This document shows positions 1 through 64,000 of a stretch of DNA of 64,000 bases, piece after piece. The stretch covers positions 2,542,001 through 2,606,000 of the forward strand of contig NZ_CP020737.1 of assembly GCF_002097715.1 (NCBI RefSeq), given 5' to 3'. A program made the translations under genes and the position numbers. The stretch comes from Burkholderia ubonensis subsp. mesacidophila. GTDB lineage: Bacteria > Pseudomonadota > Gammaproteobacteria > Burkholderiales > Burkholderiaceae. Positions within the stretch are counted from its first letter, which is position 1. Each line of letters opens with the position of its first letter. Under the pieces are notes generated by a model. That model saw only the letters and a list, made by a program, of their open reading frames with translations. It was not told the origin of the DNA and made no database searches.

Positions 1-632
1 TCGTGTCGGCGGACGACCGGTTCGCGTACGTCAGCTCGCTCGGCTCGGACCGGATCTTCTGCTTCGAGCTGGCCCACGACATGCGCGGCCTGCGCGTGGT
101 CGAGCGCGGCGAGGCGCGCGTCGAACGCGGCTTCGGGCCGCGTCACCTGCGGCTGTCGCGTGACGGTCGCACGCTCGTCGTGGTCAGCGAGTTCGAGGCT
201 AGGCTCGCCGTGTTCGCGCGCGACCCCGACAGCGGCCGGCTCGGCGACGCGCGCGTGACGCCGCGCCCCGCGGCGCTCGCGCCGCTCGCGCAGGGCCATC
301 CGCGGCCGCCCGCGCCGGTCGAGCCGGCCGTCTGGGCGGCCGACCTGCACCTGAGCCCGGACGAGCGCTTCGCTTACGTATCGGAGCGCACGACGAGCCG
401 GCTCGTCTGCTATCGCCACCACACGGACGGCGCGTTCGAGGCCGTGCACGCGACCGACACCGAAGCGCAGCCGCGCGGCTTCGCGATCGACCCGTCGGGG
501 CGGTTTCTCGTCGCGTGCGGCGAGCGCTCGGAGCACGTGTCGGTGTATGCGATCGCGCCCGAAAACGGCGCGCTGTCGCTGCGCGCGCGCGTGCCCGGCG
601 GACGCGGCGCGAACTGGATCGAGATCGTGTGA
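1..632 (+). CDS. Lactonase-type beta-propeller protein (3' part only)
   Basis: The reading frame is open from the left edge and stops at TGA 630-632, so the start lies outside the window and only about 209 C-terminal residues are seen. Repeated blade-like units (DDRFAYVSSLGSDRI, LSPDERFAYVSERTTSRL, FAIDPSGRFLVACGERSEHVSVYAI) are typical of the 6-phosphogluconolactonase/YbhE-like seven-bladed propeller family. Characterised members hydrolyse sugar lactones, but many have no known substrate. No signal peptide can be judged because the N-terminus is missing. The end is convergent with the AraC-type regulator gene that follows. Family assignment is good; the substrate is unknown. Confidence 0.8.
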   Translation, partial: VSADDRFAYVSSLGSDRIFCFELAHDMRGLRVVERGEARVERGFGPRHLRLSRDGRTLVVVSEFEARLAVFARDPDSGRLGDARVTPRPAALAPLAQGHPRPPAPVEPAVWAADLHLSPDERFAYVSERTTSRLVCYRHHTDGAFEAVHATDTEAQPRGFAIDPSGRFLVACGERSEHVSVYAIAPENGALSLRARVPGGRGANWIEIV

Positions 633-659
633 CGCAACGCGACGCGCCGCCGCCGCCGC

Positions 660-1697
660 TCAGCGCCGCTCGCTGGGCGCGACGCCGGTCCAGCGCTTGA
701 ACGCGCGCGTGAAATTCGCGCGGTCCGTATAGCCGATGCGCGCGGCGATCTCGTCGACCGGCAGGCGCGTGCCTTCGAGCAGCCGCAGCGCGTCGCGCAG
801 GCGGATCTCGTCGAGCAGCCCCGAGTAGGTCGCGCCGTATTCCGCGAGCTTGCGCTTCAGCGTGCGCGCGGACACGTGCAGCTCGCGCGCGAGGTCGTCG
901 AGCGACGGGTAGCCGCGCGCGCCGCAGATCAGCAGGTTGCGCACCCGTTCGACGACGCTCTCCGCGTAGCCGAGCCGCGCGAGCTCAGCTTCGCACTGCT
1001 GCACGATCATCTGCGCGGTCTGCGCGTTCGCGGTGCCGATCGGCTCGTCGAGCAGCGCGGCGTCGCAGCGGATGCGGTTCGCGCTCGCGCCGAAGTGGCA
1101 GCGCGGCAGCCGCGCGTAATACGGCGCGAACCACGGCGGCTCGGGCCACGCGAAATGCAGCTCCGCGCGCGACTTCAGCGTGCGCCCGGGCGCGGGCTCC
1201 AGCAGCGAGTTGAACAGCATCGCGGTCTCGACCATGAAGTTCTCCACCGCGAACTGGCGCAGCCGGCCGAGCGGAAATGCCTCGAGCACGTCGATCTGGG
1301 CGAGGCCGTCGAGCTGCGTGAGCCGCACCGAGAAGAACGGCACGCGGGTCGGCAGGTAGCGGATGCCGAGCTGGATCGCCTCGCCGAGCGTCGCGCAGCT
1401 CATCAGCCCGAAGCCGATCAGCCCGGATTTCGTCAGGCTGCTGCGCAGGCCGATCTCGATCGCGATCGACGGGTCGTTCGTCGCGTCGAGCAGGTTGAAG
1501 ACGATCGCGGCCTGCTGCAGCGGCGTGATCCGCGCGTCGGGCTGCGCGAGCCGGTCGCGCGCGATGCCGGAGCCGGCGAGGATCCGGCCCGCGTCGATGC
1601 CGCGCTCCTCGGCGAGCATCAGCATGAACAGCGCATACGCGGACGACACCGTCGCCTTGTTCAACTGGCGCGCGGCATCCGGGACGGACAGGGCCAT
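660..1697 (-). CDS. AraC-family transcriptional regulator
   Basis: 345 residues from ATG 1695-1697 (MALSVPDAARQLNKA). An upstream in-frame extension to 1895 has arginine-rich sequence unlike the family and was not used. The N-terminal ~200 residues look like the arabinose-binding-like domain of OruR/ArgR-type regulators (FGLMSCATLGEAIQLGIRYL). The last ~90 residues carry the double helix-turn-helix (LDDLARELHVSARTLKRKL, then VDEIAARIGYTDRANFTRAF). It is a cytoplasmic DNA-binding protein; its effector and targets cannot be read from the sequence. It is convergent with the lactonase gene. Confidence 0.88.
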   Translation of the reverse strand: MALSVPDAARQLNKATVSSAYALFMLMLAEERGIDAGRILAGSGIARDRLAQPDARITPLQQAAIVFNLLDATNDPSIAIEIGLRSSLTKSGLIGFGLMSCATLGEAIQLGIRYLPTRVPFFSVRLTQLDGLAQIDVLEAFPLGRLRQFAVENFMVETAMLFNSLLEPAPGRTLKSRAELHFAWPEPPWFAPYYARLPRCHFGASANRIRCDAALLDEPIGTANAQTAQMIVQQCEAELARLGYAESVVERVRNLLICGARGYPSLDDLARELHVSARTLKRKLAEYGATYSGLLDEIRLRDALRLLEGTRLPVDEIAARIGYTDRANFTRAFKRWTGVAPSERR

Positions 1698-1845
1698 GCG
1701 GCGACTCCGGAGCGGGTTTCGCGGATTGTAGCGGCCGCCGGCCCGCGGTGACACATGGGCAGGACTCCAGGGTCTGTTCACGCTAATAACCGGCTTGCGC
1801 TGGCCAGGCCCTTGGGTCCGCGTGAATCGGCTCGACGCACGTTCA

Positions 1846-2427
1846 TCACGCGCACCGTTCACGCGCGATCGCCAGCGCGGCGTCGACGCCGCCATGACGA
1901 TAGGCGGCGCGAACGGCAGCCGCCCGGGCCGCCAGCGCTTCCGGCGCAGGCCCTGCCCGCAACCGGACGACGACGCGCGACAACGGGGCGAGCTGTTCCC
2001 GCAGGCGAACGATCAGCCGGCAGCATGGCGACGCCGCCGCGGGCGCGTCAGGGTTCAAGGCAGCATCGGCGAACCCGGTCACCCACGTCACGGCCGGATC
2101 GTGCCGGGTCGCGTCGAGATGCGGCAGATAGCGCGCCTCGCCTGACAGCGCAACCAGCAGCGCGGCCCAGTGGATGCCCGGCCACCCGTCATGCCGGGTC
2201 AGGTCGGCCAGCAGCGCATCCGTCAGCGCGGACAGGCTTTGCTGGCACACGTAATGGAAGTCGAGCGGCGCGTATCGCACCTGCGGATAGCCGCGCAGCA
2301 GATGCTCGAATTCGGCGCCGGCGTCGACGACGTCCGTCAGGAACCGTTCGGCCGAACCGGGCCGGTTCAACCGCACGGACGGAACGTGCGAGAGCAGGCG
2401 GGAGACGTCGTCGGGCAGGTAATGCAT
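1846..2427 (-). CDS. Hypothetical protein, 193 aa
   Basis: ATG at 2425-2427 is preceded by GAGG at a suitable distance. The protein is soluble-looking, with no signal peptide or membrane segment, and is rich in Ala, Arg and Leu. I recognise no family. It lies between the AraC-type regulator (148 bp downstream, same strand) and the divergently read desaturase. Codon use looks normal for the window, which together with the ribosome-binding site supports a real gene, but overlapping frames in GC-rich DNA make this less certain than its neighbours. Confidence 0.55.
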   Translation of the reverse strand: MHYLPDDVSRLLSHVPSVRLNRPGSAERFLTDVVDAGAEFEHLLRGYPQVRYAPLDFHYVCQQSLSALTDALLADLTRHDGWPGIHWAALLVALSGEARYLPHLDATRHDPAVTWVTGFADAALNPDAPAAASPCCRLIVRLREQLAPLSRVVVRLRAGPAPEALAARAAAVRAAYRHGGVDAALAIARERCA

Positions 2428-2570
2428 CGCAGACCTCGTTGTCGCGGGAGCCGGACAGCGCGCGACGAGGGGCGATGCATCGCCTCTCGCTTCAGTTCGC
2501 CCGGATCAGGCCGCGGCATGTCACCCCGGCATCTTGCCTCAACCTGCCGCACGAACCTCGCGCGCGTTGA

Positions 2571-2620
2571 ACGCAATGACCCGCAATGACCCGCCATGCC
2601 CCGCAATGGCCCGAAATGAC
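2571..2620. repeat. Five imperfect 10-bp tandem units upstream of the desaturase
   Basis: Five consecutive units near the consensus CCGCAATGAC fill 2571-2620 in the 290-bp intergenic region between the divergent genes starting at 2427 and 2718. The last unit ends about 97 bp before the desaturase start. The 10-bp period, close to a helical turn, could place protein-binding sites on one face, but no known operator is recognised. Confidence 0.55.
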
Positions 2621-2717
2621 ACCGCCATTGGCACCCCCGGCCCTCGCGCGCGGTGCGGCGCGCGCCTATGCTTGACCCATCGGCATAGCGCCCCACTCTT
2701 TCGCAGGAAACCGGTCG

Positions 2718-3818
2718 ATGAGCCAGCGAGCCCGAGTCACGTTCCGCGACGACGCGGAGAAAGTCGCCTACGTGCGCCGCGAGGTCAACGCGGCAAGCGA
2801 CGCGATCCGCGCGCGCTTTCCGCTGCTCGACCGCCAGAACCTGGTCGGCGCGAGCGTGATGGCCGCGTGCGTCGCCGCGCTGCTCGCAAACGCGTGGCTG
2901 TACGCGCGCGGCACGCTCGCGTGGTACGTCGCGCTGCCGCTCGCGGCGTTCGCGACGTCGCTGATCCACGAGCTCGAACACGACCTGATCCACCTGATGT
3001 ACTTCAGGAAGACGCCGTGGGCGTACCACCTGATGATGGCGCTGTGCTGGCTCACGCGGCCCGGCACGATCAATCCGTGGACGCGGCGGCGCATGCACCT
3101 GCATCACCACAAGGTGTCGGGCGGCGAGTCGGATCTCGAGGAATTCGGGATCACCAACGGCGAGCGCTGGGGCGTGAAGCGCCTGCTGATGATCGCCGAC
3201 GGGATGCTCGCGGTCGTGCTGCGCCCGGCCGCGATGCGCCGCAAGGTCAGGCAGTACGTCGCCGCGCAGCCCGTGCAGGATGCATCCGGGCGCGCGCAGC
3301 TGCGCATCGAGCAGGTATCTTCGTACATGCCGGTCGGGCACCTGTACTACGCGCTGTGGCATGCGTTCATCGTCTACCACGTCGGACTGTTCGCACTGCA
3401 TGCGTTCGGTTACGCGGTCGCGGCGCCGACCGTCGTCGCGCGTGCGATGCGCGTCGTCGATTTCCTCGCGGTGGTCTGGCTGGGGCCGAACTTCGTGCGC
3501 AGCTTCTGCATCAATTTCGTCAGCTCGAACATGCATTACTACGGCGACATCGATTCGCGCAACGTGATCCAGCAGACGCAGGTGCTCAACCCGTGGTGGC
3601 TGCTGCCGTTCCAGCTGTTCTGCTTCAACTTCGGCAGCACGCATGCGATCCATCATTTCGTGGTGCGCGACCCTTTCTATATCCGCCAGCTCACGGCGAA
3701 AACCGCACATGCCGCGCTGCGCGAAGCCGGCGTGCGCTTCAACGACGTCGGCACGTTCGCGCGCGCGAATCGCTGGGGGCCGTATCGCCCGGCGCGTGGC
3801 GCACAGGCCGACTTGTAA
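2718..3818 (+). CDS. Membrane fatty-acid desaturase family protein
   Basis: 366 residues from ATG 2718. Hydrophobic segments lie near residues 45-90 and 205-260. Three histidine clusters typical of the di-iron membrane desaturase/hydroxylase superfamily are visible: HELEHDLIH (about residues 94-102), HLHHHK (about 127-132) and HAIHHF (about 310-315). They would hold a non-haem di-iron centre in the inner membrane that inserts a double bond or hydroxyl into an acyl chain. The substrate and position are not predictable. It is monocistronic, followed by about 500 bp without a gene. Confidence 0.85.
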   Translation: MSQRARVTFRDDAEKVAYVRREVNAASDAIRARFPLLDRQNLVGASVMAACVAALLANAWLYARGTLAWYVALPLAAFATSLIHELEHDLIHLMYFRKTPWAYHLMMALCWLTRPGTINPWTRRRMHLHHHKVSGGESDLEEFGITNGERWGVKRLLMIADGMLAVVLRPAAMRRKVRQYVAAQPVQDASGRAQLRIEQVSSYMPVGHLYYALWHAFIVYHVGLFALHAFGYAVAAPTVVARAMRVVDFLAVVWLGPNFVRSFCINFVSSNMHYYGDIDSRNVIQQTQVLNPWWLLPFQLFCFNFGSTHAIHHFVVRDPFYIRQLTAKTAHAALREAGVRFNDVGTFARANRWGPYRPARGAQADL

Positions 3819-4313
3819 CAGAAACCGTAACCAGCGGTAATCCTTTCGCGTTCAAGCACTACCTGAGCCTCGCCGCGCAACGCACCGGCGCCGCGCGGCA
3901 GCGCGCTTTGCCCCGCCAATTCCTCTGTCCTTACGTGCTGTTACGCGGTATACATCTCGTTACCTTCGCAAAAATCCTGCTCGGTTAAAGTCGGTCTCCA
4001 ATTGATTTAAATCATCAGATTTAATTATCGATTGGTCTAATAAATAAGAACCTATTCTTCTCTCCGAAAGGCCGGCGCGCGCGGATGTGCGCGGCGGTGG
4101 AGAGTTGGCGGCGTCCAAAGCCGCCACGCGTTCGGCTCTGTCGGTGTCACGGCAGGCCCGTCGAACGTCGCTTGCTGATTCCCCTGATTGCAGCTCCGGA
4201 CGCTCATGAGCGCCGCGTCGTCGCGCGCGCCGGTTCGTCGCGGCGTTGTGTCGGGGGGTGTCCTCCGGTTATGCGCAACCGGCCTCCGCACCACATTGAA
4301 CAGGAATCATCCG
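3819..4313. other. Intergenic region, AT-rich centre
   Basis: No coding frame is convincing in these 495 bp. A sharply AT-rich stretch at about 3985-4055 stands out and contains a palindromic FNR/Anr-like site and a possible -10 element, listed separately. The remaining ~260 bp would be a long 5' leader of the GH114-like gene. No riboswitch fold is recognised. Confidence 0.6.
4002..4015 (+). promoter_or_regulatory. Candidate FNR/Anr box and promoter
   Basis: TTGATTTAAATCAT matches the FNR/Anr consensus TTGAT-N4-ATCAA at 9 of 10 fixed positions. With the box centred at 4008.5, a class II (-41.5) geometry predicts a start near 4050, and a good -10-like TCTAAT lies at 4036-4041. The box is also the left part of an imperfect inverted repeat spanning 3998-4035. 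It would drive the GH114-like gene under low oxygen. This is motif-based inference. Confidence 0.45.
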
Positions 4314-5447
4314 ATGCGAAAGATTGCCCCGTTGGCCCTCTCCCTGATCCTCCCCTTCGCCCTTGCCGCCTGCGGCGGCGACGACGGCGGCACCCAATCC
4401 GCCAGCGCCCTGAAGTGGAACGGCGGCTGGGGCAACTGGAGCGGCCGTAGCGGCTCGACCTCCACCTCGTCGACGGGCTCGGGCACGTCGACCTCGTCGG
4501 GTTCGACCTCCGGTACGACTTCCGGTACGACTTCCGGCACGACCTCCGGCACGACGTCCGGCTCCACCACGCCCCCGGTCACGACCGTGTCGGGCGGCCC
4601 CGGCTTCGCGGTCTCCGCGCCGTGGATGACGTACTACGGCGACAACACGGGCCTCGACGTGACCCGCGCCGCGAGCACGTTCCGCATCATGGACGTCGAC
4701 CTCGATCCGGGCGTCGGCAACTTCACCGCGGCCAATATCGCGGCGCTGAAGAACAACGGCCAGAACAAGGTGCTGAGCTACCTGAACCTCGGCTCGTGCG
4801 AACACTGGCGCGACTATTGGAACAGCGCACCGAGCGGCTTCGTGTCGTGCGGCGCGAACACGGCCGCGCAACGCGGCGCGTACCAGGGCTATTCGGACGA
4901 GACGTGGATGGACCTCGGCAACGCCGACTACCAGAACCTGATCCTCAACTACGTTGCGCCGCGTCTCGTCGCGCAGGGCGCGGACGGCTTCTATCTCGAC
5001 AACATGGAAATGGTCGAGCACGGCACGTCGACCACCAACGGCCCGTGCGATGCGTCGTGCAGCCAGGGCGGCCTCGACCTCGTGCGCAAGCTGCGCCAGA
5101 AGTATCCGAACCTGCTGATCGTGATGCAGAACGCGACCAGCGACGTCACGCGCCTCGGCACGACCGGCGGCGTGAAGTTCGCGAGCCTGCTCGACGGCAT
5201 CGCGCACGAAGAGGTCTATATGCCGAGCTACGACCAGGGCGCCGAACAGGAACTGCTGAACTGGAAGAGCATGAACCTCGCGCCGGGCGGCCATCCGTTC
5301 TGGATCGCGACGGTCGACTACGTCGGCTCGTGCACAAACACCGCCGACGCGTCGAGCGCGTACAGCTCGGCCCGTTCGCACGGCTTCTCGCCGTACGTGT
5401 CGGACGCGAGCGCCGGCCAGGGCACGGTCTGCTACTGGGGCTTCTGA
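4314..5447 (+). CDS. GH114-like endo-alpha-1,4-polygalactosaminidase lipoprotein
   Basis: 377 residues from ATG 4314 (MRKIAPLALSLILPFALAAC). The signal peptide ends in a lipobox with Cys20, so this should be an outer-membrane or periplasmic lipoprotein. A Ser/Thr/Gly linker encoded by 12-bp repeats (about residues 40-90) precedes a GH114/spherulin-4-like TIM-barrel domain. The likely acidic catalytic residues are in GFYLDNME and IAHEEVY. Known GH114 enzymes cut alpha-1,4-linked galactosaminoglycans. Its place beside pelC suggests it trims or releases Pel-type polymer. It is convergent with pelC. Longer upstream starts were rejected because the signal peptide begins here. Confidence 0.82.
   Translation: MRKIAPLALSLILPFALAACGGDDGGTQSASALKWNGGWGNWSGRSGSTSTSSTGSGTSTSSGSTSGTTSGTTSGTTSGTTSGSTTPPVTTVSGGPGFAVSAPWMTYYGDNTGLDVTRAASTFRIMDVDLDPGVGNFTAANIAALKNNGQNKVLSYLNLGSCEHWRDYWNSAPSGFVSCGANTAAQRGAYQGYSDETWMDLGNADYQNLILNYVAPRLVAQGADGFYLDNMEMVEHGTSTTNGPCDASCSQGGLDLVRKLRQKYPNLLIVMQNATSDVTRLGTTGGVKFASLLDGIAHEEVYMPSYDQGAEQELLNWKSMNLAPGGHPFWIATVDYVGSCTNTADASSAYSSARSHGFSPYVSDASAGQGTVCYWGF
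4506..4562 (+). repeat. In-frame 12-bp tandem repeat (GTTS linker)
   Basis: Four full 12-bp units related to ACTTCCGGTACG, plus a partial fifth, encode Gly-Thr-Thr-Ser repeats in the linker between lipobox and catalytic domain. Because the unit is a multiple of three, slippage would change linker length without a frameshift. Confidence 0.8.
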
Positions 5448-5487
5448 TCGCCCGTCACGCGTCGCGCACGCCCTGCGCGTGACGCGC

Positions 5488-5515
5488 CGGAGGCCGGGCA
5501 CAAGGCCCGCCTCCG
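5488..5515. terminator. Bidirectional hairpin between convergent genes
   Basis: An 11-bp GC-rich stem with a single bulged base and a 5-base loop (arms CGGAGGCCGGGC and GCCCGCCTCCG) lies between the converging GH114-like gene and pelC. There is no clear T-run, so it is a likely but weak intrinsic terminator. Confidence 0.5.
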
Positions 5516-5531
5516 GTTCATGCTTTCATGC

Positions 5532-5549
5532 GGCGCCCGCTCGGGCGCC
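5532..5549. terminator. Second hairpin just beyond pelC
   Basis: A perfect 8-bp stem (GGCGCCCG / CGGGCGCC) with a 2-base spacer sits 10 bp past the pelC stop on the minus strand. It probably helps end the pelA-B-C transcript; no T-run follows. Confidence 0.4.
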
Positions 5550-5558
5550 GCGCGCACG

Positions 5559-6185
5559 CTACGAACGCGCGCGCCGCTCCCCGGCCCCGACGACGGGCGC
5601 GAGCAGCTGCCGCACCAGCCCCTGCGCGACGCTCGTCGCCGCATCGCGGCTCCAGCCCGTGCGGCTCGCGGTTCCGCTCCACACCACCGCGCCGGTCTGC
5701 AGGTCGATGATCTGCAGCGCGATGCCGATCGCCGGCTCGCCGTCGACCCCGACCTTGTAACGCCACTCGTTCACCGCGCCCGTCAGCCCGTAGCGCAGGT
5801 GGTTGTCGGTCGCCCACTTCCTCGCCTTGCCGACATCCGTGCCGGTCCAGTCGACGAACATCCCGTCGTCGCCGGGCGCGCGATACTCGCGCACGTCGGT
5901 GTAGCCCTGCGCGCGCAGGAAGCCCGCGACGATCGACGCCGCGCGCTGCCCGGCGTTCGCGGTCTCGGTGTTGTTCTCGATCGGCAGCACGGCCCAGCCG
6001 GTGTTCGCCATGCGCAGGTCGCTGTTGCCGCCGTTCGCCTCGAACGGCGACACGGGGCCGCTGTCGACCTGCGCGCAGCCGGCGAGCAGCGCGCCCGCCG
6101 CGGCCAACGCCAGCCACCAGCGGCGGGCGGTCCTTCCGTGCCGCGCCGGCTTGTCCGCCGCATGCGGCGATGCGCTCTCGTTCAT
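5559..6185 (-). CDS. pelC: Pel polysaccharide outer-membrane lipoprotein PelC
   Basis: 208 residues from ATG 6185, preceded by AGGAGA. Basic N-terminus, hydrophobic stretch WWLALAAAGALLAGC and lipobox mark it as a lipoprotein. The mature part (WAVLPIENNTETANAGQRAASI ... GIALQIIDLQTGAVVWSG) matches PelC. In Pseudomonas PelC forms a dodecameric ring on the inner face of the outer membrane that guides the cationic polymer to the PelB pore. It follows pelB by 22 bp in the same operon. The N-region before the hydrophobic core is longer than usual (about 28 residues). Confidence 0.85.
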   Translation of the reverse strand: MNESASPHAADKPARHGRTARRWWLALAAAGALLAGCAQVDSGPVSPFEANGGNSDLRMANTGWAVLPIENNTETANAGQRAASIVAGFLRAQGYTDVREYRAPGDDGMFVDWTGTDVGKARKWATDNHLRYGLTGAVNEWRYKVGVDGEPAIGIALQIIDLQTGAVVWSGTASRTGWSRDAATSVAQGLVRQLLAPVVGAGERRARS

Positions 6186-6207
6186 TTCGCTCTCCTTGCT
6201 TGACAGG

Positions 6208-9200
6208 TCAATACATCCAGCGATAGCGGATGCCGACTTCGGTGAAAGGCGTCGACTGGTTCGCCGACGCGCTGGCATGGGTGATGTAGAGGCCGAGCTG
6301 GTCGTTGCCGAACACGCTGCCGACGACGCCCGCCGTCACGCGCTCGCCCCACTTCGCATTCGAGTCGTACAGCGGGCCGACTTCGAGGAACGGCCGCCAG
6401 CGGCGCGAATAGCTTTCCAGCAGCCCGTTGCCGAAGCCGCCGAGCAGCGCGACCTGCGTGAAATTTCGCGGCACGAACAGCGGCGACGTCAGCGGCACGC
6501 CGTTCGGCGCCATCTGCTGCAGCAGCGCGCCCGGCGTGCCGTTCGCGGTGTACTCGCCGTGCGTGACGGCCACGCGCACCGTGAAGTCCGGATACGCGAT
6601 GCGCAGCTTGTAGCCGCCGTCGGCGGTGATCAGCGTGCCGTGCCCGAGGTACGAGCGGTCCTGCCCGTAGAAGCGCGCGTATTCGACGCGCGCCCGCGTG
6701 AAGATGTGCGGGTCCGGCTGGAACGCGACCGCGCCGACCACGTTGTCCTTCACGCCGCCGACCTGCAGCTGCGCGGATTCCGTCGCCTCCTGGTTGCGCC
6801 CGAGCGAATAGCTGAAGCTCAGCGGCCGGCCCTCGAACAGCGCGCCTTCGACGCGCACCGTCGTGAAGTCGCGCAGCGCATTGCGGCGGCCGAGCACGAG
6901 CGCTTCGCGATCGATCGTGCCGTAGCGGCGCAGCACGCCTTCGAAGTTGCGGTCCTTGCCGGGCACGCCGGGCATCGATGCGTCGCCGTGCTGCGCGCGG
7001 TCGACGTAGCGGAACGCGAACGCAAGCGTCGGCGTGATGCGCACGCCCGCGCCGATGCTGGTCTCGTAGAACAGCAGCGGCCCGGTATGCAGATACCGGA
7101 AGCCCGGCGCGATCGCCTGCGCGGTCGGCATCACCGCGTCGACGTAGGTCGCATGCATCGTGTCGTTGTCCGGCAGCAGGTTCTGCGCCTGCGCCGCATC
7201 CTGCTGCGCCGCCTCGATGCGGCCCGCGCGCGCTTCGGCGGCGATCTTCGTCGCGCTCGGCATCGGGTCGGCCGGATCGTCGAGCATCTGCGACAGCTTC
7301 GCCGGGTCGTCGTCCGCGAGCGCGAGCGCCGCGTTCGCGTACGACGGCTGCGACAGGCGCTCGGTGTAGCGCCACGCGAGCCAGTCGCGCTCGAAGTCGT
7401 ACGCGTCGTGCGACTGGCTCCACGCCAGCATCGCCTCGCGCGCGACCGCCGAATCGCGTTCGTCGCGGCGGCTCAGCGACTGCGCGGTGGCAGGCGGCAG
7501 CATCGACAGGTCGCCGAGATCGGTCGCCGCCTTCGACGCCGGCGCGGCACCTGCCTGCGCGTCGCGGCGCAACAGCTCGATCAGCAGCCGCTTCGACGCA
7601 TCGCTGCCCGCGAAGCGGTCGGTGAGCGCGATGAAGCGCACGCGCGCCATGTCGTATTCGTCGGGCGTCATCTGCTGCGGCCGGCGCTGGTCGATCCGCT
7701 CGCGGTGCAGCTTCTTCCACGCGGTGCGACGGATTTGCCATGCCTCTTCGGTCTGGCCGTCGAGTTCGAGCGCGTCGGCAACCGTCAGCCGCCACAGCAC
7801 GTCGTCGCGGTGCGACGGCAGGTTCAGGCGCAGGAAATGCAACGCGGCGCGCGCGTCGCCGAGCCGCAGGTAGGCGGCCGCATACGCGGCCGTGAGCGGC
7901 GTGTCGCCGGTGGCCCGCGAACGGTAGGTGCGCAGCGCGGTGCGCAGTTCCGCGTCGGTGCCCGAGTCGTTCAGCAGCCAGATCAGCGCGACCTGCGCCT
8001 TCGCGTCGTCGGGCTCGATGCGCAGCACCGCGCGCACGTCGTCGACCGCCCGCGCGGGCTCGCCGACGAGCCGCCAGTATTGCGAGCGCGCCATCAGGTA
8101 TTCCGGATCGCGCTCCGCGGCGGCGGCCTGCGCGGGCGTCAGCGAATTCAGCAGCGTCGCGATGCGCTCGTACGCGCGGGCGCGCGTGTAGTAGTACACC
8201 GCACGGCGCAGGTCGCGCAGCTCGCCGGTGCGGCGGTACGCAAATTCGGCGACGCGGCCCGCGTCGAGCGGTTGATCGTCGAGCGCGTCGATCATCTGCT
8301 CGAGGTCGCTCGGCGTTTCATGCCCGCTCTTCAGCAGGTGCCGCGAGCCTTCGACGACGACGTCCGGTTTGCCGGCCAGTTTGCCGAGCGTCGCATACAG
8401 CCGCCAGTACGCGTCGGCGTTTGTCGCCGCGTTTGTCGCCGCGTTCGCCGCGGGCTTCGCTTGCTCCAGCGCCGCGAGCGCCTCCGCATAGCGGTGCTGG
8501 CCGTAGAGCGCCACCGCGATCTTCGTCGCATACGCCGGGTTCGGGCCGTACTCGCGTTCGAGCGTCTGCCACGTGCGCAGCGCCAGCGCATCGTCGCCGG
8601 TGCGCTCCGCGAGCGCCGCGGTACGCTCCAGCACCGGCTGGCGCAGCGCGCCGCGCGCCTGCATCGCGAGGAAGCGGATCGCCGCGCCCGGATCGGCGCG
8701 CCCCTCCTCGATCGCGACATACGCATCGATCCATTCGAGCTGCTTGCGGCGATCGACCTTCGCGCCGCCCCGCTCGAGCTCGTGCTGCATCGCGGCCAGC
8801 AGCGCGCGATCGTCGCGCAGCGCGGGCGCGAGCCGCAGCACCTGCTGCCACGACGCTTCGTCGTTGCGCGTCTTCGCGAGCCACATGTACGCATCGAGCG
8901 CGACGCGCGGCCGGTTGTTCCAGGTCGCGACCTGCGCGAGCCGCTCGTGCCATGCGACCGATTCCGGATCGCGCGCGAGCGCGCGTCGCGCGACGTCCTC
9001 CGCTTCGCGCAGCTTGCTGTTCTGCAGGTAGACCTTGAACGCGAGCTCGTCGTCGGACTGCGCGGCCTCGTCGCCGGACGCCTTGCCCGCTGCCGGCGCT
9101 GGCGCGTCGTCCGCATCGTCGGCCGCCTGCGCGACGCGCACGATGCGCGGCCGGTCGCTCCAGCGCCACACGGCGAACACGAGGCGGGGCGCGTCGGCGG

Positions 9201-10089
9201 CTCGGCGCTGCGCCGCCGACGGCGCCGCGTCCGCGTGCTTCGACGCGCCGTGCAGCTTCACGAGCTGGTTCGTGTAGTCGGCGGCCAGATCAGGACGCCC
9301 CGCCGACAGCGACAGCGAGATCAGGAAGCGCAGCGTGCGCGGGTCGGTCGCGAGTTCGCCGACGTGCTCGCGCGCGGCGACGATCGCATCGCCGAGCAGG
9401 TTGCCGCCCTGCAGCGCGCGCAGACCCGTGAAGAAGAACGAGCGGCGCTCGGCCTTCGACGTCGCGCGCTCGCTTGCCGCGAACGCGGCGCTCGCCGCCT
9501 CGCGATAGTGTCCGCTCGCGAGCTGCGTGGCCGATTCCTTGCCGAGCCAGTACGTCGCGCGCGCCGGCTCGCGCGCCGCGAGACGATGGTAGTAGCGCGC
9601 GGCGAGCCCGCCGTCGTTCAGCGAGAGCGCCTTGATCGCGAGCGTCTGCAACTCGGCCGGCGACCACGGCGCGTTGAGCGCGTCGTTCAGCAGCGCATCG
9701 AGCCGCGCGATGCGCCCGATGCGTTCGGGCGCGCCTTCCGGCAGCGCATAAAGGCGCTGTTCGGCGAGGCCGATGTCGGTCAGCAGCGCGCGCGCGCGCA
9801 CGTCGGCGTCGGGCGACGCGCGCAGTTGCGCGACGAGCCGCTCCGCGTCGTCGTAGCGGCCTTCGCCGATGTATTCGCGGGCGAGGTGCTCGACGGCGCC
9901 CGCATTGTTCGGATCGGCACGCAGCCACGCGCGCAGGTAGGCGACGGTCAGCGTGTCGGCTTCGCGGCTTTCGAGCAGCGCGCGTTCGAGCGTGCCGCGC
10001 GGAAACACCGCGACGAGCGACAGCGCGACGGCCGCGCCGAAGCCGGCGATGCCGAGCGGCGATACGAGTCGTTTGCGGTCAGATTGCAC
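6208..10089 (-). CDS. pelB: Pel polysaccharide export TPR/outer-membrane porin PelB
   Basis: 1,293 residues from GTG 10087-10089, preceded by GGGGGG at 6 bases and overlapping the pelA stop by 11 bp. The frame stays open to an ATG at 10185, which would add 32 basic residues inside pelA. A single hydrophobic segment (GIAGFGAAVALSLVAVF) is followed by roughly 850 residues of TPR-like helical repeats and a C-terminal ~350-residue beta-barrel ending in YRWMY. This matches PelB, which spans the periplasm and forms the exit pore. It is slightly longer than the Pseudomonas protein (about 1,190 aa). Confidence 0.88.
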   Translation of the reverse strand: MQSDRKRLVSPLGIAGFGAAVALSLVAVFPRGTLERALLESREADTLTVAYLRAWLRADPNNAGAVEHLAREYIGEGRYDDAERLVAQLRASPDADVRARALLTDIGLAEQRLYALPEGAPERIGRIARLDALLNDALNAPWSPAELQTLAIKALSLNDGGLAARYYHRLAAREPARATYWLGKESATQLASGHYREAASAAFAASERATSKAERRSFFFTGLRALQGGNLLGDAIVAAREHVGELATDPRTLRFLISLSLSAGRPDLAADYTNQLVKLHGASKHADAAPSAAQRRAADAPRLVFAVWRWSDRPRIVRVAQAADDADDAPAPAAGKASGDEAAQSDDELAFKVYLQNSKLREAEDVARRALARDPESVAWHERLAQVATWNNRPRVALDAYMWLAKTRNDEASWQQVLRLAPALRDDRALLAAMQHELERGGAKVDRRKQLEWIDAYVAIEEGRADPGAAIRFLAMQARGALRQPVLERTAALAERTGDDALALRTWQTLEREYGPNPAYATKIAVALYGQHRYAEALAALEQAKPAANAATNAATNADAYWRLYATLGKLAGKPDVVVEGSRHLLKSGHETPSDLEQMIDALDDQPLDAGRVAEFAYRRTGELRDLRRAVYYYTRARAYERIATLLNSLTPAQAAAAERDPEYLMARSQYWRLVGEPARAVDDVRAVLRIEPDDAKAQVALIWLLNDSGTDAELRTALRTYRSRATGDTPLTAAYAAAYLRLGDARAALHFLRLNLPSHRDDVLWRLTVADALELDGQTEEAWQIRRTAWKKLHRERIDQRRPQQMTPDEYDMARVRFIALTDRFAGSDASKRLLIELLRRDAQAGAAPASKAATDLGDLSMLPPATAQSLSRRDERDSAVAREAMLAWSQSHDAYDFERDWLAWRYTERLSQPSYANAALALADDDPAKLSQMLDDPADPMPSATKIAAEARAGRIEAAQQDAAQAQNLLPDNDTMHATYVDAVMPTAQAIAPGFRYLHTGPLLFYETSIGAGVRITPTLAFAFRYVDRAQHGDASMPGVPGKDRNFEGVLRRYGTIDREALVLGRRNALRDFTTVRVEGALFEGRPLSFSYSLGRNQEATESAQLQVGGVKDNVVGAVAFQPDPHIFTRARVEYARFYGQDRSYLGHGTLITADGGYKLRIAYPDFTVRVAVTHGEYTANGTPGALLQQMAPNGVPLTSPLFVPRNFTQVALLGGFGNGLLESYSRRWRPFLEVGPLYDSNAKWGERVTAGVVGSVFGNDQLGLYITHASASANQSTPFTEVGIRYRWMY

Positions 10090-11221
10090 GGTCGGCCCCC
10101 CTGTCGACGAATTGCCCGGAACCGGCCGCTGGCGCGCCCGCCCACCCCGCCGTCTCGCGATGCGCTTGCGCGGCGGCCGCGGCATCCGCCGCCGGCGGAC
10201 CCGCGCGGCGTTCCGCGCGCACGGCCTCGCGCGCCGCGAGCGCCGACGCGAGCAGCCCCTGCGCGAACGCGCCGACGCCGACGCCGACGACGTCGAGCGC
10301 CGGCCCCGTCACGTACGGAATCACGCCGGCCGCGCGGATCCGCGCCGCGGTCTCGCGCGCGCACGTGTCGTCAGCCGGCGGGCAATAGTCGATCGACACG
10401 ACCGGCAGGCCATATGCCTTCGCGGCGCCCACCTGCAGCATCAGCCACGCCCGATCGGCCGGCGTCACTTCGGTATAGCGCTGCTGCGCCTGGTTCCAGC
10501 CGCGATAGAGCGACTCGAACGCGACCGCATACACGCTCGCATGCACGCGCCCCAGCAGCTCGAAGCCGCGATTCAGGATCAGCCGCGCGGACGGAAAGCG
10601 CGCCTTGATCGCATCGATCACCGCAACTACGCCCGCCTGCTGGCGCACGCGCTCGGCATCGGTCTTCGCGACGATCTGATAGGAATCCAGCGTATCGAGG
10701 AAGAAGCCGCGAAAGCCGCGCGCCCACAGCGGTGCGATCACATGCTCGACATAGAACGCCGGCCATCGCGGCGCCGCCTGGTCGACGACCGCCGAGCCCC
10801 ACGCGCGGTTCTCGCCGTGCAGCCACGCCTTCGGGATGTCCTTGAAATACGTGCGCGCGGTCGTCACTTCGCCAACGCTCACGTACGCGAGCCACGCGGT
10901 GCACGGCGTGTCGGCCGCGCGCGGATCGAAATCGCTGTCGGGTTCGACGACCACGCTGTCGAACGACGACAGCGCGGCGACCGGCACATGCGCGCCGTAG
11001 AAAAACGCAAACGTGGGAAGCGGCGCCACGGCCGCGCCGGCGGCGCCCGCGCGCGCCTCGGTCGCGTCGGCCATGGCAAGCGGCGCCGCGCACGTGGTGG
11101 CGGAATCGGCTGGAAGCGGTGCCGTGTCGAGAGAAGCAGCCTGCGCCGACGCCGACAGCGGCGCGAGACACGCAATGAGCGTCCTCACGCCGACCAGGCG
11201 ACGTCGAATCCTCCCCAACAT
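10079..11221 (-). CDS. pelA: PelA-like glycoside hydrolase, deacetylase domain absent
   Basis: 380 residues from ATG 11221, with GGGGGG eight bases upstream; ATG 11227 is an alternative. A signal peptide ends near SASAQA. The hydrolase domain shows FAFFYGAHVPVAALSSFDSVVVEP, LAYVSVGEV and GFRGFFLDTLDSYQIV, all like the N-terminal hydrolase of PelA (GH166, related to GH114). Pseudomonas PelA is about 950 aa and continues into a carbohydrate deacetylase domain. Here the protein ends in an Ala/Arg-rich tail after about 320 residues and that domain is missing. It is the first gene of pelA-B-C and divergent from pelD. Confidence 0.8.
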   Translation of the reverse strand: MLGRIRRRLVGVRTLIACLAPLSASAQAASLDTAPLPADSATTCAAPLAMADATEARAGAAGAAVAPLPTFAFFYGAHVPVAALSSFDSVVVEPDSDFDPRAADTPCTAWLAYVSVGEVTTARTYFKDIPKAWLHGENRAWGSAVVDQAAPRWPAFYVEHVIAPLWARGFRGFFLDTLDSYQIVAKTDAERVRQQAGVVAVIDAIKARFPSARLILNRGFELLGRVHASVYAVAFESLYRGWNQAQQRYTEVTPADRAWLMLQVGAAKAYGLPVVSIDYCPPADDTCARETAARIRAAGVIPYVTGPALDVVGVGVGAFAQGLLASALAAREAVRAERRAGPPAADAAAAAQAHRETAGWAGAPAAGSGQFVDRGADRAI

Positions 11222-11227
11222 GACCAT

Positions 11228-11877
11228 GCCCCCCGGGCCCAACGGCTGTTGGCTTTGCACTACGAACCCCTGTGTTGTCTTTCTTGCGTCGCGGCGCGTC
11301 CTCCCGGTTCTCGTGTCACGAAGCACACGAACACGTCGCGCTGTCGAATCGGTCGCGCATGAAAGCGCGCTGCCTTGGATGAAGAAATAGACCAAGACAT
11401 TTCGAAGTTCAAGGCGCCGAACCCTGCAGGATCACGAAACGTCGGGGCGGACTTTCCCGTAGTGCGCGCGCCCCATCCCGCGCCGTTACACAGGTGTTAC
11501 ATGCCGCGACTGCCGGGCTGTGCAACGGGCGGCGAAACCGACAACCGACTTTCACCTGGAACCGTTGCACACGCACGCGCCGGATGTCGCCCCGGATGCG
11601 AACCGCGGCAAGTGCGGCTGCGAGCGCGCCGACACCGCGACCGACGTATCGGCGATGAAACAAAACCGCGCGTTTCGCGCCACGTTTCTCGGCCCGAATG
11701 CCGCGACACGTCACCCGGCGTGCGTCGCGCAAGGAGACCCGCTCACTGGTACGTTATTTGCGTCAACGCGAGGGGCAGCATCGACGGCGCCGACGTCGAG
11801 CCCTGCAGCGGCCCGCCGAATTCCAGCATCGCGGCGGCCGCGGCACACGACAACGACCAGGATGCGCGAGATAAGCG
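11228..11877. other. Divergent pelA/pelD regulatory region
   Basis: No convincing gene lies in these ~650 bp; short frames here are arginine-rich artefacts. It must hold both pel promoters. A good sigma-54-like element faces pelD (listed separately). An imperfect dyad, GTTACACAGGTGTTAC, lies at 11485-11500 and is an operator candidate of unknown owner. Confidence 0.6.
11747..11761 (+). promoter_or_regulatory. Candidate sigma-54 promoter for pelDEFG
   Basis: TGGTACGTTATTTGC fits the -24/-12 consensus TGGCACG-N4-TTGC with one mismatch in the -24 block and correct GG-to-GC spacing. Transcription would start near 11773, leaving a ~105-base leader before pelD. FleQ, a sigma-54-type activator, controls pel in Pseudomonas, so this is plausible but unproven. 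Confidence 0.5.
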
Positions 11878-13323
11878 ATGGCCATCGACACCAAATCGAC
11901 ACGATTCGACGCGGGCATGGACGCGCAGGCCGACGCGCCGCCGCGCGTGCCGCGTGCCGGCCTGCGCGCGCGCTTCCTGCGGCGCGCGTCGACCGCGCGT
12001 TTCGCGTCGTTGCTGCCCCGTGACCACGCGGCGTCGTATGTCGCGCTCGAAACGCTCGTGCTGTCCGTCGTCGTCTTCGCGCTGTGCCGCGTGCTGTCCC
12101 CTGCCGATCCGCTGCTGATCGGCAAGGCGTTCCCGTGGCTGTGGCTGCTGCCGCTGTTCGTCGCGCTGCGCTACGGAACCGTCGCCGGCCTCGGCGGCGG
12201 CGTGCTGCTGGCCGCCGCGTGGGGGGTGTTCTATGCGCGCCTGCCGCTCGCCGACGTGTTTCCGCGCGACTTCTTCGTCGGCGGCTTCATCACGATGCTG
12301 GTCGCCGGCCAGTTCAGCGACACGTGGGCCACCCGGCTGTCGCAGGCACGCGTGTCGAACACCTACCTGAGCGAACGCCTGTCCGTGCTGACGAACAACC
12401 AGTACCTGCTGCGGCTGTCGCACGACCAGCTCGAACAGGACCTGCTCGTTCGGCCGTCGACGCTGCGCGACGCGCTCGCACGGCTGCGCGGGATGATGCT
12501 GCGCGACGACGCCGGCCCGGACGCTGCGCTGCCCGGCGCGCAGCGCTTTCTCGAAACCGCCGCGCAGGCGTGCCAGATCGAGGCCGCGCAGATCCACGCG
12601 CTGCAAGACGGCGTGCTGGCCGCCGCGCCCGTCGCCGTGACCGGCGCGCCGTTCGATCTCGACGCCGACGATCCGCTCGTCGTCGCCGCGCTCGACGAGC
12701 TCGCGCTCGCGCATCTGCAGTCGCTCGACGCGCGCGACCGAGCGCACACCCGCTACGTCGCATGCGCACCGCTGATCGGCGCCGGCGAGGAAGTCGTCGG
12801 CGTGCTCGTCGTGTCGGAGCTGCCGTTCCTCGCGCTGACCGCCGACAACCTGCAGCTGATGTTCGTGATGGGCAGCTACTACGCGAACGGCGTGCACCAC
12901 GCGGCCGTCACGCGCGACGTGCTGCACGCGTTCCCGGATTGCCCGTACGACTTCGCGCTCGAATATGCGCGGCTCGCCGACCTGCAGCGCACGAGCGGCA
13001 TCGCGTCGTTCGCGGTGCGGCTGCTGTTCGACGCGAGCCTCCAGGCGCAGGCGATCTTCGATCACATCGAGCGGACCAATCTCGACTTTCACGTGCAGTG
13101 GATCGTGCGCGTCGGCGGCAAGCGCGCGCTGGTGTTCCTGATGCCGTTGTGCGACGAGGTCGCCGTCGACGCGCAGCTGCAACGAATCGAAGCCGACGTG
13201 CGCAACCGCTTCGGCATCGGCTTCGCAGACGCGCGGGTCGCCGCACGCTGGATGCCGCTCGCCGGCGCGCCGTCCGACGACGCGCTGCGCCAACTGCTGG
13301 CCGACCGCGATGATGTCGCGTGA
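11878..13323 (+). CDS. pelD: c-di-GMP receptor PelD
   Basis: 481 residues from ATG 11878. A cytoplasmic N-terminus is followed by about four membrane segments (residues ~55-150), a helical linker, a GAF domain (~180-340) and a degenerate GGDEF domain (~355-475). The GGDEF active-site motif is lost, but an RxxD inhibitory-site motif is present (RLAD, residues 365-368), with Arg399 in a position like the second c-di-GMP-binding arginine of Pseudomonas PelD. It should bind c-di-GMP and switch on polymer synthesis by PelF at the inner membrane. The 3' end overlaps pelE by 14 bp. Confidence 0.9.
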   Translation: MAIDTKSTRFDAGMDAQADAPPRVPRAGLRARFLRRASTARFASLLPRDHAASYVALETLVLSVVVFALCRVLSPADPLLIGKAFPWLWLLPLFVALRYGTVAGLGGGVLLAAAWGVFYARLPLADVFPRDFFVGGFITMLVAGQFSDTWATRLSQARVSNTYLSERLSVLTNNQYLLRLSHDQLEQDLLVRPSTLRDALARLRGMMLRDDAGPDAALPGAQRFLETAAQACQIEAAQIHALQDGVLAAAPVAVTGAPFDLDADDPLVVAALDELALAHLQSLDARDRAHTRYVACAPLIGAGEEVVGVLVVSELPFLALTADNLQLMFVMGSYYANGVHHAAVTRDVLHAFPDCPYDFALEYARLADLQRTSGIASFAVRLLFDASLQAQAIFDHIERTNLDFHVQWIVRVGGKRALVFLMPLCDEVAVDAQLQRIEADVRNRFGIGFADARVAARWMPLAGAPSDDALRQLLADRDDVA

Positions 13324-14224
13324 CCCTGCCCCGCGTGCGTCGCGCAATGCGCGCGCCCGCACCGCCCGTGCCGCGCCGCCCACAGCGGCCGCCCCGCCAC
13401 GTCGGCACCCGGCGTGGCCGGGCGTGCGCGCGCTGCGCGCGACGCGCGCGGCCGCCCGCTCCGCGGCGGATGCGATCGCGCGCCTCGCCGCGCGCCTGCG
13501 CGCGTTCGCGTTTCCGCGTCTCGACGAAGGGGCGCTGATCGCGCTCGTGCGCGAGCCGCAGTTCGCGCCGCACCTGCTCGCGACGCTCTCGTATGCGCAG
13601 GAGCATCAGGTGAAGGAGGGCCTGCTGAACCGGCAGGCGGCGGTCGGCCGCCGCGTGACCGCGCTGGTCGCGATGCAGACGATGCCGGTGCGCGCCGCCA
13701 GCCCGATCCTGCACGCGCTGCTGAACGACCCGGCCGACGACGTGCGCCTGCTCGCGTACGGCATGCTCGACAAGAGCGAGAAGCGCGTCACGCAGCAGAT
13801 CGTCGTCGAGCGCGCGCGGCTCGCGCGGCGGCTGTCCGACGACGAGCGCTACCGCGTCGACAAGACGCTCGCCGAACTGTATTGCGAGCTGGTCTACGCG
13901 CGTCTCGTCGAAGGCGACGTCTATCGCAACGCGCTCGAGCAGGGCGACGCGCACGCGGTGTGCGCGCTGCGCCACCAGCCGCTCGACGGCGCGCTGTGGC
14001 GGCTGCGCGGCCGCCTCGCGTTCGAGACCGGCCGCCTCGACGACGCCGACGCGATGCTGAAGAAAGCGATCGACTGCGGCTTTCCGCGCGTGCGGGTGCT
14101 GCCCTATCTCGCCGAGATCGCGTACCTGCGGCACGACTACGCGGCCGTGCGGCGCTGCCTCGACGACCTGCCGGCAGTGCCGCCGCACCGGCTCGCGCCG
14201 ATTGCCGACTACTGGAATACGTGA
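13310..14224 (+). CDS. pelE: Pel biosynthesis TPR protein PelE
   Basis: 304 residues from ATG 13310, or 13313 one codon later, overlapping the end of pelD. The Arg/Ala/Pro-rich N-terminus (about 65 residues) is followed by helical repeats (RLRGRLAFETGRLDDADAMLKKAI is TPR-like) and a PelE-like body (LLATLSYAQEHQVKEGLLNRQA). Pseudomonas PelE has N-terminal membrane helices; none is evident here, so anchoring may depend on PelD or PelG. PelE belongs to the inner-membrane synthase complex with PelD, PelF and PelG. Identity rests on position as much as on sequence. Confidence 0.78.
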   Translation: MMSRDPAPRASRNARARTARAAPPTAAAPPRRHPAWPGVRALRATRAAARSAADAIARLAARLRAFAFPRLDEGALIALVREPQFAPHLLATLSYAQEHQVKEGLLNRQAAVGRRVTALVAMQTMPVRAASPILHALLNDPADDVRLLAYGMLDKSEKRVTQQIVVERARLARRLSDDERYRVDKTLAELYCELVYARLVEGDVYRNALEQGDAHAVCALRHQPLDGALWRLRGRLAFETGRLDDADAMLKKAIDCGFPRVRVLPYLAEIAYLRHDYAAVRRCLDDLPAVPPHRLAPIADYWNT

Positions 14225-14239
14225 CGAGGAACGTCCACC

Positions 14240-15913
14240 ATGATGCGCGACTCCGGTCTCGAAACGCCACCCGGCACCCGGCCGGCCACCGTCACCGATG
14301 CGCTCGGCAACGTGCTGCCGCGCGCCGCGTCCGCCGACATCGGGCTGCTGCTCGAGGGCACCTATCCGTACGTGAGCGGCGGCGTTTCTTCATGGGTGCA
14401 CGACATCATCCGCGCGTTTCCCGAGTACACCTTCGGCCTGTGCTTTCTCGGCAGCAAGCCGGACGACTATCCGAAGATGGCCTACCCGCTGCCGGCCAAC
14501 GTCGTCCACGTCGAGCTTCACTACCTGTACGACGCCGATCCGCCGGCCGGGCAGGTGCGCAGCGTGCACGGCAACCGCGACGCGTTCGAGCGGATCGCGC
14601 TGCTGCACGAGCAGCTCCGGCGGCCCGCCGACGCGCCGCTCGACAACCGGCTCGTGCGGCGCATCGTCGACGACCTGACCGACGAGCACCGGCTCGACGA
14701 GGCGCAGTTCCTGTACAGCCAGGAAGCGTGGACGTTCCTGACCGACCAGTACCGCGCGTACTGCAGCGATCCGTCGTTCTCCGACTATTTCTGGTCCGTG
14801 CGCCTGATGCACCGGCCGCTGTGGCAGCTCGCGCGCATCGCCGGGCAGTTGATCCCGATGCGCCTGTATCACGCGGTGTCGACCGGCTACGCGGGCTTTC
14901 TCGGCGCGCTGCTGCGACACCGCCAGGGGCGGCCGCTGCTGATCTCCGAGCACGGCATCTACACGAAGGAACGCAAGATCGAGCTGTTCCAGAGCCAGTG
15001 GATCCACGACAACCGCAACCTGATCGAATACGACGCGTCGCATATCGGCTACTTCCACGAGATGTGGGCCCGCTTCTTCGAAGCGCTCGGCAAGATGACC
15101 TACGCGGCCGCCGACGACATCGTCGCGCTGTACGAAGGCAACCGGCGCCGCCAGATCGTCGACGGCGCGCCGCCGCCGAAGACGCACACGGTGCCGAACG
15201 GCGTCGACCTGCGCCGCCTCGCGCCGCTGCGCCAGCGGCGGCCCGCGAACGCGCCGAAGGTGCTGTGCCTGATCGGGCGCGTCGTGCCGATCAAGGACGT
15301 GAAGACCTTCATTCGCGCGATGCTGACCGTGGTGCGGGCGATGCCGGATGCCGAGGCCTGGATCGCCGGGCCGGAAAGCGAAGACCCGGCGTACGCGGCC
15401 GAGTGCCGCGAGCTGATCGACCGCCTCGGTCTCGCGGGCAAGGTGACGCTGCTCGGCATGCAGCGCATCGACGAGCTGCTGCCGAAGATCGGCGTGCTGG
15501 TGTTGAGCTCGATCTCGGAGGCGCTGCCGCTCGTGATCCTCGAGGCGTTCGCCGCGGGCGTGCCGGTCGTCACGACCGACGTCGGCGCGTGCTGCGAGCT
15601 GATTCACGGCGCGGACGCCGACGACGCCGCACTCGGCTCCGCGGGCCGGCTCGTGCCGATCGCGGACCCGGCCGCGCTCGCGCACGAGGCGCTCGCGCTG
15701 CTCGCCGACGACCACGCGTGGCGCGCGGCGCAAGCCGCCGGCATCGCGCGCGTCGAGCGCTTCTATTCGCAGGAGCGGATGGTCGGCGCCTATCGCGCGC
15801 TGTACTCGACGCTGGCCGGCGCGCCGGACCGGCGCATGCCGGATCCGGGACGCGTGGTCGGCGCCGCGTCGGCGTGTCCATACGCGGGCGCGCGGCCAGC
15901 GGCGCACGGCTAG
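14240..15913 (+). CDS. pelF: Pel polysaccharide glycosyltransferase PelF
   Basis: 557 residues from ATG 14240 (a second ATG follows at 14243), preceded by GAGGAACG. It is a cytoplasmic GT-B enzyme of family GT4. The N-terminal motif DIGLLLEGTYPYVSGGVSSW is typical of PelF, and the C-terminal domain carries the nucleotide-sugar-binding SISEALPLVILEAFAAGVPV with the E-x7-E pattern. PelF polymerises sugar-nucleotide precursors into the Pel chain. It is about 50 residues longer than the Pseudomonas protein. It follows pelE by 15 bp. Confidence 0.9.
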   Translation: MMRDSGLETPPGTRPATVTDALGNVLPRAASADIGLLLEGTYPYVSGGVSSWVHDIIRAFPEYTFGLCFLGSKPDDYPKMAYPLPANVVHVELHYLYDADPPAGQVRSVHGNRDAFERIALLHEQLRRPADAPLDNRLVRRIVDDLTDEHRLDEAQFLYSQEAWTFLTDQYRAYCSDPSFSDYFWSVRLMHRPLWQLARIAGQLIPMRLYHAVSTGYAGFLGALLRHRQGRPLLISEHGIYTKERKIELFQSQWIHDNRNLIEYDASHIGYFHEMWARFFEALGKMTYAAADDIVALYEGNRRRQIVDGAPPPKTHTVPNGVDLRRLAPLRQRRPANAPKVLCLIGRVVPIKDVKTFIRAMLTVVRAMPDAEAWIAGPESEDPAYAAECRELIDRLGLAGKVTLLGMQRIDELLPKIGVLVLSSISEALPLVILEAFAAGVPVVTTDVGACCELIHGADADDAALGSAGRLVPIADPAALAHEALALLADDHAWRAAQAAGIARVERFYSQERMVGAYRALYSTLAGAPDRRMPDPGRVVGAASACPYAGARPAAHG

Positions 15914-16018
15914 CGGCGCGCGGCTAGCGGCGCGAACCAAGGGCTTGCGCCGGTCGCCGGCGCGCATCCTCAAGCGACGGAAAGCGACAAAAACGGGCCC
16001 GGGACGAAGGAGCGATCG

Positions 16019-17389
16019 ATGTCCGCCATCGGAATCAAGCTGCGCCGGCTCGCCCGGCACAATTCGCTGTTCGGCATCATGCGCGCGTATGCGTATGCCG
16101 GGCTGGTCGGCGCCGGGCCGTGGATCTGGTCGATCGTCGGCATCCTGCTCGTCGGGCTGCTCGGCGCGTCGCCGCTGTTGCCGAACGCGATCGTGTCGGA
16201 TTTCCAGGTGTCCGCGACCTACCTGATCGCCGCGAGCCTGATCGTCACCGGCCCGATGCAGCTCTCGCTCACCCGCTTCACGAGCGACCGCCTGTTCGAC
16301 CGGCAGCTCGACGCGATCCTGCCGAACTTCACCGGCGCGCTGCTCGCGGTCACGGCCGGCGCGATCGTGCTCGGCCTGCTCGCCGCCGGCTTCGCGTTCG
16401 ACGCGCAAAGCGCGCTGTATCGCGCGCTGATGGTCACCGGCTTCGTGCTGCTGTGCGACATCTGGATCGCGAGCGTGTTCCTCGCGGGGCTCAAGCAATA
16501 CAGCGGCATCCTGCGCGCGTTCTTCGTCGGCTACGCGGTGACGACGGTCGCCGCGGTCGCGCTCAAGCGCTTCGGCCTCGAAGGGCTGCTGTACGGTTTC
16601 GTGCTCGGCCAGACGCTGTTGCTGCTGTTGCTGCTGATCCGGGTCTACAGTGGCTTCTCGGCGTCGCACGTGATCTCGTTCGACCTGTTCCGGCGCGCGC
16701 ACCACTATCCCGCGCTGATGCTGATCGGCTTGCTGTACAACCTCGGCATCTGGATCGACAAGATCATGTTCTGGTATTCGCCGAGCTCCGGACAGGCGGT
16801 GATCGGGTCGCTGCATGCGTCGGTCATCTACGACATCCCGATCTTCCTCGCCTATCTCGCGATCACGCCGGGCATGGCGGTGTTCCTGCTGCGCGTCGAG
16901 ACCGAGTTCGCGCGGCATTACGGCGCATTCAACACCGCGATCCGCGAAGGCGGCTCGCTGCAGCAGATCGAGTACGCGCACGACGCGATGGCGCAGTCGC
17001 TGCGCAGCGCGCTGTTCGACATCGTCAAGGTGCAGACGCTGACCGTGCTGGTCGTGCTCGCGACCGGCCCGCTGCTGCTCGACGCAATGGGCATCTCGCG
17101 GCTCTACATGCCGCTGCTGTCGGTGCAGGTGATCGCGACCAGCCTGCAGATGGTGTTCCTCGCGATCATGAACAGCTTCATCTACCTCGACCGGCGGCGG
17201 CCGGCGCTCGCGCTGATCGCGCTGTTCTGCGCGCTGAACGGGTGCCTGACCGCGGCGTCGCTCGCCGCCGGCCCGGTGTTCTACGGCTACGGATTCGCGA
17301 TCGCGCTGCTCGTCGTGGTGCTCGTCGGCATGGGCTGGCTGGACCGGAAGCTCGATACGCTCGAATACGAGATCTTCATGCTGCAGTAA
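16019..17389 (+). CDS. pelG: Pel polysaccharide inner-membrane transporter PelG
   Basis: 456 residues from ATG 16019, with AAGGAG eight bases upstream. About twelve hydrophobic segments span the protein, as in the polysaccharide transporter (PST/MOP-flippase) superfamily. Conserved PelG stretches include GAGPWIWSIVGILL near the N-terminus and YNLGIWIDKIMFWYSP mid-protein. It should move Pel polymer across the inner membrane with PelD, PelE and PelF. A 105-bp gap containing a repeated CTAGCGGCGCG separates it from pelF. It ends convergently with the HAD phosphatase gene. Confidence 0.9.
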   Translation: MSAIGIKLRRLARHNSLFGIMRAYAYAGLVGAGPWIWSIVGILLVGLLGASPLLPNAIVSDFQVSATYLIAASLIVTGPMQLSLTRFTSDRLFDRQLDAILPNFTGALLAVTAGAIVLGLLAAGFAFDAQSALYRALMVTGFVLLCDIWIASVFLAGLKQYSGILRAFFVGYAVTTVAAVALKRFGLEGLLYGFVLGQTLLLLLLLIRVYSGFSASHVISFDLFRRAHHYPALMLIGLLYNLGIWIDKIMFWYSPSSGQAVIGSLHASVIYDIPIFLAYLAITPGMAVFLLRVETEFARHYGAFNTAIREGGSLQQIEYAHDAMAQSLRSALFDIVKVQTLTVLVVLATGPLLLDAMGISRLYMPLLSVQVIATSLQMVFLAIMNSFIYLDRRRPALALIALFCALNGCLTAASLAAGPVFYGYGFAIALLVVVLVGMGWLDRKLDTLEYEIFMLQ

Positions 17390-17422
17390 GCGGCGCGCAC
17401 GCGCCGCGCGCCGGGCGCCGCG

Positions 17423-18043
17423 TCACGCATCGATCGGCGGCATCGGCCCCTGCCCGCGAATCCACGCCCAGTTCGCGCGCTCGGCCATTTCCTTGTCGCC
17501 GCGGCTGTCGCCATACGCGAACAGCTGCTGCGGCGGATTTTCGCCCCACCACGCGCTCAGCCGCACGACCTTCTGCGGCCCCCAGCAGTTCTCGCCGTCG
17601 AGCCGGCCGGCGAACGCGCCGCGCTCGAACGCGAGCCGCGTCGCGAGCACCGCGTCGAAGCCGGCCGTCTTCGCCCACTTCTCGAGGTACAGCGACGGCG
17701 ATGCGCTGACCAGCACGAGTTCGTGGCCGCGCGCGCGATGCTCGCGAATCCGCTCGAGCATCTCGGGCCGCACGAGCCGCGGCAGGTCCGTCTCGACGAA
17801 ACGGCGCGCGGCCGCATCCAGCGCGTCCTCGCGCATCGGTCCGAACGCGAACCACGCGAACTTCGCCTTCGCGTCGCCGCGCGAGATGCGCCCCGCCTTC
17901 ATCGCGGCGATCCACGGCAGCGCGCGCAGCCCCGCCCACGCGAAGCGCGGCGTGCCGATCGCGTGGCGGACGAAGTGGCGGAAGCTGTCGGACGTGGTGA
18001 TGGTGCCGTCGAAGTCAAACGCGGCAACGATGCGGTCGGTCAT
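17423..18043 (-). CDS. HAD-superfamily hydrolase, subfamily IB (phosphatase)
   Basis: 206 residues from ATG 18043 (MTDRIVAAFDFDGTITTSDS). Motif I DFDGT contains the nucleophilic Asp, motif II is LVLVSASPS, and motif III/IV is YGDSRGDKEM near residue 180. These place it with SerB-like subfamily IB phosphatases of about 200 aa. The substrate could be phosphoserine-like or a lysophospholipid-type phosphate. It is on the same strand as the secretion operon, 76 bp beyond its last gene. Confidence 0.85.
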   Translation of the reverse strand: MTDRIVAAFDFDGTITTSDSFRHFVRHAIGTPRFAWAGLRALPWIAAMKAGRISRGDAKAKFAWFAFGPMREDALDAAARRFVETDLPRLVRPEMLERIREHRARGHELVLVSASPSLYLEKWAKTAGFDAVLATRLAFERGAFAGRLDGENCWGPQKVVRLSAWWGENPPQQLFAYGDSRGDKEMAERANWAWIRGQGPMPPIDA

Positions 18044-18119
18044 GAAAATCGGTCGGAAAGTCGTTCGGAAGCCCCCGAAGATAACAGAGACTTCCCCGCG
18101 CACGCCGATCGCGCGCGCT

Positions 18120-18725
18120 TCACCGAAATCCGGACCGCTGCTGCCCCGGCAGATACCCGCCGAACCCGGACAGGCTCGGCGCGCTGGCCGCCGTGGCGGG
18201 CGCCGCCGATGCCGCAGCCGGCGCCGCCGCATCGGCCGGCATCGCCAGGCCCGGCGCGAGGTAAAGGAACTTCCACTTCCCGTAGGTCTCCTCGCCCTCG
18301 AAATCCGCGTATCTCCGCGGAAAGCCCGCGCGCTTGACGGTGGCCTGGTCGACGCTGCTGTAGACGCCGTAGAAGCGGTCGGCTCGCCACAGGAACATCC
18401 AGTCGGGCCGTCCGGTCAGCGGATCCGGATACGCGCGCCGCAGATGATGCAGCGGCTTCGGGAAGCGGGTGTCGTCGACCAGATCGTCGACGCTGGCCGG
18501 ATACGCGCGAGCCAGGCGGTAGTAGCGCACGATCGCCTTGCGGTACTGATCGCCGGCGAACAGCAGCTGCTTCTCCTCTTCGCGGCGCCGCTGCAGCGCC
18601 CACACGTCCAGCGCGCCCGCCAGCGCGATCGACATCAGCATCAGCGCGATCAGCAGCGCGAGCAGCACGAGCCCGCGCTGACGCGCGGCACGCGGGCGGC
18701 ACGCGGCCCGGCCGGCCGCGCTCAT
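18120..18725 (-). CDS. Atypical pseudopilin (GspK/PulG-like) of the hybrid secretion system
   Basis: 201 residues from ATG 18725, overlapping the preceding pseudopilin stop (ATGA). A basic leader ends in QRG before a hydrophobic helix (LVLLALLIALMLMSIALAGA). The glutamate usual at +5 of the mature pilin is missing, as in GspK-type tip pseudopilins. A soluble domain follows (YRKAIVRYYRLARAYPASVDDLV, DPLTGRPDW), then a Pro/Ala-rich tail. It is the last gene of the operon and probably caps the pseudopilus. Confidence 0.75.
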   Translation of the reverse strand: MSAAGRAACRPRAARQRGLVLLALLIALMLMSIALAGALDVWALQRRREEEKQLLFAGDQYRKAIVRYYRLARAYPASVDDLVDDTRFPKPLHHLRRAYPDPLTGRPDWMFLWRADRFYGVYSSVDQATVKRAGFPRRYADFEGEETYGKWKFLYLAPGLAMPADAAAPAAASAAPATAASAPSLSGFGGYLPGQQRSGFR

Positions 18726-19111
18726 CGCGCCGCTCCCGCCGCGTGCGGCGGCTCGCCCTGCGCGCCGCTCGCGGGCGCCACGTCGTAGACCCCCGGCTTG
18801 GTCTCGTCCGGCGACTCGATCACCGCCCATTTGTCGTCGCCGTTCACGGGATCGGTCGGGACCGCGCGCAGGTAATGCTTCGCGACCAGTTCGTCGAGCG
18901 TCTCCGGATACTGGCCGTTGTCGCCGAAGTACTGGTCGATCGCGTTGCGCATGACCGCGATGTTCTGCTGCCGGACCTGCTCCTTCCCGCGTTCGATGCT
19001 GTGCAGGTAGCGCGGCACCGCCAGCGTCAGGAGCAGGCCGATGATGGCCATCACGACCACGATTTCGATCAGCGTGAAGCCGCGCGGTCTGCGCATGCGA
19101 GCGGGTTTCAT
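18722..19111 (-). CDS. Type II secretion-like pseudopilin
   Basis: 129 residues from ATG 19111. The class III prepilin signal MKPARMRRPRG|FTLIEIVVVMAII has Glu at +5 and a long hydrophobic helix, followed by a short GspG-like domain (YFGDNGQYPETLDELV, VPTDPVNGDDKWAV). It should be cleaved by a prepilin peptidase, which is not encoded in this window. It overlaps the next gene by 4 bp and follows the previous pseudopilin by 9 bp. Confidence 0.85.
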   Translation of the reverse strand: MKPARMRRPRGFTLIEIVVVMAIIGLLLTLAVPRYLHSIERGKEQVRQQNIAVMRNAIDQYFGDNGQYPETLDELVAKHYLRAVPTDPVNGDDKWAVIESPDETKPGVYDVAPASGAQGEPPHAAGAAR

Positions 19112-19120
19112 GATGCGTCG

Positions 19121-19675
19121 TCACCATTGTCTGTACGGGATGCCGTTGATGCCGACGCGCACGGATTTCGACGTCACGTCGAACACGTCCTTGCCTGCCG
19201 CGTCGCTCCCGGACAATTCAGCGGACGGCACGCCGGACGCCTGATCCGGCGGCTGGCCGTACGCGCGCACGTTCCAGGTCTCCTCGGCCGGCGTATCCGG
19301 GTCGCCGGCGAAGAACGGATCGCGCGGCACGCTGCGCAGGAACATCAGCAGGCCGCCTTTGGGATCGCGCGCGTCCTTCACGCCCGTCACGAGCACGATC
19401 AGCGACGGCGGATAGCCGGACGCGTCCGCCTCTTTCTCGATCTTCCCCGCGTCGCTCGCGTCCTTGTACGCGTCGAGCGCGGTGCGGATCTCGCGCAACG
19501 CGGCGCCCAGTTCCTGCTCCTTCTGCCGCTGCACGATCAGCTCGGAAAACGGCATGATCGCGAGCGCGAGGATGCCCACGAGCGCGAGCGTGATCACCAT
19601 CTCGATCAGCGTGAAGCCGCGCCGGCCGTGACGACCGGTGCCGCCGACGCGCGTCGTGCCGTTGCGGGTGGCCAC
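19121..19675 (-). CDS. Type II secretion-like pseudopilin
   Basis: 184 residues from GTG 19675, three bases after the secretin stop. The leader ends GRRG before FTLIEMVITLALVGILALA, with Glu at +5. The soluble part is larger than in GspG (ALREIRTALDAYKDASDAG, then a DPFFAGDPDTPAEETWNVRA segment). It is probably a minor pseudopilin that primes pseudopilus assembly. The start is set by position and by the short leader length. Confidence 0.82.
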   Translation of the reverse strand: MATRNGTTRVGGTGRHGRRGFTLIEMVITLALVGILALAIMPFSELIVQRQKEQELGAALREIRTALDAYKDASDAGKIEKEADASGYPPSLIVLVTGVKDARDPKGGLLMFLRSVPRDPFFAGDPDTPAEETWNVRAYGQPPDQASGVPSAELSGSDAAGKDVFDVTSKSVRVGINGIPYRQW

Positions 19676-19678
19676 GGT

Positions 19679-22012
19679 TCAGTTCCCGTTCTGGATCGGG
19701 TGCAGCGGGTTGTCGCTCGGGATGTCGCCCGCCGGCATCTGCAGCGTCGGAGGCGGCGCCGCAGCAGCAGCCGGGGCCGCGGCGGGGGCCGAGGGTGCGG
19801 CCGGCGGCGCCACCGGCGTCACGGTGGCGCCCGGCGCCGGCTCCGCTTCGTTGCCCGTCGGTTCGGCCGCCTGCGGCGCGCCGCCTGCCGGCGCCGCTCC
19901 CTGCGCAGCCTCCGCGCCCTTCGCAGGCGCCGCAGCCGGTGCGGGCAGCGCGGGCTGCTGTCGCGAGAAACGCCCGCCGTACGGTTCCGGCGGCGGCGTC
20001 GTGCGCGGTGCGGCCGGCATCTGCCCGAACGCGCCGCTCTCCGGCGACGGCAGCGCGCGGGTCGCCGCCGCGCCCAATGCCGAAGCTGCGCTGGCGCCCG
20101 ACGTGCCGCCGCCGACGCTGCCGGGCACCGGCCGCGCCTTGGGCCTCGCCGCCGCGTCCGCTGCCGGCGTCGCCGCGGGCGCTTCCGCGTTCAGCGCGAC
20201 GGGATCGAGCCGCAGCTCGTCGGCGTGCACGTTGACGTCGGTGCCCGACCACACTTCCTGCGTGTCCGCGTCCGCCGCGACCTGCGGCCGGACGATGTGC
20301 GGCGTGATCTGCAGCACGATCTCGGTCTTCTTGTGATCGCCTTCATGATCCGAGAACAGGCGGCCGAGCAACGGCAGCTGGCCGAGGCCCGGCACCTTGT
20401 TCGCGTTGCGGCGGTCCTCGTCCGAGATCAGCCCGCCCATGATCTGGGTTTCGCCGTCCCGAAGCCGCAGGCTCGTCGACGCGCTGCGCGTGCCGATCTG
20501 GTACGCGAGCGAGCTCAGCCCCTGCGAATTGCCGCTCTGGATCGTATTGGTGATGTTGCTGACCTCGAGATTCAGCTTGATGCCGACGTCGCCGTCGCGA
20601 TAGACCTGCGGCTCCACTTCGAGCTTGATGCCGACATCCAGGTACTGGATCATCTGCGTGAACGACGGGCCGCTCGTGCTCGGCGTGCTCGAACTCGAAA
20701 TCACCGGCACCTTGTCGCCGATCATGATGCGCGCCTTCTCCTTGTTGCGCGCGCGGATGCGCGGGCTCGCGAGCAGGTTCGCATCGGTGTCCGTGAGCTT
20801 GAAATCCGCGGTGGCGGACAGGCCGCTGACATTCAGCGCATTGACCGGCAGATGGTGCAGCGCGCCCCAGGTGTTCGCCGTGCTCGGCGTCGACGCGGTG
20901 AACGTGTTGGGCCAGTTGATGCCGAGCTGCGACATCCGCTCGTGCGACACTTCCAGCACCTCGACCTCGAGCATCACCTCCGGCTCCGGCAGGTCCTGCG
21001 CGGCGATCATCTCGTCGGCGACCTTGATCATGTCCGGCGTGCCGCGAATCGTCACGGTGTTCGCGCGCTCGTCGATCACGACTTCCTTCACTTTCAGCAG
21101 GTTCTTCAGCAGCGACTGGATCTGCTTCGCGTCGACGTTCGACAGCTGGAACGTGCGCACCTTGAGCTCCTGGTATTCGAGCTCCTTCGCCGGTGTCGCC
21201 GGGTAGATGAACAGCGTGTTCGCGTTCATCTGCTTCTTGTCGAGCTGGTTCTGCAGCAGGATCATGTCGACCGTATCCTGCAGCGACGCGTTCTGCACGA
21301 AGATCGTCGTCTTCAGGTCGGCCCGCACGTCGCGGTCGAAAATCACGTTCAGTCCGGACGTGCGCGACAGCGCCTCGAACACCATCCGCACGTTCGCGTC
21401 GCGGAACTGCAGCGACACCGGCGTGCGCATGATCGACGACGCGGCGAGCTTGTCGTCGCGCTCCGCATGCTGCTGCCGGCGCTTTTCGTCGAGCTCCCGC
21501 TGCATCCGCTGCGCCATCGCATTGGCCGGGTTCTCGACCAGCACGCGATGCACGCGATCGGCCGCCTGTGCATACGAGCCGCGCTGCATCATCCGGTCGG
21601 CTTCCTGCAGGATCCCCAGATGCTTGCGGTCCTGCTCGATCATCGCGCCGAGCTTGCGGGCGCGCTCGCTGGCCGGATCGAGCTCGGTCGCCATATAGAC
21701 GGACCGGGCCGCGGCATCGAACTGGCTCTCCTGGCGCAACCGGTCGGCGTTGTCGAGGAGCTGGTTGATTTCCGCGTCGCGGTCGTGCATCGCGTCGATT
21801 TTCACCTGCGCGTTGGTCGGATCGTCGTGGAGGTTCGGCACGTGCGCGCAACCGCCGCACGCGAGCACCGCCACGGCGATCGCCAGCGCGCGTTTCGTCG
21901 CGATCCGGCTCGCCGGCATGCACCGGGAATCGAACGGGGTAACAGGCAAGAGGCGTGTCGATGGGCCGCCGCTCCCGTCGCGGCGCGCACCCTGTGTGCG
22001 TGAAGGTTTCAT
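19679..22012 (-). CDS. gspD: Secretin of the hybrid secretion system (GspD/PilQ family)
   Basis: 777 residues from ATG 22012, which directly follows the previous stop (TAAATG) and has a strong GGAAGGAAAG site. An internal ATG at 21919 would give a shorter leader. The lipobox ACGGC places the lipid anchor at Cys55 (Cys24 from the alternative start). A TPR-like helical region (about 90-140), N-domains with STN-like RTPVSLQFRDANVRMVFEALS, and the secretin core (MIQYLDVGIKLEVEPQVY to TEIVLQITPHIVRP) follow. A long Ala/Pro-rich tail (about 610-777) ends the protein. It forms the outer-membrane channel. The lipobox and tail are unlike classical GspD. Confidence 0.9.
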   Translation of the reverse strand: MKPSRTQGARRDGSGGPSTRLLPVTPFDSRCMPASRIATKRALAIAVAVLACGGCAHVPNLHDDPTNAQVKIDAMHDRDAEINQLLDNADRLRQESQFDAAARSVYMATELDPASERARKLGAMIEQDRKHLGILQEADRMMQRGSYAQAADRVHRVLVENPANAMAQRMQRELDEKRRQQHAERDDKLAASSIMRTPVSLQFRDANVRMVFEALSRTSGLNVIFDRDVRADLKTTIFVQNASLQDTVDMILLQNQLDKKQMNANTLFIYPATPAKELEYQELKVRTFQLSNVDAKQIQSLLKNLLKVKEVVIDERANTVTIRGTPDMIKVADEMIAAQDLPEPEVMLEVEVLEVSHERMSQLGINWPNTFTASTPSTANTWGALHHLPVNALNVSGLSATADFKLTDTDANLLASPRIRARNKEKARIMIGDKVPVISSSSTPSTSGPSFTQMIQYLDVGIKLEVEPQVYRDGDVGIKLNLEVSNITNTIQSGNSQGLSSLAYQIGTRSASTSLRLRDGETQIMGGLISDEDRRNANKVPGLGQLPLLGRLFSDHEGDHKKTEIVLQITPHIVRPQVAADADTQEVWSGTDVNVHADELRLDPVALNAEAPAATPAADAAARPKARPVPGSVGGGTSGASAASALGAAATRALPSPESGAFGQMPAAPRTTPPPEPYGGRFSRQQPALPAPAAAPAKGAEAAQGAAPAGGAPQAAEPTGNEAEPAPGATVTPVAPPAAPSAPAAAPAAAAAPPPTLQMPAGDIPSDNPLHPIQNGN

Positions 22013-22651
22013 TTACTTTCCTTCCTCTGGAATGGACACGACCTGCGTCTGGTTCAACGGCAGATAGGTCAGCACCACGTTCGACGCCGACACGGAGTCG
22101 ACGCGATACTGGCCATCGATCACGTCGCCGGGCGACACGATCAGCAACTGATCGCCGTTGCTGAGAAATACCTGCGGCTTGTCCGCCTTCGCATCCCGTT
22201 CGCCGACGTAGGTGAACGGCACGGGGGGCGCCGACGGCGGCGCCGGACGCGCGACGGGCGGCGGCGACGCTTCGACCGGCGGAGGCGGCAGCCACGACGA
22301 AGCGGTGAACGGATCGTTCGCCGATTCGACGGACACCGGCGCGCGCAACGCGGCGAGCTTCTCTCGCGGCGTCGCCGCGGGCGTGGGCGTATCGGCCGGT
22401 GCGCGTGGCGCCGCGGCAGCCGCGGATGCGGACGCCGCGGACGCCGCTTGCACGGGCGCTTGCGACGGCGCCGCGCGATGCCCGGTGGCCGGCCGCGCGT
22501 GCACGATGTCGCGATGCAGGCGGTCGAACGCCGCGTGCGGCGCCGGCGATGCCGCGACCAGCATCCGGTACCCGATGCCGCCGCCGACGATGCAGCACAC
22601 CGCCAGCGCGATGCGCGCGACGGCAGCGTGTTTGATGGCGAGCGGCTTCAT
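22013..22651 (-). CDS. PilP/GspC-like periplasmic linker protein
   Basis: 212 residues from ATG 22651, overlapping the upstream gene (ATGA). One N-terminal membrane segment (ARIALAVCCIVGGGIGY), a long Ala/Pro-rich linker, and a C-terminal beta domain (PFTYVGERDAKADKPQVFLS, GDVIDGQYRVDSVSASNVVL) resemble the PilP/GspC homology region that contacts the secretin. Databases may label such genes 'secretion system X' components. It links the inner-membrane platform to the secretin encoded next. Confidence 0.75.
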   Translation of the reverse strand: MKPLAIKHAAVARIALAVCCIVGGGIGYRMLVAASPAPHAAFDRLHRDIVHARPATGHRAAPSQAPVQAASAASASAAAAAPRAPADTPTPAATPREKLAALRAPVSVESANDPFTASSWLPPPPVEASPPPVARPAPPSAPPVPFTYVGERDAKADKPQVFLSNGDQLLIVSPGDVIDGQYRVDSVSASNVVLTYLPLNQTQVVSIPEEGK

Positions 22652-23214
22652 GGCTGCGCGCTCCGGTAGATGAGCTCGAAACGCACGCGCGCGTCGAGCA
22701 CGTTGCCGTTCACGGCGGGACGCTCGACGTGGATTTCCTGCAGCGCCGCATTCGGCACGTTGTTGAGCACCCGCGCGAGGAACTGGCGGATCGCGCCGTA
22801 CTGGTCCTTGACGGGCAGCAGCACCTGATAGCGCGCGAAATGCGCGCCGGCATCGGACGTCACCTGATACTCGGCGGCCCCGAGCGTCAGGTGGCTGTCG
22901 CGCGCCTGCGCGAAGATCGCCGCGATGTCGTCCGCGCTCTGCGAAAAGCGCGGGAACAGGTCGGGCAACGCGTCGAGCGCGATCGCGTCCGCCGCCGCAT
23001 GGCGCTCGCCCGCCGGACGATGGTTGTGCGTCGCCCGCGCGAGCCCCGCCGGATCCCGCATCGCGCGGGTATCGGCTTCGACGTTCGAGACGGCCGCGTA
23101 CAGGATCGCCGCCGCGCCGAGCATCAGCACGCCGGCGAGCCCCGGCAAACCGAACGCGCGCCGCAGTTCGAAACGCAGCGTGAGCAGCCTGTCGCGCAAC
23201 CGATCCGCTTTCAT
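22648..23214 (-). CDS. PilO/GspM-like inner-membrane platform protein
   Basis: 188 residues from ATG 23214, with GGAG six bases upstream and an ATGA overlap with the previous stop. There is one membrane segment (LPGLAGVLMLGAAAILYAAV) and a periplasmic ferredoxin-like domain (ADDIAAIFAQARDSHLTLG, YGAIRQFLARVLNNVPNAAL). The fold pattern fits PilO or GspM, which pair with PilN/GspL to transmit cytoplasmic ATPase action. A GTG at 23226 is a weaker alternative start. Confidence 0.72.
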   Translation of the reverse strand: MKADRLRDRLLTLRFELRRAFGLPGLAGVLMLGAAAILYAAVSNVEADTRAMRDPAGLARATHNHRPAGERHAAADAIALDALPDLFPRFSQSADDIAAIFAQARDSHLTLGAAEYQVTSDAGAHFARYQVLLPVKDQYGAIRQFLARVLNNVPNAALQEIHVERPAVNGNVLDARVRFELIYRSAQP

Positions 23215-23741
23215 GACTTTCTCCACACGGCGGTGATCTGGAAACGCACCGGCTTGCCCGGCACGTTGTTCTCGATCACGTGATCGTTGAGCACCGCTTC
23301 GCGCAGCAGCACGCTCGCCTGCAGATACTTCAGGTAGACGACCATCGCGTCGAGGTTCTTCGCCTCAGCGGTGATGCGGATCTGGCTCTGCGCCGGGTTC
23401 TGGTCGATGCCGATCAGCGCGACGTCGTGGTCCGGATAATCCTCGACGATCGCAAAGAGGTCCTGCCACGGCACCGTCAGCTCGCGCAGGATCGCCTGAC
23501 CCTGCTTCTCCGCCAGCTTCGCCGCCGGGGTCGGCGGCGGCTTCGGGATGTGCCGCTGCACGAGCGTGCGATGCCGGACGGCCTCCACCTCCGCTTGCGC
23601 GCGATCGTTTTCCGCGTACGCGTGCCACAGCCGTGCGCCGCACGCGAGCAGCAGCACGACGGCGGCGGCCAGCAGGATCATGCCGCTCGTCGCGGTGCGC
23701 ACGCGACGCCGGCCGAAGTCGATATCGACGAGCGGAATCAT
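23211..23741 (-). CDS. PilN-like inner-membrane platform protein
   Basis: 176 residues from ATG 23741 (MIPLVDIDFGRRR), overlapping the upstream stop (ATGA). A short cytoplasmic tail, one membrane helix (ATSGMILLAAAVVLLLACGARL) and a periplasmic domain (WQDLFAIVEDYPDHDVALIG, AKNLDAMVVYLKYLQ) fit PilN or the C-terminal part of GspL. In type IV pili the PilN N-terminus binds PilM, encoded immediately upstream here. Confidence 0.75.
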   Translation of the reverse strand: MIPLVDIDFGRRRVRTATSGMILLAAAVVLLLACGARLWHAYAENDRAQAEVEAVRHRTLVQRHIPKPPPTPAAKLAEKQGQAILRELTVPWQDLFAIVEDYPDHDVALIGIDQNPAQSQIRITAEAKNLDAMVVYLKYLQASVLLREAVLNDHVIENNVPGKPVRFQITAVWRKS

Positions 23742-24619
23742 TGCGCCACCTCCATCAGCCGACGCGCGAGCGACCCGTCGAGGGCCGGCTGCGGCGGGCG
23801 GATCGCCGACGCGAAACGCGCGGCGAACGGCGCGGGGTCCATGTCGATGCCGCACAGGTAGATCCGGCAGTCCTCGCGCTTCAGGCCCGCCCACGTTGCC
23901 GAGCGCTCGAACAGTTGCCCGGCGAGTTCGGCGAGCCGCGCCGCGTCGCCCACATCGCCCGGAAACAGGCGCTGCGCGTCATAGGCGGCCCAGCCGCCGC
24001 GTTCGATCATGACCGCCTGCATCAGCTCGCCGGCGACGAACAGCAGCAGCGCGTCGCCTTCGCAACTCGCCGCGATCCGGTTCAGCATCTGCGGAAGACA
24101 CGCGCGCAGGCTGCGGATGCGAATCGCACTGGCGGCGCACGCTTCGTGCAAGCCGTCGTGCAGCGCGCGCGGTATCGCGCTCGCGAACAGCGCGCGGCCG
24201 CCATGCTGCACGCAGAAGCGCACGACCAGCGCTTCACCGTCGATCCCGCAGGTGTCCGAGAAATGCGAGCGCGCGATCTCCTCGAGCTCGCGCTCGCGCA
24301 ACGTGCGGAAGTCGCCGCGCAGGATCGCGTGGTTGCACCAGAAATCGTCGAGCACGACGGATGCGCTGCGTATCGCTGGCGTTGCGGTTGGCACCGCCCC
24401 GCCCTGCTGCGCTGCGCCGGGCTCGGCGGAAAGCGCGGCGCGCAGCGCGTCGAGCACGCCCGGCTCGGTGCCGAACTGCGCGTCCGGAATCGCGACGCTG
24501 ACCGGCTCGGCCACCGGCGCTCGCTTGCGCAAATACCACCGTGTGCGCGTGCGGGCGCCGACGACGACCTCGCGGGCGCCGACGCCGATCGCAACCGGAC
24601 TATTCAACCATCGTGACAC
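23738..24619 (-). CDS. PilM/GspL-like cytoplasmic platform protein
   Basis: 293 residues from GTG 24619, overlapping the end of gspE by 20 bp. There is no membrane segment. The sequence is divergent, but it has the size, position and start of an actin-like fold (VAIGVGAREVVVGARTR), with later strands such as DALLLFVAGELMQAVMIERG. Together with the PilN-like neighbour it would form the split equivalent of GspL, the adaptor recruiting the GspE ATPase. Assignment rests largely on gene order. Confidence 0.62.
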   Translation of the reverse strand: MSRWLNSPVAIGVGAREVVVGARTRTRWYLRKRAPVAEPVSVAIPDAQFGTEPGVLDALRAALSAEPGAAQQGGAVPTATPAIRSASVVLDDFWCNHAILRGDFRTLRERELEEIARSHFSDTCGIDGEALVVRFCVQHGGRALFASAIPRALHDGLHEACAASAIRIRSLRACLPQMLNRIAASCEGDALLLFVAGELMQAVMIERGGWAAYDAQRLFPGDVGDAARLAELAGQLFERSATWAGLKREDCRIYLCGIDMDPAPFAARFASAIRPPQPALDGSLARRLMEVAQ

Positions 24620-26321
24620 GGTTGATCTCCTCGAGTGTCGTTTCGCCGCGCCTGACCAGCTCGATCGCCGCCGAGCGCAGCGTCGTCATCCCGCAGCGCA
24701 GCGCCGCCGCCTTGATGTGCCCGAGCGGCGCGCGCTCCGACAGCAGCTGCCGCAGCTCGTCGTTCATGCGCAGCGCCTCTGCGATCGCACGCCGCCCGCG
24801 ATAGCCGCTGCCGCGGCACATCGCACAGCCCGCGCCACGGCGAAACAGGTAGCCGCCGGTCGCGTCCGGGTCGATGCCGGAGCGCACGAGCGCATCGGCA
24901 TCGACCTTGTCCTCGGTCAGGCAATCCGGGCAGCACTGGCGCAACAGCCGCTGCGCGACCACGCCGTTGAGCGCGGACACGAAGCTGTACGGATCGACCT
25001 CCATGTTCGTGAAGCGGCCGATCACGTCGAACACGTTGTTCGCATGCACGGTGGTGAACACCTGGTGCCCGGTCAGCGCGGCCTGCACGGCGATCTGCGC
25101 GGTTTCCGGATCGCGGATCTCGCCGACCATGATCTTGTCCGGGTCGTGCCGCAGGATCGAGCGCAGCCCGCGCGCGAACGTCAGGCCCTTCGCTTCGTTC
25201 ACCGGAATCTGCAGGATCTCGCCGAGCTGGTATTCGACCGGGTCCTCGATCGTCACGATCTTCTCGAGGCCGTCGTTGATCTCGGTGAGGATCGCGTAGA
25301 GCGTCGTGGTCTTGCCGCTGCCGGTCGGCCCGGTGACGAGCAGCATCCCGTACGGCATCGACGCGATCGCGCGCATGAAGCGCGTGTCGGCCGGCTGGAA
25401 GCCGAGCGCCTCGAGCGTCAGGCCGCCCGCGGCCTGCGAGAGCTGGTAGCGGTCGAGAATCCGCAGCACCGCGTCCTCGCCGAACTGGTTCGGCATGATC
25501 GACACGCGGAAATCGATCTCGCGCCCCGCGTACTGCGCCTTGAAGCGCCCGTCCTGCGGCACGCGGCGCTCCGCGATGTCGAGCTCGGAAATCACCTTCA
25601 CGCGCGACAGCACCTGGTCCGCGACGTCGCGCCCGTCGATGCGGCCCACCACGGTGAGCACGCCGTCGACGCGGCACTTGATCATCAGCCCGTTCGCGCG
25701 GCATTCGAGGTGGATGTCGCTCGCGAGCATCTTGAGCGCGTCGTAGATCGTCGAGTTGAGCAGCCGCACCACCGGGCTGTCGTCGCTGCTGATGCCCTGC
25801 AGCGTCAGCGCGAGCGATGCCGGGTCGGCGGCGCACGGGATCGTATCGTCGAACGCGAGCGAGTCCATCGCGCGCACGTCCTTCTCGCGCACGGTCAGGT
25901 ACGCATTGAGGTCGCCCGCGCTCGCGAGCGCCCAGCCGTACGGCACCGCCGGCCGCGCGCGCATCCGGTGCTCGACCCAGCCGCGGGTGCGCGCATCGAG
26001 CGGATCGGCGAGCGCGAACAGCAACGCGTCGCCGCCTTCCGGATCGCGGAAGCACACGCACAGCCGCGCCGTCGCGTCGACGAACGACACCACGTCGAAA
26101 TCCGGCTCGAGCCGGTTCAGCTCGCGCATGCCGATCGGCTTCATCCGGAATTGCGCGGCGAGCTGCGTGCGCAGCTCGTCCGCGCCGAGCGACGTGCGCG
26201 CCATCAGCTCCTCGAGCGCGCGAATGCCGGAACCGTGCCGCTCGGCGAGCGCGCGCAGCGTGTCGCGCAGTTCGGCTCCCGCTTCGGGGAGGGCTTCCGA
26301 TGGTGTCGTGACGGTATCCAC
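24600..26321 (-). CDS. gspE: Type II secretion/pilus assembly ATPase GspE
   Basis: 573 residues from GTG 26319-26321, preceded by GAGGTG. The N-terminal GspE/PilB domain spans about residues 20-150. The Walker A motif GPTGSGKTT is at 331-339, an Asp box (TIEDPVEYQL) follows, then Walker B DKIMVGEIRD near 395-404 and a His box (ALTGHQVFTTVHANN). A zinc-binding tetracysteine module is present (CCPDC ... CAMC). It powers pseudopilus assembly from the cytoplasmic face of the inner membrane. Confidence 0.93.
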   Translation of the reverse strand: MDTVTTPSEALPEAGAELRDTLRALAERHGSGIRALEELMARTSLGADELRTQLAAQFRMKPIGMRELNRLEPDFDVVSFVDATARLCVCFRDPEGGDALLFALADPLDARTRGWVEHRMRARPAVPYGWALASAGDLNAYLTVREKDVRAMDSLAFDDTIPCAADPASLALTLQGISSDDSPVVRLLNSTIYDALKMLASDIHLECRANGLMIKCRVDGVLTVVGRIDGRDVADQVLSRVKVISELDIAERRVPQDGRFKAQYAGREIDFRVSIMPNQFGEDAVLRILDRYQLSQAAGGLTLEALGFQPADTRFMRAIASMPYGMLLVTGPTGSGKTTTLYAILTEINDGLEKIVTIEDPVEYQLGEILQIPVNEAKGLTFARGLRSILRHDPDKIMVGEIRDPETAQIAVQAALTGHQVFTTVHANNVFDVIGRFTNMEVDPYSFVSALNGVVAQRLLRQCCPDCLTEDKVDADALVRSGIDPDATGGYLFRRGAGCAMCRGSGYRGRRAIAEALRMNDELRQLLSERAPLGHIKAAALRCGMTTLRSAAIELVRRGETTLEEINRVTMVE

Positions 26322-26339
26322 GTGCGCACCTCAAACGGT

Positions 26340-27542
26340 CTACTGAATGCTCGACGCGATTTCGAAGATCGGCAGGTACATCAGCACGACGATGCCGCCG
26401 ATGACGACGCCGATCACGATCATCATCGCGGGCTCGATCAGCCGCGAGATCAGGTCGATCGTGCGCGCGACCTGCGCCTCCTGGAACGCGGCGATCCGGT
26501 CGAGCACGCGGCCGAGGCCGCCGGTCTTCTCGGCCACCGTCAGCAGCCGGTACGCAATCGCGTTCGCGAGGCCGGCCTGCTGGAATGCGTCGGAGATCCG
26601 GGCGCCGTTGCGCACCTGCTGCAGCGCGCCTGCGAGCGCGGCCCGGTCCGCGCCGCCGACCAGGCCGCGCGCGAGGTCGAACGCGCGGACGGCGGGAATG
26701 CCGCCGTCGACCAGCATCGCCGTCGTGCGATAGAACTGCGACTGGCGAAACACGCGGAAGTGTTGCCCGATGCCGGGCAGCGCCAGCAGGCGATCGGCGA
26801 TCCAGATCCGCAGCGCCGGCCGACGCAGCGCGATCGCCGTCGCCACGGCCAGCACCGCGAGGCCGATGCCCAGCCCGGCGCCGTGCGCGTGCACCATCCC
26901 GCCCCACGCCATCAGCAGGCGCGACATCAACGGCAGCTCGCGCCCGCTGTGCTCGAGGAGCGTCGCGAACCGCGGCACGACGAAGCCGAGCAGGAACAGC
27001 ACGACGGCCGCGCCGACGAACAGCAGGACCGTCGGATAGATCGCCGCCGACACCACGCGCGCGCGCAGCTCGTGGAGCGTCGCGCTGTTGCGCGAATAGC
27101 GCGTCAGGCTGCCGGCGAGCCCGCCGGTCTGCTCGCTCGCCTTCACGCACGCGACCAGCACCGGCGGAAACACGTCGCTCGCATGCTCGAGCGCCGCGGA
27201 CAGCGACTGCCCCTCTTCCAGGTGCCGCAACAGATCGCGGTACACCTGCGCGGACGCCTCGCGCCGCTCGTTGCCGCCGAGCGTGCGCAGCGCGTCGACG
27301 ACGCCGACGCCCGCGTCGAGCAGCGCCGCGAGCTCGCGCGCGAACAGCTCGACATTGAAGCGCGCGCCCGGCATCCCGAGCCGGTTCGCGCCGCGCCGCC
27401 GCCGCCGCGCATCCGCGCTCACCGACACGACGCGAAAGCCGCGCGAGCGCGCGAGCGCCGCCGCGGTCGCCGGCGAATCGCTGTCGAGGCGAAGCGTCTG
27501 GACCGAGCCACTCGTATCGAAGACACGCAGCACGAACTTCAC
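26340..27542 (-). CDS. gspF: Type II secretion inner-membrane protein GspF
   Basis: 400 residues from GTG 27540-27542, with AAGGAGAG five bases upstream; the open frame extends nine codons further without a better site. Two repeated GspF domains (FARELAALLDAGVGVVDALR and FYRTTAMLVDGGIPAVRAFD) and three membrane segments are clear (AIYPTVLLFVGAAVVLFLL, GLGIGLAVLAVATAIAL, and the C-terminal MIVIGVVIGGIVVLMYLPI). It is the core membrane protein on which GspE acts. Confidence 0.93.
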   Translation of the reverse strand: MKFVLRVFDTSGSVQTLRLDSDSPATAAALARSRGFRVVSVSADARRRRRGANRLGMPGARFNVELFARELAALLDAGVGVVDALRTLGGNERREASAQVYRDLLRHLEEGQSLSAALEHASDVFPPVLVACVKASEQTGGLAGSLTRYSRNSATLHELRARVVSAAIYPTVLLFVGAAVVLFLLGFVVPRFATLLEHSGRELPLMSRLLMAWGGMVHAHGAGLGIGLAVLAVATAIALRRPALRIWIADRLLALPGIGQHFRVFRQSQFYRTTAMLVDGGIPAVRAFDLARGLVGGADRAALAGALQQVRNGARISDAFQQAGLANAIAYRLLTVAEKTGGLGRVLDRIAAFQEAQVARTIDLISRLIEPAMMIVIGVVIGGIVVLMYLPIFEIASSIQ

Positions 27543-27599
27543 GTCGACTCTCCTTTCAAGCCCGCTCACGGCAGGCGCGGATCGCCGCGCCCTGCCCCC

Positions 27600-28082
27600 C
27601 TACCACGACGAGATCGTCACGTTCTCGCCGGTGCCGCCGCCGCGCCCGTCCTTGCCGAGCGAAAACAGGTCGTAGTCGCCGTGATCGCCGGGCGAACGAT
27701 ACTGGTACGGACGATCCCACGGGTCCACCGGCACGGCCTTCTGCAGGTAGGGGCCGCTCCACCGCGGCTCGTTCTGCGGCTTGTTCACGAGCGCGTCGAG
27801 CCCTTCCTCGGTCGTCGGATACGTACCGACGTCGAGCCGGTACTGGTCGAGCGCCTGACCGAGCGACACGATCTGTGCGCGCGCGATCTTCACGTTCGAC
27901 TTGCCGACCTGCTCGAAATACCGTGGCGCGACGAGACCCGCGAGCAGGCCGATGATGACCATCACGACGAGCAGTTCGAGCAACGTGAAGCCGCGGCTTG
28001 CGCATGCGCGGCAACGCGGCGCGGCGCCACGCCGCACATGTCCCGGCACGCCGGGCTGGATCGAGGACGATTCGTCGCGCAC
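27600..28082 (-). CDS. gspG: Major pseudopilin GspG
   Basis: 160 residues from GTG 28082, with AGGGAGGGG just upstream; GTG 28118 is an alternative that adds 12 residues. The prepilin motif SRG|FTLLELLVVMVIIGLLAGLV has Glu at +5. The C-terminal domain is a classic GspG fold with calcium-loop-like sequence (YPTTEEGLDALV, WSGPYLQK, YQYRSPGDHGDYDLFSLGKD). The leader before the cleavage site is unusually long (about 30 residues). It is the first gene of the eleven-gene secretion operon. A copy of the GTAGGG..CCAT motif lies about 85 bp upstream. Confidence 0.9.
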   Translation of the reverse strand: MRDESSSIQPGVPGHVRRGAAPRCRACASRGFTLLELLVVMVIIGLLAGLVAPRYFEQVGKSNVKIARAQIVSLGQALDQYRLDVGTYPTTEEGLDALVNKPQNEPRWSGPYLQKAVPVDPWDRPYQYRSPGDHGDYDLFSLGKDGRGGGTGENVTISSW

Positions 28083-28165
28083 GGCCCCCTCCCTGTATCG
28101 ACCCACCGCTTCAGCCACGCCGAAGCCGTTGAATGCATTCTTGTTCAGGTCGCTACGGGCCAGAA

Positions 28166-28183
28166 GTAGGGAGTGCCGTCCAT
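28166..28183 (+). promoter_or_regulatory. Regulon-motif copy upstream of the secretion operon
   Basis: GTAGGGAGTGCCGTCCAT resembles the motif found upstream of the oxidase operon (53866-53882), the transglycosylase (32630-32646) and the Cyc2-like gene (37708-37725). It lies 84-101 bp upstream of gspG, between gspG and the response-regulator stop codon. It is a candidate response-regulator site. Confidence 0.45.
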
Positions 28184-28213
28184 CGACATGGGTAAAGCCC
28201 CCCCAGTTGCGCC

Positions 28214-28233
28214 ACCCGCCGATGGCGGGTTTT
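28214..28233 (+). terminator. Hairpin with T-run at the response-regulator end
   Basis: A 7-bp stem (ACCCGCC / GGCGGGT) with a 3-base loop runs into TTTT on the plus strand and touches the stop codon of the minus-strand regulator. In the plus direction it is a short intrinsic terminator. In the minus direction it may attenuate read-through into the secretion operon. Confidence 0.4.
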
Positions 28234-28907
28234 CACACCCGGTCGTCGTCGCCCAGCGCGAGCACGCCGATGTCGATCGCGAAGTGGACGAGGCCGGCCA
28301 GGTTCACGATGCCGAGCTTGCGCATCAGGTTCGCGCGGTGCTTTTCCACCGTTTTCGGGCTGAGCTTCAGGCACTCGCCGACCTGCCGGCTCGTGTGTCC
28401 TTCGACGACGAGACGCAGCACCGTGCGCTCGCGGCTCGTCAGCGCATTCCACAACCGCGCCTTGTGCGCCGACTCGTCGCGCAACCCCTGCGCGCACGCG
28501 CGGGACCGGTACGCGTCGAGACTGACCACGCACTTGCCCTGCATCACGAAGCGCATCTCGCGGACCAGATCGGCGAACGACGTATCCTTGACCACGTAGG
28601 CGTCCGCGCCGGCGGCGAACGACTCCTGCACGTGGCCTTCGCTGCGATGAACGGTGAGGACGATGATGCGCGCATGCGGCGCATCGCGCTTGATCGCCGT
28701 GATCGCCTCGAAGCCGCTGCCGCCCGGCATCGACAGGTCCATCAGGACCAGGTCGGGCTGCGTGAGCGCGGCGAGGCGGCAGGCCTCGTACCCGCCGCTC
28801 GCCTCGCCCACGATGCAGTAGTCGTCCAGCTCGGAAACCATGCGGCAAAGGCCGACGCGCAACAGGTGCTGGTCCTCGACCACCAGCACGCGAGTCTTCT
28901 TGTCCAC
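28233..28907 (-). CDS. NarL/FixJ-family response regulator
   Basis: 224 residues from ATG 28907. The receiver domain has the acidic pair E11/D12, phosphoacceptor Asp57 (LVLMDLSMPG), Thr (VLTVHRS) and Lys (YVVKD). A LuxR-type helix-turn-helix closes the protein (LTSRERTVLRLVVEGHTSRQVGECLKL, SPKTVEKHRANLMRKLGI). It is 90 bp downstream of the SCO gene and probably cotranscribed with it. It resembles the second regulator at 31355-32140, so the two probably answer to the single kinase between them. Confidence 0.92.
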   Translation of the reverse strand: MDKKTRVLVVEDQHLLRVGLCRMVSELDDYCIVGEASGGYEACRLAALTQPDLVLMDLSMPGGSGFEAITAIKRDAPHARIIVLTVHRSEGHVQESFAAGADAYVVKDTSFADLVREMRFVMQGKCVVSLDAYRSRACAQGLRDESAHKARLWNALTSRERTVLRLVVEGHTSRQVGECLKLSPKTVEKHRANLMRKLGIVNLAGLVHFAIDIGVLALGDDDRV

Positions 28908-28997
28908 GTTCGTCGCTCCTTGCCGGACGCGTTGCGCGCGCCTCGCGCCCGGCCGTTCCGGCGGCCGGCGCGAGCCCGTTATCGGCGTGAACGGCCC

Positions 28998-29942
28998 CTA
29001 GTCGGAAGCGACGACGTCGCGATAGGCGGCCAGCAGTTCAGACGGCGTCGCAAAGCCGTCGATGCGCATCCATTGCTTGCCCGGCGCGGCGCGCAGGAAT
29101 GCCACCGGCGCGTGATTCATCTTGTCGCCGCGGTACACGTTGAACGCGCGCTGCGCGGCGATGCTCGCGTCGACCGAGCCGGTGTAGTGCTGCCACTCGG
29201 GGCCGGCCTCGAATCTCGCCGCATAGGCCCTGAGCCGCGCAGGCGTGTCCTCTTCCGGGTCGATCGAGATCGACACGATGTGCACCTTGTCGCGATCGCT
29301 GCCGAGCTCGCCCTGCAGCCGCTCGAGCGTCTGGCTGATCATCGGGCAGATGGTCGTGCAACTGGTGTAGATGAACGTCAGGATCACCGGCCGGCCGTCG
29401 TTCAGTTCGTCGACCAGCGACACGGTCTTGCCGTCGTCCCGCACGAGCTCCACCGGCGGCAATGCATAGTCGACCATCGAGTGCGTCGTGCCGGGGGCGA
29501 CAGCGTGATGCATATGCATGCCGGCGCCTTCCGTGGCGCTTTCCGTGGCGCCTTCGGCGGCGTTCCCGGTGGCGTTGTCGATCGCGCTCTCGGTGGCTTC
29601 GTCGGTCGCTTTCCCGTTCGCGTTCGCCGGAGCAGTCTCGGGCGCCTGTTCGACCGGCATCTCCATCTTGCTCCCGGCATCGTTCTCGGTGGCGCTCCCG
29701 GCGGCGTTCCGTGCAGCATCCTCGGCCGCGTCGTTGGTCGCATTCCCGGTCGCATTCCCGGTCGCATTCTCAGTCGCATTCCCGGCGGTGCTCGGCATCG
29801 CACTCTCGGTCGTGTTCCCGACCGCGTGCTCCATGACGCTCCCGGCGGCGTCCTCGGCAGGCGCACACCACGCGGCAGTCGCGGCAAGCGCGGCGCCTGC
29901 GAGCACGAATGCGCCCGCCGTCGATTTCGCAGTCCCTTTCAT
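28998..29942 (-). CDS. SCO1/SenC/PrrC copper chaperone with long low-complexity linker
   Basis: 314 residues from ATG 29942, with GGAGACGG upstream. A signal sequence (GAFVLAGAALAATAAW) is followed by about 120 residues of Ala/Asn/Thr/Glu/Gly repeats rich in NAT and ENAT units. A Met/His patch (MHMHHAV) and a C-terminal thioredoxin-like SCO domain follow. The copper-binding CTTICP and the distal His in NHAPVAFL are intact. SCO proteins deliver copper to oxidases or act as thiol reductases. Here the cluster context suggests metallation of the multicopper oxidases. The linker is far longer than usual for the family. Confidence 0.88.
   Translation of the reverse strand: MKGTAKSTAGAFVLAGAALAATAAWCAPAEDAAGSVMEHAVGNTTESAMPSTAGNATENATGNATGNATNDAAEDAARNAAGSATENDAGSKMEMPVEQAPETAPANANGKATDEATESAIDNATGNAAEGATESATEGAGMHMHHAVAPGTTHSMVDYALPPVELVRDDGKTVSLVDELNDGRPVILTFIYTSCTTICPMISQTLERLQGELGSDRDKVHIVSISIDPEEDTPARLRAYAARFEAGPEWQHYTGSVDASIAAQRAFNVYRGDKMNHAPVAFLRAAPGKQWMRIDGFATPSELLAAYRDVVASD
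29520..29850 (-). repeat. Degenerate 12-15-bp repeats in the SCO linker
   Basis: Plus-strand units like GCATTCCCGGTC recur many times, most regularly at about 29745-29800. They encode Gly-Asn-Ala-Thr / Glu-Asn-Ala-Thr repeats in frame. The array could expand or contract without a frameshift. Confidence 0.65.
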
Positions 29943-30049
29943 ATCCGTCTCCGTGGCGATAAGCGAGGCCGCGATGGCTTCCCGACCCCGCACGTTCAGT
30001 GTCGGGAATATGTTCGCGACGGTCATTGGATGACGCCCCCCAAAGGCCG

Positions 30050-30064
30050 GTAGGGTACGTCCGC
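30050..30064 (+). promoter_or_regulatory. Partial regulon motif between SCO and kinase genes
   Basis: GTAGGGTACGTCCGC keeps the GTAGGG half and a degenerate right half of the recurring motif. It lies in the 262-bp divergent region between the SCO gene (29942) and the kinase (30205). It is weak support for shared regulation. Confidence 0.25.
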
Positions 30065-30204
30065 TTGGTGGATTACCCGTCGTCCACAACCGGGATGCCC
30101 CCCATGCCACGCCCCCGCAATCACCCGGTTGCCGCGTGCGCCGGTCGGGGCCTAGAATGGCGGAAATCTTACGGTTTCCTGATTACGCACTATCGGGAGC
30201 TCTC

Positions 30205-31338
30205 ATGAGTGAACGCCAGCCCGAAGGGCCGCAGATCAGGCTGCTCGACCTGATCGACGCGATGCGCAAGCTCCGCGGCGCGGTCCGTCCAGGCAATCGC
30301 GGCGCCGGCATCGTCACCGATGCGCGCGGGGCAGCGCTTGCCATCCTCACGCCCGGCGGCGTCTTCGTCTCCGTGAATCGCAGCGCCGCGACGCTCCTGG
30401 GCTACTCGAACGACGATCTCGTCGGCAAGCACCTCGCCGACCTCGCACCCGACGACACCCACGCCGAATTGGCAGACGAATTGTCGACGAGCGCCCGCAG
30501 CCCGTTTCACTCGTTCGGCGCGATGCTCTGCGGGCGCACCGGGCATCCCGTGCAGCTCCTGCTGCATCAGCAGCCGCTCCCCGCCCGGAATGCGGTCGCC
30601 GGCATGCTGCTGACGCTGTTCGAGGAACCGGTTGCCTTCGAACCCAAGCAGCGCGGCACGGCCGCATCGCTCGATGCCGATGCGCGCGCTTGCCAGACCT
30701 GGCTGATGCTGGGTCAGCAAAAGGAGCGCCATCGGCTGAGCGCGGAACTGCATGACGGCATCGGCCAGGCCTTGACGCTCATCAAGCTGATGAACGAGGA
30801 CGCGCTCATGCGCCTTCGCCGCGGCGACATCGACGAGGCCGAAAGCCTGCTCGACGCCACCGTTCATCGCATCCGCGAAACGATCGGCGACGTGCGGCAG
30901 ATATGCGGGGAACTGCGGCCGCTGATGCTCGACAGGCTCGGCCTGCCCGCGGCATTGGCGTCGCTGTGCCGGCGCGTCGAGCGCGACACGGAAACGCTGT
31001 CGGTCACGTTCAATTGCGACGTCGACGACGACGACGTGCCGGAGCACCTGAAAGCGGATATGTTCCGGGTCGCGCAGGAGGCGCTCAACAACATCGTCAA
31101 GCACGCGCACGCCACCGAAATCTCGCTTGGCCTGCACCATGTCGCGGGCGGACTGCTGCTGACGATCCAGGACAACGGCATCGGCTACGAGCACCGCCCG
31201 CTGGCGACCGAAGACGCGCGCACGACCGGCCTCGGCCTGATCGGCATGCAGTACCGCGTCGAGTCGCACGGCGGCACGTTCTCGATCCGGTCGTCGGCCA
31301 CGACCGGCACGTTCGTCTCGGCGACCTGGGCGCTGTGA
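30205..31338 (+). CDS. Soluble PAS-domain sensor histidine kinase (NarX/DegS type)
   Basis: 377 residues from ATG 30205, preceded by GGGAG. There are no membrane segments. A PAS domain (about 35-145: GVFVSVNRSAATLLGYSNDDLVG) is followed by a HisKA_3 dimerisation domain with phosphoacceptor His183 in AELHDGIGQAL and an HATPase domain (RVAQEALNNIVKHAHA, TIQDNGIGY, GLGLIGMQYRVESHGG). It phosphorylates LuxR-type regulators and should sense a cytoplasmic cue. It is divergent from the SCO gene and convergent, at 16 bp, with the second response regulator. Confidence 0.92.
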   Translation: MSERQPEGPQIRLLDLIDAMRKLRGAVRPGNRGAGIVTDARGAALAILTPGGVFVSVNRSAATLLGYSNDDLVGKHLADLAPDDTHAELADELSTSARSPFHSFGAMLCGRTGHPVQLLLHQQPLPARNAVAGMLLTLFEEPVAFEPKQRGTAASLDADARACQTWLMLGQQKERHRLSAELHDGIGQALTLIKLMNEDALMRLRRGDIDEAESLLDATVHRIRETIGDVRQICGELRPLMLDRLGLPAALASLCRRVERDTETLSVTFNCDVDDDDVPEHLKADMFRVAQEALNNIVKHAHATEISLGLHHVAGGLLLTIQDNGIGYEHRPLATEDARTTGLGLIGMQYRVESHGGTFSIRSSATTGTFVSATWAL

Positions 31339-31354
31339 CGCGCGCCCCGCACGC

Positions 31355-32140
31355 TCAGCCGTCCGCTTCGCCGAGCGGATATTCGCGCAACGACGCTCTC
31401 GCGTCCGCGCCGCCCGCCGGATCGCCGTTGCCGGCCAGGCGTGCCGGCAGGTCGTTCGCATTGGGCTCCGCGCACTTCGCCGCCAGCGACGTCAGCAGGC
31501 CCATGTTCATCGCGACAAGCACCAGTTCCGTCAGGTTCGCGATATGGAGCTTGTGCATCATGCTGGCGCGATACTTCTCGATCGTCTTCGGACTCAGGTT
31601 CAGGTACTGGCCGACCTGCCGGTTGGTGCGCCCTTCGGCGATCAGCTTCAGCACGCTGCGCTCGCGCGCGGTCAGGATGTCCCAGGCCGTCTTCGGCGCG
31701 GGCATTTCGCGGCCGGTCACGAATGAATCGACCATGTACCCGTACACGTCCGCGCTCAGGTGCTTCTTGCCCTGCATGACCGTTCGCATCGCCAGCAGCA
31801 GTTCCTCGAACGAGACGTCCTTGAGCACGTAGCCGTCGACGCCCGCGCGCAGCGCTTCGCGCACATACTCCTCGCTCTGATGCACCGTCAGCGCAACGAT
31901 CCGCACCTGCGGCGAGCGCCGCTTGATCGTTGCACTGGCATCGATGCCGTTCATCCCGCGCATCGACAGGTCGATCAGCATCAGGTCCGGGGCAAGCGCG
32001 ATCGCCTGCTGACACGCCTCCTTGCCGTCCCTCGCCTCGCCGATGACCTCGTAATCGCCTTGCGCACTCAGCATCGAGCGCAGGCCGTTTCTCAGCAGGT
32101 CATGGTCCTCTGCAATTACCACGCGACATTTGGTGTTCAC
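31355..32140 (-). CDS. NarL/FixJ-family response regulator
   Basis: 261 residues from GTG 32138-32140 (start of NTKCRVVIAEDHDLLRNG). The frame is open upstream, but the receiver fold begins here and GGAAGAC precedes it. Receiver features are E11/D12, Asp57 (LMLIDLSMRG), Thr (ALTVHQS) and Lys (YVLKD). The LuxR-type HTH (LTARERSVLKLIAEGRTNRQVGQYLNL, SPKTIEKYRASMMHKLHI) is followed by a ~45-residue tail not found in the other regulator. It likely partners the kinase at 30205. Confidence 0.92.
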   Translation of the reverse strand: MNTKCRVVIAEDHDLLRNGLRSMLSAQGDYEVIGEARDGKEACQQAIALAPDLMLIDLSMRGMNGIDASATIKRRSPQVRIVALTVHQSEEYVREALRAGVDGYVLKDVSFEELLLAMRTVMQGKKHLSADVYGYMVDSFVTGREMPAPKTAWDILTARERSVLKLIAEGRTNRQVGQYLNLSPKTIEKYRASMMHKLHIANLTELVLVAMNMGLLTSLAAKCAEPNANDLPARLAGNGDPAGGADARASLREYPLGEADG

Positions 32141-32150
32141 GTCTTCCACT

Positions 32151-32171
32151 CCCGGTAGCCCCCCTACCCGG
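32151..32171. promoter_or_regulatory. Palindrome with GTAGGGGGG core before response regulator
   Basis: Inverted arms CCGGTAG and CTACCCGG flank a C-run. The minus strand reads GTAGGGGGG, the exact nine bases found twice at 53874-53898. It lies 11-31 bp upstream of the regulator's start, where binding would block transcription or translation. It suggests autoregulation. Confidence 0.4.
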
Positions 32172-32629
32172 ACACTGCGGAATGCTCGGTATGGCGATGT
32201 CATGTCCGCAGTGCCGGCACCGTCCGCTGGGCATCTTTCCCAGTCCTCACTTCCCGACTCGATTGCGCCGACAACCGACTGCCATACCGCTCGGATGAGC
32301 AAGGTTCGCGCCACGGCACGGCCGGCCGGCATGAGCCGGACCATGCGCCCGGCGCCGCCGGCCGGAAACAGCCGGGCGTCCTCAAGGATGTTTCAGGATT
32401 GAATCGAATGGATTTTTTTTGCCGCGTCAGTGCGACTACGGATAGCGGAATTACCGCTCATTTCTCGCGGCGAGTGGAAATAATTGAATCGCGACAACGT
32501 CGAACCCGAAAAATACCTTGTGGTGCGTCGCAAGAATTGTAATCGGCGTTGAGCAACTTCCATTACCGTCGATTACCGATGTAACAATCTTGCACCATCC
32601 GTCTCAGCCGACGGCGCATGCGTCGAAGT

Positions 32630-32646
32630 GTAGGGAGGTGCCCCAT
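32630..32646 (+). promoter_or_regulatory. Regulon-motif copy upstream of transglycosylase
   Basis: GTAGGGAGGTGCCCCAT matches the copy at 53866-53882 (minus strand) at 15 of 17 positions. It ends 51 bp before the transglycosylase start. Confidence 0.5.
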
Positions 32647-32697
32647 TGTCGATCCGATTTTTCCTCCACCACAATTCAAGTGCAGGAGATTCGGAAG

Positions 32698-33330
32698 ATG
32701 CACCGACGCCCTTCATTCCGCTTGGGAAACGCAATCGTCGCCGCATGCGTGGGGCTCGGCTGCGCGTGGTCATGCGGCGTGCGTGCGGAAATATTCGGTG
32801 CGGTCACGAGCAACGGCGTCATCGTGTTGACGAACCAGCCCGGCAAGGCCGGCCTGAAGGTGATCGTCGCGGGCCCGCCAGGCGCCGACCCGGGCATGAA
32901 GCGCGTGTCGTCGAAACCGGCCGATGGCGTCGTGCTGCCGCGGTTCGCGGACGTGATCGACGAGGCGAGCCACGCGTTTCGCGTTCGCCCCGAACTCCTG
33001 CGCGCGGTGATCGACGTCGAGTCGGGATACAACCCGAAGGCGGTGTCGGACAAAGGCGCGCTCGGCCTCATGCAATTGATGCCCGACACCGCGCGACGCT
33101 TTTCGCGCGGAGACATGCTCAATCCGCGCGACAACGTGCTGGCCGGCGCGCAATACCTGCGCTTCCTGCTCGACCTGTTCAACGAGAACGTGGAGCTCAC
33201 GCTGGCCGCATACCACGCCGGAGAAAACGCAGTGATACGCGCCGGCTATCGCATTCCGTCGTTTCCGACGACGCGCGTTTACGTCCCGCGCGTGCTCGCG
33301 CGTTACAAGCAGCTGCTCGCCACGAACTAG
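32698..33330 (+). CDS. Lytic transglycosylase (SLT family) with DUF4124-like N-terminus
   Basis: 210 residues from ATG 32698. A signal peptide ends near CGVRA, followed by a short DUF4124-like segment (EIFGAVTSNGVIVLTNQPGK). The SLT/goose-lysozyme-like domain then begins, with catalytic Glu108 in DVESGYNPKAV. GALGLMQLMPDTA, AGAQYLRFLLDLF and AAYHAGENAV are standard SLT motifs. It cleaves peptidoglycan in the periplasm. Such enzymes often open the wall for secretion or pilus machines, and it carries the same upstream motif as the secretion operon. Confidence 0.9.
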   Translation: MHRRPSFRLGNAIVAACVGLGCAWSCGVRAEIFGAVTSNGVIVLTNQPGKAGLKVIVAGPPGADPGMKRVSSKPADGVVLPRFADVIDEASHAFRVRPELLRAVIDVESGYNPKAVSDKGALGLMQLMPDTARRFSRGDMLNPRDNVLAGAQYLRFLLDLFNENVELTLAAYHAGENAVIRAGYRIPSFPTTRVYVPRVLARYKQLLATN

Positions 33331-33453
33331 CCGATGCCGATCCTCGCGCCACGCATCGCGATGCAGCGGATGCAGTGCGAACGCAAGCGTTGCCGGTGCG
33401 ATGCCCGGCAACGCGTATCACGCCGGCCTGGCCGGCCGCACCTGGCCAACCGC

Positions 33454-33963
33454 TCATGGAAACGCCGGAATCGCCGGGTCCTCGCCTTCGAGGTGCGCCT
33501 CCGCGTGGTGGAGCTTGATCATGTCTTCGATTTCATGCACGCGGTCCTTCGCGACGTCGATCATCATCAGCAGCTCGCCGCGGTCGATCCCTTCCTCGAA
33601 CCGCTTCAGGCGCGTATTCGGCACGTCGACGCCGATCATCGACGCCGCCCACGCGCCGAAGCCGGCGCCGGACAGCGTGATCGTCACCACGGCGCCGCCG
33701 GCGATCGGCAGGCCCGCCGGCGGAAACATCAACGCGAGCAGCGCCATCACCATCCCGGTCGCACAACCGACGGCCGTGCCGCGCGCCAGCGACGGCAGCA
33801 GATCGCTGCGCTGCGCGAGCGTCGCCGCCGGCAAACCGTCGAGCACGGTGTTGTGGTTCGCGATGACATGGATGTGCCGCCACTCGACCCGCTCCAGCAG
33901 GAGCTCGTTCACGATCAGATGCGCGCACTGCGGCGTCGGCAACAGAAAATAGATGCGTCTCAT
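33454..33963 (-). CDS. DUF1269-like membrane protein
   Basis: 169 residues from ATG 33963, preceded by GGGGGAGGAG. RRIYFLLPTPQCAHLIVNEL and VEWRHIHVIANHN are typical of the DUF1269 family. A two-part hydrophobic, Gly-rich segment (TAVGCATGMVMALLALMFPPAGLPIAGGAVVTITLSGAGFGA region, about 65-110) suggests a membrane hairpin. The C-terminal ~50 residues are charged and helical. The molecular role is unknown. It is the last gene on the minus strand of the cytochrome/oxidase group, 138 bp after ccsB. Confidence 0.75.
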   Translation of the reverse strand: MRRIYFLLPTPQCAHLIVNELLLERVEWRHIHVIANHNTVLDGLPAATLAQRSDLLPSLARGTAVGCATGMVMALLALMFPPAGLPIAGGAVVTITLSGAGFGAWAASMIGVDVPNTRLKRFEEGIDRGELLMMIDVAKDRVHEIEDMIKLHHAEAHLEGEDPAIPAFP

Positions 33964-34101
33964 GGCTCCTCCCCCTACCTTGCGTCACGCCTGAACGGAT
34001 GCCCCTGACGACATTCTCGTCCGGCGCACGACTCGCTTGAAGTAGGAACACTCGCCGTAACGCATGGGTAGAACACGGTAGACGGCGCCACGCGCGCCGC
34101 T

Positions 34102-35316
34102 TCAAAGCTTGCCGTAGCTGTGCAGCCCGGACAGGAACATGTTGACGCCGAGGAACGCGAACGTCGTGACGAGCAGGCCCGTCAGCGCCCACCAGGCGGC
34201 GGCCGTGCCGCGCAGGCCCTTCATCAGGCGCATGTGCAGCCACGCCGCGTAGTTCAGCCACACGATCAGCGCCCAGGTCTCCTTCGGATCCCAGCTCCAG
34301 TAGCCGCCCCACGCCTCGGCTGCCCACAGCGCACCGAGGATCGTCGCGATCGTGAAGAACGCGAAGCCGACCGCGATCGACTTGTACATCACGTCGTCGA
34401 GCACCTCGAGCGCCGGCAGGCGGTCGGCGAGCACGCCGCGCTCCTTCATCAGGTACGCGACCGACACCATCGCCGACAGCGCGAAGCTGCCGTAGCCGAT
34501 GAAGTTCGCCGGCACGTGGATCTTCATCCACCAGCTCTGCAGCGCGGGCACGAGCGGCTGGATCTGCTGCGCGTCGCGCGCGATCGAGTACCACATCAGG
34601 AAGCCGACCGCCGCGCTGATGACCAGCAGCACGAACGCGCCCAGCGCGCGCGTGCCGTAGTGACCTTCGTAGTACAGGTAGAGCAGCGCGGTGATCAGGC
34701 TGAACAGCACGAACACTTCATACAGGTTCGACACCGGAATATGGCCGACGTCGGCGCCGATCAGGTACGACTCGTACCAGCGCACCATCATCCCGGTGAA
34801 GCCCATCAGCACCGCGACCCAGGTGAGCTTCTGGCCGATCGCGGCGGCCGACGCCGAGCGCGCGAGCGTGCCGATCCAGTAGAACACCGTCGCGAGCACG
34901 AACAGCGCGCTCATCCACAGGATCGCCGACTGGCTCGACAGGAAGTACTTGAGGAAGAACGCCGCATCCGCGCGCGCCAGGTCGCCCTGGTAGATCTGGA
35001 TCGACAGCAGCGCGAGCACCGCGATCGACGCCATCAGCAGCCGGGCCGGCTTCCAGCGCCAGCCGAGCGTGACGAGCGCCGGGACGGCGCCGATCAGCAC
35101 GGCCTTGTCGTAGCCGTTCATGAACGCGTCGTAGCGCGTCAGCGCGAAGCCCGCGCCTGCCAGCACCGCGAGCGCAAACAGCCAGTCGACAGCGTCGAGA
35201 CGCAGCAGGAACGGGCGCGCGTCGTTCGGCGCAAACAGCGGTTCGGCAGCCCGTCGCCGCTGCCGCGACTTGCGGGCCAGCGCTGCGCCGCCACGAACGG
35301 ATTGCGTGATCTTCAT
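34102..35316 (-). CDS. ccsB: Cytochrome c assembly protein CcsB/ResC family
   Basis: 404 residues from ATG 35316; GTG 35325 is an in-frame alternative. About eight membrane segments are present. The tryptophan-rich WWD signature WGGYWSWDPKETWALIVW lies near residue 330, and conserved histidines sit in VGHIPVSNLYE and MKIHVPANFIGYG. In system II cytochrome c maturation CcsB works with CcsA/ResB to attach haem outside the membrane. No ResB partner is seen next to it. It follows the diheme cytochrome gene by 81 bp and probably matures the cytochromes of this cluster. Confidence 0.88.
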   Translation of the reverse strand: MKITQSVRGGAALARKSRQRRRAAEPLFAPNDARPFLLRLDAVDWLFALAVLAGAGFALTRYDAFMNGYDKAVLIGAVPALVTLGWRWKPARLLMASIAVLALLSIQIYQGDLARADAAFFLKYFLSSQSAILWMSALFVLATVFYWIGTLARSASAAAIGQKLTWVAVLMGFTGMMVRWYESYLIGADVGHIPVSNLYEVFVLFSLITALLYLYYEGHYGTRALGAFVLLVISAAVGFLMWYSIARDAQQIQPLVPALQSWWMKIHVPANFIGYGSFALSAMVSVAYLMKERGVLADRLPALEVLDDVMYKSIAVGFAFFTIATILGALWAAEAWGGYWSWDPKETWALIVWLNYAAWLHMRLMKGLRGTAAAWWALTGLLVTTFAFLGVNMFLSGLHSYGKL

Positions 35317-35397
35317 CGTCTTCACCGTGACGGAACCGCGTACCGCAGGAATAAAAAGCAGCGCCCCGCCCCGGGGGGAGACGAAGCACTGAAATGT

Positions 35398-36069
35398 TTA
35401 ACGATCGGCGGTCGGGCTCGCCGACGCCTCGGCCTCCGGCGGAAACGCCTCGACGAACGCCGCCACAGCGCGCATGTCCTGCTCCGACATGTTTGAGCAC
35501 ACGTCCTTCATGACGGCGCCTCGCGGCCGGGTGTCGGTTTCGCGGAAGATCCTGAGCTGCTTCACCACGTAATCCGCATGCTGGCCGGCGAGACGGGGAA
35601 ACCGGCTGACGCCCTCGCCATGCTGGCCATGACAGCCGATGCATGCCGCGACGCCCTTGTCCGGCAGGCCCGCCTCGAAGATCGCCTTGCCCGCGTTGAT
35701 CAGCGCGAGATCTTCGGCGTCGCCCAGCGTCGCGCTCTGGCTCGAGAAATACGTCGCGAGCTCGTCGATCTGCGCGTCGGTCAGGTGCGTGAAGCCCCAC
35801 ATGTACCGCTTCGCATTCGCGTCTGCCCGGGCGTGAAGCTTGAAGTCCGTCAGCTGGTCGACGAGGTATTCCTTGCGCTGCCCGGCGAGCTTCGGGAACA
35901 TCGGCGACACCGACACGCCGGTTGCCCCGTGGCAGTTCGAGCACACCTGCAGCGCGATGGTCTTGCCGGCCACGGCCGGGTTGTCGACTTGTCGCGAGCG
36001 CTCCAGGTCGTGGCACGCCGACCCGGCCAGCAGCATCGCAAGCGACACGATATGGGCCACCTTGTTCAT
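35398..36069 (-). CDS. Diheme c4-type cytochrome, likely lipoprotein
   Basis: 223 residues from ATG 36069. The short signal has a lipobox-like LAGSAC. Two c-type domains carry haem motifs CSNCH (43-47) and CIGCH (143-147), each followed by a PKLAGQ or PRLAGQ segment and a possible axial Met (RYMWGF; AVMKDV). This arrangement is the c4 family of periplasmic electron carriers. It lies between the Cyc2-like gene and ccsB, so it could carry electrons between an outer-membrane conduit and inner-membrane oxidases. Confidence 0.88.
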   Translation of the reverse strand: MNKVAHIVSLAMLLAGSACHDLERSRQVDNPAVAGKTIALQVCSNCHGATGVSVSPMFPKLAGQRKEYLVDQLTDFKLHARADANAKRYMWGFTHLTDAQIDELATYFSSQSATLGDAEDLALINAGKAIFEAGLPDKGVAACIGCHGQHGEGVSRFPRLAGQHADYVVKQLRIFRETDTRPRGAVMKDVCSNMSEQDMRAVAAFVEAFPPEAEASASPTADR

Positions 36070-36225
36070 GTCACGATCCTCCTTGCCGCAATTTTTGCCG
36101 CGCTTTGAAGCGATTCCGTTCGGCGGCGGTGCGCATGCGCATCGACACGCGATGCGAGATGCGCGCCGCCCTCCCGCTGCGCGTGCTCCAGTCGGCCACG
36201 CGCACGGGAAACGCCGGACGGGAGG

Positions 36226-37611
36226 TCAGAACGAAGCGACCCATAGGTACAGGAACAGCGTGTCGTTGTCCCTCGCGTTGCGCCCGTTGCCGTCGTAGTT
36301 GGTCGTCGCGCCGAGGAACTTGGTGAAGTGGGTGTATTGCAGGCCGACGCGCACGTACTGAACCGGTATCCAGAAGATCTCCGGCGTCCAGCCCTGCGTG
36401 TTCGGATGGAAGTTCGCGCTGGCCGCGTACAGCGTGCTGTCCGGCGTGCCTGTCGTGTTGAAGAACGAAAGACTGACGCCGTATTTGTTCTGGTAGATGT
36501 ACGACGCCTTGAGCCGCAGCGAGTTGAGATTCGCCGAGGTGTTGTCGCTCAGCACGAAGTTGTTCGGGTCGTGAATGTTCTCGCGCACGTAGCGCGCCTG
36601 CGCGGTGATCGTGTGCGGCTCCAGCAGGTATTGGTATTGCGAGTCGAAGCCATAGTCGCGATAGCGCGTGACGCCCGTGCCGAAGATCGGGAAATTGTTC
36701 GGGTCGTTCGGATAGATGTTGACGCTGAACCCGAATGCGCCAACCATCAGGCTATGCGGGCCCCAGTCGTGCGTCAGCGCGATGCGCGCATACGGGTTGT
36801 AGCCGCGCAGATAGACCTGCGGGTGGTCCGGGTTCCCCTCTTTGTTCCCGTGGCTCAGGAACGACCAGATGCCGTCTGCCGTGCTGTACGCGGTCAGCTC
36901 GGCGTAGACCGTCTTGTTCCAGTACAGATAGGCGCCCGTGCCGACGGCCTGCATCGAGAGGCTTCCCTCGATCACCGGCAGGCTCGGGATCTTCGCAACC
37001 GGGCTGATCGTCGACGAGATGTACGGATAGCCCCATGCGGGCGCGGTGTTGAACACGTCCTGCACGGTCGGATTGTTGTGCACCGTCAAGCCGAGGATCA
37101 GGTCGTTCGCGGCGGACATGATCCGGTCGACGAAACGGAAGTCGGTGTTGTCCGATGCCCAGTGGCCTTTCCATTTGCCGCTGTCGTTCTGGTGATCGTA
37201 GTTCGTGTAGGTGAACTGCGCGAAACCGCCGAGATGGTCGGTGATCTTCCCGGCGAGGAACACGCTCGCAAAGTCGAAGATCGGCTGGCCGTTCTTCGTA
37301 TTGATCGGATTGCCGCTGGCGTCGCTGTTGGCCCGCGTCGTGCTCAGGTCGCCGATGGCCATCGCGGCGAGCGGAATCGTGCGCTCGCCGAGCGTATAGC
37401 CGTTCAGCTTGAACAGGCGCCCATACGGCGTGAGCTCCGGAAACTGCCCGCCGGCGTGGCACGCCACGCAGCTTTGCCCGGTCTGGCGCGCGAAGATCGG
37501 CAGCGCCTGTGCGGTGGAAAACTGCAGCCACGCGATAGTTGCCAGTGCAACCATAAAGCCGCGACGTATCCAGTGACGACGCGCGTCACGGCTGACAAAG
37601 AAGTGTGTCAT
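36226..37611 (-). CDS. Cyc2-like fused monohaem cytochrome / outer-membrane porin
   Basis: 461 residues from ATG 37611, preceded by GGGGG nine bases upstream. A signal peptide ends near STAQA. A tiny cytochrome domain (LPIFARQTGQSCVACHAG, CXXCH at 48-52, then PELTPYGRLFKLNGY) runs straight into about 390 residues of alternating beta strands ending in LWVASF, as in a 16-stranded barrel with C-terminal Phe. The FARQTGxxCxxCH start and overall size match the Cyc2 family, whose studied members oxidise Fe(II) at the cell surface. Related porin-cytochromes of unknown substrate exist, so the electron donor is open. Confidence 0.82.
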   Translation of the reverse strand: MTHFFVSRDARRHWIRRGFMVALATIAWLQFSTAQALPIFARQTGQSCVACHAGGQFPELTPYGRLFKLNGYTLGERTIPLAAMAIGDLSTTRANSDASGNPINTKNGQPIFDFASVFLAGKITDHLGGFAQFTYTNYDHQNDSGKWKGHWASDNTDFRFVDRIMSAANDLILGLTVHNNPTVQDVFNTAPAWGYPYISSTISPVAKIPSLPVIEGSLSMQAVGTGAYLYWNKTVYAELTAYSTADGIWSFLSHGNKEGNPDHPQVYLRGYNPYARIALTHDWGPHSLMVGAFGFSVNIYPNDPNNFPIFGTGVTRYRDYGFDSQYQYLLEPHTITAQARYVRENIHDPNNFVLSDNTSANLNSLRLKASYIYQNKYGVSLSFFNTTGTPDSTLYAASANFHPNTQGWTPEIFWIPVQYVRVGLQYTHFTKFLGATTNYDGNGRNARDNDTLFLYLWVASF

Positions 37612-37707
37612 CACTGTATCCCCCACCACCCTGTGTCGCCCCGCTCCGGCGCGACAGGCGGATGTCGCGCGATGTCTTCATTGTGCAAAGCGCCAAGCGG
37701 AACCGGC

Positions 37708-37725
37708 ATGGGGCACTCCCCTCTT
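37708..37725 (-). promoter_or_regulatory. Regulon-motif copy upstream of the Cyc2-like gene
   Basis: On the minus strand the site reads AAGAGGGGAGTGCCCCAT, keeping the right half exactly as at 32630-32646 and a GAGGGG variant of the left half. It lies 97-114 bp upstream of the Cyc2-like start. The core GGGGAGTGCCCC is a near-perfect palindrome. Confidence 0.45.
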
Positions 37726-37766
37726 ATCGCGTGCTGATCTTTACCCGATCGCGGCGCAGCGACTGC

Positions 37767-39464
37767 TCAAGGGACGATCCAGCCCCCGTCCGCGGAGAGC
37801 TTCATCCGATCCGGCCCGGCGAACCGGACGATATAGCCGCCCTTCGATGCGAAGCGCTGCCCGGGTGCGAGCGTCAGGCGCGGATAGTAGCCCGTGAGGA
37901 TGCGGCGTTCGAGCATGTCCTGGATGCGCTCGACGAGGTACTCGCGCACGAACGCGTCGACCAGGTGGCTGAGCGTCTCGGCGAGCAGCCCGCATGCGAG
38001 ATACGTGTCCGCCTGCACTTGCGGCGCGACCATCGGGATCTGCCGGATCGTGAACCAGCCGAACGCATAATCGACGCGCACGCGCCGCCCCTCCGGCAGG
38101 TCGAACGGGTACGCGATGCGCGTCACGCCGCGCCAGCTTGGCGGAAGCGGCGTATTGTCGAGCCCGCCGAGCAGCCCCGACATGAAGACCGTGTCCGACG
38201 CGGGCGGCACATGGTCGAGCGCCGCGATGTCGGGCGGCCGCAGCCACAGCACGAGCACGTCGTCGCGCGGCATCCGGTGCAGCGCGTGCGCGACGCTGTC
38301 GCCGGGCGCGAGCGCGTGGTTCGACACCGCGAAGCCGCGCCCTTTCAGCGCGGCGGCCAGCGCCTGCGCGCCCCGCTCGCCGTTGTCGCCCGCGCGAAAC
38401 ACCTGCCACACCGTCTTCACCGCTTTCGTCGCCGGTCGCGCGCCTGCCTCATCCAGAATGCGCTTCGCGATCAGCGCCGACTCGAGCAGCACACCCTTCG
38501 AGAAGTACACCGAATAGAAATCGTGATCCGTTTCGACCGGCACCTCGACGTTCGGAAAGAGGCAAGGCACGGCCTCCTCCTCGCAGAAATCGTGGACCGG
38601 CGCCCAGTTCCTGCCGCCGAGCCCGGACACCACGGCCAGCACCGGCTGCCGCGCGAGATCCTGTCGCAACTGCTCATGCCACGTGTCCGGCGGCCCCTTG
38701 AGTTCCCACACATGCAGTTCCCAGCGGCGATTGACCATGAACATCATCTTGCGCGTCGAGCGCAGCGGCGGCGTCGCGCCGAACGGAAACGCGTTCTTGT
38801 CCGCGAAGTAGTGCTGCAGGACGTCGAGCATGCCTGCCCGCTTCACCGGGTCCGCGTCCGGCGTGACGATCGTCGCGAAATGCAGCACCGTGTCCGCCAC
38901 GCCCGGCAGTCTGCGCTGATCGAGGCGCTTCAGGTACCCGGTCAGCGCGGCCATGTCGGCATCGCTCAGCGCGTACTGCGGCATCAGCCGGCCGAGCGGC
39001 TTGCCTTCGGAATCGATCCCGTCGCGCACGGCTCTCGCGAGCCGCTCCTCCGTGTACGGCTCGCGATCGGTGCGCATGCCGGGAACGTAGGGGATGTCGA
39101 GATCCTCGGCGGTTTGCGCGCGCGGATGGACCAGATAGCGCCACGTGATCGGCGGAATGGTGGTATTGCCTTCCTTCGAGCCCAGGCCGCTGCGCCGATG
39201 GCAATTGATGCACGCGGCGGCGGCGCCTTGCAGGCGCACGCCGTCCTGGTGCACCGCTTCGAGCGGCTCACCCGAGCCCAGGATGCCGCGCTGGAAGATC
39301 GCCTGTCCTGCGTCCGCCGGCGCGGCGGTCGCCGCAGGCTCACCGCAGCGCGCAGCGCCCGCAGGTACGATCAGCGCGGCCAGCAATACGCCCCGCACGA
39401 GCATGCGCGACGCGCGCGTGCAAGGCCGCGCGAGGGCGCGCAGCCGCCCCCGGATGCCGTTCAT
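37767..39464 (-). CDS. Cytochrome c fused to a periplasmic binding-protein-like domain
   Basis: 565 residues from ATG 39464, overlapping the preceding stop (ATGA). A signal peptide is followed by a c-type cytochrome domain with CINCH (85-89) and a likely axial Met in LGRLMPQYALS. The next ~330 residues resemble the two-lobed substrate-binding fold of branched-chain amino-acid receptors (VLAVVSGLGGRNW, YSVYFSKGVLLESALIAKRI, VWQVFRAGDNGERGAQALAA). A small C-terminal region ends in KLSADGGWIVP. Function is unknown; a ligand-sensing or electron-shuttling periplasmic protein is plausible. Confidence 0.8.
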   Translation of the reverse strand: MNGIRGRLRALARPCTRASRMLVRGVLLAALIVPAGAARCGEPAATAAPADAGQAIFQRGILGSGEPLEAVHQDGVRLQGAAAACINCHRRSGLGSKEGNTTIPPITWRYLVHPRAQTAEDLDIPYVPGMRTDREPYTEERLARAVRDGIDSEGKPLGRLMPQYALSDADMAALTGYLKRLDQRRLPGVADTVLHFATIVTPDADPVKRAGMLDVLQHYFADKNAFPFGATPPLRSTRKMMFMVNRRWELHVWELKGPPDTWHEQLRQDLARQPVLAVVSGLGGRNWAPVHDFCEEEAVPCLFPNVEVPVETDHDFYSVYFSKGVLLESALIAKRILDEAGARPATKAVKTVWQVFRAGDNGERGAQALAAALKGRGFAVSNHALAPGDSVAHALHRMPRDDVLVLWLRPPDIAALDHVPPASDTVFMSGLLGGLDNTPLPPSWRGVTRIAYPFDLPEGRRVRVDYAFGWFTIRQIPMVAPQVQADTYLACGLLAETLSHLVDAFVREYLVERIQDMLERRILTGYYPRLTLAPGQRFASKGGYIVRFAGPDRMKLSADGGWIVP

Positions 39465-40297
39465 GGCCGCGGCGTCGGCCGGCCGGCGGGCGACTGCGCC
39501 GGCGCCACATCGGCGTCGATCGAAACCGGACGGCGCCGGTCCGTCGAGGCCGGCCTGGCGAAGATCGCATCGTCGAGCGGCGGGTTCAGCGACACCTTGT
39601 CGATGATCAGCGTGTCCTTGTTCGGCGACGCCGCCGTGCCGCTGACGATCTTGAGCGGAATCTGCAAGCCGTCGATGGTCCGGTAGTCGCTGTAGTTCAC
39701 GTCGACGGTCACCGCGCCGCGCGGCCCGCGCACCTGGCGGTCGACCTTCACGTCCAGGAACGTCTGCGCGTCGATCCACACGTGGCGCACCGCGCCGGAA
39801 GGCAGCTTCACCGCGAGGCGATAGGCATTGTGCCCGCCCAGCTGATCGACGCCTTCCAGCGCCACGCCGACACCCTTCGCGTCATGGTCGATCAGCAGCC
39901 CGTCGATCACCTGCTCGTCGCGCGCGGACATCAGCTCGTCCACCGTGTAGGGCCGCAGGCTCGCATTGCCGCCCGCGCCCGAGCCGAGCTTCCAGCCCTC
40001 GTGGCCGTCGAATACGCGCACGGCCTTCTGGCTGAACACGGTGATTTCGAAGCGCGTCTTGTTCGGGCGTTTCATCGCGAGGATGAACGGCATGTCCCGC
40101 ACCGGCGCGTTCGCGCTGTCCACATGGCCGGACCAGACCATCGTTCGGATCTTGCGCCATCCATCGAGCCCGCCCCTGGCCGCGACATTCTTCTCGACGA
40201 TCTGGTCCGCGCTCAGGCTCTGCCCGGGAATCTGCTCGCACGCACACAGGACCGCCGTCACGCAGCCGGCGAACACCCACGCTTCGATTCGTTTCAT
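39461..40297 (-). CDS. LolA-like outer-membrane lipoprotein-sorting domain lipoprotein
   Basis: 278 residues from ATG 40297, with GAGGGG eight bases upstream; ATG 40303 is an alternative. The signal peptide has lipobox VLCAC. The mature part (IVEKNVAARGGLDGWRKIRTM, RPNKTRFEITVFSQKAVRVFDG, HVWIDAQTFLDVKVDR, YRTIDGLQIPLKI) fits the LolA/LppX-like half-barrel seen in outer-membrane lipoprotein-sorting-type proteins. It is a tandem paralogue of the next gene upstream and may bind a hydrophobic or metal-linked ligand in the periplasm. Confidence 0.8.
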   Translation of the reverse strand: MKRIEAWVFAGCVTAVLCACEQIPGQSLSADQIVEKNVAARGGLDGWRKIRTMVWSGHVDSANAPVRDMPFILAMKRPNKTRFEITVFSQKAVRVFDGHEGWKLGSGAGGNASLRPYTVDELMSARDEQVIDGLLIDHDAKGVGVALEGVDQLGGHNAYRLAVKLPSGAVRHVWIDAQTFLDVKVDRQVRGPRGAVTVDVNYSDYRTIDGLQIPLKIVSGTAASPNKDTLIIDKVSLNPPLDDAIFARPASTDRRRPVSIDADVAPAQSPAGRPTPRP

Positions 40298-40325
40298 GGC
40301 CATCCCCCCTCGTCCGGATGCCCGG

Positions 40326-41144
40326 CTAGCGGCTCGCCGCCTTCGCGATGGCGAGCGGCGGCTTGCCGAACATCGCATCGTCGGCCGGCTCGTTCACCTC
40401 GACATGCTCGATCGTGATCTTGCGCGTCTCTTTGACGCCGCTCACGACGGTCTCGAGCGTGTGCGGCACGACGAGTCCGTTCTCCTTCCGGTAATCGCGA
40501 TAGAAGACGGCGACGCTGTGCGTCTTGCCGTCGAGCACGCGCGGCTCGCCGTCGATCTTCAGTTCGAGATAGCTCGACGCGTCGACCCACACGCGGCGCT
40601 CCGAGCCATCCTTCGCCGTCAGCTTCAGCACGTACGCGCGGTGCCCTTCCACCTGCTCGGTGCCGAGCGCCTGGATGGTCGTGCCTTTGTTCGCGTAGTC
40701 GATCAGCGGGCCGTCGAGCTCGGCCGACGCCGCGGCCGACTTGAGCTGCGCCGGCGAATACGGGTCGATTTCGCTGCGTCCGAGGTACGGCCTGACCATC
40801 CAGCCTTGCGCGCCGTCGTACACCTGCAATGCGGTCTGCTGCTCGAATTGAATCTCGAGGCGGCTCTTGTGCGGGCGCTTCAACGTCAGCGTGAACGGCA
40901 GCCGGACATTCTTCGTGCCGCCCGCATCGAGCTGCCCCGTCATCTTCATCGTCGAGACCGCTCGCCACGCCTGCAGCCCCCCGTGGGCCGCGACATTGCG
41001 CTCGACGATCTGCGCGACGCCCGGATGCGATGCCGACGGCGCTTGCGCATTCCCCGCGGCCGATGCCGCGAATGCGGCCTGGCTGCAAGCCAGAGAGCCG
41101 GCGGCGCAGGCCGCCGAGATCGACTTGAAAAGAAACCGGTTCAT
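40326..41144 (-). CDS. LolA-like outer-membrane lipoprotein-sorting domain protein
   Basis: 272 residues from ATG 41144, with GGGGAG nine bases upstream. A cleavable signal (AACAAGSLACSQAAFA) rather than a clear lipobox is present. The body parallels its neighbour: IVERNVAAHGGLQAWRAVSTM, RPHKSRLEIQFEQQTALQVYDG, RVWVDASSYLELKIDGE, FYRDYRKENGLVVPHTLE. The pair arose by duplication, and one copy lost or gained the lipid anchor. Its ligand is unknown. It is 28 bp upstream of the paralogue and 63 bp downstream of the small secreted protein gene. Confidence 0.8.
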   Translation of the reverse strand: MNRFLFKSISAACAAGSLACSQAAFAASAAGNAQAPSASHPGVAQIVERNVAAHGGLQAWRAVSTMKMTGQLDAGGTKNVRLPFTLTLKRPHKSRLEIQFEQQTALQVYDGAQGWMVRPYLGRSEIDPYSPAQLKSAAASAELDGPLIDYANKGTTIQALGTEQVEGHRAYVLKLTAKDGSERRVWVDASSYLELKIDGEPRVLDGKTHSVAVFYRDYRKENGLVVPHTLETVVSGVKETRKITIEHVEVNEPADDAMFGKPPLAIAKAASR

Positions 41145-41207
41145 GACTTTACTCCCCGTTGAAATGCCGCCGGTCGCCAACGTGCGGCAGGATGCGCCAG
41201 TGCGTGA

Positions 41208-41711
41208 CTACTCGACCACCAGCCCGTCGATATGGAGCGAATCGATCAGGATGCTGACCCGCTCTCCGCGCTTGATCGGCTCGCCCTTGTTGGAAAACAC
41301 CATCCAGTATTCCTGACCAGCCTCCAGCTGACCGGTCTGCCGCAGTGCGCCGATCTGGTCCATCACCGGAATCACGAGCAGCGCGTGGCTGGCTTGCCCG
41401 TACAGATAGGCGGGCGCCTTCGTATCGGCGAGCGGTCGCGCCATCAGCGGATCGGTCACGCGATAGCTGAAGCGAATCAGGTTGCCCGACGCGGTGCTGC
41501 GCACGTGCAGGTCGTCGATGCCTTTCGCCAGCTGGTAATAGGCCTTCGCGTGTCGCGGCAGGCTCACGGGCCGGTACGGCGAGCGAGCCGGCGCAGCCTG
41601 CGCGGCCTGCGCGGCCGGCCCGGCCGCGGCCGGCTGAGGCCGGACCGCGGCGAGGCAGGCGCCGCCCGCGAGCAACAGCGCGGATGCCGTGCGGAGCGTC
41701 GATCGTTTCAT
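41208..41711 (-). CDS. Small secreted protein of the oxidase operon
   Basis: 167 residues from ATG 41711, overlapping the stop of the giant gene (ATGA), so translation is probably coupled. A signal peptide (LRTASALLLAGGACLAAV) is followed by an Ala-rich stretch and a beta-rich domain (RPVSLPRHAKAYYQLAKGID, NLIRFSYRVTDPLMARPLAD, SHALLVIPVMDQIGALRQTG). I do not recognise a family. The tight coupling suggests a partner or chaperone of the 2,901-residue protein. Confidence 0.75.
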   Translation of the reverse strand: MKRSTLRTASALLLAGGACLAAVRPQPAAAGPAAQAAQAAPARSPYRPVSLPRHAKAYYQLAKGIDDLHVRSTASGNLIRFSYRVTDPLMARPLADTKAPAYLYGQASHALLVIPVMDQIGALRQTGQLEAGQEYWMVFSNKGEPIKRGERVSILIDSLHIDGLVVE

Positions 41712-44700
41712 TGCGCGGCTCTCGTGAGTGGCTTGGGCTTGGGCGTCGCCGCCGCCGGGGCCGGCGGCCGCGGCTGCGTGCGCGCCTGCGGCTGCGGCTG
41801 CGGCTGCGCGCGGTTGCGCGCCGGCGCCGGCGCCGGCGTCGGCGTCGCGGCCGGCGCCTGCAGCAGCACGTTCGACTGCGGCCGCGCGAGCGCCGGACGC
41901 TGCGTCAACGCGCCGGCCTGCGGCTGCCTCGGCGCCGGAGCCTGCCGCTGCACGCCGGCACGCAGCCGCCTCAGCGCAGGAGCGAAGACCTGCGGCCGCG
42001 GCACCCCGCCGCCGAGCAGGCGCGCGATTCTGCCGAGGCCCAGCGGGAAGAGGCTGGCCAGGTTGGGTTGCTGGCTCCCCAACGCAAGCGGGTCGATCGG
42101 CGCGCCGCCGCCGCCGAGCAAGCCGCCCAGCAAGCCGGGATCCACGTACTCGACCGCGCCGATGTCGAATCCGTTGGCTGACGGCCGCGGCGTGCCGAAG
42201 ATGTCGTGATTCGGCGCACCGTCTCCCGTCGCCGCGCCGATCGCCGGCGAACCGGACGTGATCGAGTAGTTGCCCATCATCGTGTTGTAGCCGGCCTGGC
42301 CCGACGTGAGCGCCGCGTTGAACAGCGACAGCGGTCCGTACGACATGTTGATCCACTGGTTGCCCTCATCGGGCGTCGCCGACGGCAGCAGGCCGAACAG
42401 CGGATTCGGCAGGACCGCATCGGCGATTCCCGGCGGCACGGCAAAGCCGTTTCCGCCCGCCTCCGGCGGTACCCGCGAGCCGTTGCAGTACTGGCTCACC
42501 GTCTGCGGATTCGCCGCCATGTTGCTCGCGTCGTAACCCGTCGTATCGGTCATGATCGAGTATTGCGGGTTCATCTTCATCGCCGCTTGAGGGTTGGTGG
42601 GCCCCGTGTCGCCGTACGCGCCGATATCCCAATAGACGGGCGGGCTCGCCTGGCCATTCGTGGTCATGCCCTGCGTATCGCAGAAGCCCGTGCCGCCGGT
42701 CTTCTGGCTCAGCACCGGATTCAGCGTGACCGCGTTCTGCACGCCGGGAATGGTCGGGTCCGGCTGCGCGCTCACCGAGATATAGAACGCGCGGTTTTGC
42801 CAGAACAGGTTGTTGGTCAGCACCGGATTCGAGAAATTCATGCAGTTCGTCTCGCCGTCCGGGCACGTGACCGTCCCCGTGAAGCCCGCGGGCGGCGTGA
42901 ACGCAGTCATGAGGTTCTGCGAATGGGTCGCGGTCTCCAGCCCGGCCGGCTGTAGCGTCGACGTCCCGATGTAGCCGGTGCAGGTCGTTTCCGAGCTGTT
43001 CGGGCTGGTCGTGCATCCCGGAGGCAGCACGTTCGACTGCGCGGCCGCCGGCGTATTGAACAGCACGCCCGCCGACGCCGTCGCGTCGTTCGCGATCACC
43101 GTGTTGTTGATGAAGTTCACACGCACCGCATCCTGCAGCGACACGCCGCCGCCCGACCAGCCGGCCACGTTGTCCGCGATGATGTTGTTGATCACGCTCA
43201 CCTGGTACCAGTTGTCCGGGTCGTCGAGGCTGCGCTGCACATCGGTGCCATTGACGTTCTGCAGCCGCAGGCCGCCACCCTTGCCGCTTTCCGCGGTGTT
43301 GCCCATGATCAGGTTGCCGTCGATCACGAGGCCCGGGCCGACGCCGTCGGAGAGCTGAGGCGCGCAATCGACGTCGACGAGCGAGTTCTCGCAGAACGTG
43401 CCGTCCGGGGGCACGCCCTGGGCGATCATGCCGCCGCCGTACGTCGGCAACGTCGGGTTGTTGCTCTGGTTGAACAGCACCACGTTGTGCGACAGGTCGC
43501 CGTTGTAGCTGAACCCGAAGTGCGCGACGCCGCCGCCGTCGCCGCTGCTGATGTTGCCGCACACCCAGTTGTAGTTGAACCGGTAGTAATCGGCGCCGGA
43601 GCAGAAGGTCACGCCGCCGGCCGACGAGGGCGTGGTCGAGTTGATTTCATCGCCATACGATGCATTCGCCGTGACGGCATTGTGATGGACGTTGACGTAC
43701 GTGTTGTACATGAACGGCAGTTGCGTCACGCCGTCCGACGCGATGGTCCCGTCCGGAACCTCCACCTGGCCGATCGTGATGCCGCCCGTCAACGTGCCGG
43801 CATTGCCCGTCACCCGGTTGTTCGATACCTCCGTGTAATGGTTCCACCCATGCAGGAAGATGCCACCGCCGCCTTGCGAGCTATTGGTGAACGTCAGCCC
43901 GTCGATCCGTGACGGATTGCACAGGAAGTTGCTGTAGTTCGGGTTGTTCGGGTCCGTCGTGCAATCCGTCGCGGTGAGCAGCGTGCAGACGCCGTTCGCG
44001 GTGCAGTTCGTGCTCGGCTGCACGCCCTTGGCGAGAACCGTGATGCCCGCGCCCTCATACGCACCCAGCAGCGAGGGCTCCATCAGCAATTCGCCCAGGT
44101 TGCCGTTCAGCGTGCCGTCCCAACCGACGGTCGGCTCGAACGGTATCGGATCCGTGTGACCCTGCATCTGCGCCGGGCACTGATAGGTGCCTGACGGATC
44201 GTACGGGTTGTTGGTCGGCGAGACCGGCTTCGTCGGGTCATACGTGGACGTAATCAACCCGCCGTCCAGCGAAGTGCCGAACAGGCACGACACCAGCCTG
44301 CGCCACGGATCGAGCTTGCCCGACGGATGGGTGTTCGCGTTGACCTTCACCGACGCGGCGCCGACGCCTTGCAGCCGGACCGGCTTCCACATCACCAGCA
44401 TTTCGTTGTACGTGCCCGGGCCGACGACGATCATGTCGCCCGCGCTCGCGTTGTCGATCGCGCTCTGGATCGCATTGCTCGCGCCGTTCTCGCCGTTGAT
44501 GTAAGTCGGCGCCTTGCCGCCGATCGTCACGGTCACCGTGTCGATCGAACGCTTGCCGTTGCCGGCCGTGATCACGAGCTCGCCGCACTGGGTCGCGGGC
44601 GCGCCCATCTGCTGGATCGTGCAGGTCGAGGACCCCGTCGTCAACGGCGGAATCGCGATGCTCAGGTCGGGCACCGTCACGACGATCTGCTGGTCGCCCC

Positions 44701-47700
44701 ACGACACGACAGGCGCATTGACGCCCGCGATCGTCACCGATCCCGATCCCTGCGTATTGCCGAAGCCATAGTGGCGCGTGATGAACTTCTGGTTGAACGG
44801 CGCCGTGGTCTGGCTCGGTCCCGTGTACGCATTGTTCGGCACCTGCTGGTCGCCCAGCGCATTGATCGTCAGCTGGTTGCCGGGCGCGCTCACCCACGGG
44901 CCGGCACCTGCGCCGATCGCGTCGCCGGTCACGCTCGAAATCGCGGGCGTCGCATCCGGATACGCGCAGTCGGGCTGGTTGTACCCGTCGGCGAATGCCT
45001 GCACCGGCACCACCGGCGTATCCATGTACTGAGTCTGTCCGGGCATGAACGGAATCTCGTAGCAGAACTGGCTATAGGCCGGGTTGTACAGCGGATCGGT
45101 CATCGTCTTGCCGGGGTTGTTCGGATCGGGAATCGGACCCGGATCGTTCATGCACGTGACCATCATCGTCGGCGCATAGCCGGTCGGGTTCGGCGGGTTC
45201 ACTTCCCAGGTCGAGAACGTCAGCCCGTTGTAGATGCCCCATTGATCCGAATACGTGCGCGAGATTTCGTTGCCGGAATAATCCTTGAACGAAATCGGCA
45301 CGTTCGGCACCGCGAACTTCTCGCCGAATTGCGGCGAATACGGATCGAACTCCGACGAGAAGTCGTCGAGCATGAAGCCGGTATAGTGCGCGGCGACGTG
45401 CGTCGAACTGAAGATCCAGAACTTCGCGAGCACCGACTCCTCGTCCGTGAGCTGCACCTCCTTGCGGTCGCACAGATGGCGCGACGCACCCGCGAACGGC
45501 GCGACCTCCTTCGATCCCGGGAAGATGCTCATGTAGTCCGGCACGATGCGCAGCTCGCCGACGCACGGCCAGAACCGCTCGACGCTGCCGGTGTCGCCTT
45601 CGGCGTGCGGCGTCGAACCGAGGTTCGTGGTCGGGTTCTGTGCGTTGTTCTTGTTGTAGCTCGAGTTCACCGCGGCCTGGTCGGGGATGATGTAGATGTT
45701 GCCGATCCCGCCGAACTGCTGCGTCACCGGCGCGATGTAGTTGTCGCCGATCAGGATGTTCTTGTCTTCCTCCTTCACCAACTCATAGCCCGGCGGCACG
45801 ATGATCTCGACCACGTACTTGCCGGCAGGCAGCATCGGCGTGCCGTCGACGGGGTTTTTCCCGACGCAGATCGTGCAGTTCGACGCGACCGGCTTGCCGG
45901 TCGAATCCGTTGCGCTCACGCTCGGGAACTTGTAGGCCCCGTCATACGGCGCCGGCTGGATCTGGTTGAACACGTGCATGCCGTCGTAGCACTTGAATTG
46001 CGCGTTCGCGGGCAACTGGCGATGCTGCGGATCGAGCCAGTTGGTGCTGTTCTGCAGCGTGAAGTAGAACGGATCGCTCGTGTTCTGTCCCGGACAGTTC
46101 ATGTTCGGCGTCACGCCGTCGGCGCGGAAGCCCTGCGCCCAGTCGTCCCAGCTCGTCGTCTTGGTCGTGTCGACGAGCGTCAGGTTCGTGGTGCCGTCTG
46201 CAGCCGTGCCCTCCTGGTACAGGTTCACCGTGACGTTCGGCACGTTGGGCGTCCACTTCGTGTGGATGAGCAGCGTCGGATCGTCGAACGGCCGCGTCGA
46301 CGCATAGATGACCTCGCCGCGAATCCCGCCGTTTTCTCCCTTCGCAAACGGCGTCTTGCCGTACTCGATGAACGAGTTCTGGCCCGAGAAGCCCTGCCAT
46401 GCCTCCGACGTCACCCACGGCGGATCGACCCGGCCGGTCGAGCCGCTGCCGGTCGACGCGCAATCGGCATCCGCGCAGTACTTGGCGCCCGGCACTTGAA
46501 GACTGGACGGCACGGGTACGGTTTCGGCCGTGTTCGCAAAGTTCTTCGCAATCGTCGAATTCCCGCTGCCCGGCGCGCCGGTGCCGTCGACCGGGCCGCC
46601 CGCGTCATACACCACGTGCGTGCCGGTCGCCTTGTAGCGCGTCTGGTCGTCGTCCACCACGTACCAGTTGAACAGCGGAAACACCTCGTTGAACGGCGCA
46701 TAGCCGTTGCCGTCGGTCGCATTGAAGCTCGAGTAGCTGCCGTCGCGGAACCGCATGTTGACCGAGGCCAGCGCGATGCCGGGATCGTCCGGATGCGAGA
46801 TGCCGTCACCGTGCAGGTCGATGAAGGTCCGCGTATAGAGGTTCGTTTGCCACTGGAGCACCGAAATTTCACCGACGTCGACCATCGCGTTTCCATTGGC
46901 ATCGGGCAGCTGGACCGCCTTGGCGAGGCCATCGACGATCTGGTCGTTCCATTGATCGAACACGGTGATCCGCGTCGTGCCGCTGGGCAGGCCGTCGATC
47001 TCGAAGTTGCCCTTGCTGTCGCACTTGGTGAAGCCGTAATCCTCGCCGTCCGGATCACCGACGCTCACGTAGCACTGCGTGAAGGCCAGCGAATCGCGTG
47101 TGCCGCTTCCATACAGGTTTTCGTTGGGCGGACGGCTGTAGTGCAGGTTCGTGACGTGACCCTTGATCGAATTGAGGCACGCACCGGTGTCGCAAAGCCC
47201 GGTCTTGCTCGCATTGGTCCTGCGCGCATTGATGATCTTCGGATTCGCGAAGCCGACCGCCACGTGATAGCCCGCCGGCCCGAACTCCTGGAAGTACGCC
47301 GGACCGCCAACCTTGATGAACGCGTCGTGCGCCTTCTGGCCGTCGAGCGTGTTGGTCTGCAGCCACTCCTCGCCGCGGCCGATTCTGTCGGCCGCCGGCG
47401 TCGCGACCACGCCGTACCTGCCCGGCATCAGGTTCGCAATGACGGCCTGGCCGACGAGCGGCGACAGCGTCTTGCCGTCCGACTCGTATTTCGGGCAAGT
47501 CGGAATCATGCCGACCAGGCCGTCGGTCGCCGTCGTGATCGGGCATGCATTGAGCCCGGTCAGCGGATCGACGGTGCCCTGCAGTGAATTCGACAGCGGC
47601 ATGTTGAACATGTCGTAGGTCATCTGCCCGGTCGGATCGCCCGTGCCGCCGGCATCGTCCCAGAGCTTGATCTCGAACCCGCCGAGGCCCGGCTCGCGCG

Positions 47701-50413
47701 CCGTGCCGAAGCCGTCCGTTCCGCCACTGACATCCACTTCGCCGTTGAGCGGCGCGTCGTCCTCGAACACGAACACCGAGAGCTTCGCGGTCGGATACGG
47801 CGTTTCCGTCAGCAGCACGTTGAGTTGCCCCGCTTGTCCGGCCGCGGTCTGCCCTGCCTGCGCGGCAGCGATTTGCGCGGGCGCGATCGGCGCGCCGCCC
47901 ATGCTGTGCCCGCACTTGCCGGTGCCCGGCGCAAAATCCGCGCCGCTCGGGCCGGACGGGCAGTCCTGCGCGATGCTGAACTGCCTTACGCCGTTGTACG
48001 GAACACCGCCGCCGTTCGAGAACGTGTTGCCGGCGTCGCCGGGCAGGATCGAGATGTAGTAATGCTTGGTCGGATCGAGCGCCACGTACTTCGGATCGAC
48101 CGCCGTCTGCTGCGTGACGTTCGCGCCGGTACGGCACACGCCGTTGCCGACGTCGCACACGGTCGGCAGGTGCGTGTTGGACACCGGGTCATACACGGTC
48201 TGTCCGGATTCGCACGCCACCGTGCCGACACAGCCCGACGCGACCACCGGCATGTAGCTCGTATGGAAGTTCGTGCCGAGGCTCGGCACCGGCAGCGGCG
48301 GACAGTTCGCCGGCCGCGACGTCGCCGAGTTCACCTGGCAGGCCGGATCGATCTGCATCGTGCGGTCTTCCTCGATGATCCAGCGATAGTCGGTGAGTTG
48401 AACCATCCTGTTGGGCGCCTTCGCGTCCGGCGCCATGCTCGGCGCATCCATCACGTTCACGACGAGCCCGCTGCCGGGATTGAAGGTCACGGTCACGGTG
48501 CCGGTGGTCGTGCTCGTCTGCTTTTGCGTATTGGTGACGTTGTACTGGAACGTCACCGTCTGCGCGGACGCGTTGCTGCCGGCAAGCGGCGGGGTCGTCG
48601 GCGTCGCGGTAAACGATCCGTCCGGGTTCAGCGTGACGGCGCCGTTCTGGGCTGCCCCGACGAGTTGCGCCGTGAGCGGCAGCCCGGCCGGGTCGCTCGC
48701 GCTGGCGAGCACGCCGGGCGCGCCGACCTGCACGCGCGACGCGATGTTGCTCGTGAAGCTGGCGTTGCCCGCCGTGGGCGTCGACAGGCAACCATTGCCC
48801 GCGGTGCAGGCGGTCAAGGTGACCTGCGCCGTCACCGGCGGCGTGCCGTTCGTCGACTGATAGACGAAGCTGTCGTTCGCCGAGCCGCTCGACAGATAGG
48901 TGAACGTGCCGTCCGTGTTCAGCGTCAGCGTGCCGCTGGCCGGCGCCGTCTGCACCTTCACGCCGTAGACGCCGGTGGTGTTCGCGATCACGCCCTTGGC
49001 CGGGTCCGACACGGTCAGGGTCGTGCCCGGCACGAAGTAGTAGTTCGCACCCGCGGCGCTCGGCGTTTCGCCAATGCCCGCGGTCGCCGACGGCTGCGCG
49101 TTGTTGACCGCGATGTAGCCTTGCATCCCGCCGTCGCGCTGGTTGTTGGTCGACAGGCTCAGCTCGCGGTCGTACACGGGCAATGCCCCCGCGGCCGGTG
49201 CATTCACCATCACGTCGTAGGTCTTGCCGGCAGCCATGAACACGGAGTTCTGGATGCGCGCGCTGCCGGGCAGCACGTTGCCGTCCTCGGCGACGAGCGA
49301 GAACCCGGGAACGGACGGATTGCCCGTTTGCGCGCCGACCACGGCGGGAATGTGCATGCGCAGGCCGGCATTCACGAAGCGCACGAGCACCTGCCCGGTC
49401 GACGCCGGCACGTTCGCGCTCGGCGCAAATGCCGACGTGTTCGGGTTCGTGCGGTCGAAGGCGACGCCGTTGATCAGGTAATAGCGCGGATCGTAGTTCA
49501 CCACCGGCGGATAGCAGGTGCCGAACGATACGGACTTCGAATCGCCGCATCCGCCCGGCTGACCGGACCATGCGGCGGTTTCGCTGAAGCCCTTGGTCGC
49601 GACGGCCGCGGCGACCGCCGCGTTCTGCACCGGATCGATCTCGCCCATCACGAGCGGCACGTCGGCGTCATAGCAGGTCGCCGTACCCGGATAGGCCTGG
49701 TTCGTCGATGCGCAGGTCGAGCTGGGCACGCTCGGGCTCTTCACGACCAGCACGCCGTAGAGGCCCATCGGCCCCTGGATCGACGGGTGCGTGCCCGATT
49801 CGAGCAGATAGGTGCCCGGCTTGAGGTTCGCCCAGGTGAGCGTCGTGTACGCCTTCGGATCGATCGTCGGCGCCACCTCGGTGCCGAACGATTCGATGCG
49901 CGGCCCTTGCGCGGGCGGCGTAAATGCCGCGGGCGGCGCGGAGTACGGCGTCGGGGGGGCCGTCGTGGACGAAACGATCGGCCAGGTCGTCGCGGTCTGC
50001 GTCGGATGCACCGGACCCGGCTTGGTCGTCGGTGCGTTCCCCAGCCCGCCGCCCAATTGCCCGACGATGACGAGCGAAGTCGGCACCGGGGCCGGCAAGT
50101 TGTTCGTCAGGTTGATCTGCAGCTGCCCCGCCGGCACGGTGATCACCACCGGCGACCAGTTCGCGCCGGCGGCCGGATTCGTGGCCGCACAGGTGGCGTT
50201 CGCGGCCGGCACCGTCGCATTGGCGGCCGGCGTGCAGGTGTAGCCCCACATCGGCACGGACTGTCCGTCCGGCAACACCGCCGTGGAGGCCTTCGCCGTC
50301 AGATTGACGACCGCCTGCGCGAAGCATGCCTCGCCGGCCGTCAGCAACATGGATGCCGCGACCCCCGCCTTGAACAGACCAAGGAGCGTCGCTGTGAGCT
50401 TGGTGGATCTCAT
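41708..50413 (-). CDS. Giant secreted modular protein: cupredoxin/SdrD-B/TIG/beta-helix
   Basis: 2,901 residues from ATG 50413 (MRSTKLTATLL; GTG 50428 is 15 bases upstream). In order: a signal peptide (~1-34); multicopper-oxidase-like cupredoxin regions (~35-450, GPMGLYGVLVV); Ig-like repeats (~470-660); cupredoxin-like segment (DPTKHYYISILPGDAG); SdrD-B/CNA-B-like modules (~950-1700, RTFIDLHGDGISHPDDPGIA); an IPT/TIG-like domain (~1870-1925); a right-handed beta-helix (~1985-2700, AGDMIVVGPGTYNE); and a Pro/Gln/Arg-rich tail. No HxH copper motif is present anywhere. It resembles MofA/MnxG-type large oxidases of Mn(II)-oxidising bacteria but appears to lack copper sites, so it may be a cell-surface scaffold. 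Confidence 0.8.
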   Translation of the reverse strand: MRSTKLTATLLGLFKAGVAASMLLTAGEACFAQAVVNLTAKASTAVLPDGQSVPMWGYTCTPAANATVPAANATCAATNPAAGANWSPVVITVPAGQLQINLTNNLPAPVPTSLVIVGQLGGGLGNAPTTKPGPVHPTQTATTWPIVSSTTAPPTPYSAPPAAFTPPAQGPRIESFGTEVAPTIDPKAYTTLTWANLKPGTYLLESGTHPSIQGPMGLYGVLVVKSPSVPSSTCASTNQAYPGTATCYDADVPLVMGEIDPVQNAAVAAAVATKGFSETAAWSGQPGGCGDSKSVSFGTCYPPVVNYDPRYYLINGVAFDRTNPNTSAFAPSANVPASTGQVLVRFVNAGLRMHIPAVVGAQTGNPSVPGFSLVAEDGNVLPGSARIQNSVFMAAGKTYDVMVNAPAAGALPVYDRELSLSTNNQRDGGMQGYIAVNNAQPSATAGIGETPSAAGANYYFVPGTTLTVSDPAKGVIANTTGVYGVKVQTAPASGTLTLNTDGTFTYLSSGSANDSFVYQSTNGTPPVTAQVTLTACTAGNGCLSTPTAGNASFTSNIASRVQVGAPGVLASASDPAGLPLTAQLVGAAQNGAVTLNPDGSFTATPTTPPLAGSNASAQTVTFQYNVTNTQKQTSTTTGTVTVTFNPGSGLVVNVMDAPSMAPDAKAPNRMVQLTDYRWIIEEDRTMQIDPACQVNSATSRPANCPPLPVPSLGTNFHTSYMPVVASGCVGTVACESGQTVYDPVSNTHLPTVCDVGNGVCRTGANVTQQTAVDPKYVALDPTKHYYISILPGDAGNTFSNGGGVPYNGVRQFSIAQDCPSGPSGADFAPGTGKCGHSMGGAPIAPAQIAAAQAGQTAAGQAGQLNVLLTETPYPTAKLSVFVFEDDAPLNGEVDVSGGTDGFGTAREPGLGGFEIKLWDDAGGTGDPTGQMTYDMFNMPLSNSLQGTVDPLTGLNACPITTATDGLVGMIPTCPKYESDGKTLSPLVGQAVIANLMPGRYGVVATPAADRIGRGEEWLQTNTLDGQKAHDAFIKVGGPAYFQEFGPAGYHVAVGFANPKIINARRTNASKTGLCDTGACLNSIKGHVTNLHYSRPPNENLYGSGTRDSLAFTQCYVSVGDPDGEDYGFTKCDSKGNFEIDGLPSGTTRITVFDQWNDQIVDGLAKAVQLPDANGNAMVDVGEISVLQWQTNLYTRTFIDLHGDGISHPDDPGIALASVNMRFRDGSYSSFNATDGNGYAPFNEVFPLFNWYVVDDDQTRYKATGTHVVYDAGGPVDGTGAPGSGNSTIAKNFANTAETVPVPSSLQVPGAKYCADADCASTGSGSTGRVDPPWVTSEAWQGFSGQNSFIEYGKTPFAKGENGGIRGEVIYASTRPFDDPTLLIHTKWTPNVPNVTVNLYQEGTAADGTTNLTLVDTTKTTSWDDWAQGFRADGVTPNMNCPGQNTSDPFYFTLQNSTNWLDPQHRQLPANAQFKCYDGMHVFNQIQPAPYDGAYKFPSVSATDSTGKPVASNCTICVGKNPVDGTPMLPAGKYVVEIIVPPGYELVKEEDKNILIGDNYIAPVTQQFGGIGNIYIIPDQAAVNSSYNKNNAQNPTTNLGSTPHAEGDTGSVERFWPCVGELRIVPDYMSIFPGSKEVAPFAGASRHLCDRKEVQLTDEESVLAKFWIFSSTHVAAHYTGFMLDDFSSEFDPYSPQFGEKFAVPNVPISFKDYSGNEISRTYSDQWGIYNGLTFSTWEVNPPNPTGYAPTMMVTCMNDPGPIPDPNNPGKTMTDPLYNPAYSQFCYEIPFMPGQTQYMDTPVVPVQAFADGYNQPDCAYPDATPAISSVTGDAIGAGAGPWVSAPGNQLTINALGDQQVPNNAYTGPSQTTAPFNQKFITRHYGFGNTQGSGSVTIAGVNAPVVSWGDQQIVVTVPDLSIAIPPLTTGSSTCTIQQMGAPATQCGELVITAGNGKRSIDTVTVTIGGKAPTYINGENGASNAIQSAIDNASAGDMIVVGPGTYNEMLVMWKPVRLQGVGAASVKVNANTHPSGKLDPWRRLVSCLFGTSLDGGLITSTYDPTKPVSPTNNPYDPSGTYQCPAQMQGHTDPIPFEPTVGWDGTLNGNLGELLMEPSLLGAYEGAGITVLAKGVQPSTNCTANGVCTLLTATDCTTDPNNPNYSNFLCNPSRIDGLTFTNSSQGGGGIFLHGWNHYTEVSNNRVTGNAGTLTGGITIGQVEVPDGTIASDGVTQLPFMYNTYVNVHHNAVTANASYGDEINSTTPSSAGGVTFCSGADYYRFNYNWVCGNISSGDGGGVAHFGFSYNGDLSHNVVLFNQSNNPTLPTYGGGMIAQGVPPDGTFCENSLVDVDCAPQLSDGVGPGLVIDGNLIMGNTAESGKGGGLRLQNVNGTDVQRSLDDPDNWYQVSVINNIIADNVAGWSGGGVSLQDAVRVNFINNTVIANDATASAGVLFNTPAAAQSNVLPPGCTTSPNSSETTCTGYIGTSTLQPAGLETATHSQNLMTAFTPPAGFTGTVTCPDGETNCMNFSNPVLTNNLFWQNRAFYISVSAQPDPTIPGVQNAVTLNPVLSQKTGGTGFCDTQGMTTNGQASPPVYWDIGAYGDTGPTNPQAAMKMNPQYSIMTDTTGYDASNMAANPQTVSQYCNGSRVPPEAGGNGFAVPPGIADAVLPNPLFGLLPSATPDEGNQWINMSYGPLSLFNAALTSGQAGYNTMMGNYSITSGSPAIGAATGDGAPNHDIFGTPRPSANGFDIGAVEYVDPGLLGGLLGGGGAPIDPLALGSQQPNLASLFPLGLGRIARLLGGGVPRPQVFAPALRRLRAGVQRQAPAPRQPQAGALTQRPALARPQSNVLLQAPAATPTPAPAPARNRAQPQPQPQARTQPRPPAPAAATPKPKPLTRAAQ

Positions 50414-50430
50414 CGCCTTTCTCCCCACCT

Positions 50431-52089
50431 CTAATTGGATTCGTCGATCGGAAATACCGGGGGATCGACGAGCATCATCATCATCATTCCGCCTGGGAAG
50501 ATGTTGTTCGTCGTGATCTCGCGCTCGTTATGCGAGTGCCACATGAATGCGAAACCTGCTTCCGTCGCCGGCGGGTTCAGGATCGTGCCGCTGGGCGGCG
50601 TCGTTCCCGTCGGAGACGTCGCCCGCGTGGTCGCATCCGGGCCGAGATACGGACTGCCGCCATACCAGAAGCCGTTCGTCAGCACGTGCGAGTCCGGCAG
50701 CGTGACCGGCCCGCCGCTGCCGACCTTGCCGAACGGCGCGTTCTCGAGCGCCTTGCCGTGGTCCTGGCACCACTCGTAGTAGTTCGGCGCGTCACGCGGG
50801 GCCGGCGGGTTCGAGGCCGTCGTGTAGTAGCCGTTCGCGTCCGGGATGCAGACGCTGCCGTCGCCCGCGTAATGGGCGTAGACGTCCCAGTTCAGGCCCT
50901 TGCCGGTCCAGTAGAAGATCCCGTCCATCGTGAGGCCCGGCGTCGTGGTCGTCGTGAACAGCAGCGGGCCGGCCGGTTGCAGGGGCGCCGCCGGATTGGC
51001 CGGGTCGACCTGGCTCAGCAGCAGGTTGCCGTCGCGCGCGAGCACGCGCACGTGATTGCCGTGCTCGTGGAACGGATGCTGCCAGCGGCCCGTGCCGATG
51101 ATCCGCAGCAGCACCAGCTCGCCCGGATGCATGTGCGGGTTGCCGTTGTATGGCTGGTGCGGATACTGCGGCGCGTAGTTCGGATCCATGTCGTCCGGCA
51201 TCGAGCGGCCGTTGACCATGAAATACGCCGGGTGATAAGGCTCGGTCTCGACGGTCATGCAGCCGTTCGGCTTCGTGCACGTGGTGTTCGCCGCGACCTG
51301 CTGTTCCGCCTGCTGATGGATCTTCGGATCCATTTCGGAGAACTGAAACAGGTACTCGCGATCGTAGCAGGCCGCGCTGTTGTCGAAGGCCGCCGGCGCG
51401 TTGCGGAAATCATGCTGGCCGAAGGGCCTGCCGGCATCCGGGAACGCCATGCAGCCCGCGGTGTTGGCCGACGTGTTCGGCAGCACGATGATCGCGCCGT
51501 ACAGCCCCATCTCCACCTGCAGGTCGCCCTGCGTGCCGCTGTAGTACGTGTGCGTGCCCGGCGTCGCCGCGACGAACGTGTAGGTGACCGTCCCGCCGTG
51601 CGGCGCCTCCTGCGCCAGCATCCCCGGCACGCCGTTGCCGGCCGCCGCGCCGCTGCAGGTCTTGCCGTCCGGGCTCAGCGTCCCCGTGCACACGTTGAAC
51701 CCCGGAAACAGGATCGACGTGTTGCCGGCCGCCACGGGCAGGTTGTTGGTGAGCGTCACGGTGATGATGTCGCCCTGCCTGACGATCAGCGTCGGGCCGG
51801 GGATCTGCATCGTCGGACAGGTCGCGCCGGCGATCGTCGACGGCGAGAAGACCGGCGGCGTCGCGCTGTTCGCCGCGCAGCCGTAGCCCCACGAATAGAC
51901 GCTCGAGCCGTCGGGCTGCGTGATGCGCGCCTCCTCGGCGCTCAGGTTGAAGACCTTGCCGGTGATGCCCGGCGCGGCGGCTTGCGCGTGCATCGACAGC
52001 AGCGCGGCGAGCGTCGTGACGACGACGCGCGCGAGCCGTCCAAGGTGCGCGAGCGTCGCGGTCCACGCGCGGTGAGTGATGTGTCCCAC
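50431..52089 (-). CDS. Multicopper-oxidase-like protein with HPxHxH and HSH motifs
   Basis: 552 residues from GTG 52087-52089, with GAGGAG upstream. A signal peptide ends near SMHAQA. Domain 1 has lost its copper histidines (GTHTYYSGTQGDLQVEMGLYG, where oxidases have WYHSH). Later domains keep HPFHEHGNH (338-346) and WHSHNERE...GGMM (from 517), the latter with Ser in place of the type 1 Cys. It therefore carries half of a trinuclear-cluster ligand set and no obvious type 1 site. It sits 17 bp before the giant gene and 66 bp after the other oxidase-like gene. Confidence 0.87.
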   Translation of the reverse strand: MGHITHRAWTATLAHLGRLARVVVTTLAALLSMHAQAAAPGITGKVFNLSAEEARITQPDGSSVYSWGYGCAANSATPPVFSPSTIAGATCPTMQIPGPTLIVRQGDIITVTLTNNLPVAAGNTSILFPGFNVCTGTLSPDGKTCSGAAAGNGVPGMLAQEAPHGGTVTYTFVAATPGTHTYYSGTQGDLQVEMGLYGAIIVLPNTSANTAGCMAFPDAGRPFGQHDFRNAPAAFDNSAACYDREYLFQFSEMDPKIHQQAEQQVAANTTCTKPNGCMTVETEPYHPAYFMVNGRSMPDDMDPNYAPQYPHQPYNGNPHMHPGELVLLRIIGTGRWQHPFHEHGNHVRVLARDGNLLLSQVDPANPAAPLQPAGPLLFTTTTTPGLTMDGIFYWTGKGLNWDVYAHYAGDGSVCIPDANGYYTTASNPPAPRDAPNYYEWCQDHGKALENAPFGKVGSGGPVTLPDSHVLTNGFWYGGSPYLGPDATTRATSPTGTTPPSGTILNPPATEAGFAFMWHSHNEREITTNNIFPGGMMMMMLVDPPVFPIDESN

Positions 52090-52155
52090 GGTCGTTCTCC
52101 TCAGTGCAGGAGTTCCCGGTCGGGCCCGCCCGATGCAGCAGGCGGGCCTTGGCCC

Positions 52156-53739
52156 TCAAAGAGTGCAATGCTTCGTGATCGGATCCACCGCGCTGCAGAT
52201 GTGAACCTCGGTCATCAGGCCGCCGAAGTTTTCCTGATCGTTCGACAGGTGATCGAGGTTCGGCGTGTACAGGTAGAAAATCTGGCCCGAGTGGTATTTC
52301 GTCTTGTCGCTGGCGTCGAGGATCAGGTCGAGCGACTCGCCGCCCGCGAGCGTGATCGAGTTCGTGTCGTAGGCCAGGTTGTTGCCGGCCATGTCGCGCA
52401 ACATGCGGGCGTTGATCGCGATCACGTGCATCGGGATGCCGAGCGACGCCAGCGTCTGGTATTCGGTGACGTCGAGATCCGAGATCCGCAACAGCGCCCT
52501 GCCGCCGGCCGGGATGTTGATCAGCGTCGGCAGCGGTTGCGACGGATGCATCGCAGCATCCGACGACGGCGTCGACATCGCCCCCTCGGTCACCGTGTCC
52601 GGATAGCTGCGGCCGTTCAACAGGAAGAACTTGTCCTTCATGTCGGTGAACGGCTCCGGATTGAACGTCATGCCGACGAAGTGGAAGTTCGGATCGAAAC
52701 CGTGAATCTGGATCGGGTACTCGACGTCGTATGCGGTCGAGCCGTCGCCGTCGTTGTACGCGTACAGCGACAGCGTCGCCGGCGCGGTCTGCGGAATGTT
52801 GGGATTAGCCGCGCGCACGAGCCCGGTGTTCTGCTTCGGCAGCGGCGTCGAGCAGAGAATGTCGTTGCCGCAGCGCGTGCGCAGGTCGGACTGCTGGGTG
52901 ACCAGCGCTTCGTACAGCGACACGCCCGCGGGCACCCGGTCCTGGCGCGGCCGCACGTAGATCTGGCCGACCATGCCCATCTGGAGGTGCTCCGGCGGCG
53001 TGATGTGGCAGTGCCAGAAATAGGTGCCCGCATCCGGCGCGAGGTAGTAGTACGTGAAGCTCGCGCCGATGTTGATCGCGACCGACGCATCCGGCACGCC
53101 GTCATAGAACGACGACGCGTTCGGGTAGCCGTGGAAGTGCACCGTGTGCTTTTCGAACAGGTCGGGACGCATGATCATCCCGACGTTCGTGAGCGTGAGG
53201 AAGAACTCGTCGTCTTCGTCGATCGCCATCAGCGGCGCCGGCTCGTTGCCGTTCATCACGCCGATGTCCATGATCGGGCGCGGGTCGACGTGACCGGTCA
53301 GCGCGCCGCCCGCATCCGGATCGGGCGCGAGGCCGACCGCGCCGTTGTAGGTCGGGTCCGTCCGCGGGTCGCCGACGGTGTTGAACACCGACGCGAGCTG
53401 CGTGCCGGGCAGGCCGGCCTTGATGTCCGCCAGGCCGGACAGCGGACCGAACGCGAACAGGTAGGTCTGCACGCCGTTGGCCATCGTCGCGTAACCGTCG
53501 CCGCCCGAGATCTGCTGGCACTTGATCGCGCCGTTTACGGTGCCGGTCGATGCGGAGTTCTGTCCCGTGTAGGCCGGCCCGGTATAGGCCGGCTCGCCCG
53601 CGCCGAGCGCCAGCGCGGTCGGATGCGACGGCGTGGTGAACGGGCATTGGACACGGAACGACTGCGCGAACGACGGAGCGGCGAACAGCAGGAGCAACAG
53701 TGCCGCCACACTGCTGCAGTACGTGCGGGTGTTGAACAT
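52156..53739 (-). CDS. Multicopper-oxidase-like protein with HFHG and HCH motifs
   Basis: 527 residues from ATG 53739, with a strong GGAGGT site. A signal peptide ends near APSFAQ. One cupredoxin domain has HFHG (201-204) and FWHCHITPPEHLQMGM (241-256), holding two histidine pairs plus a type 1-like Cys244, His251 and Met. A second domain (MHVIAINARML, YTPNLDHLSNDQENFGGLM) looks degenerate. It is the first gene of the operon and bears the ligands its neighbour at 50431 lacks. It should be exported to the periplasm or surface. Confidence 0.88.
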   Translation of the reverse strand: MFNTRTYCSSVAALLLLLFAAPSFAQSFRVQCPFTTPSHPTALALGAGEPAYTGPAYTGQNSASTGTVNGAIKCQQISGGDGYATMANGVQTYLFAFGPLSGLADIKAGLPGTQLASVFNTVGDPRTDPTYNGAVGLAPDPDAGGALTGHVDPRPIMDIGVMNGNEPAPLMAIDEDDEFFLTLTNVGMIMRPDLFEKHTVHFHGYPNASSFYDGVPDASVAINIGASFTYYYLAPDAGTYFWHCHITPPEHLQMGMVGQIYVRPRQDRVPAGVSLYEALVTQQSDLRTRCGNDILCSTPLPKQNTGLVRAANPNIPQTAPATLSLYAYNDGDGSTAYDVEYPIQIHGFDPNFHFVGMTFNPEPFTDMKDKFFLLNGRSYPDTVTEGAMSTPSSDAAMHPSQPLPTLINIPAGGRALLRISDLDVTEYQTLASLGIPMHVIAINARMLRDMAGNNLAYDTNSITLAGGESLDLILDASDKTKYHSGQIFYLYTPNLDHLSNDQENFGGLMTEVHICSAVDPITKHCTL

Positions 53740-54119
53740 ATGACCTCCATCCTTGGGGTCAACCAGCGATACGCGCTGGACGTCACGCTCTGGTGCGAAC
53801 GCGGGCCGGCGACGACTTCGCATTGACCCGTAGCTGGATTGTGCAGAGGCGCGCGAAAGCCCGGGATGGGTCACCCCCCTACTTTTCGGGTAGGGGGGAC
53901 CCAGCGCGTCTAATGGGTTGGGTTGTGCCGGATGAAGGTGGGCGCCCGCGCCGGGGGGCGCAAGCGGTCAGTCGCGCGCGACGGGCGCCTCGATGGGATC
54001 GAGGCCCGGCACGGCTGCTTTCATTCTTATTTCAGGGAAATGGGCGTCGCGCCGGCCGGCGCGCACCTGCGGCGGCGTGCGGTGATAGGGATGGCGCCTG
54101 CGCGGCGCCCCCTCGCCGC
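53740..54119. other. Intergenic region upstream of the oxidase operon
   Basis: No supportable gene lies in these 380 bp between the end of the Ter cluster and the first oxidase gene. Apart from the operator-like inverted repeat at 53866-53898, I see no terminator with a T-run for the Ter transcript that enters from the right. Confidence 0.55.
53866..53898. promoter_or_regulatory. Double motif / hairpin operator upstream of the oxidase operon
   Basis: The minus strand of 53866-53882 reads GTAGGGGGGTGACCCAT, 15 of 17 like the site at 32630. A second GTAGGGGGG faces it on the plus strand at 53890-53898, so CCCCCCTAC and GTAGGGGGG form a perfect 9-bp inverted repeat around a 7-base loop. It lies about 127-159 bp upstream of the first oxidase gene and is the best candidate operator in the cluster. 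Confidence 0.55.
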
Positions 54120-54977
54120 TCAACCTCGCGGCCGCGCCGCGACCGCCGCCGGCAGCACCACGTTCATCAGGTGATCGGCGCGCGACAGCAGGTCGGTCAC
54201 CCGCTCGTCGAGCCCGCGCAGCAGCGCCGGCTGCATGCGGATCTGCTGGACCGCCTGTCCGACGATGTTGCGGCGGTCGAACAGCGTGCGTTCGAGCCCG
54301 GGGTCGTCAGGCGCGCGCACGACGTCCGCGACCGCGCTCAGCGCCGCGAGCGCGACGACGAGACTTTCTTCCGCGTGCCGCGCCTTCACGGCCAGTTCCT
54401 CGGTCCGGCGCGGGAAGAAGCCGAGCGACTGCTTGAGCGCGCCGAGCGCCGCGCGGTAATCGACGTGGCCGGACGACGGACGGAACCAGCGCTCCAGCAT
54501 GCCGGCCTTGCGCGTGGCCTGCGCAAGCAGGTCCGCCATCAGGTCGGCCGCGCCGAGTTCGTTGAATTCGCGCGTCGTCGCCGCGACGGCCTCGACGAGA
54601 TTGCCGGCGCTTTCGAGCGCGCCGTCGCCGATCGTCGCCACGCTCGCGAGCTTGAGCGGCACCAGTTGCCGGATGTGCCGCTCGATGCGCGGCGCGCAGT
54701 CGGGATAGAGGTTCGGGAAACGCGTCTGCGCGACGCGAAAGCACTGCTCGAGCAGCGGATGGTTCGATTCGCCGAACAGCGCCCGGCCGACCACGTCGGC
54801 CGGCGCTGTGCGCGCGTGCCGCTCGGGTGCGGGCCCGAGGTCGAGCGCCTTCGGCGCGGGCCGCTCGGCCGGCCGCGACGGGTCGGCCGGCGGCGCGTCG
54901 AACGCGAGCCGGCCCGGCGTGCGCGCGGGCGCGCCGTCGAACTCGAGCGGCTTCGGCTCGTCAGGCTGGCGGGTCAT
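54120..54977 (-). CDS. Hypothetical helical protein at the end of the Ter cluster
   Basis: 285 residues from ATG 54977. A Pro-rich N-terminus (~60 residues with APAR, RPAERPAPK) is followed by a wholly helical body without membrane segments (FPNLYPDCAPRIERHIRQLV, HVDYRAALGALKQSLGFFPR, ALAALSAVADVVRAPDDPG). I recognise no named family. It lies 51 bp after terD on the same strand, so it is probably an accessory of the tellurite/phage-resistance type Ter complex. Confidence 0.7.
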   Translation of the reverse strand: MTRQPDEPKPLEFDGAPARTPGRLAFDAPPADPSRPAERPAPKALDLGPAPERHARTAPADVVGRALFGESNHPLLEQCFRVAQTRFPNLYPDCAPRIERHIRQLVPLKLASVATIGDGALESAGNLVEAVAATTREFNELGAADLMADLLAQATRKAGMLERWFRPSSGHVDYRAALGALKQSLGFFPRRTEELAVKARHAEESLVVALAALSAVADVVRAPDDPGLERTLFDRRNIVGQAVQQIRMQPALLRGLDERVTDLLSRADHLMNVVLPAAVAARPRG

Positions 54978-55028
54978 CGATGCATCCCGCCCGGCGCGCC
55001 GGTGGCCCGTGCGCCGGGCTGCCGGCTG

Positions 55029-55685
55029 TCAGACCACGCCGCCGTAGGCCCGGACGAAATCGCCGAGGCCGCGGTTGTAGCCCGCGCCGACCGCCTTGAA
55101 CATGAAATGGCCGTCGCGCCGGTAGAAGCTGCCGACCTGCACCGACGTCTCCATCGAGAAGTCCTCTTCGAGCGCATACTTCGCGATCACGGCGCCCGTC
55201 ACCTCGTCGGCGATCTGGATGTAGCTGTTGCGCACCTGCCCGAAGTTCTGGCGGCGCGCGGCGGCCTGGTCGATCGTGACGACCACCGAGATTTCCTCGA
55301 CGTCCGCCGCGAGCTTCGTCACGTCGATGAAGATCACCTCGTCGTCCCCGTCGCCGCTGCCGGTGCGGTTGTCGCCGCTATGGACGACGCCGAGGCACTT
55401 CGACGCCGGCATCCCGCGCTTCGGGAAATCGTCGCCGGGCTGGATGAAGGTGTCCGTGCGTTCCATCGTGCGCACTTCGCTGTTGTAGAACACGAAGTGC
55501 TGGTCGGAGATCAGCTTCGGATTGTTCTGCGCGTCGTACTTGCACAGGAACACCGACACGTCGAGATCGAAATCCGCCCCCGTGTCCGTCGCGTTCGCAT
55601 CCCAACCGAGGCCGATGCGGAATTTCTGCGTGCCGGGCGCCTCTTTCGACAGGTTGAGGCGACCGCCCTTCGACAAATTGATCAT
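55029..55685 (-). CDS. terD: TerD-family tellurium resistance protein
   Basis: 218 residues from ATG 55685 (MINLSKGGRLNLSK). AGGAGATG lies inside the longer open frame and fixes this start. The TerD fold signature is clear: IGLGWDANATDTGADFDLDV, with acidic calcium-binding residues, and FIDVTKLAADVEEISVVVTI. At about 218 aa it is slightly longer than classical TerD (about 190 aa). TerD proteins are cytoplasmic calcium-binding proteins linked with tellurite, stress and phage resistance through a membrane-associated TerC complex. Confidence 0.92.
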   Translation of the reverse strand: MINLSKGGRLNLSKEAPGTQKFRIGLGWDANATDTGADFDLDVSVFLCKYDAQNNPKLISDQHFVFYNSEVRTMERTDTFIQPGDDFPKRGMPASKCLGVVHSGDNRTGSGDGDDEVIFIDVTKLAADVEEISVVVTIDQAAARRQNFGQVRNSYIQIADEVTGAVIAKYALEEDFSMETSVQVGSFYRRDGHFMFKAVGAGYNRGLGDFVRAYGGVV

Positions 55686-55774
55686 CTGATCATCTCCTGC
55701 TGGCATCCGCCGTTGCGCCGGCGGCCAATCCGGGCTGCCTGCGGCAGCCCCTCGTCAATCGGTATCGCGCGCCG

Positions 55775-56791
55775 TCACTTGCCGGCGGCCGCGGCGCGCG
55801 CTTCCTTGCGTTGCGCGATGATCGACGACCACACCGCCGCGCCGATCGTCGCCGCGCCGATCAGGCCCGTCACGACCTCGGGGATCTCCAGCTTCACGCC
55901 GAGGAACATGATCGCCGCGAGCGCGCCGATCGCCCAGAACGCGCCGTGCTCGAGATAGCGGTACTGCGCGAGCGTGCCCTTCTTCAGCAGCACCAGCGTC
56001 ATTTCCCGAATGTAGGCCGCGCCGACGCCGAGGCCGAGCGCGATCAGGAAAATGTTGTCCGACAGGGCGAACGCGCCGATCACGCCGTCGAAGCTGAACG
56101 ACGAATCGAGCACTTCCAGATACATGAAGCCCGCGACGCCTTCGCGCACCACGCGCGAGCCGGTGTCCTCGCCGCCGATCAGGTCGCCGATGCCGTGCGC
56201 GATCACGAAGCTGATCACGCCGAACGCGCCCGCGAGCAGGAAGCTCACCTGCTCCTCCGACGGCACGTACAGCGACGCGATGATCACGATCGCGAGCGTC
56301 AGCGCGACCTCGAGCGCGGTGATCCGGCCGAGATGCCGCATCGGGCCTTCGAAGATGCCGATCCAGTGCTCGTCCTTGTCGGTGTCGAGCATGAACTTGA
56401 AGAACACCATCAGCAGGAACGCGCCGCCGAACGCCGACACCTGGTGATGCGCGGACGTCAGGATCGCCGCGTACTGGTCCGGCGCGTCGATCGCGAGCGT
56501 CAGCGCCTCCCACATGCCGATGTGGCCGAGCACCGCGACGATCAGCAGCGGGAACACGAGCCGCATGCCGAACACGGCCACCGGCAGGCCGAACACCATG
56601 AAGCGGTTGCGCCACTTCTCCGACCAGTTCTTGAGCACGGATGCGTTGACGACTGCGTTGTCGAGCGACAACGAAATCTCGAGCACGCACAGGACGGCGA
56701 CGATGAGCATGTCCTTGACGCCGCCGAGCCAGTACGCGACGACGAGCGCCAGGACCGTGAGCGACAACGGAATCTTGAAATCTTTCAGCAT
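55775..56791 (-). CDS. TerC-related DUF475 integral membrane protein
   Basis: 338 residues from ATG 56791. About eight to nine membrane helices include EISLSLDNAVVNASVLKNWS and SSFSFDGVIGAFALSDNIFL, whose acidic/Asn residues within membrane segments resemble the metal-site motifs of TerC proteins. DUF475 proteins usually stand in for TerC in this type of Ter cluster. It is probably the membrane anchor or ion transporter of the complex, 89 bp upstream of terD. Confidence 0.87.
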   Translation of the reverse strand: MLKDFKIPLSLTVLALVVAYWLGGVKDMLIVAVLCVLEISLSLDNAVVNASVLKNWSEKWRNRFMVFGLPVAVFGMRLVFPLLIVAVLGHIGMWEALTLAIDAPDQYAAILTSAHHQVSAFGGAFLLMVFFKFMLDTDKDEHWIGIFEGPMRHLGRITALEVALTLAIVIIASLYVPSEEQVSFLLAGAFGVISFVIAHGIGDLIGGEDTGSRVVREGVAGFMYLEVLDSSFSFDGVIGAFALSDNIFLIALGLGVGAAYIREMTLVLLKKGTLAQYRYLEHGAFWAIGALAAIMFLGVKLEIPEVVTGLIGAATIGAAVWSSIIAQRKEARAAAAGK

Positions 56792-56840
56792 GATGGGAGT
56801 GTGACTGTGTTCGAAAAAGGGATGCCGTGCGGGCCCGCGC

Positions 56841-57590
56841 TTACTTCGCGCGCACCCAGTCGCAGAATTCCTGCGTGATCAGTTGTTCGTAGATCTGCTC
56901 GTCGGTGACGTCGAGCGACTCGAGATGCAGGAAGCCGACGTTCGGCATTTCGTCGGCGACCTCCTCCAGGAAGTCGAATTCGCTCGGGTCGCCAACGCCG
57001 ACGAGCGACCAGTAGAGCGGGTAATGCTGCGACTCGGCCAGCAGCTGGCGCACGCGCTTGCGATCGTTCTTCGGGTTCTGGCCGTCGGTGACGAACAGCA
57101 CCCAGGCCGGCAGGTGGCCGTTTGCCGGGACGGGCGCGCGCGCCGGTGCGGGCGTGTCGTCCGCGCCGCCGAACAGCCGGCTCAGGAAGCCGCGCTTCGC
57201 TTCGCGCCCGGGCGCCGGCTCCGGCGCGCGGAAGAAGAAGTCGACGATGTCGTGCATCACCGGCGCGTACTGCGTGCCGCCCCACTTGTCGATGTCGCCG
57301 TTCAGCACGTAGTCGGTGATGTACGCGCCGTAGTTCTCCGGGGTCGCGGTCGGCAGGCGGTCGAATCCTTCGGTGAAGGTCCACGTGTCGACTTCGCCGT
57401 TGTCGTCGAACTTCAGCGCGATGCCGAGGATCCGGTCGTGCGTCTCCTGGATCACGCCCGACTTGTAGAGCGACTTCGCGGAGCCCGAGATGTCGAGCGC
57501 CGCGCCGACGCGTACCACCGGCGGCTTCAGGATCTGGCGTTTTTCGAGGACGATCGCGACCTTCGCCGCGCGTTTCTCAAGCGTAATCAT
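56841..57590 (-). CDS. VWA-domain protein of the Ter cluster (TerF/TerY-like)
   Basis: 249 residues from ATG 57590, preceded by GAGG. A von Willebrand A fold with the metal-ion-dependent adhesion motif DISGSAKS (34-41) and a later FVTDGQNPKND strand is clear. A Pro/Ala-rich insert (about 125-160) interrupts the domain. VWA proteins of Ter clusters bind divalent metal and mediate protein contacts with TerD-like partners. It starts 9 bp after the TelA-like stop and is probably coupled. Confidence 0.88.
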   Translation of the reverse strand: MITLEKRAAKVAIVLEKRQILKPPVVRVGAALDISGSAKSLYKSGVIQETHDRILGIALKFDDNGEVDTWTFTEGFDRLPTATPENYGAYITDYVLNGDIDKWGGTQYAPVMHDIVDFFFRAPEPAPGREAKRGFLSRLFGGADDTPAPARAPVPANGHLPAWVLFVTDGQNPKNDRKRVRQLLAESQHYPLYWSLVGVGDPSEFDFLEEVADEMPNVGFLHLESLDVTDEQIYEQLITQEFCDWVRAK

Positions 57591-57599
57591 GCGTGAACC

Positions 57600-58679
57600 T
57601 CAGTTGTGCTTCGGGGCGAATCGGGTGATCAGGTCCTGTTCGAGCTGGCGCAGCCGCGGCGCGTCCTGCTCGCGCTGCCGCTTGCCTTCGGCGATGACCT
57701 GCGTGACGTCGTCGAACGCGCCGAACAGCTGCTGCTGCGCGTATTCGAACGTGTCGGTCGAGATCACCGGGCGCTGCGCGAGCTTCGCGACCGCCTGCGC
57801 ATTCGCGCGATTGAGGTCCGCCTGCGCGCGGATCGCCTCGTCGGCCGCGTCGTAGGTCGCGTTCGCGAGCGCCGCGGCGCGCTTCGTGCCGAGCTGTTCG
57901 AGGTAGAGCGCGAACGCGTTGGTCCACGCGGGGATCAGCACGGTCTTGATCGTCATGAACTTCGACGTCAGCGTGCGCTTCTGGTCCTGCTCCATCCGGA
58001 TCTGCGGCGCGAGCTGCTTCGACATCAGCATCGCGCGGTCGAGATCGTCGAGCTTGCTTTCGAGCGCGTCGACCTTGCGCTTCACGTCGAGCAGCCGCTG
58101 CGCGCCGAACGCGTCGTCGGCCGGCTGGCCGGCCGCGAGATGCGCGCGCAGCGTCGCGAGCGCCGCTTCGCCGTGCGTCTTCGCCTGCGCGATCTCCTGG
58201 TGCAGCGCGTAGTTGTCGTCGTACATCCGCTCGAGGTCGTCGATGCCGGCCTTCTGCCGTTGCGCATGGTGCTCGAGCTCGACGACGAGCGTGTCCATCC
58301 GCTTGCTGACCGACTCGTATTGCGACAGCAGCTTTTCCTTTGTCGAACGGAACAGCCGCGTGACCTGCGTAAGCAACCCGCCCTTGTCGGCGCCGCGCGG
58401 GTCCAGCCCTTTCGCGGTCGCGATCAGTTCGTTGAGCTTGTCGCCGAACTGGTCGGCGTCCGATGCACGGACGCTCGCGAGAATCTGCTGGGAGAAGGCG
58501 GCGATCCGGTTGCCCTGCGCCGCGCCGAGCTGGTCGATCTCGTCGACCGTGATCAGGCGCGCGGCATCGGCCGCCGGCGGCATGGCAACTGCGGGCGACG
58601 CGACGACGGGAGACGAAGACGGGATGGAAGGACGAGCGCTGACCGCGTCGGATTTCTTGTCATCGAACAGCGGCTTCAT
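57600..58679 (-). CDS. TelA-like toxic anion resistance protein
   Basis: 359 residues from ATG 58679 (MKPLFDDKKSD). The short upstream extension would use a TTG and is lysine-rich, so it was not chosen. The body is long alpha-helical coiled coil (VTRLFRSTKEKLLSQYESVSKRMDTLVVELE, split here by region 120-155) and matches the TelA family. These cytoplasmic proteins accompany Ter/Kla tellurite-resistance genes. It is the first gene of the cluster. Its ribosome-binding site is weak, with the nearest AGGA about 13 bases away. Confidence 0.87.
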   Translation of the reverse strand: MKPLFDDKKSDAVSARPSIPSSSPVVASPAVAMPPAADAARLITVDEIDQLGAAQGNRIAAFSQQILASVRASDADQFGDKLNELIATAKGLDPRGADKGGLLTQVTRLFRSTKEKLLSQYESVSKRMDTLVVELEHHAQRQKAGIDDLERMYDDNYALHQEIAQAKTHGEAALATLRAHLAAGQPADDAFGAQRLLDVKRKVDALESKLDDLDRAMLMSKQLAPQIRMEQDQKRTLTSKFMTIKTVLIPAWTNAFALYLEQLGTKRAAALANATYDAADEAIRAQADLNRANAQAVAKLAQRPVISTDTFEYAQQQLFGAFDDVTQVIAEGKRQREQDAPRLRQLEQDLITRFAPKHN

Positions 58680-59118
58680 GTGGCTACCACGTTTCCTTTT
58701 CTGCTTCTGCTTCTGCTGCGGGTTGTCGTGCCCCAATGACGGGCATCCGCGATTTCCGGCCGTGCTCTCTCACGACGGCGGCAGATGGACAATAAATGGG
58801 GTGAATGCGTTGCGTCAAGAGAATGCTTTCATTTTGCATTCGTTGACGAAGCGGAACGTCGGGGTCTGTGAAAGGAGCGGAAATTTCTTCCGCCGGGCGG
58901 CAGGCCCGGCGGGCTTGTGAAAAGGGCGTGACGGCCTGCGGCGACTGGCGCGCATGAAAGAGTGTTGAAAGACTACGAGCGACGTGCGTCGATCGTGCAT
59001 TACGGATCGCTGACCGTGTGACGCGGGGTTGCCGGGCGCTCGGGTGCGGCAAATGCGTGCCGGCGATCTGCCGACGCCTGTTTCGAGTCTTGATTGCGCC
59101 AGGGCCTGCCTTGAAAAT
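58680..59118. other. Intergenic region upstream of the Ter cluster
   Basis: No convincing gene is present. A relatively AT-rich stretch at 58785-58860 probably contains the Ter promoter on the minus strand. A strong hairpin lies at 58890-58912 and is listed separately. Confidence 0.5.
58890..58912. terminator. Hairpin between DUF3592 gene and Ter cluster
   Basis: A perfect 9-bp stem (CCGCCGGGC / GCCCGGCGG) encloses a 5-base loop. It lies 207 bp past the DUF3592 gene stop on the minus strand and 211 bp before the TelA-like gene. There is no T-run, so it could be a terminator or a leader structure. Confidence 0.35.
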
Positions 59119-59517
59119 TCACTGTCTCTCGACGCGGCCGTCGTTGCGCGACGGCAAGTTGCTCAGCCCGCATACGATCGTGAACAGGCCGCCGCACGCG
59201 AGCACGATCGTCAGGTTCCAGACCGCCGTGAACTCATCGACGCACGCACTGCGGGCCGGGGCGTCGGGCAGATACCGGACCGCGACCCGCTGCCCCACCT
59301 TCTTGCTGGAAATCATTCCGCCCTGCGGATACGAGACGGTTTCGCCGGCGCGGGTCGTGAACTCGATCTGCGGATGGGAGCCGCCTGCGTTCAGCCAGAC
59401 CACGCGGCCGGGCACGACGATCGACGTTTGAAGAAACGCGCGCGTCGGCCCGACGCTGATCGCCGCGCCGATGAGCATGCCGATTCCGATGAGAATGGCG
59501 CTGACTGCCTTGAACAT
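59119..59517 (-). CDS. DUF3592-type small membrane protein
   Basis: 132 residues from ATG 59517. The open frame extends to 59670, but the hydrophobic N-terminal helix (AVSAILIGIGMLIGAAISVG) begins here. A beta-rich middle (VVPGRVVWLNAGGSHPQIEF, GQRVAVRYLPDAPARSACVD) lies between this helix and a C-terminal one (LTIVLACGGLFTIVCGL). This layout matches DUF3592, a two-helix envelope protein of unknown function. It is divergent from the next gene. Confidence 0.75.
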   Translation of the reverse strand: MFKAVSAILIGIGMLIGAAISVGPTRAFLQTSIVVPGRVVWLNAGGSHPQIEFTTRAGETVSYPQGGMISSKKVGQRVAVRYLPDAPARSACVDEFTAVWNLTIVLACGGLFTIVCGLSNLPSRNDGRVERQ

Positions 59518-59672
59518 GTTCGCAATCGCAAGTCGGGACAATTGAAGGACGGCTTGATCGGCGGCATTCGCCGCGCATTCCCAAACCCGTCGCCGGCCTT
59601 TATATTCTCGCGAATTCACGAATCGCGCGATTCGCGCATGCGCGAAAACCATTTGATTTGAACGGGACACAC

Positions 59673-60401
59673 ATGAACGGTTGGGTTGTTGCGCTGGCCT
59701 GCGTCGTCATCCTCTACGTGCTGCCGCGCATGCTCAGGCGGCCGCAGGCGCCGCGGGCGACCGCAGCGACAAAACCTGCCGCGGACGATACCGCGCCGCC
59801 ACCGTTGGCCGCCGAACGGAAGCGAATGCTGGCCGACCAGCCGGACGTCGCCTCGATCGATCGTGTCGTGATCGACGCCACGGTCCATGTGGCGGCGCTT
59901 CGGCGCGACATGACCGCACTGCTCGTCGAATGCGGTGCACTCGACCCGCTCGTTCGCGACGAGAACGAGCGCTTGCTTCCCGAGTCGCCGGACCTGGTGA
60001 TCAGCGTCCCGTTGCGCGCGATTCCGACCGCCCTGATCACACGGCTATGTGAAAACCCGGTCGACAACCTGCGGTTCTCCGCGCACGTGACCTGGCGCAA
60101 ACGCGGATACATCCACGGCGCATATGGGAATATCGCCGATCTCGAGCAGGCGTTCGACGCATGGCTGGACGCGGCGCCGGGATGGCACGGCGTCGGCCAG
60201 GAACGGGGCAGCTACATCGCAGGCGCGTTCTTCACCGACGAGGTCGTGCTGCATATGGAGCGCGGTTACCTCGACAGCGCCGTCGCCATCGACGTCGTGT
60301 CTCGCGACGTATTGAGGCGGGACGTACGCGGGCAACTCGCGGATTTGCGTGCGCATCTGAGCAATCACCGCACGGTCGACGCGAACCGGCTCGCCCCGTG
60401 A
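59673..60401 (+). CDS. Hypothetical N-anchored protein, 242 aa
   Basis: Starts at ATG 59673; a TTG 15 bases upstream is less likely. One N-terminal membrane helix (GWVVALACVVILYVLPRML) is followed by a soluble domain (VASIDRVVIDATVHVAALRR, LDSAVAIDVVSRDVLRRDV) in which a WRKRGYIHGAYGNIADLEQAFDAW stretch (about 149-172) is well structured. I recognise no family. It stands alone and is divergent from the DUF3592 gene. Confidence 0.65.
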   Translation: MNGWVVALACVVILYVLPRMLRRPQAPRATAATKPAADDTAPPPLAAERKRMLADQPDVASIDRVVIDATVHVAALRRDMTALLVECGALDPLVRDENERLLPESPDLVISVPLRAIPTALITRLCENPVDNLRFSAHVTWRKRGYIHGAYGNIADLEQAFDAWLDAAPGWHGVGQERGSYIAGAFFTDEVVLHMERGYLDSAVAIDVVSRDVLRRDVRGQLADLRAHLSNHRTVDANRLAP

Positions 60402-60706
60402 CCGCGGCAGCGGAACGATCCGGCAGGTTCCGACCGGCTCGCCCGGCTCGGCATACTCGCACGCGATCGAATGTCGGACGCTGCCGTGGTCGATGAACAT
60501 CGTGAAGCGTTTCGGATCGCGAAGCAGCCGCAGCCCACGCATTTGAGCACCGCTGCCCTGCACGTCCAGCCGAACAGGCATGCGGCACGCCAGTCGTCGC
60601 ATCGCGACAGGCAATCCTGTTCGTTCCCGAAACTGCCCGCCGGTTCGGAAATGCGATGCGACGCAACGGTGGGCAGGTTATCCGGTGGACGTGATGGCAC
60701 GCGGCG
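60402..60706. other. Gap with a possible minus-strand gene remnant
   Basis: No gene is secure here. On the minus strand, 60402-60614 encodes a protein-like stretch (LLRDPKRFTMFIDHGSVRHS, EYAEPGEPVGTCRIVPL) that continues antisense into the preceding gene. It could be a decayed or very small gene. I assign no function. Confidence 0.3.
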
Positions 60707-61381
60707 TCAGGCGCGCATTCCGCGGTGCGTGCGCCAATGCGCTTCCGGCATGACCGAGTCGCGCGTCGTCTCGGCCAGCATCCGCGCCAGCATCGCCTTG
60801 TCGAGCGGCACGCAGTAGACCGGCCGCCGCCGCTCGAAACGCCACCCTTCCGCCAGCGGCCCGGCATCGACCGCGTCGTAGCCGAGGCGATCCATCAGCG
60901 TGATCGTCGTGCTGCGCGCGTCGGCGTCGTCGCCGGCAATCGGCAGCGCGCGGCGGTCAGGCGAACCGGCGGGCCGCGCGTCCGGCACCACGTCCTCCAC
61001 CAGAATGGTATTGAACGCCTTGACGACGCGCGACTTCGGCAGATGATGCGCGAGCACGTCGGCCGTCGTCATCGCCCCGCTCTCGAGTTCGGGCAGCACA
61101 CCAAAATACGGGAAGTAGTTTTGCGGGTTCAGCACGATCTTGCCCTCGAGCGGCTCGACCGGCACCGCGCGACAGGCCTGCAACGGGAGCGCCGCGAACA
61201 CGATGTCGCCGAATGCGGCGGCTTCGTCCACCCGCCCGACTTCGCAGCCGAGCGGCCTGCGCAGCCCCTGGATGGTTTCCGGTCCGCGCGAATTGCTCAA
61301 CATGACCCGGTAGCCGACGCGGGTGGCCAGCCACGCGACCGACTGCGCCATACGGCCGGCGCCAATGATTCCGATCTTCAC
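60707..61381 (-). CDS. NADP-binding oxidoreductase (F420-dependent reductase-like)
   Basis: 224 residues from GTG 61379-61381, with AAAGGAGAGC upstream. The N-terminal Rossmann motif MKIGIIGAGRMAQSVAWLA and the following SNSRGPE fit NADPH binding. FGDIVFAALPLQA and VVKAFNTILVEDV are typical of the NADPH:F420 oxidoreductase-like and YqeN/STEAP-related family. In bacteria without F420 these act on unknown substrates. It is 152 bp downstream of the amidase on the same strand. Confidence 0.82.
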   Translation of the reverse strand: MKIGIIGAGRMAQSVAWLATRVGYRVMLSNSRGPETIQGLRRPLGCEVGRVDEAAAFGDIVFAALPLQACRAVPVEPLEGKIVLNPQNYFPYFGVLPELESGAMTTADVLAHHLPKSRVVKAFNTILVEDVVPDARPAGSPDRRALPIAGDDADARSTTITLMDRLGYDAVDAGPLAEGWRFERRRPVYCVPLDKAMLARMLAETTRDSVMPEAHWRTHRGMRA

Positions 61382-61533
61382 ACGCTCTCCTTTTTGGAAT
61401 TTTCATCCGGCCGCGCTTCGGGATCCCGCCACCCCGCGCGGGCGGACTGGCTTCGCCGCCCCGCACATCACGCTCACGCATGGGTTCGGCGGCGCAAGCG
61501 CCGCATCGCCCGTCGCCGCGCCGAAACCGCCGA

Positions 61534-63000
61534 TCAGGCCCGGACGAAAGGCGGTTCCACGCCGCCGAGCCACCGTTGCAGCGACAGTCCGATCGCGAGC
61601 ACGTCCCGGTCTCTGCCCGGCAGCCCGGCGAACTCGATCCCGACCGGCATGCCGTCATCCGCGAGTCCGGCGGGCAGCACGATGCTCGCCATGCCGACGC
61701 AACTGCCGAGCCCGACGTTGCGGCCCAATGCGTCGAACGCGTCGATCGTGCGGCCGCCGTCGATCGTCACGCCGGTTTCCTCGCCGATCCGGGGCGCCCG
61801 CACCATGGCAACGGGAAACGCAAGCGCGTCCACGCGATGCTCGCGCATGCCGGCGGCAACGATCGACGCGAGCGCACGCCGGTCGCTCAACGCCGCCTCG
61901 TAGGCATCGCGCGTGGGCGTGTGCGGCGGCAGGACCATCGCATCCATCAGGTTCTTCGTATTCGACCCGAGCGTCGCATACAGATCGTCGAAAGACACCC
62001 CCGCGTCGTGGCGCCGAAGGAAATCCCCGACGCTGCTGCGCAGTTCGGAGGCCACGATCGTCCCGACGATGCCGGGCGCGCGCGCCACCTCGCTCAGCGA
62101 GCCGGCGATTTCCACGACGGATACGCCTGCTTCGCGCAGGCGCGCCAGCGCGTGCCGCGCGACCCGTTCGACTTCGGGGTCGAGATCGGCCCAGAACGCC
62201 GCGGGGACGGCGACGCGAATTTCGTTCACGGGGCGCGGCTCGATAGCGCGCGCGTCGCGTGCGGCAATCTGATCGAACAGCACGAGATCCTCGACGAAGC
62301 GGGCGAGCGGGCCGACCTGATCGAAATTGCGGCTCAACGGCATGATGCCGTCGTCCGGATAGCGTCCGCGGCTCGGGCGAAAGCCCGCGATTCCGCAAAA
62401 GGATGCCGGCAGGCGGATCGATCCCCACGTATCCTCGGCCACCGCGAGCGGCGCCATCCGGGCCGACACGGCGGCGGCCGAGCCGCCGCTGCTGCCGCCC
62501 GGGCTGCGCGCGATATCGTACGGATTGCGAACCGCCCCGAAGGTTTCGTTGTTGCTGGTCCAGCCGAACGACAGTTCGTGCAGATTGGTCTTGCCCATGA
62601 CGATCGCCCCTTCGTCGTCGAGCAGGCCGATCACGCCGGCGTCGGCGGACGGCCGGAAGCCCGTCAGCGACAACGTGCCGTTCGACGTCGGCAGCGTGCG
62701 CGTATTCACGCTGTCCTTCACCGGAATCGGCAAGCCATGGAGCCGGCCGAGCGCGCCGCCGCGCCTGCGCCGTTCGTCGGCCGCGCGGGCCGCCTGCAGC
62801 ACCGCATCGCGATCCAGCGTGCGAAACGCATTGAGGTCACGCCACCGGTCCGCCTGCTCGAGGAGCGCCGTCGCATACCGCTCCGCGGTGAACTCGCCGC
62901 GCTGCATCGCGGCGACGGCCGCGGTCGCGCCGAGGCCGAGCAATGCGGCGTCGCCCGACGATGCGGCCTGCGTGAAGCCCTCTGCATTGTCCTTATCCAT
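61534..63000 (-). CDS. Amidase signature family enzyme
   Basis: 488 residues from ATG 63000, with GGAGGTGAAAG upstream. The catalytic Ser-cisSer-Lys triad is visible: Lys95 in PVKDS, cis-Ser in SPGGSSGGSAA (from 166) and nucleophile Ser194 in DTWGSIRLPAS. The usual second glycine of DTGGS is Trp192 here, which may narrow the active site. It hydrolyses an amide; similar proteins are often annotated as indoleacetamide hydrolases, but the substrate is not determined. It lies 72 bp downstream of the MFS gene and is likely cotranscribed. Confidence 0.87.
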   Translation of the reverse strand: MDKDNAEGFTQAASSGDAALLGLGATAAVAAMQRGEFTAERYATALLEQADRWRDLNAFRTLDRDAVLQAARAADERRRRGGALGRLHGLPIPVKDSVNTRTLPTSNGTLSLTGFRPSADAGVIGLLDDEGAIVMGKTNLHELSFGWTSNNETFGAVRNPYDIARSPGGSSGGSAAAVSARMAPLAVAEDTWGSIRLPASFCGIAGFRPSRGRYPDDGIMPLSRNFDQVGPLARFVEDLVLFDQIAARDARAIEPRPVNEIRVAVPAAFWADLDPEVERVARHALARLREAGVSVVEIAGSLSEVARAPGIVGTIVASELRSSVGDFLRRHDAGVSFDDLYATLGSNTKNLMDAMVLPPHTPTRDAYEAALSDRRALASIVAAGMREHRVDALAFPVAMVRAPRIGEETGVTIDGGRTIDAFDALGRNVGLGSCVGMASIVLPAGLADDGMPVGIEFAGLPGRDRDVLAIGLSLQRWLGGVEPPFVRA

Positions 63001-63072
63001 CTCTTTCACCTCCGTCGATTGTTCAGAAATCCGATTCCGCACCGCCCGCGCGCGCTGATATCCCGTGCCCGG

Positions 63073-64000
63073 TCAATGCGCGGCCTGTCCGGCCACGCGG
63101 CGATCGCGCCGATGTCGCGCGATCGCGAGCACCAGCCCCGTCAGCACCAGCAGAATCAACACGCTTCCATAGAAATTGGCGACCTTCAGCAACCCGATCC
63201 GCGGCGTCATGTAGCCGGCGAAAATCGCCGGCAGGCTGTTCGCGAGATAGCTTTCGACGTAGAAGGCCGCCATCAGTCCCGCTCGTTCGTGCGGCTGCGC
63301 GAGCGGCATCACGCTGCGCACCGCGCCGAGGAAAGCCGCACCGAAGCCGATTCCGGCAATCACCGAGCCGACGAGCAGCACCGCCGTCAGGCCGAGGTCG
63401 GCGCCCGCGAGGATCGCGGGGATGCCGACGAGCAGCGCCAGCGCGCCGACGATCAGCACCGGCAGCGGCTTGCGCAGGCGCACGACCAGGATGGCCGCCC
63501 CGCCGCTCAACGTCAGCGCCGCAACGCTCAGCCCGCCGAACCAGACCGATGCCGCGCCGGTCACCTTGCCGATCAGCGACGGCATCAGCGACAGATAGAA
63601 ACCACCGAGCGCCCACACCGCCACGTTGATCGGCGTGATCGCCAGCAGTTCGGCCCTGGCGGCCGGCGGCACCGAAATGCTCGGCCGCAGCGACTTCAGC
63701 GCGCCGGGCCGGCCGCCCGCCGTTTCCGGCGTGCGCCACGTCTGGAACAGCTGAAACGCGAACAGCGCCAGCAGCAGGACGAACACGAGATGCAATGGCG
63801 CCGGCGCCAGCTGGGCCAGCGCGGTCGAGCCGAGCACCCCGAGCGACATGCCGCCCATCGGCGCCAGCCCGTTGGTGAGCGCGCCCCGCTCCCTGTCCAG
63901 GTCGATGAGGGCCGCCCCCAGGGACGCTGTGGCGAGCCCGGTCGCCACGCCTTGCAGCACCCGGGCGGCGATCAGCCAGCCCGGGCCGACTGCCGCCAGG
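63073..64000 (-). CDS. MFS transporter (5' end outside window)
   Basis: About 309 C-terminal residues are visible; the frame remains open to base 64000 (LIAARVLQGVATG precedes the first internal start codons), so the true start lies to the right. At least eight hydrophobic segments and the MFS-like motif ARVLQGVATGLATASLGAAL are present. It is probably an inner-membrane proton-linked exporter or importer. Its proximity to the amidase hints at uptake of the amidase substrate or export of a product. Confidence 0.82.
   Translation of the reverse strand, partial: LAAVGPGWLIAARVLQGVATGLATASLGAALIDLDRERGALTNGLAPMGGMSLGVLGSTALAQLAPAPLHLVFVLLLALFAFQLFQTWRTPETAGGRPGALKSLRPSISVPPAARAELLAITPINVAVWALGGFYLSLMPSLIGKVTGAASVWFGGLSVAALTLSGGAAILVVRLRKPLPVLIVGALALLVGIPAILAGADLGLTAVLLVGSVIAGIGFGAAFLGAVRSVMPLAQPHERAGLMAAFYVESYLANSLPAIFAGYMTPRIGLLKVANFYGSVLILLVLTGLVLAIARHRRDRRVAGQAAH

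Follow-up and report, generated by a model that had tools for sequence, protein, structure and literature searches.

The window analysed here, the whole stretch of 64,000 nucleotides, holds a conserved gene cluster at positions 18722-53739. Copper-oxidase and Cyc2-like modules lie together in it, next to secretion genes, and to that extent the extracellular redox island proposed in the sequence-only reading holds up. By its published description it resembles Slit_1812-1818, a cluster raised on magnetite (PMC12016527). The features are as follows.

52156..53739, - strand: MCO1, a two-domain cupredoxin of 527 aa with a signal peptide (profile and ligand alignment)
50431..52089, - strand: MCO2, a two-domain cupredoxin of 552 aa (profile and ligand alignment)
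41708..50413, - strand: putative third subunit, an N-terminal two-domain cupredoxin without copper sites plus a giant surface-type protein, 2901 aa
40326..41144, - strand: LolA-like exported protein 1
39461..40297, - strand: LolA-like exported protein 2 (Pfam match below the gathering score)
37767..39464, - strand: MofC-like protein, a cytochrome c domain and a long C-terminal part that is binding-protein-like by description only
36226..37611, - strand: Cyc2-like fused cytochrome-porin candidate, 461 aa, with AxPxFARQT, a single CxxCH and PxL
35398..36069, - strand: diheme c4-type cytochrome
34102..35316, - strand: CcsB-type cytochrome c biogenesis protein (TIGR03144, 247 bits, cut-off 188)
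33454..33963, - strand: small conserved protein without a Pfam match
32518..33330, + strand: SLT lytic transglycosylase (profile match)
31355..32203, - strand: NarL/LuxR-type response regulator 1 (profile match)
30136..31338, + strand: PAS-HisKA_3 histidine kinase (profile match)
28998..29942, - strand: SCO1/SenC copper chaperone (profile match)
28233..28907, - strand: NarL/LuxR-type response regulator 2 (profile match)
18722..28118, - strand: atypical type II secretion system (T2SS) comprising the GspG pseudopilin, F, E, three proteins without a family match, the secretin and two more pseudopilins

Pfam and NCBIfam profile searches of the window proteins bear out the gene content of the island. 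The members named in the sequence-only reading were found: CcsB, SCO1/SenC and the SLT transglycosylase match their profiles, the c4-type cytochrome is a diheme c-type protein, and a HisKA_3 histidine kinase with NarL/LuxR-type regulators makes up the two-component system. The giant surface-type protein is there as well, with Big_9/Cadherin over the cut-off, SdrD_B below the cut-off and choice-of-anchor Q. That gene list left out the two LolA-like proteins (39461-41144) and the second response regulator (28233-28907). The island had been placed at 28233..53739; it is real and conserved, but the unit extends beyond 28233 into the T2SS. The claim of coupled starts fits only some of the genes. 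Along the ten-gene run the gaps are 66, 17, 563, 28, -4, 155, 156, 81 and 138 bp, and the transglycosylase and histidine kinase genes lie on the opposite strand to the run.

Cytochrome and secretion genes

The Cyc2-like protein has no Pfam, NCBIfam or PDB sequence match, but its motifs support the proposed Cyc2-like identity. It shares with Cyc2 (PMC8406198) the motif AxPxFAR[Q/K][T/Y], one CxxCH, PxL and a length above 365 aa (the published bound being at least 365), and differs from it in a motif-to-CxxCH spacing that is off by a residue or two. Of 120 listed homologues, the motif is present in 106 and a single CxxCH in 117; alignment A1 comprises P0002 and 36 of these 120. The proposed fusion of a cytochrome to a binding protein stands for its cytochrome half, which is PF00034. 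For the other half Pfam gave nothing at 1e-3 and PDB a single hit at E<=1, a cytochrome (E 0.9); likeness to published MofC-like proteins, by description, suggests the binding-protein assignment.

In the T2SS, GspG exceeds its equivalog cut-off (178 vs 89 bits), and E (458 vs 630), F (245 vs 424) and D (179 vs 351 bits) fall below theirs. Geobacter OmpB is described as an extracellular copper oxidase that needs the Pul/OxpG T2SS (PMC3543383). By that description, what the two systems would have in common is an extracellular copper oxidase that depends on a particular T2SS.

Complementary copper ligands in three paralogous chains

MCO1 and MCO2 are indeed multicopper oxidase (MCO) domain proteins by profile (Cu-oxidase_3/_2), as first read, but the count of two enzymes is probably wrong: neither chain has a complete site. 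The N-terminal domain of MCO1 carries a type 1 (T1) site of H243, C289, H296 and Met and one half of a trinuclear site, H246, H248, H288 and H290. (Residues are numbered as in P0001, 45 higher than when counted from the start of 52156..53739.) Its C-terminal domain is without HxH. MCO2 is the reverse. Its N-terminal domain lacks ligands (SGTQ), and its C-terminal domain, in which Ser replaces the T1 Cys, carries the other trinuclear half: H341, H343, H518 and H520. This domain exceeds the Cu-oxidase_2 cut-off; its alignments to 3g5w and 2zwn at HxxHxH are weak, scoring 11.0, 5.4 and -2.5 bits singly. The third chain keeps neither half-site. Of 80 third chains, 75 of them at least 480 aa long, three contain HxH. 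An HxH in the C-domain is seen in one close and two other third chains (L124, L068, L101). By ligand alignment, the three chains together hold predicted ligands for exactly one T1 copper and one eight-histidine trinuclear site.

These ligands do not vary. MCO1 residues H243, H246, H248, H288, C289, H290 and H296 are invariant in 78 of 78 sequences, and the four MCO2 histidines in 81 of 81, so that all eight trinuclear histidines are invariant, four in the MCO1 N-domain and four in the MCO2 C-domain. A motif scan of 80 loci found HCHx5HxxM in every MCO1, with the spacing of 3g5w by alignment, and HCH in no MCO2; HxxHxH is missing from two MCO1 (L078, L088), both short open frames. Chains under 480 aa were omitted from the invariance count (MCO1 at L078, L088 and L099; third chain at five of the 80 loci). 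The MCO1 frame at L099 is in two pieces. Alignments A2-A4 hold 34, 37 and 37 loci of 39 picked from the 80. Further histidines are invariant in the main clade of MCO1 and MCO2 (H84, H398, H542; H319, H321). Nine more loci, of which five are divergent (44-59% identity), keep the MCO1 and MCO2 patterns, with a short cupredoxin protein as third gene.

As judged by domain alignments, MCO1, MCO2 and the giant protein's N-terminus are paralogous forms of a single two-domain cupredoxin. With hhalign in two directions, N-domains match N-domains (MCO1-MCO2 91/74%, MCO2-third chain 98.6/98.7%; MCO1-third chain not significant). C-domains match C-domains (MCO1-MCO2 95/93%, MCO2-third chain 96/92%, MCO1-third chain 78/91%), although the match of the third chain to MCO2 spans only part of that domain. 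Cross pairs of N- and C-domains reach at most 35%. AlphaFold single-chain models of MCO1 and MCO2 are poor (mean pLDDT 55.4 and 53.7), and their badly modelled parts are the two ligand-bearing domains.

In the structures 3g5w and 2zwn, which we take to be type C two-domain MCOs, T1 likewise lies in the N-terminal cupredoxin domain, with the HCHx5HxxM spacing and with HxxHxH and HxH in the C-domain. There each chain has both halves, whereas here they are divided between two gene products, with a silent third. Since the two half-sites never fall in one chain, MCO1 or MCO2, at any of the 80 loci, the trio is a variant of the type C two-domain MCO and not a plain member.

Co-occurrence and linkage

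The clustering of the trio is not due to chance: each of the 80 loci kept from the genome scan has MCO1 and MCO2 together with the third gene, whole or in part. The three are separate open frames in these loci, and their order by open-frame start is regular in 79; at L070 the MCO2 frame runs open upstream of the MCO1 frame. None of 243 fetched trio-profile matches has two different units above 150 bits, a weak test for natural fusions given the search length limits. Among 274 class-level genomes, MCO1 and MCO2 occur in the same seven, adjacent and in equal set numbers (Fisher, 4.7e-14, ignoring genome relatedness; one of the seven is the window's own genome). Many trio hosts are soil Burkholderiales and Acidobacteriota.

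The combination of copper-oxidase and Cyc2-like modules had been called unusual. The genus contradicts this: with MCO2 alone as the trio marker, 16 of 65 genomes carry MCO2 and exactly those 16 carry a close Cyc2-like cytochrome, at a distance of 12-13 kb (Fisher, 1.5e-12, ignoring genome relatedness). We considered the Cyc2-like gene as part of the island core and rejected this. A search of 30 genomes, drawn from 32 of the 80 trio loci, matched 23, two of those weakly (G080, G089). Of five Acidobacteriota searched, three gave none and two gave weak matches only, and the gene was absent from two Paraburkholderia, one betaproteobacterial metagenome-assembled genome (MAG) and one other proteobacterial MAG. 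Because it is missing or unlinked in many trio genomes, the cytochrome branch is not core.

Several lineages have the atypical T2SS next to the trio or to the island. The counts do not establish it as a universal partner of the trio: with flanks of at most 10 kb, 7 of 80 loci (L044, L053, L055, L057, L089, L091, L105) have the genes from E through the two pseudopilins immediately upstream of it. In larger stretches this gene run follows response regulator 2 in 5 of 12, and three of the others stop before that place. Acidobacteriota gave secretin-like matches only.

A possible split-site oxidase and its alternatives

How might ligands divided among three chains serve one enzyme? In two-domain MCO trimers, as described, ligands of each trinuclear cluster come from two protomers, and in type C T1 lies in the N-domain (PMC13151041). 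From their sequences, MCO1, MCO2 and the giant N-terminus are probably three differentiated subunits of one MCO. The best reading, and one we think rather likely, is a predicted heteromeric, probably heterotrimeric, type C two-domain MCO that the giant subunit would show off to an extracellular reductant. Its ancestor would have been a type C trimer in which two protomers had each trinuclear cluster in common; it would have triplicated and then lost two of three sites. One T1 copper would remain, in the MCO1 N-domain, and the remaining trinuclear cluster could form only between that domain and the MCO2 C-domain. The ligand-free third subunit would close the ring, and its fusion to an adhesin-like rod would display the enzyme on the surface. 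The chains may be exported by Sec and then probably by the neighbouring T2SS, with SCO assisting copper loading. T1 would draw electrons from a probably extracellular substrate that may be iron or another metal. Fe(II) itself or an Fe(II) mineral is the likeliest, and Mn(II) or phenolics are possible. The trinuclear cluster would reduce O2. In Burkholderia-type genomes the Cyc2-like cytochrome, presumably in the outer membrane, may form with the MofC-like and c4 cytochromes and CcsB a linked branch into the periplasm.

The predicted substrate draws on one proteome study of a relative, likened by description: Sideroxydans lithotrophicus ES-1, in which the uncharacterised Slit_1812-1818 is at higher levels on magnetite than on Fe(II)-citrate (PMC12016527). 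As reported, its trio is three tandem extracellular cupredoxin proteins, two with canonical MCO motifs and a larger third that lacks them and is adhesin/polysaccharide-lyase-like; the authors point to comparable clusters in Paraburkholderia, Ralstonia, Anaeromyxobacter and Steroidobacteraceae (PMC5566968, PMC12016527). By description the island shares the tandem trio, the larger motif-less third protein, the MofC-like cytochrome and SCO; the Cyc2-like, c4, CcsB, LolA-like, regulator and T2SS genes are linked here in addition. The consulted passages of those papers ascribe canonical MCO motifs to two proteins and do not mention complementary half-sites. The core of the cluster fits the published one by description, and what is new is three paralogous putative subunits with complementary copper sites.

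MCO1 and MCO2 could instead act apart, the one as a T1 electron-transfer or nitrite-reductase-like homotrimer and the other as a copper-binding or structural protein. Copper nitrite reductases are among the PDB matches of MCO1, and the extra invariant histidines of the main clade could bind other metals. We find this improbable, however: H246 and H290 complete the HxH pairs of the trinuclear half-site in 78 of 78 MCO1, all 81 MCO2 of 81 retain precisely the complementary half, and the two are paired one for one across the class sample. A laccase-type oxidase at the surface, acting on phenolics, humics or lignin and with the cytochromes an independent neighbour, would suit the many soil hosts, the patchy Cyc2-like gene and the one two-domain MCO described as studied on lignin (PMC13151041). 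It seems unlikely, given that all 16 genus members with MCO2 also have the Cyc2-like gene and that the ES-1 cluster responds to magnetite (PMC12016527).

Manganese oxidation in the manner of MnxG, McoA or MofA, suggested in the sequence-only reading, is very improbable. A large extracellular copper protein, a MofC-like cytochrome and SCO do recur in published Mn/Fe clusters (PMC5566968), and regulators and a T2SS are at hand here. But those enzymes are described as single chains of six domains, the bacterial T1 in domain 2 and the trinuclear cluster between domains 2 and 3 (PMC3600357), and the island has three two-domain chains with T1 in an N-domain; the likeness drawn to them finds no support. 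The ES-1 equivalents are stated by He 2017 not to be homologous to MofA/MnxG (PMC5566968). We found no Mn-specific data, and nothing favouring Mn(II) over Fe(II), minerals or organics.

The six-domain enzymes bear on the proposed split-site oxidase. Ceruloplasmin, MnxG and P. putida PputGB1_2447 are described as having six cupredoxin domains, a triplicated two-domain ancestor and at most one trinuclear site (PMC3600357), as would the trio; by that description they differ in being one chain, here three, with T1 in the N-terminal domain. We give about even chances to the trio being an unfused living counterpart of the hypothetical six-domain-MCO ancestor: an obligate heterotrimer with one T1 and one split trinuclear site and a dead third subunit fused to a surface rod, wired in Burkholderia to a Cyc2-like outer-membrane cytochrome for extracellular metal or mineral oxidation.

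In the paper listings and passages covered, we found no MCO with a cluster assembled between two different proteins; two listed papers outside those passages, PMC8517187 and PMC10673308, have heteromeric or heterotrimer beside multicopper oxidase. If true, our proposal would provide such an enzyme and a stage toward the ceruloplasmin type. It would explain why an iron oxidiser jointly encodes the published trio of copper proteins, and neither 'canonical MCO' would be predicted to work alone. It would also make a candidate mineral-oxidation system of Pseudomonadota and Acidobacteriota directly testable.

Copper half-sites in MCO1 and MCO2

The genes lie as follows in the window (G000:C1:2542001-2606000 of a 7.84 Mb source genome).

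53739 to 33454, minus strand: ten-gene run of MCO1, MCO2, the 2901-aa giant (the third protein), two LolA-like proteins, a cytochrome c/MofC-like protein, a Cyc2-like protein, a diheme cytochrome, CcsB and a small protein
After the ten-gene run: a transglycosylase, two response regulators, a histidine kinase and SCO
Below 28233: atypical type II secretion system (T2SS) with GspG, E, F, secretin, three proteins without a family match and two further pseudopilins

Two-domain multicopper oxidases (MCOs) are trimers whose trinuclear coppers are bound by residues of two protomers; in type C enzymes the type 1 (T1) copper sits in the N-domain (PMC13151041). The trinuclear site consists of eight histidines, four per domain (PMC3600357). 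Neither MCO1 nor MCO2 has a complete copper site. The N-terminal cupredoxin domain of MCO1 carries the motifs HxxHxH and HCHx5HxxM, and its T1 ligands (H243, C289, H296 and a Met) and four trinuclear ligands (H246, H248, H288 and H290) are invariant in 78 of 78 sequences. The stretch of its C-domain that aligns with HPFHEH of MCO2 has no HxH, and the sole histidine there, H483, is kept in just 44 of the 78. MCO2 has no ligands in its N-domain, where SGT, invariant in the 81 sequences, stands at the place of HCH. Its C-domain retains HPFHEH and WHSH (H341, H343, H518 and H520 in 81/81), with Ser replacing the T1 Cys. The third protein has neither half-site; an HxH falls within its first 640 residues in 3 of 80 sequences, in the C-domain in two of those.

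MCO1 and MCO2 were each searched (E<=1e-30) in a class-wide sample of 274 genomes that includes the window's own. They occur, adjacent, in the identical seven genomes, one of which holds three sets and another two. The nine sets from the six other genomes were taken for a motif check; five are divergent (44-59% identity). HxxHxH and HCHx5HxxM in MCO1, and HxxHxH and WHSH in MCO2, are present in 9/9. A third cupredoxin gene follows directly downstream in all nine, without HxH in eight (L124 has one). The MCO1 N-domain and MCO2 C-domain would together make one full type C site, which no other pairing within the trio could form.

Two further features were seen in these chains. An HMH pair before the copper domain of MCO2 (50431-52089; H319 and H321 of P0002) is invariant in 81/81 main-clade sequences, whereas the five divergent sets show no such pair at this position; it is possibly an extra metal site. 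Ahead of its first cupredoxin domain MCO1 (52156-53739) has an N-terminal extension (P0001 residues about 71-195) in which C77, H84 and C119 are kept in 78/78.

Paralogy and the third subunit

When the six trio domains were compared as profiles, N-domains matched N-domains and C-domains matched C-domains, with no cross pair above 35%; the only like pair that was not significant was that of the MCO1 and third-protein N-domains. Whole chains matched at 99.6% (MCO2 and the third protein) and 97% (MCO1 and MCO2). MCO1, MCO2 and the N-terminus of the third protein are thus paralogues. In sequence searches the MCO1 N-domain matches that of 3g5w (E 2.8e-14). For MCO2 the match to 3g5w and 2zwn is strong over the N-domain; it is weak (11.0 and 5.4 bits) over the C-domain, where Pfam Cu-oxidase_2 also exceeds its cut-off (27 vs 20.4 bits).

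In the divergent sets the third gene is short: 637 aa in L123, 603 aa in L127, and shorter in L126, L128 and L129, which are short stretches. In three of the five (L123, L126 and L127), the giant's C-terminal part has a relative instead in an open frame of its own upstream of MCO1. The third subunit therefore also occurs lacking the giant extension, and the giant looks like a fusion of rod with subunit.

Conservation and neighbourhood

A genome scan was queried with MCO2 and 36 of its homologues, and 80 of 198 relatives were kept. These loci come from Burkholderia, Paraburkholderia, Trinickia, Cupriavidus, Collimonas, Pandoraea, other Pseudomonadota and many Acidobacteriota. In each of the 80, MCO1 and MCO2 are accompanied by the third gene, whole or in part. 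By MCO2 the closest named loci belong to B. ubonensis and Trinickia terrae, both at 92%, followed by B. catarinensis and B. cepacia at 91%; another genome of the same genus matches at 96%. Twelve larger stretches from 11 genomes were compared. Eight of them, from Burkholderia, Paraburkholderia and Trinickia terrae, keep the window's arrangement between the LolA-like pair and CcsB over the length that each covers, and five of these continue through response regulator 2 into the T2SS. Pandoraea and Trinickia symbiotica have many of the same genes in a different order. In one gammaproteobacterial MAG a distant Cyc2-like gene (232 bits) accompanies the LolA-like pair on one side, and the opposite side carries MofC-like and SCO genes.

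The Cyc2-like protein has the sequence features published for Cyc2 (AxPxFAR[Q/K][T/Y], one CxxCH, PxL and length; PMC8406198), with inter-motif spacing off by a residue or two from the wording there. Within the genus sample (65 genomes) MCO2 occurs in 16, and those same 16 each carry a Cyc2-like orthologue (identity 83% or more) 12.3-13.0 kb from MCO2. A distant Cyc2-like gene (47-48%) without MCO2 is present in three further genomes. The link loosens elsewhere: of 30 trio-bearing genomes, seven, including two Paraburkholderia, gave no Cyc2-like match, and two more gave weak matches only. The cytochrome branch is therefore a lineage-specific partner of the copper trio, tightly kept in the genus.

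GspG of the T2SS passes its cut-off, and E, F and secretin fall under their equivalog cut-offs. Since three other GspG-type genes in the genome are over cut-off, this looks like an extra system. A second atypical T2SS lies at G000:C1:1663200-1673300 (L131/L132), and its GspG-, F-, E-, pilin2- and pilin3-like genes follow the order of those in the island's T2SS. It adjoins a protein with the mature start HGYLSEPPSR, which we take to resemble a chitin-type LPMO. PelG (PF16933) was found past the island's T2SS (16019-17389); the island may therefore have a Pel-like exopolysaccharide locus as its neighbour. Directly upstream of the island (54120-58736) are DUF475/TerC- and TelA-type (toxic-anion-resistance) genes, and their relatives are likewise upstream of the trio in a B. 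ubonensis locus (L031).

A proposed surface oxidase

Sideroxydans lithotrophicus ES-1 carries a mofC-like gene and a copper chaperone together with three extracellular MCO genes in tandem (He et al. 2017, PMC5566968). Keffer et al. (2025, PMC12016527) found its Slit_1812-1818 cluster raised on magnetite relative to Fe(II)-citrate. They credit two of the three cupredoxin proteins with canonical MCO motifs and report similar clusters in Paraburkholderia, Ralstonia and others. By description the island fits this cluster, so neither the trio nor a possible part for it in iron-mineral chemistry is new. What appears to be new relative to these ES-1 accounts is that the half-sites complement each other, that the three proteins are paralogues and that the tie to a Cyc2-like gene is exact in the genus.

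The most economical mechanism would be a single heteromeric oxidase, probably a heterotrimer, that is brought to the cell surface. T1 in MCO1 would draw electrons from outside the cell, and the cluster common to MCO1 and MCO2 would reduce O2. SCO would supply copper and the T2SS would export the oxidase, much as Geobacter OmpB requires a particular T2SS (PMC3543383). The sequence-only reading had proposed metal oxidation or electron transfer, with Mn(II) or Fe(II). For Mn(II) we see no specific support, and organics are possible substrates; the ES-1 proteome and the Cyc2-like partner lead us to favour oxidation of iron or minerals.
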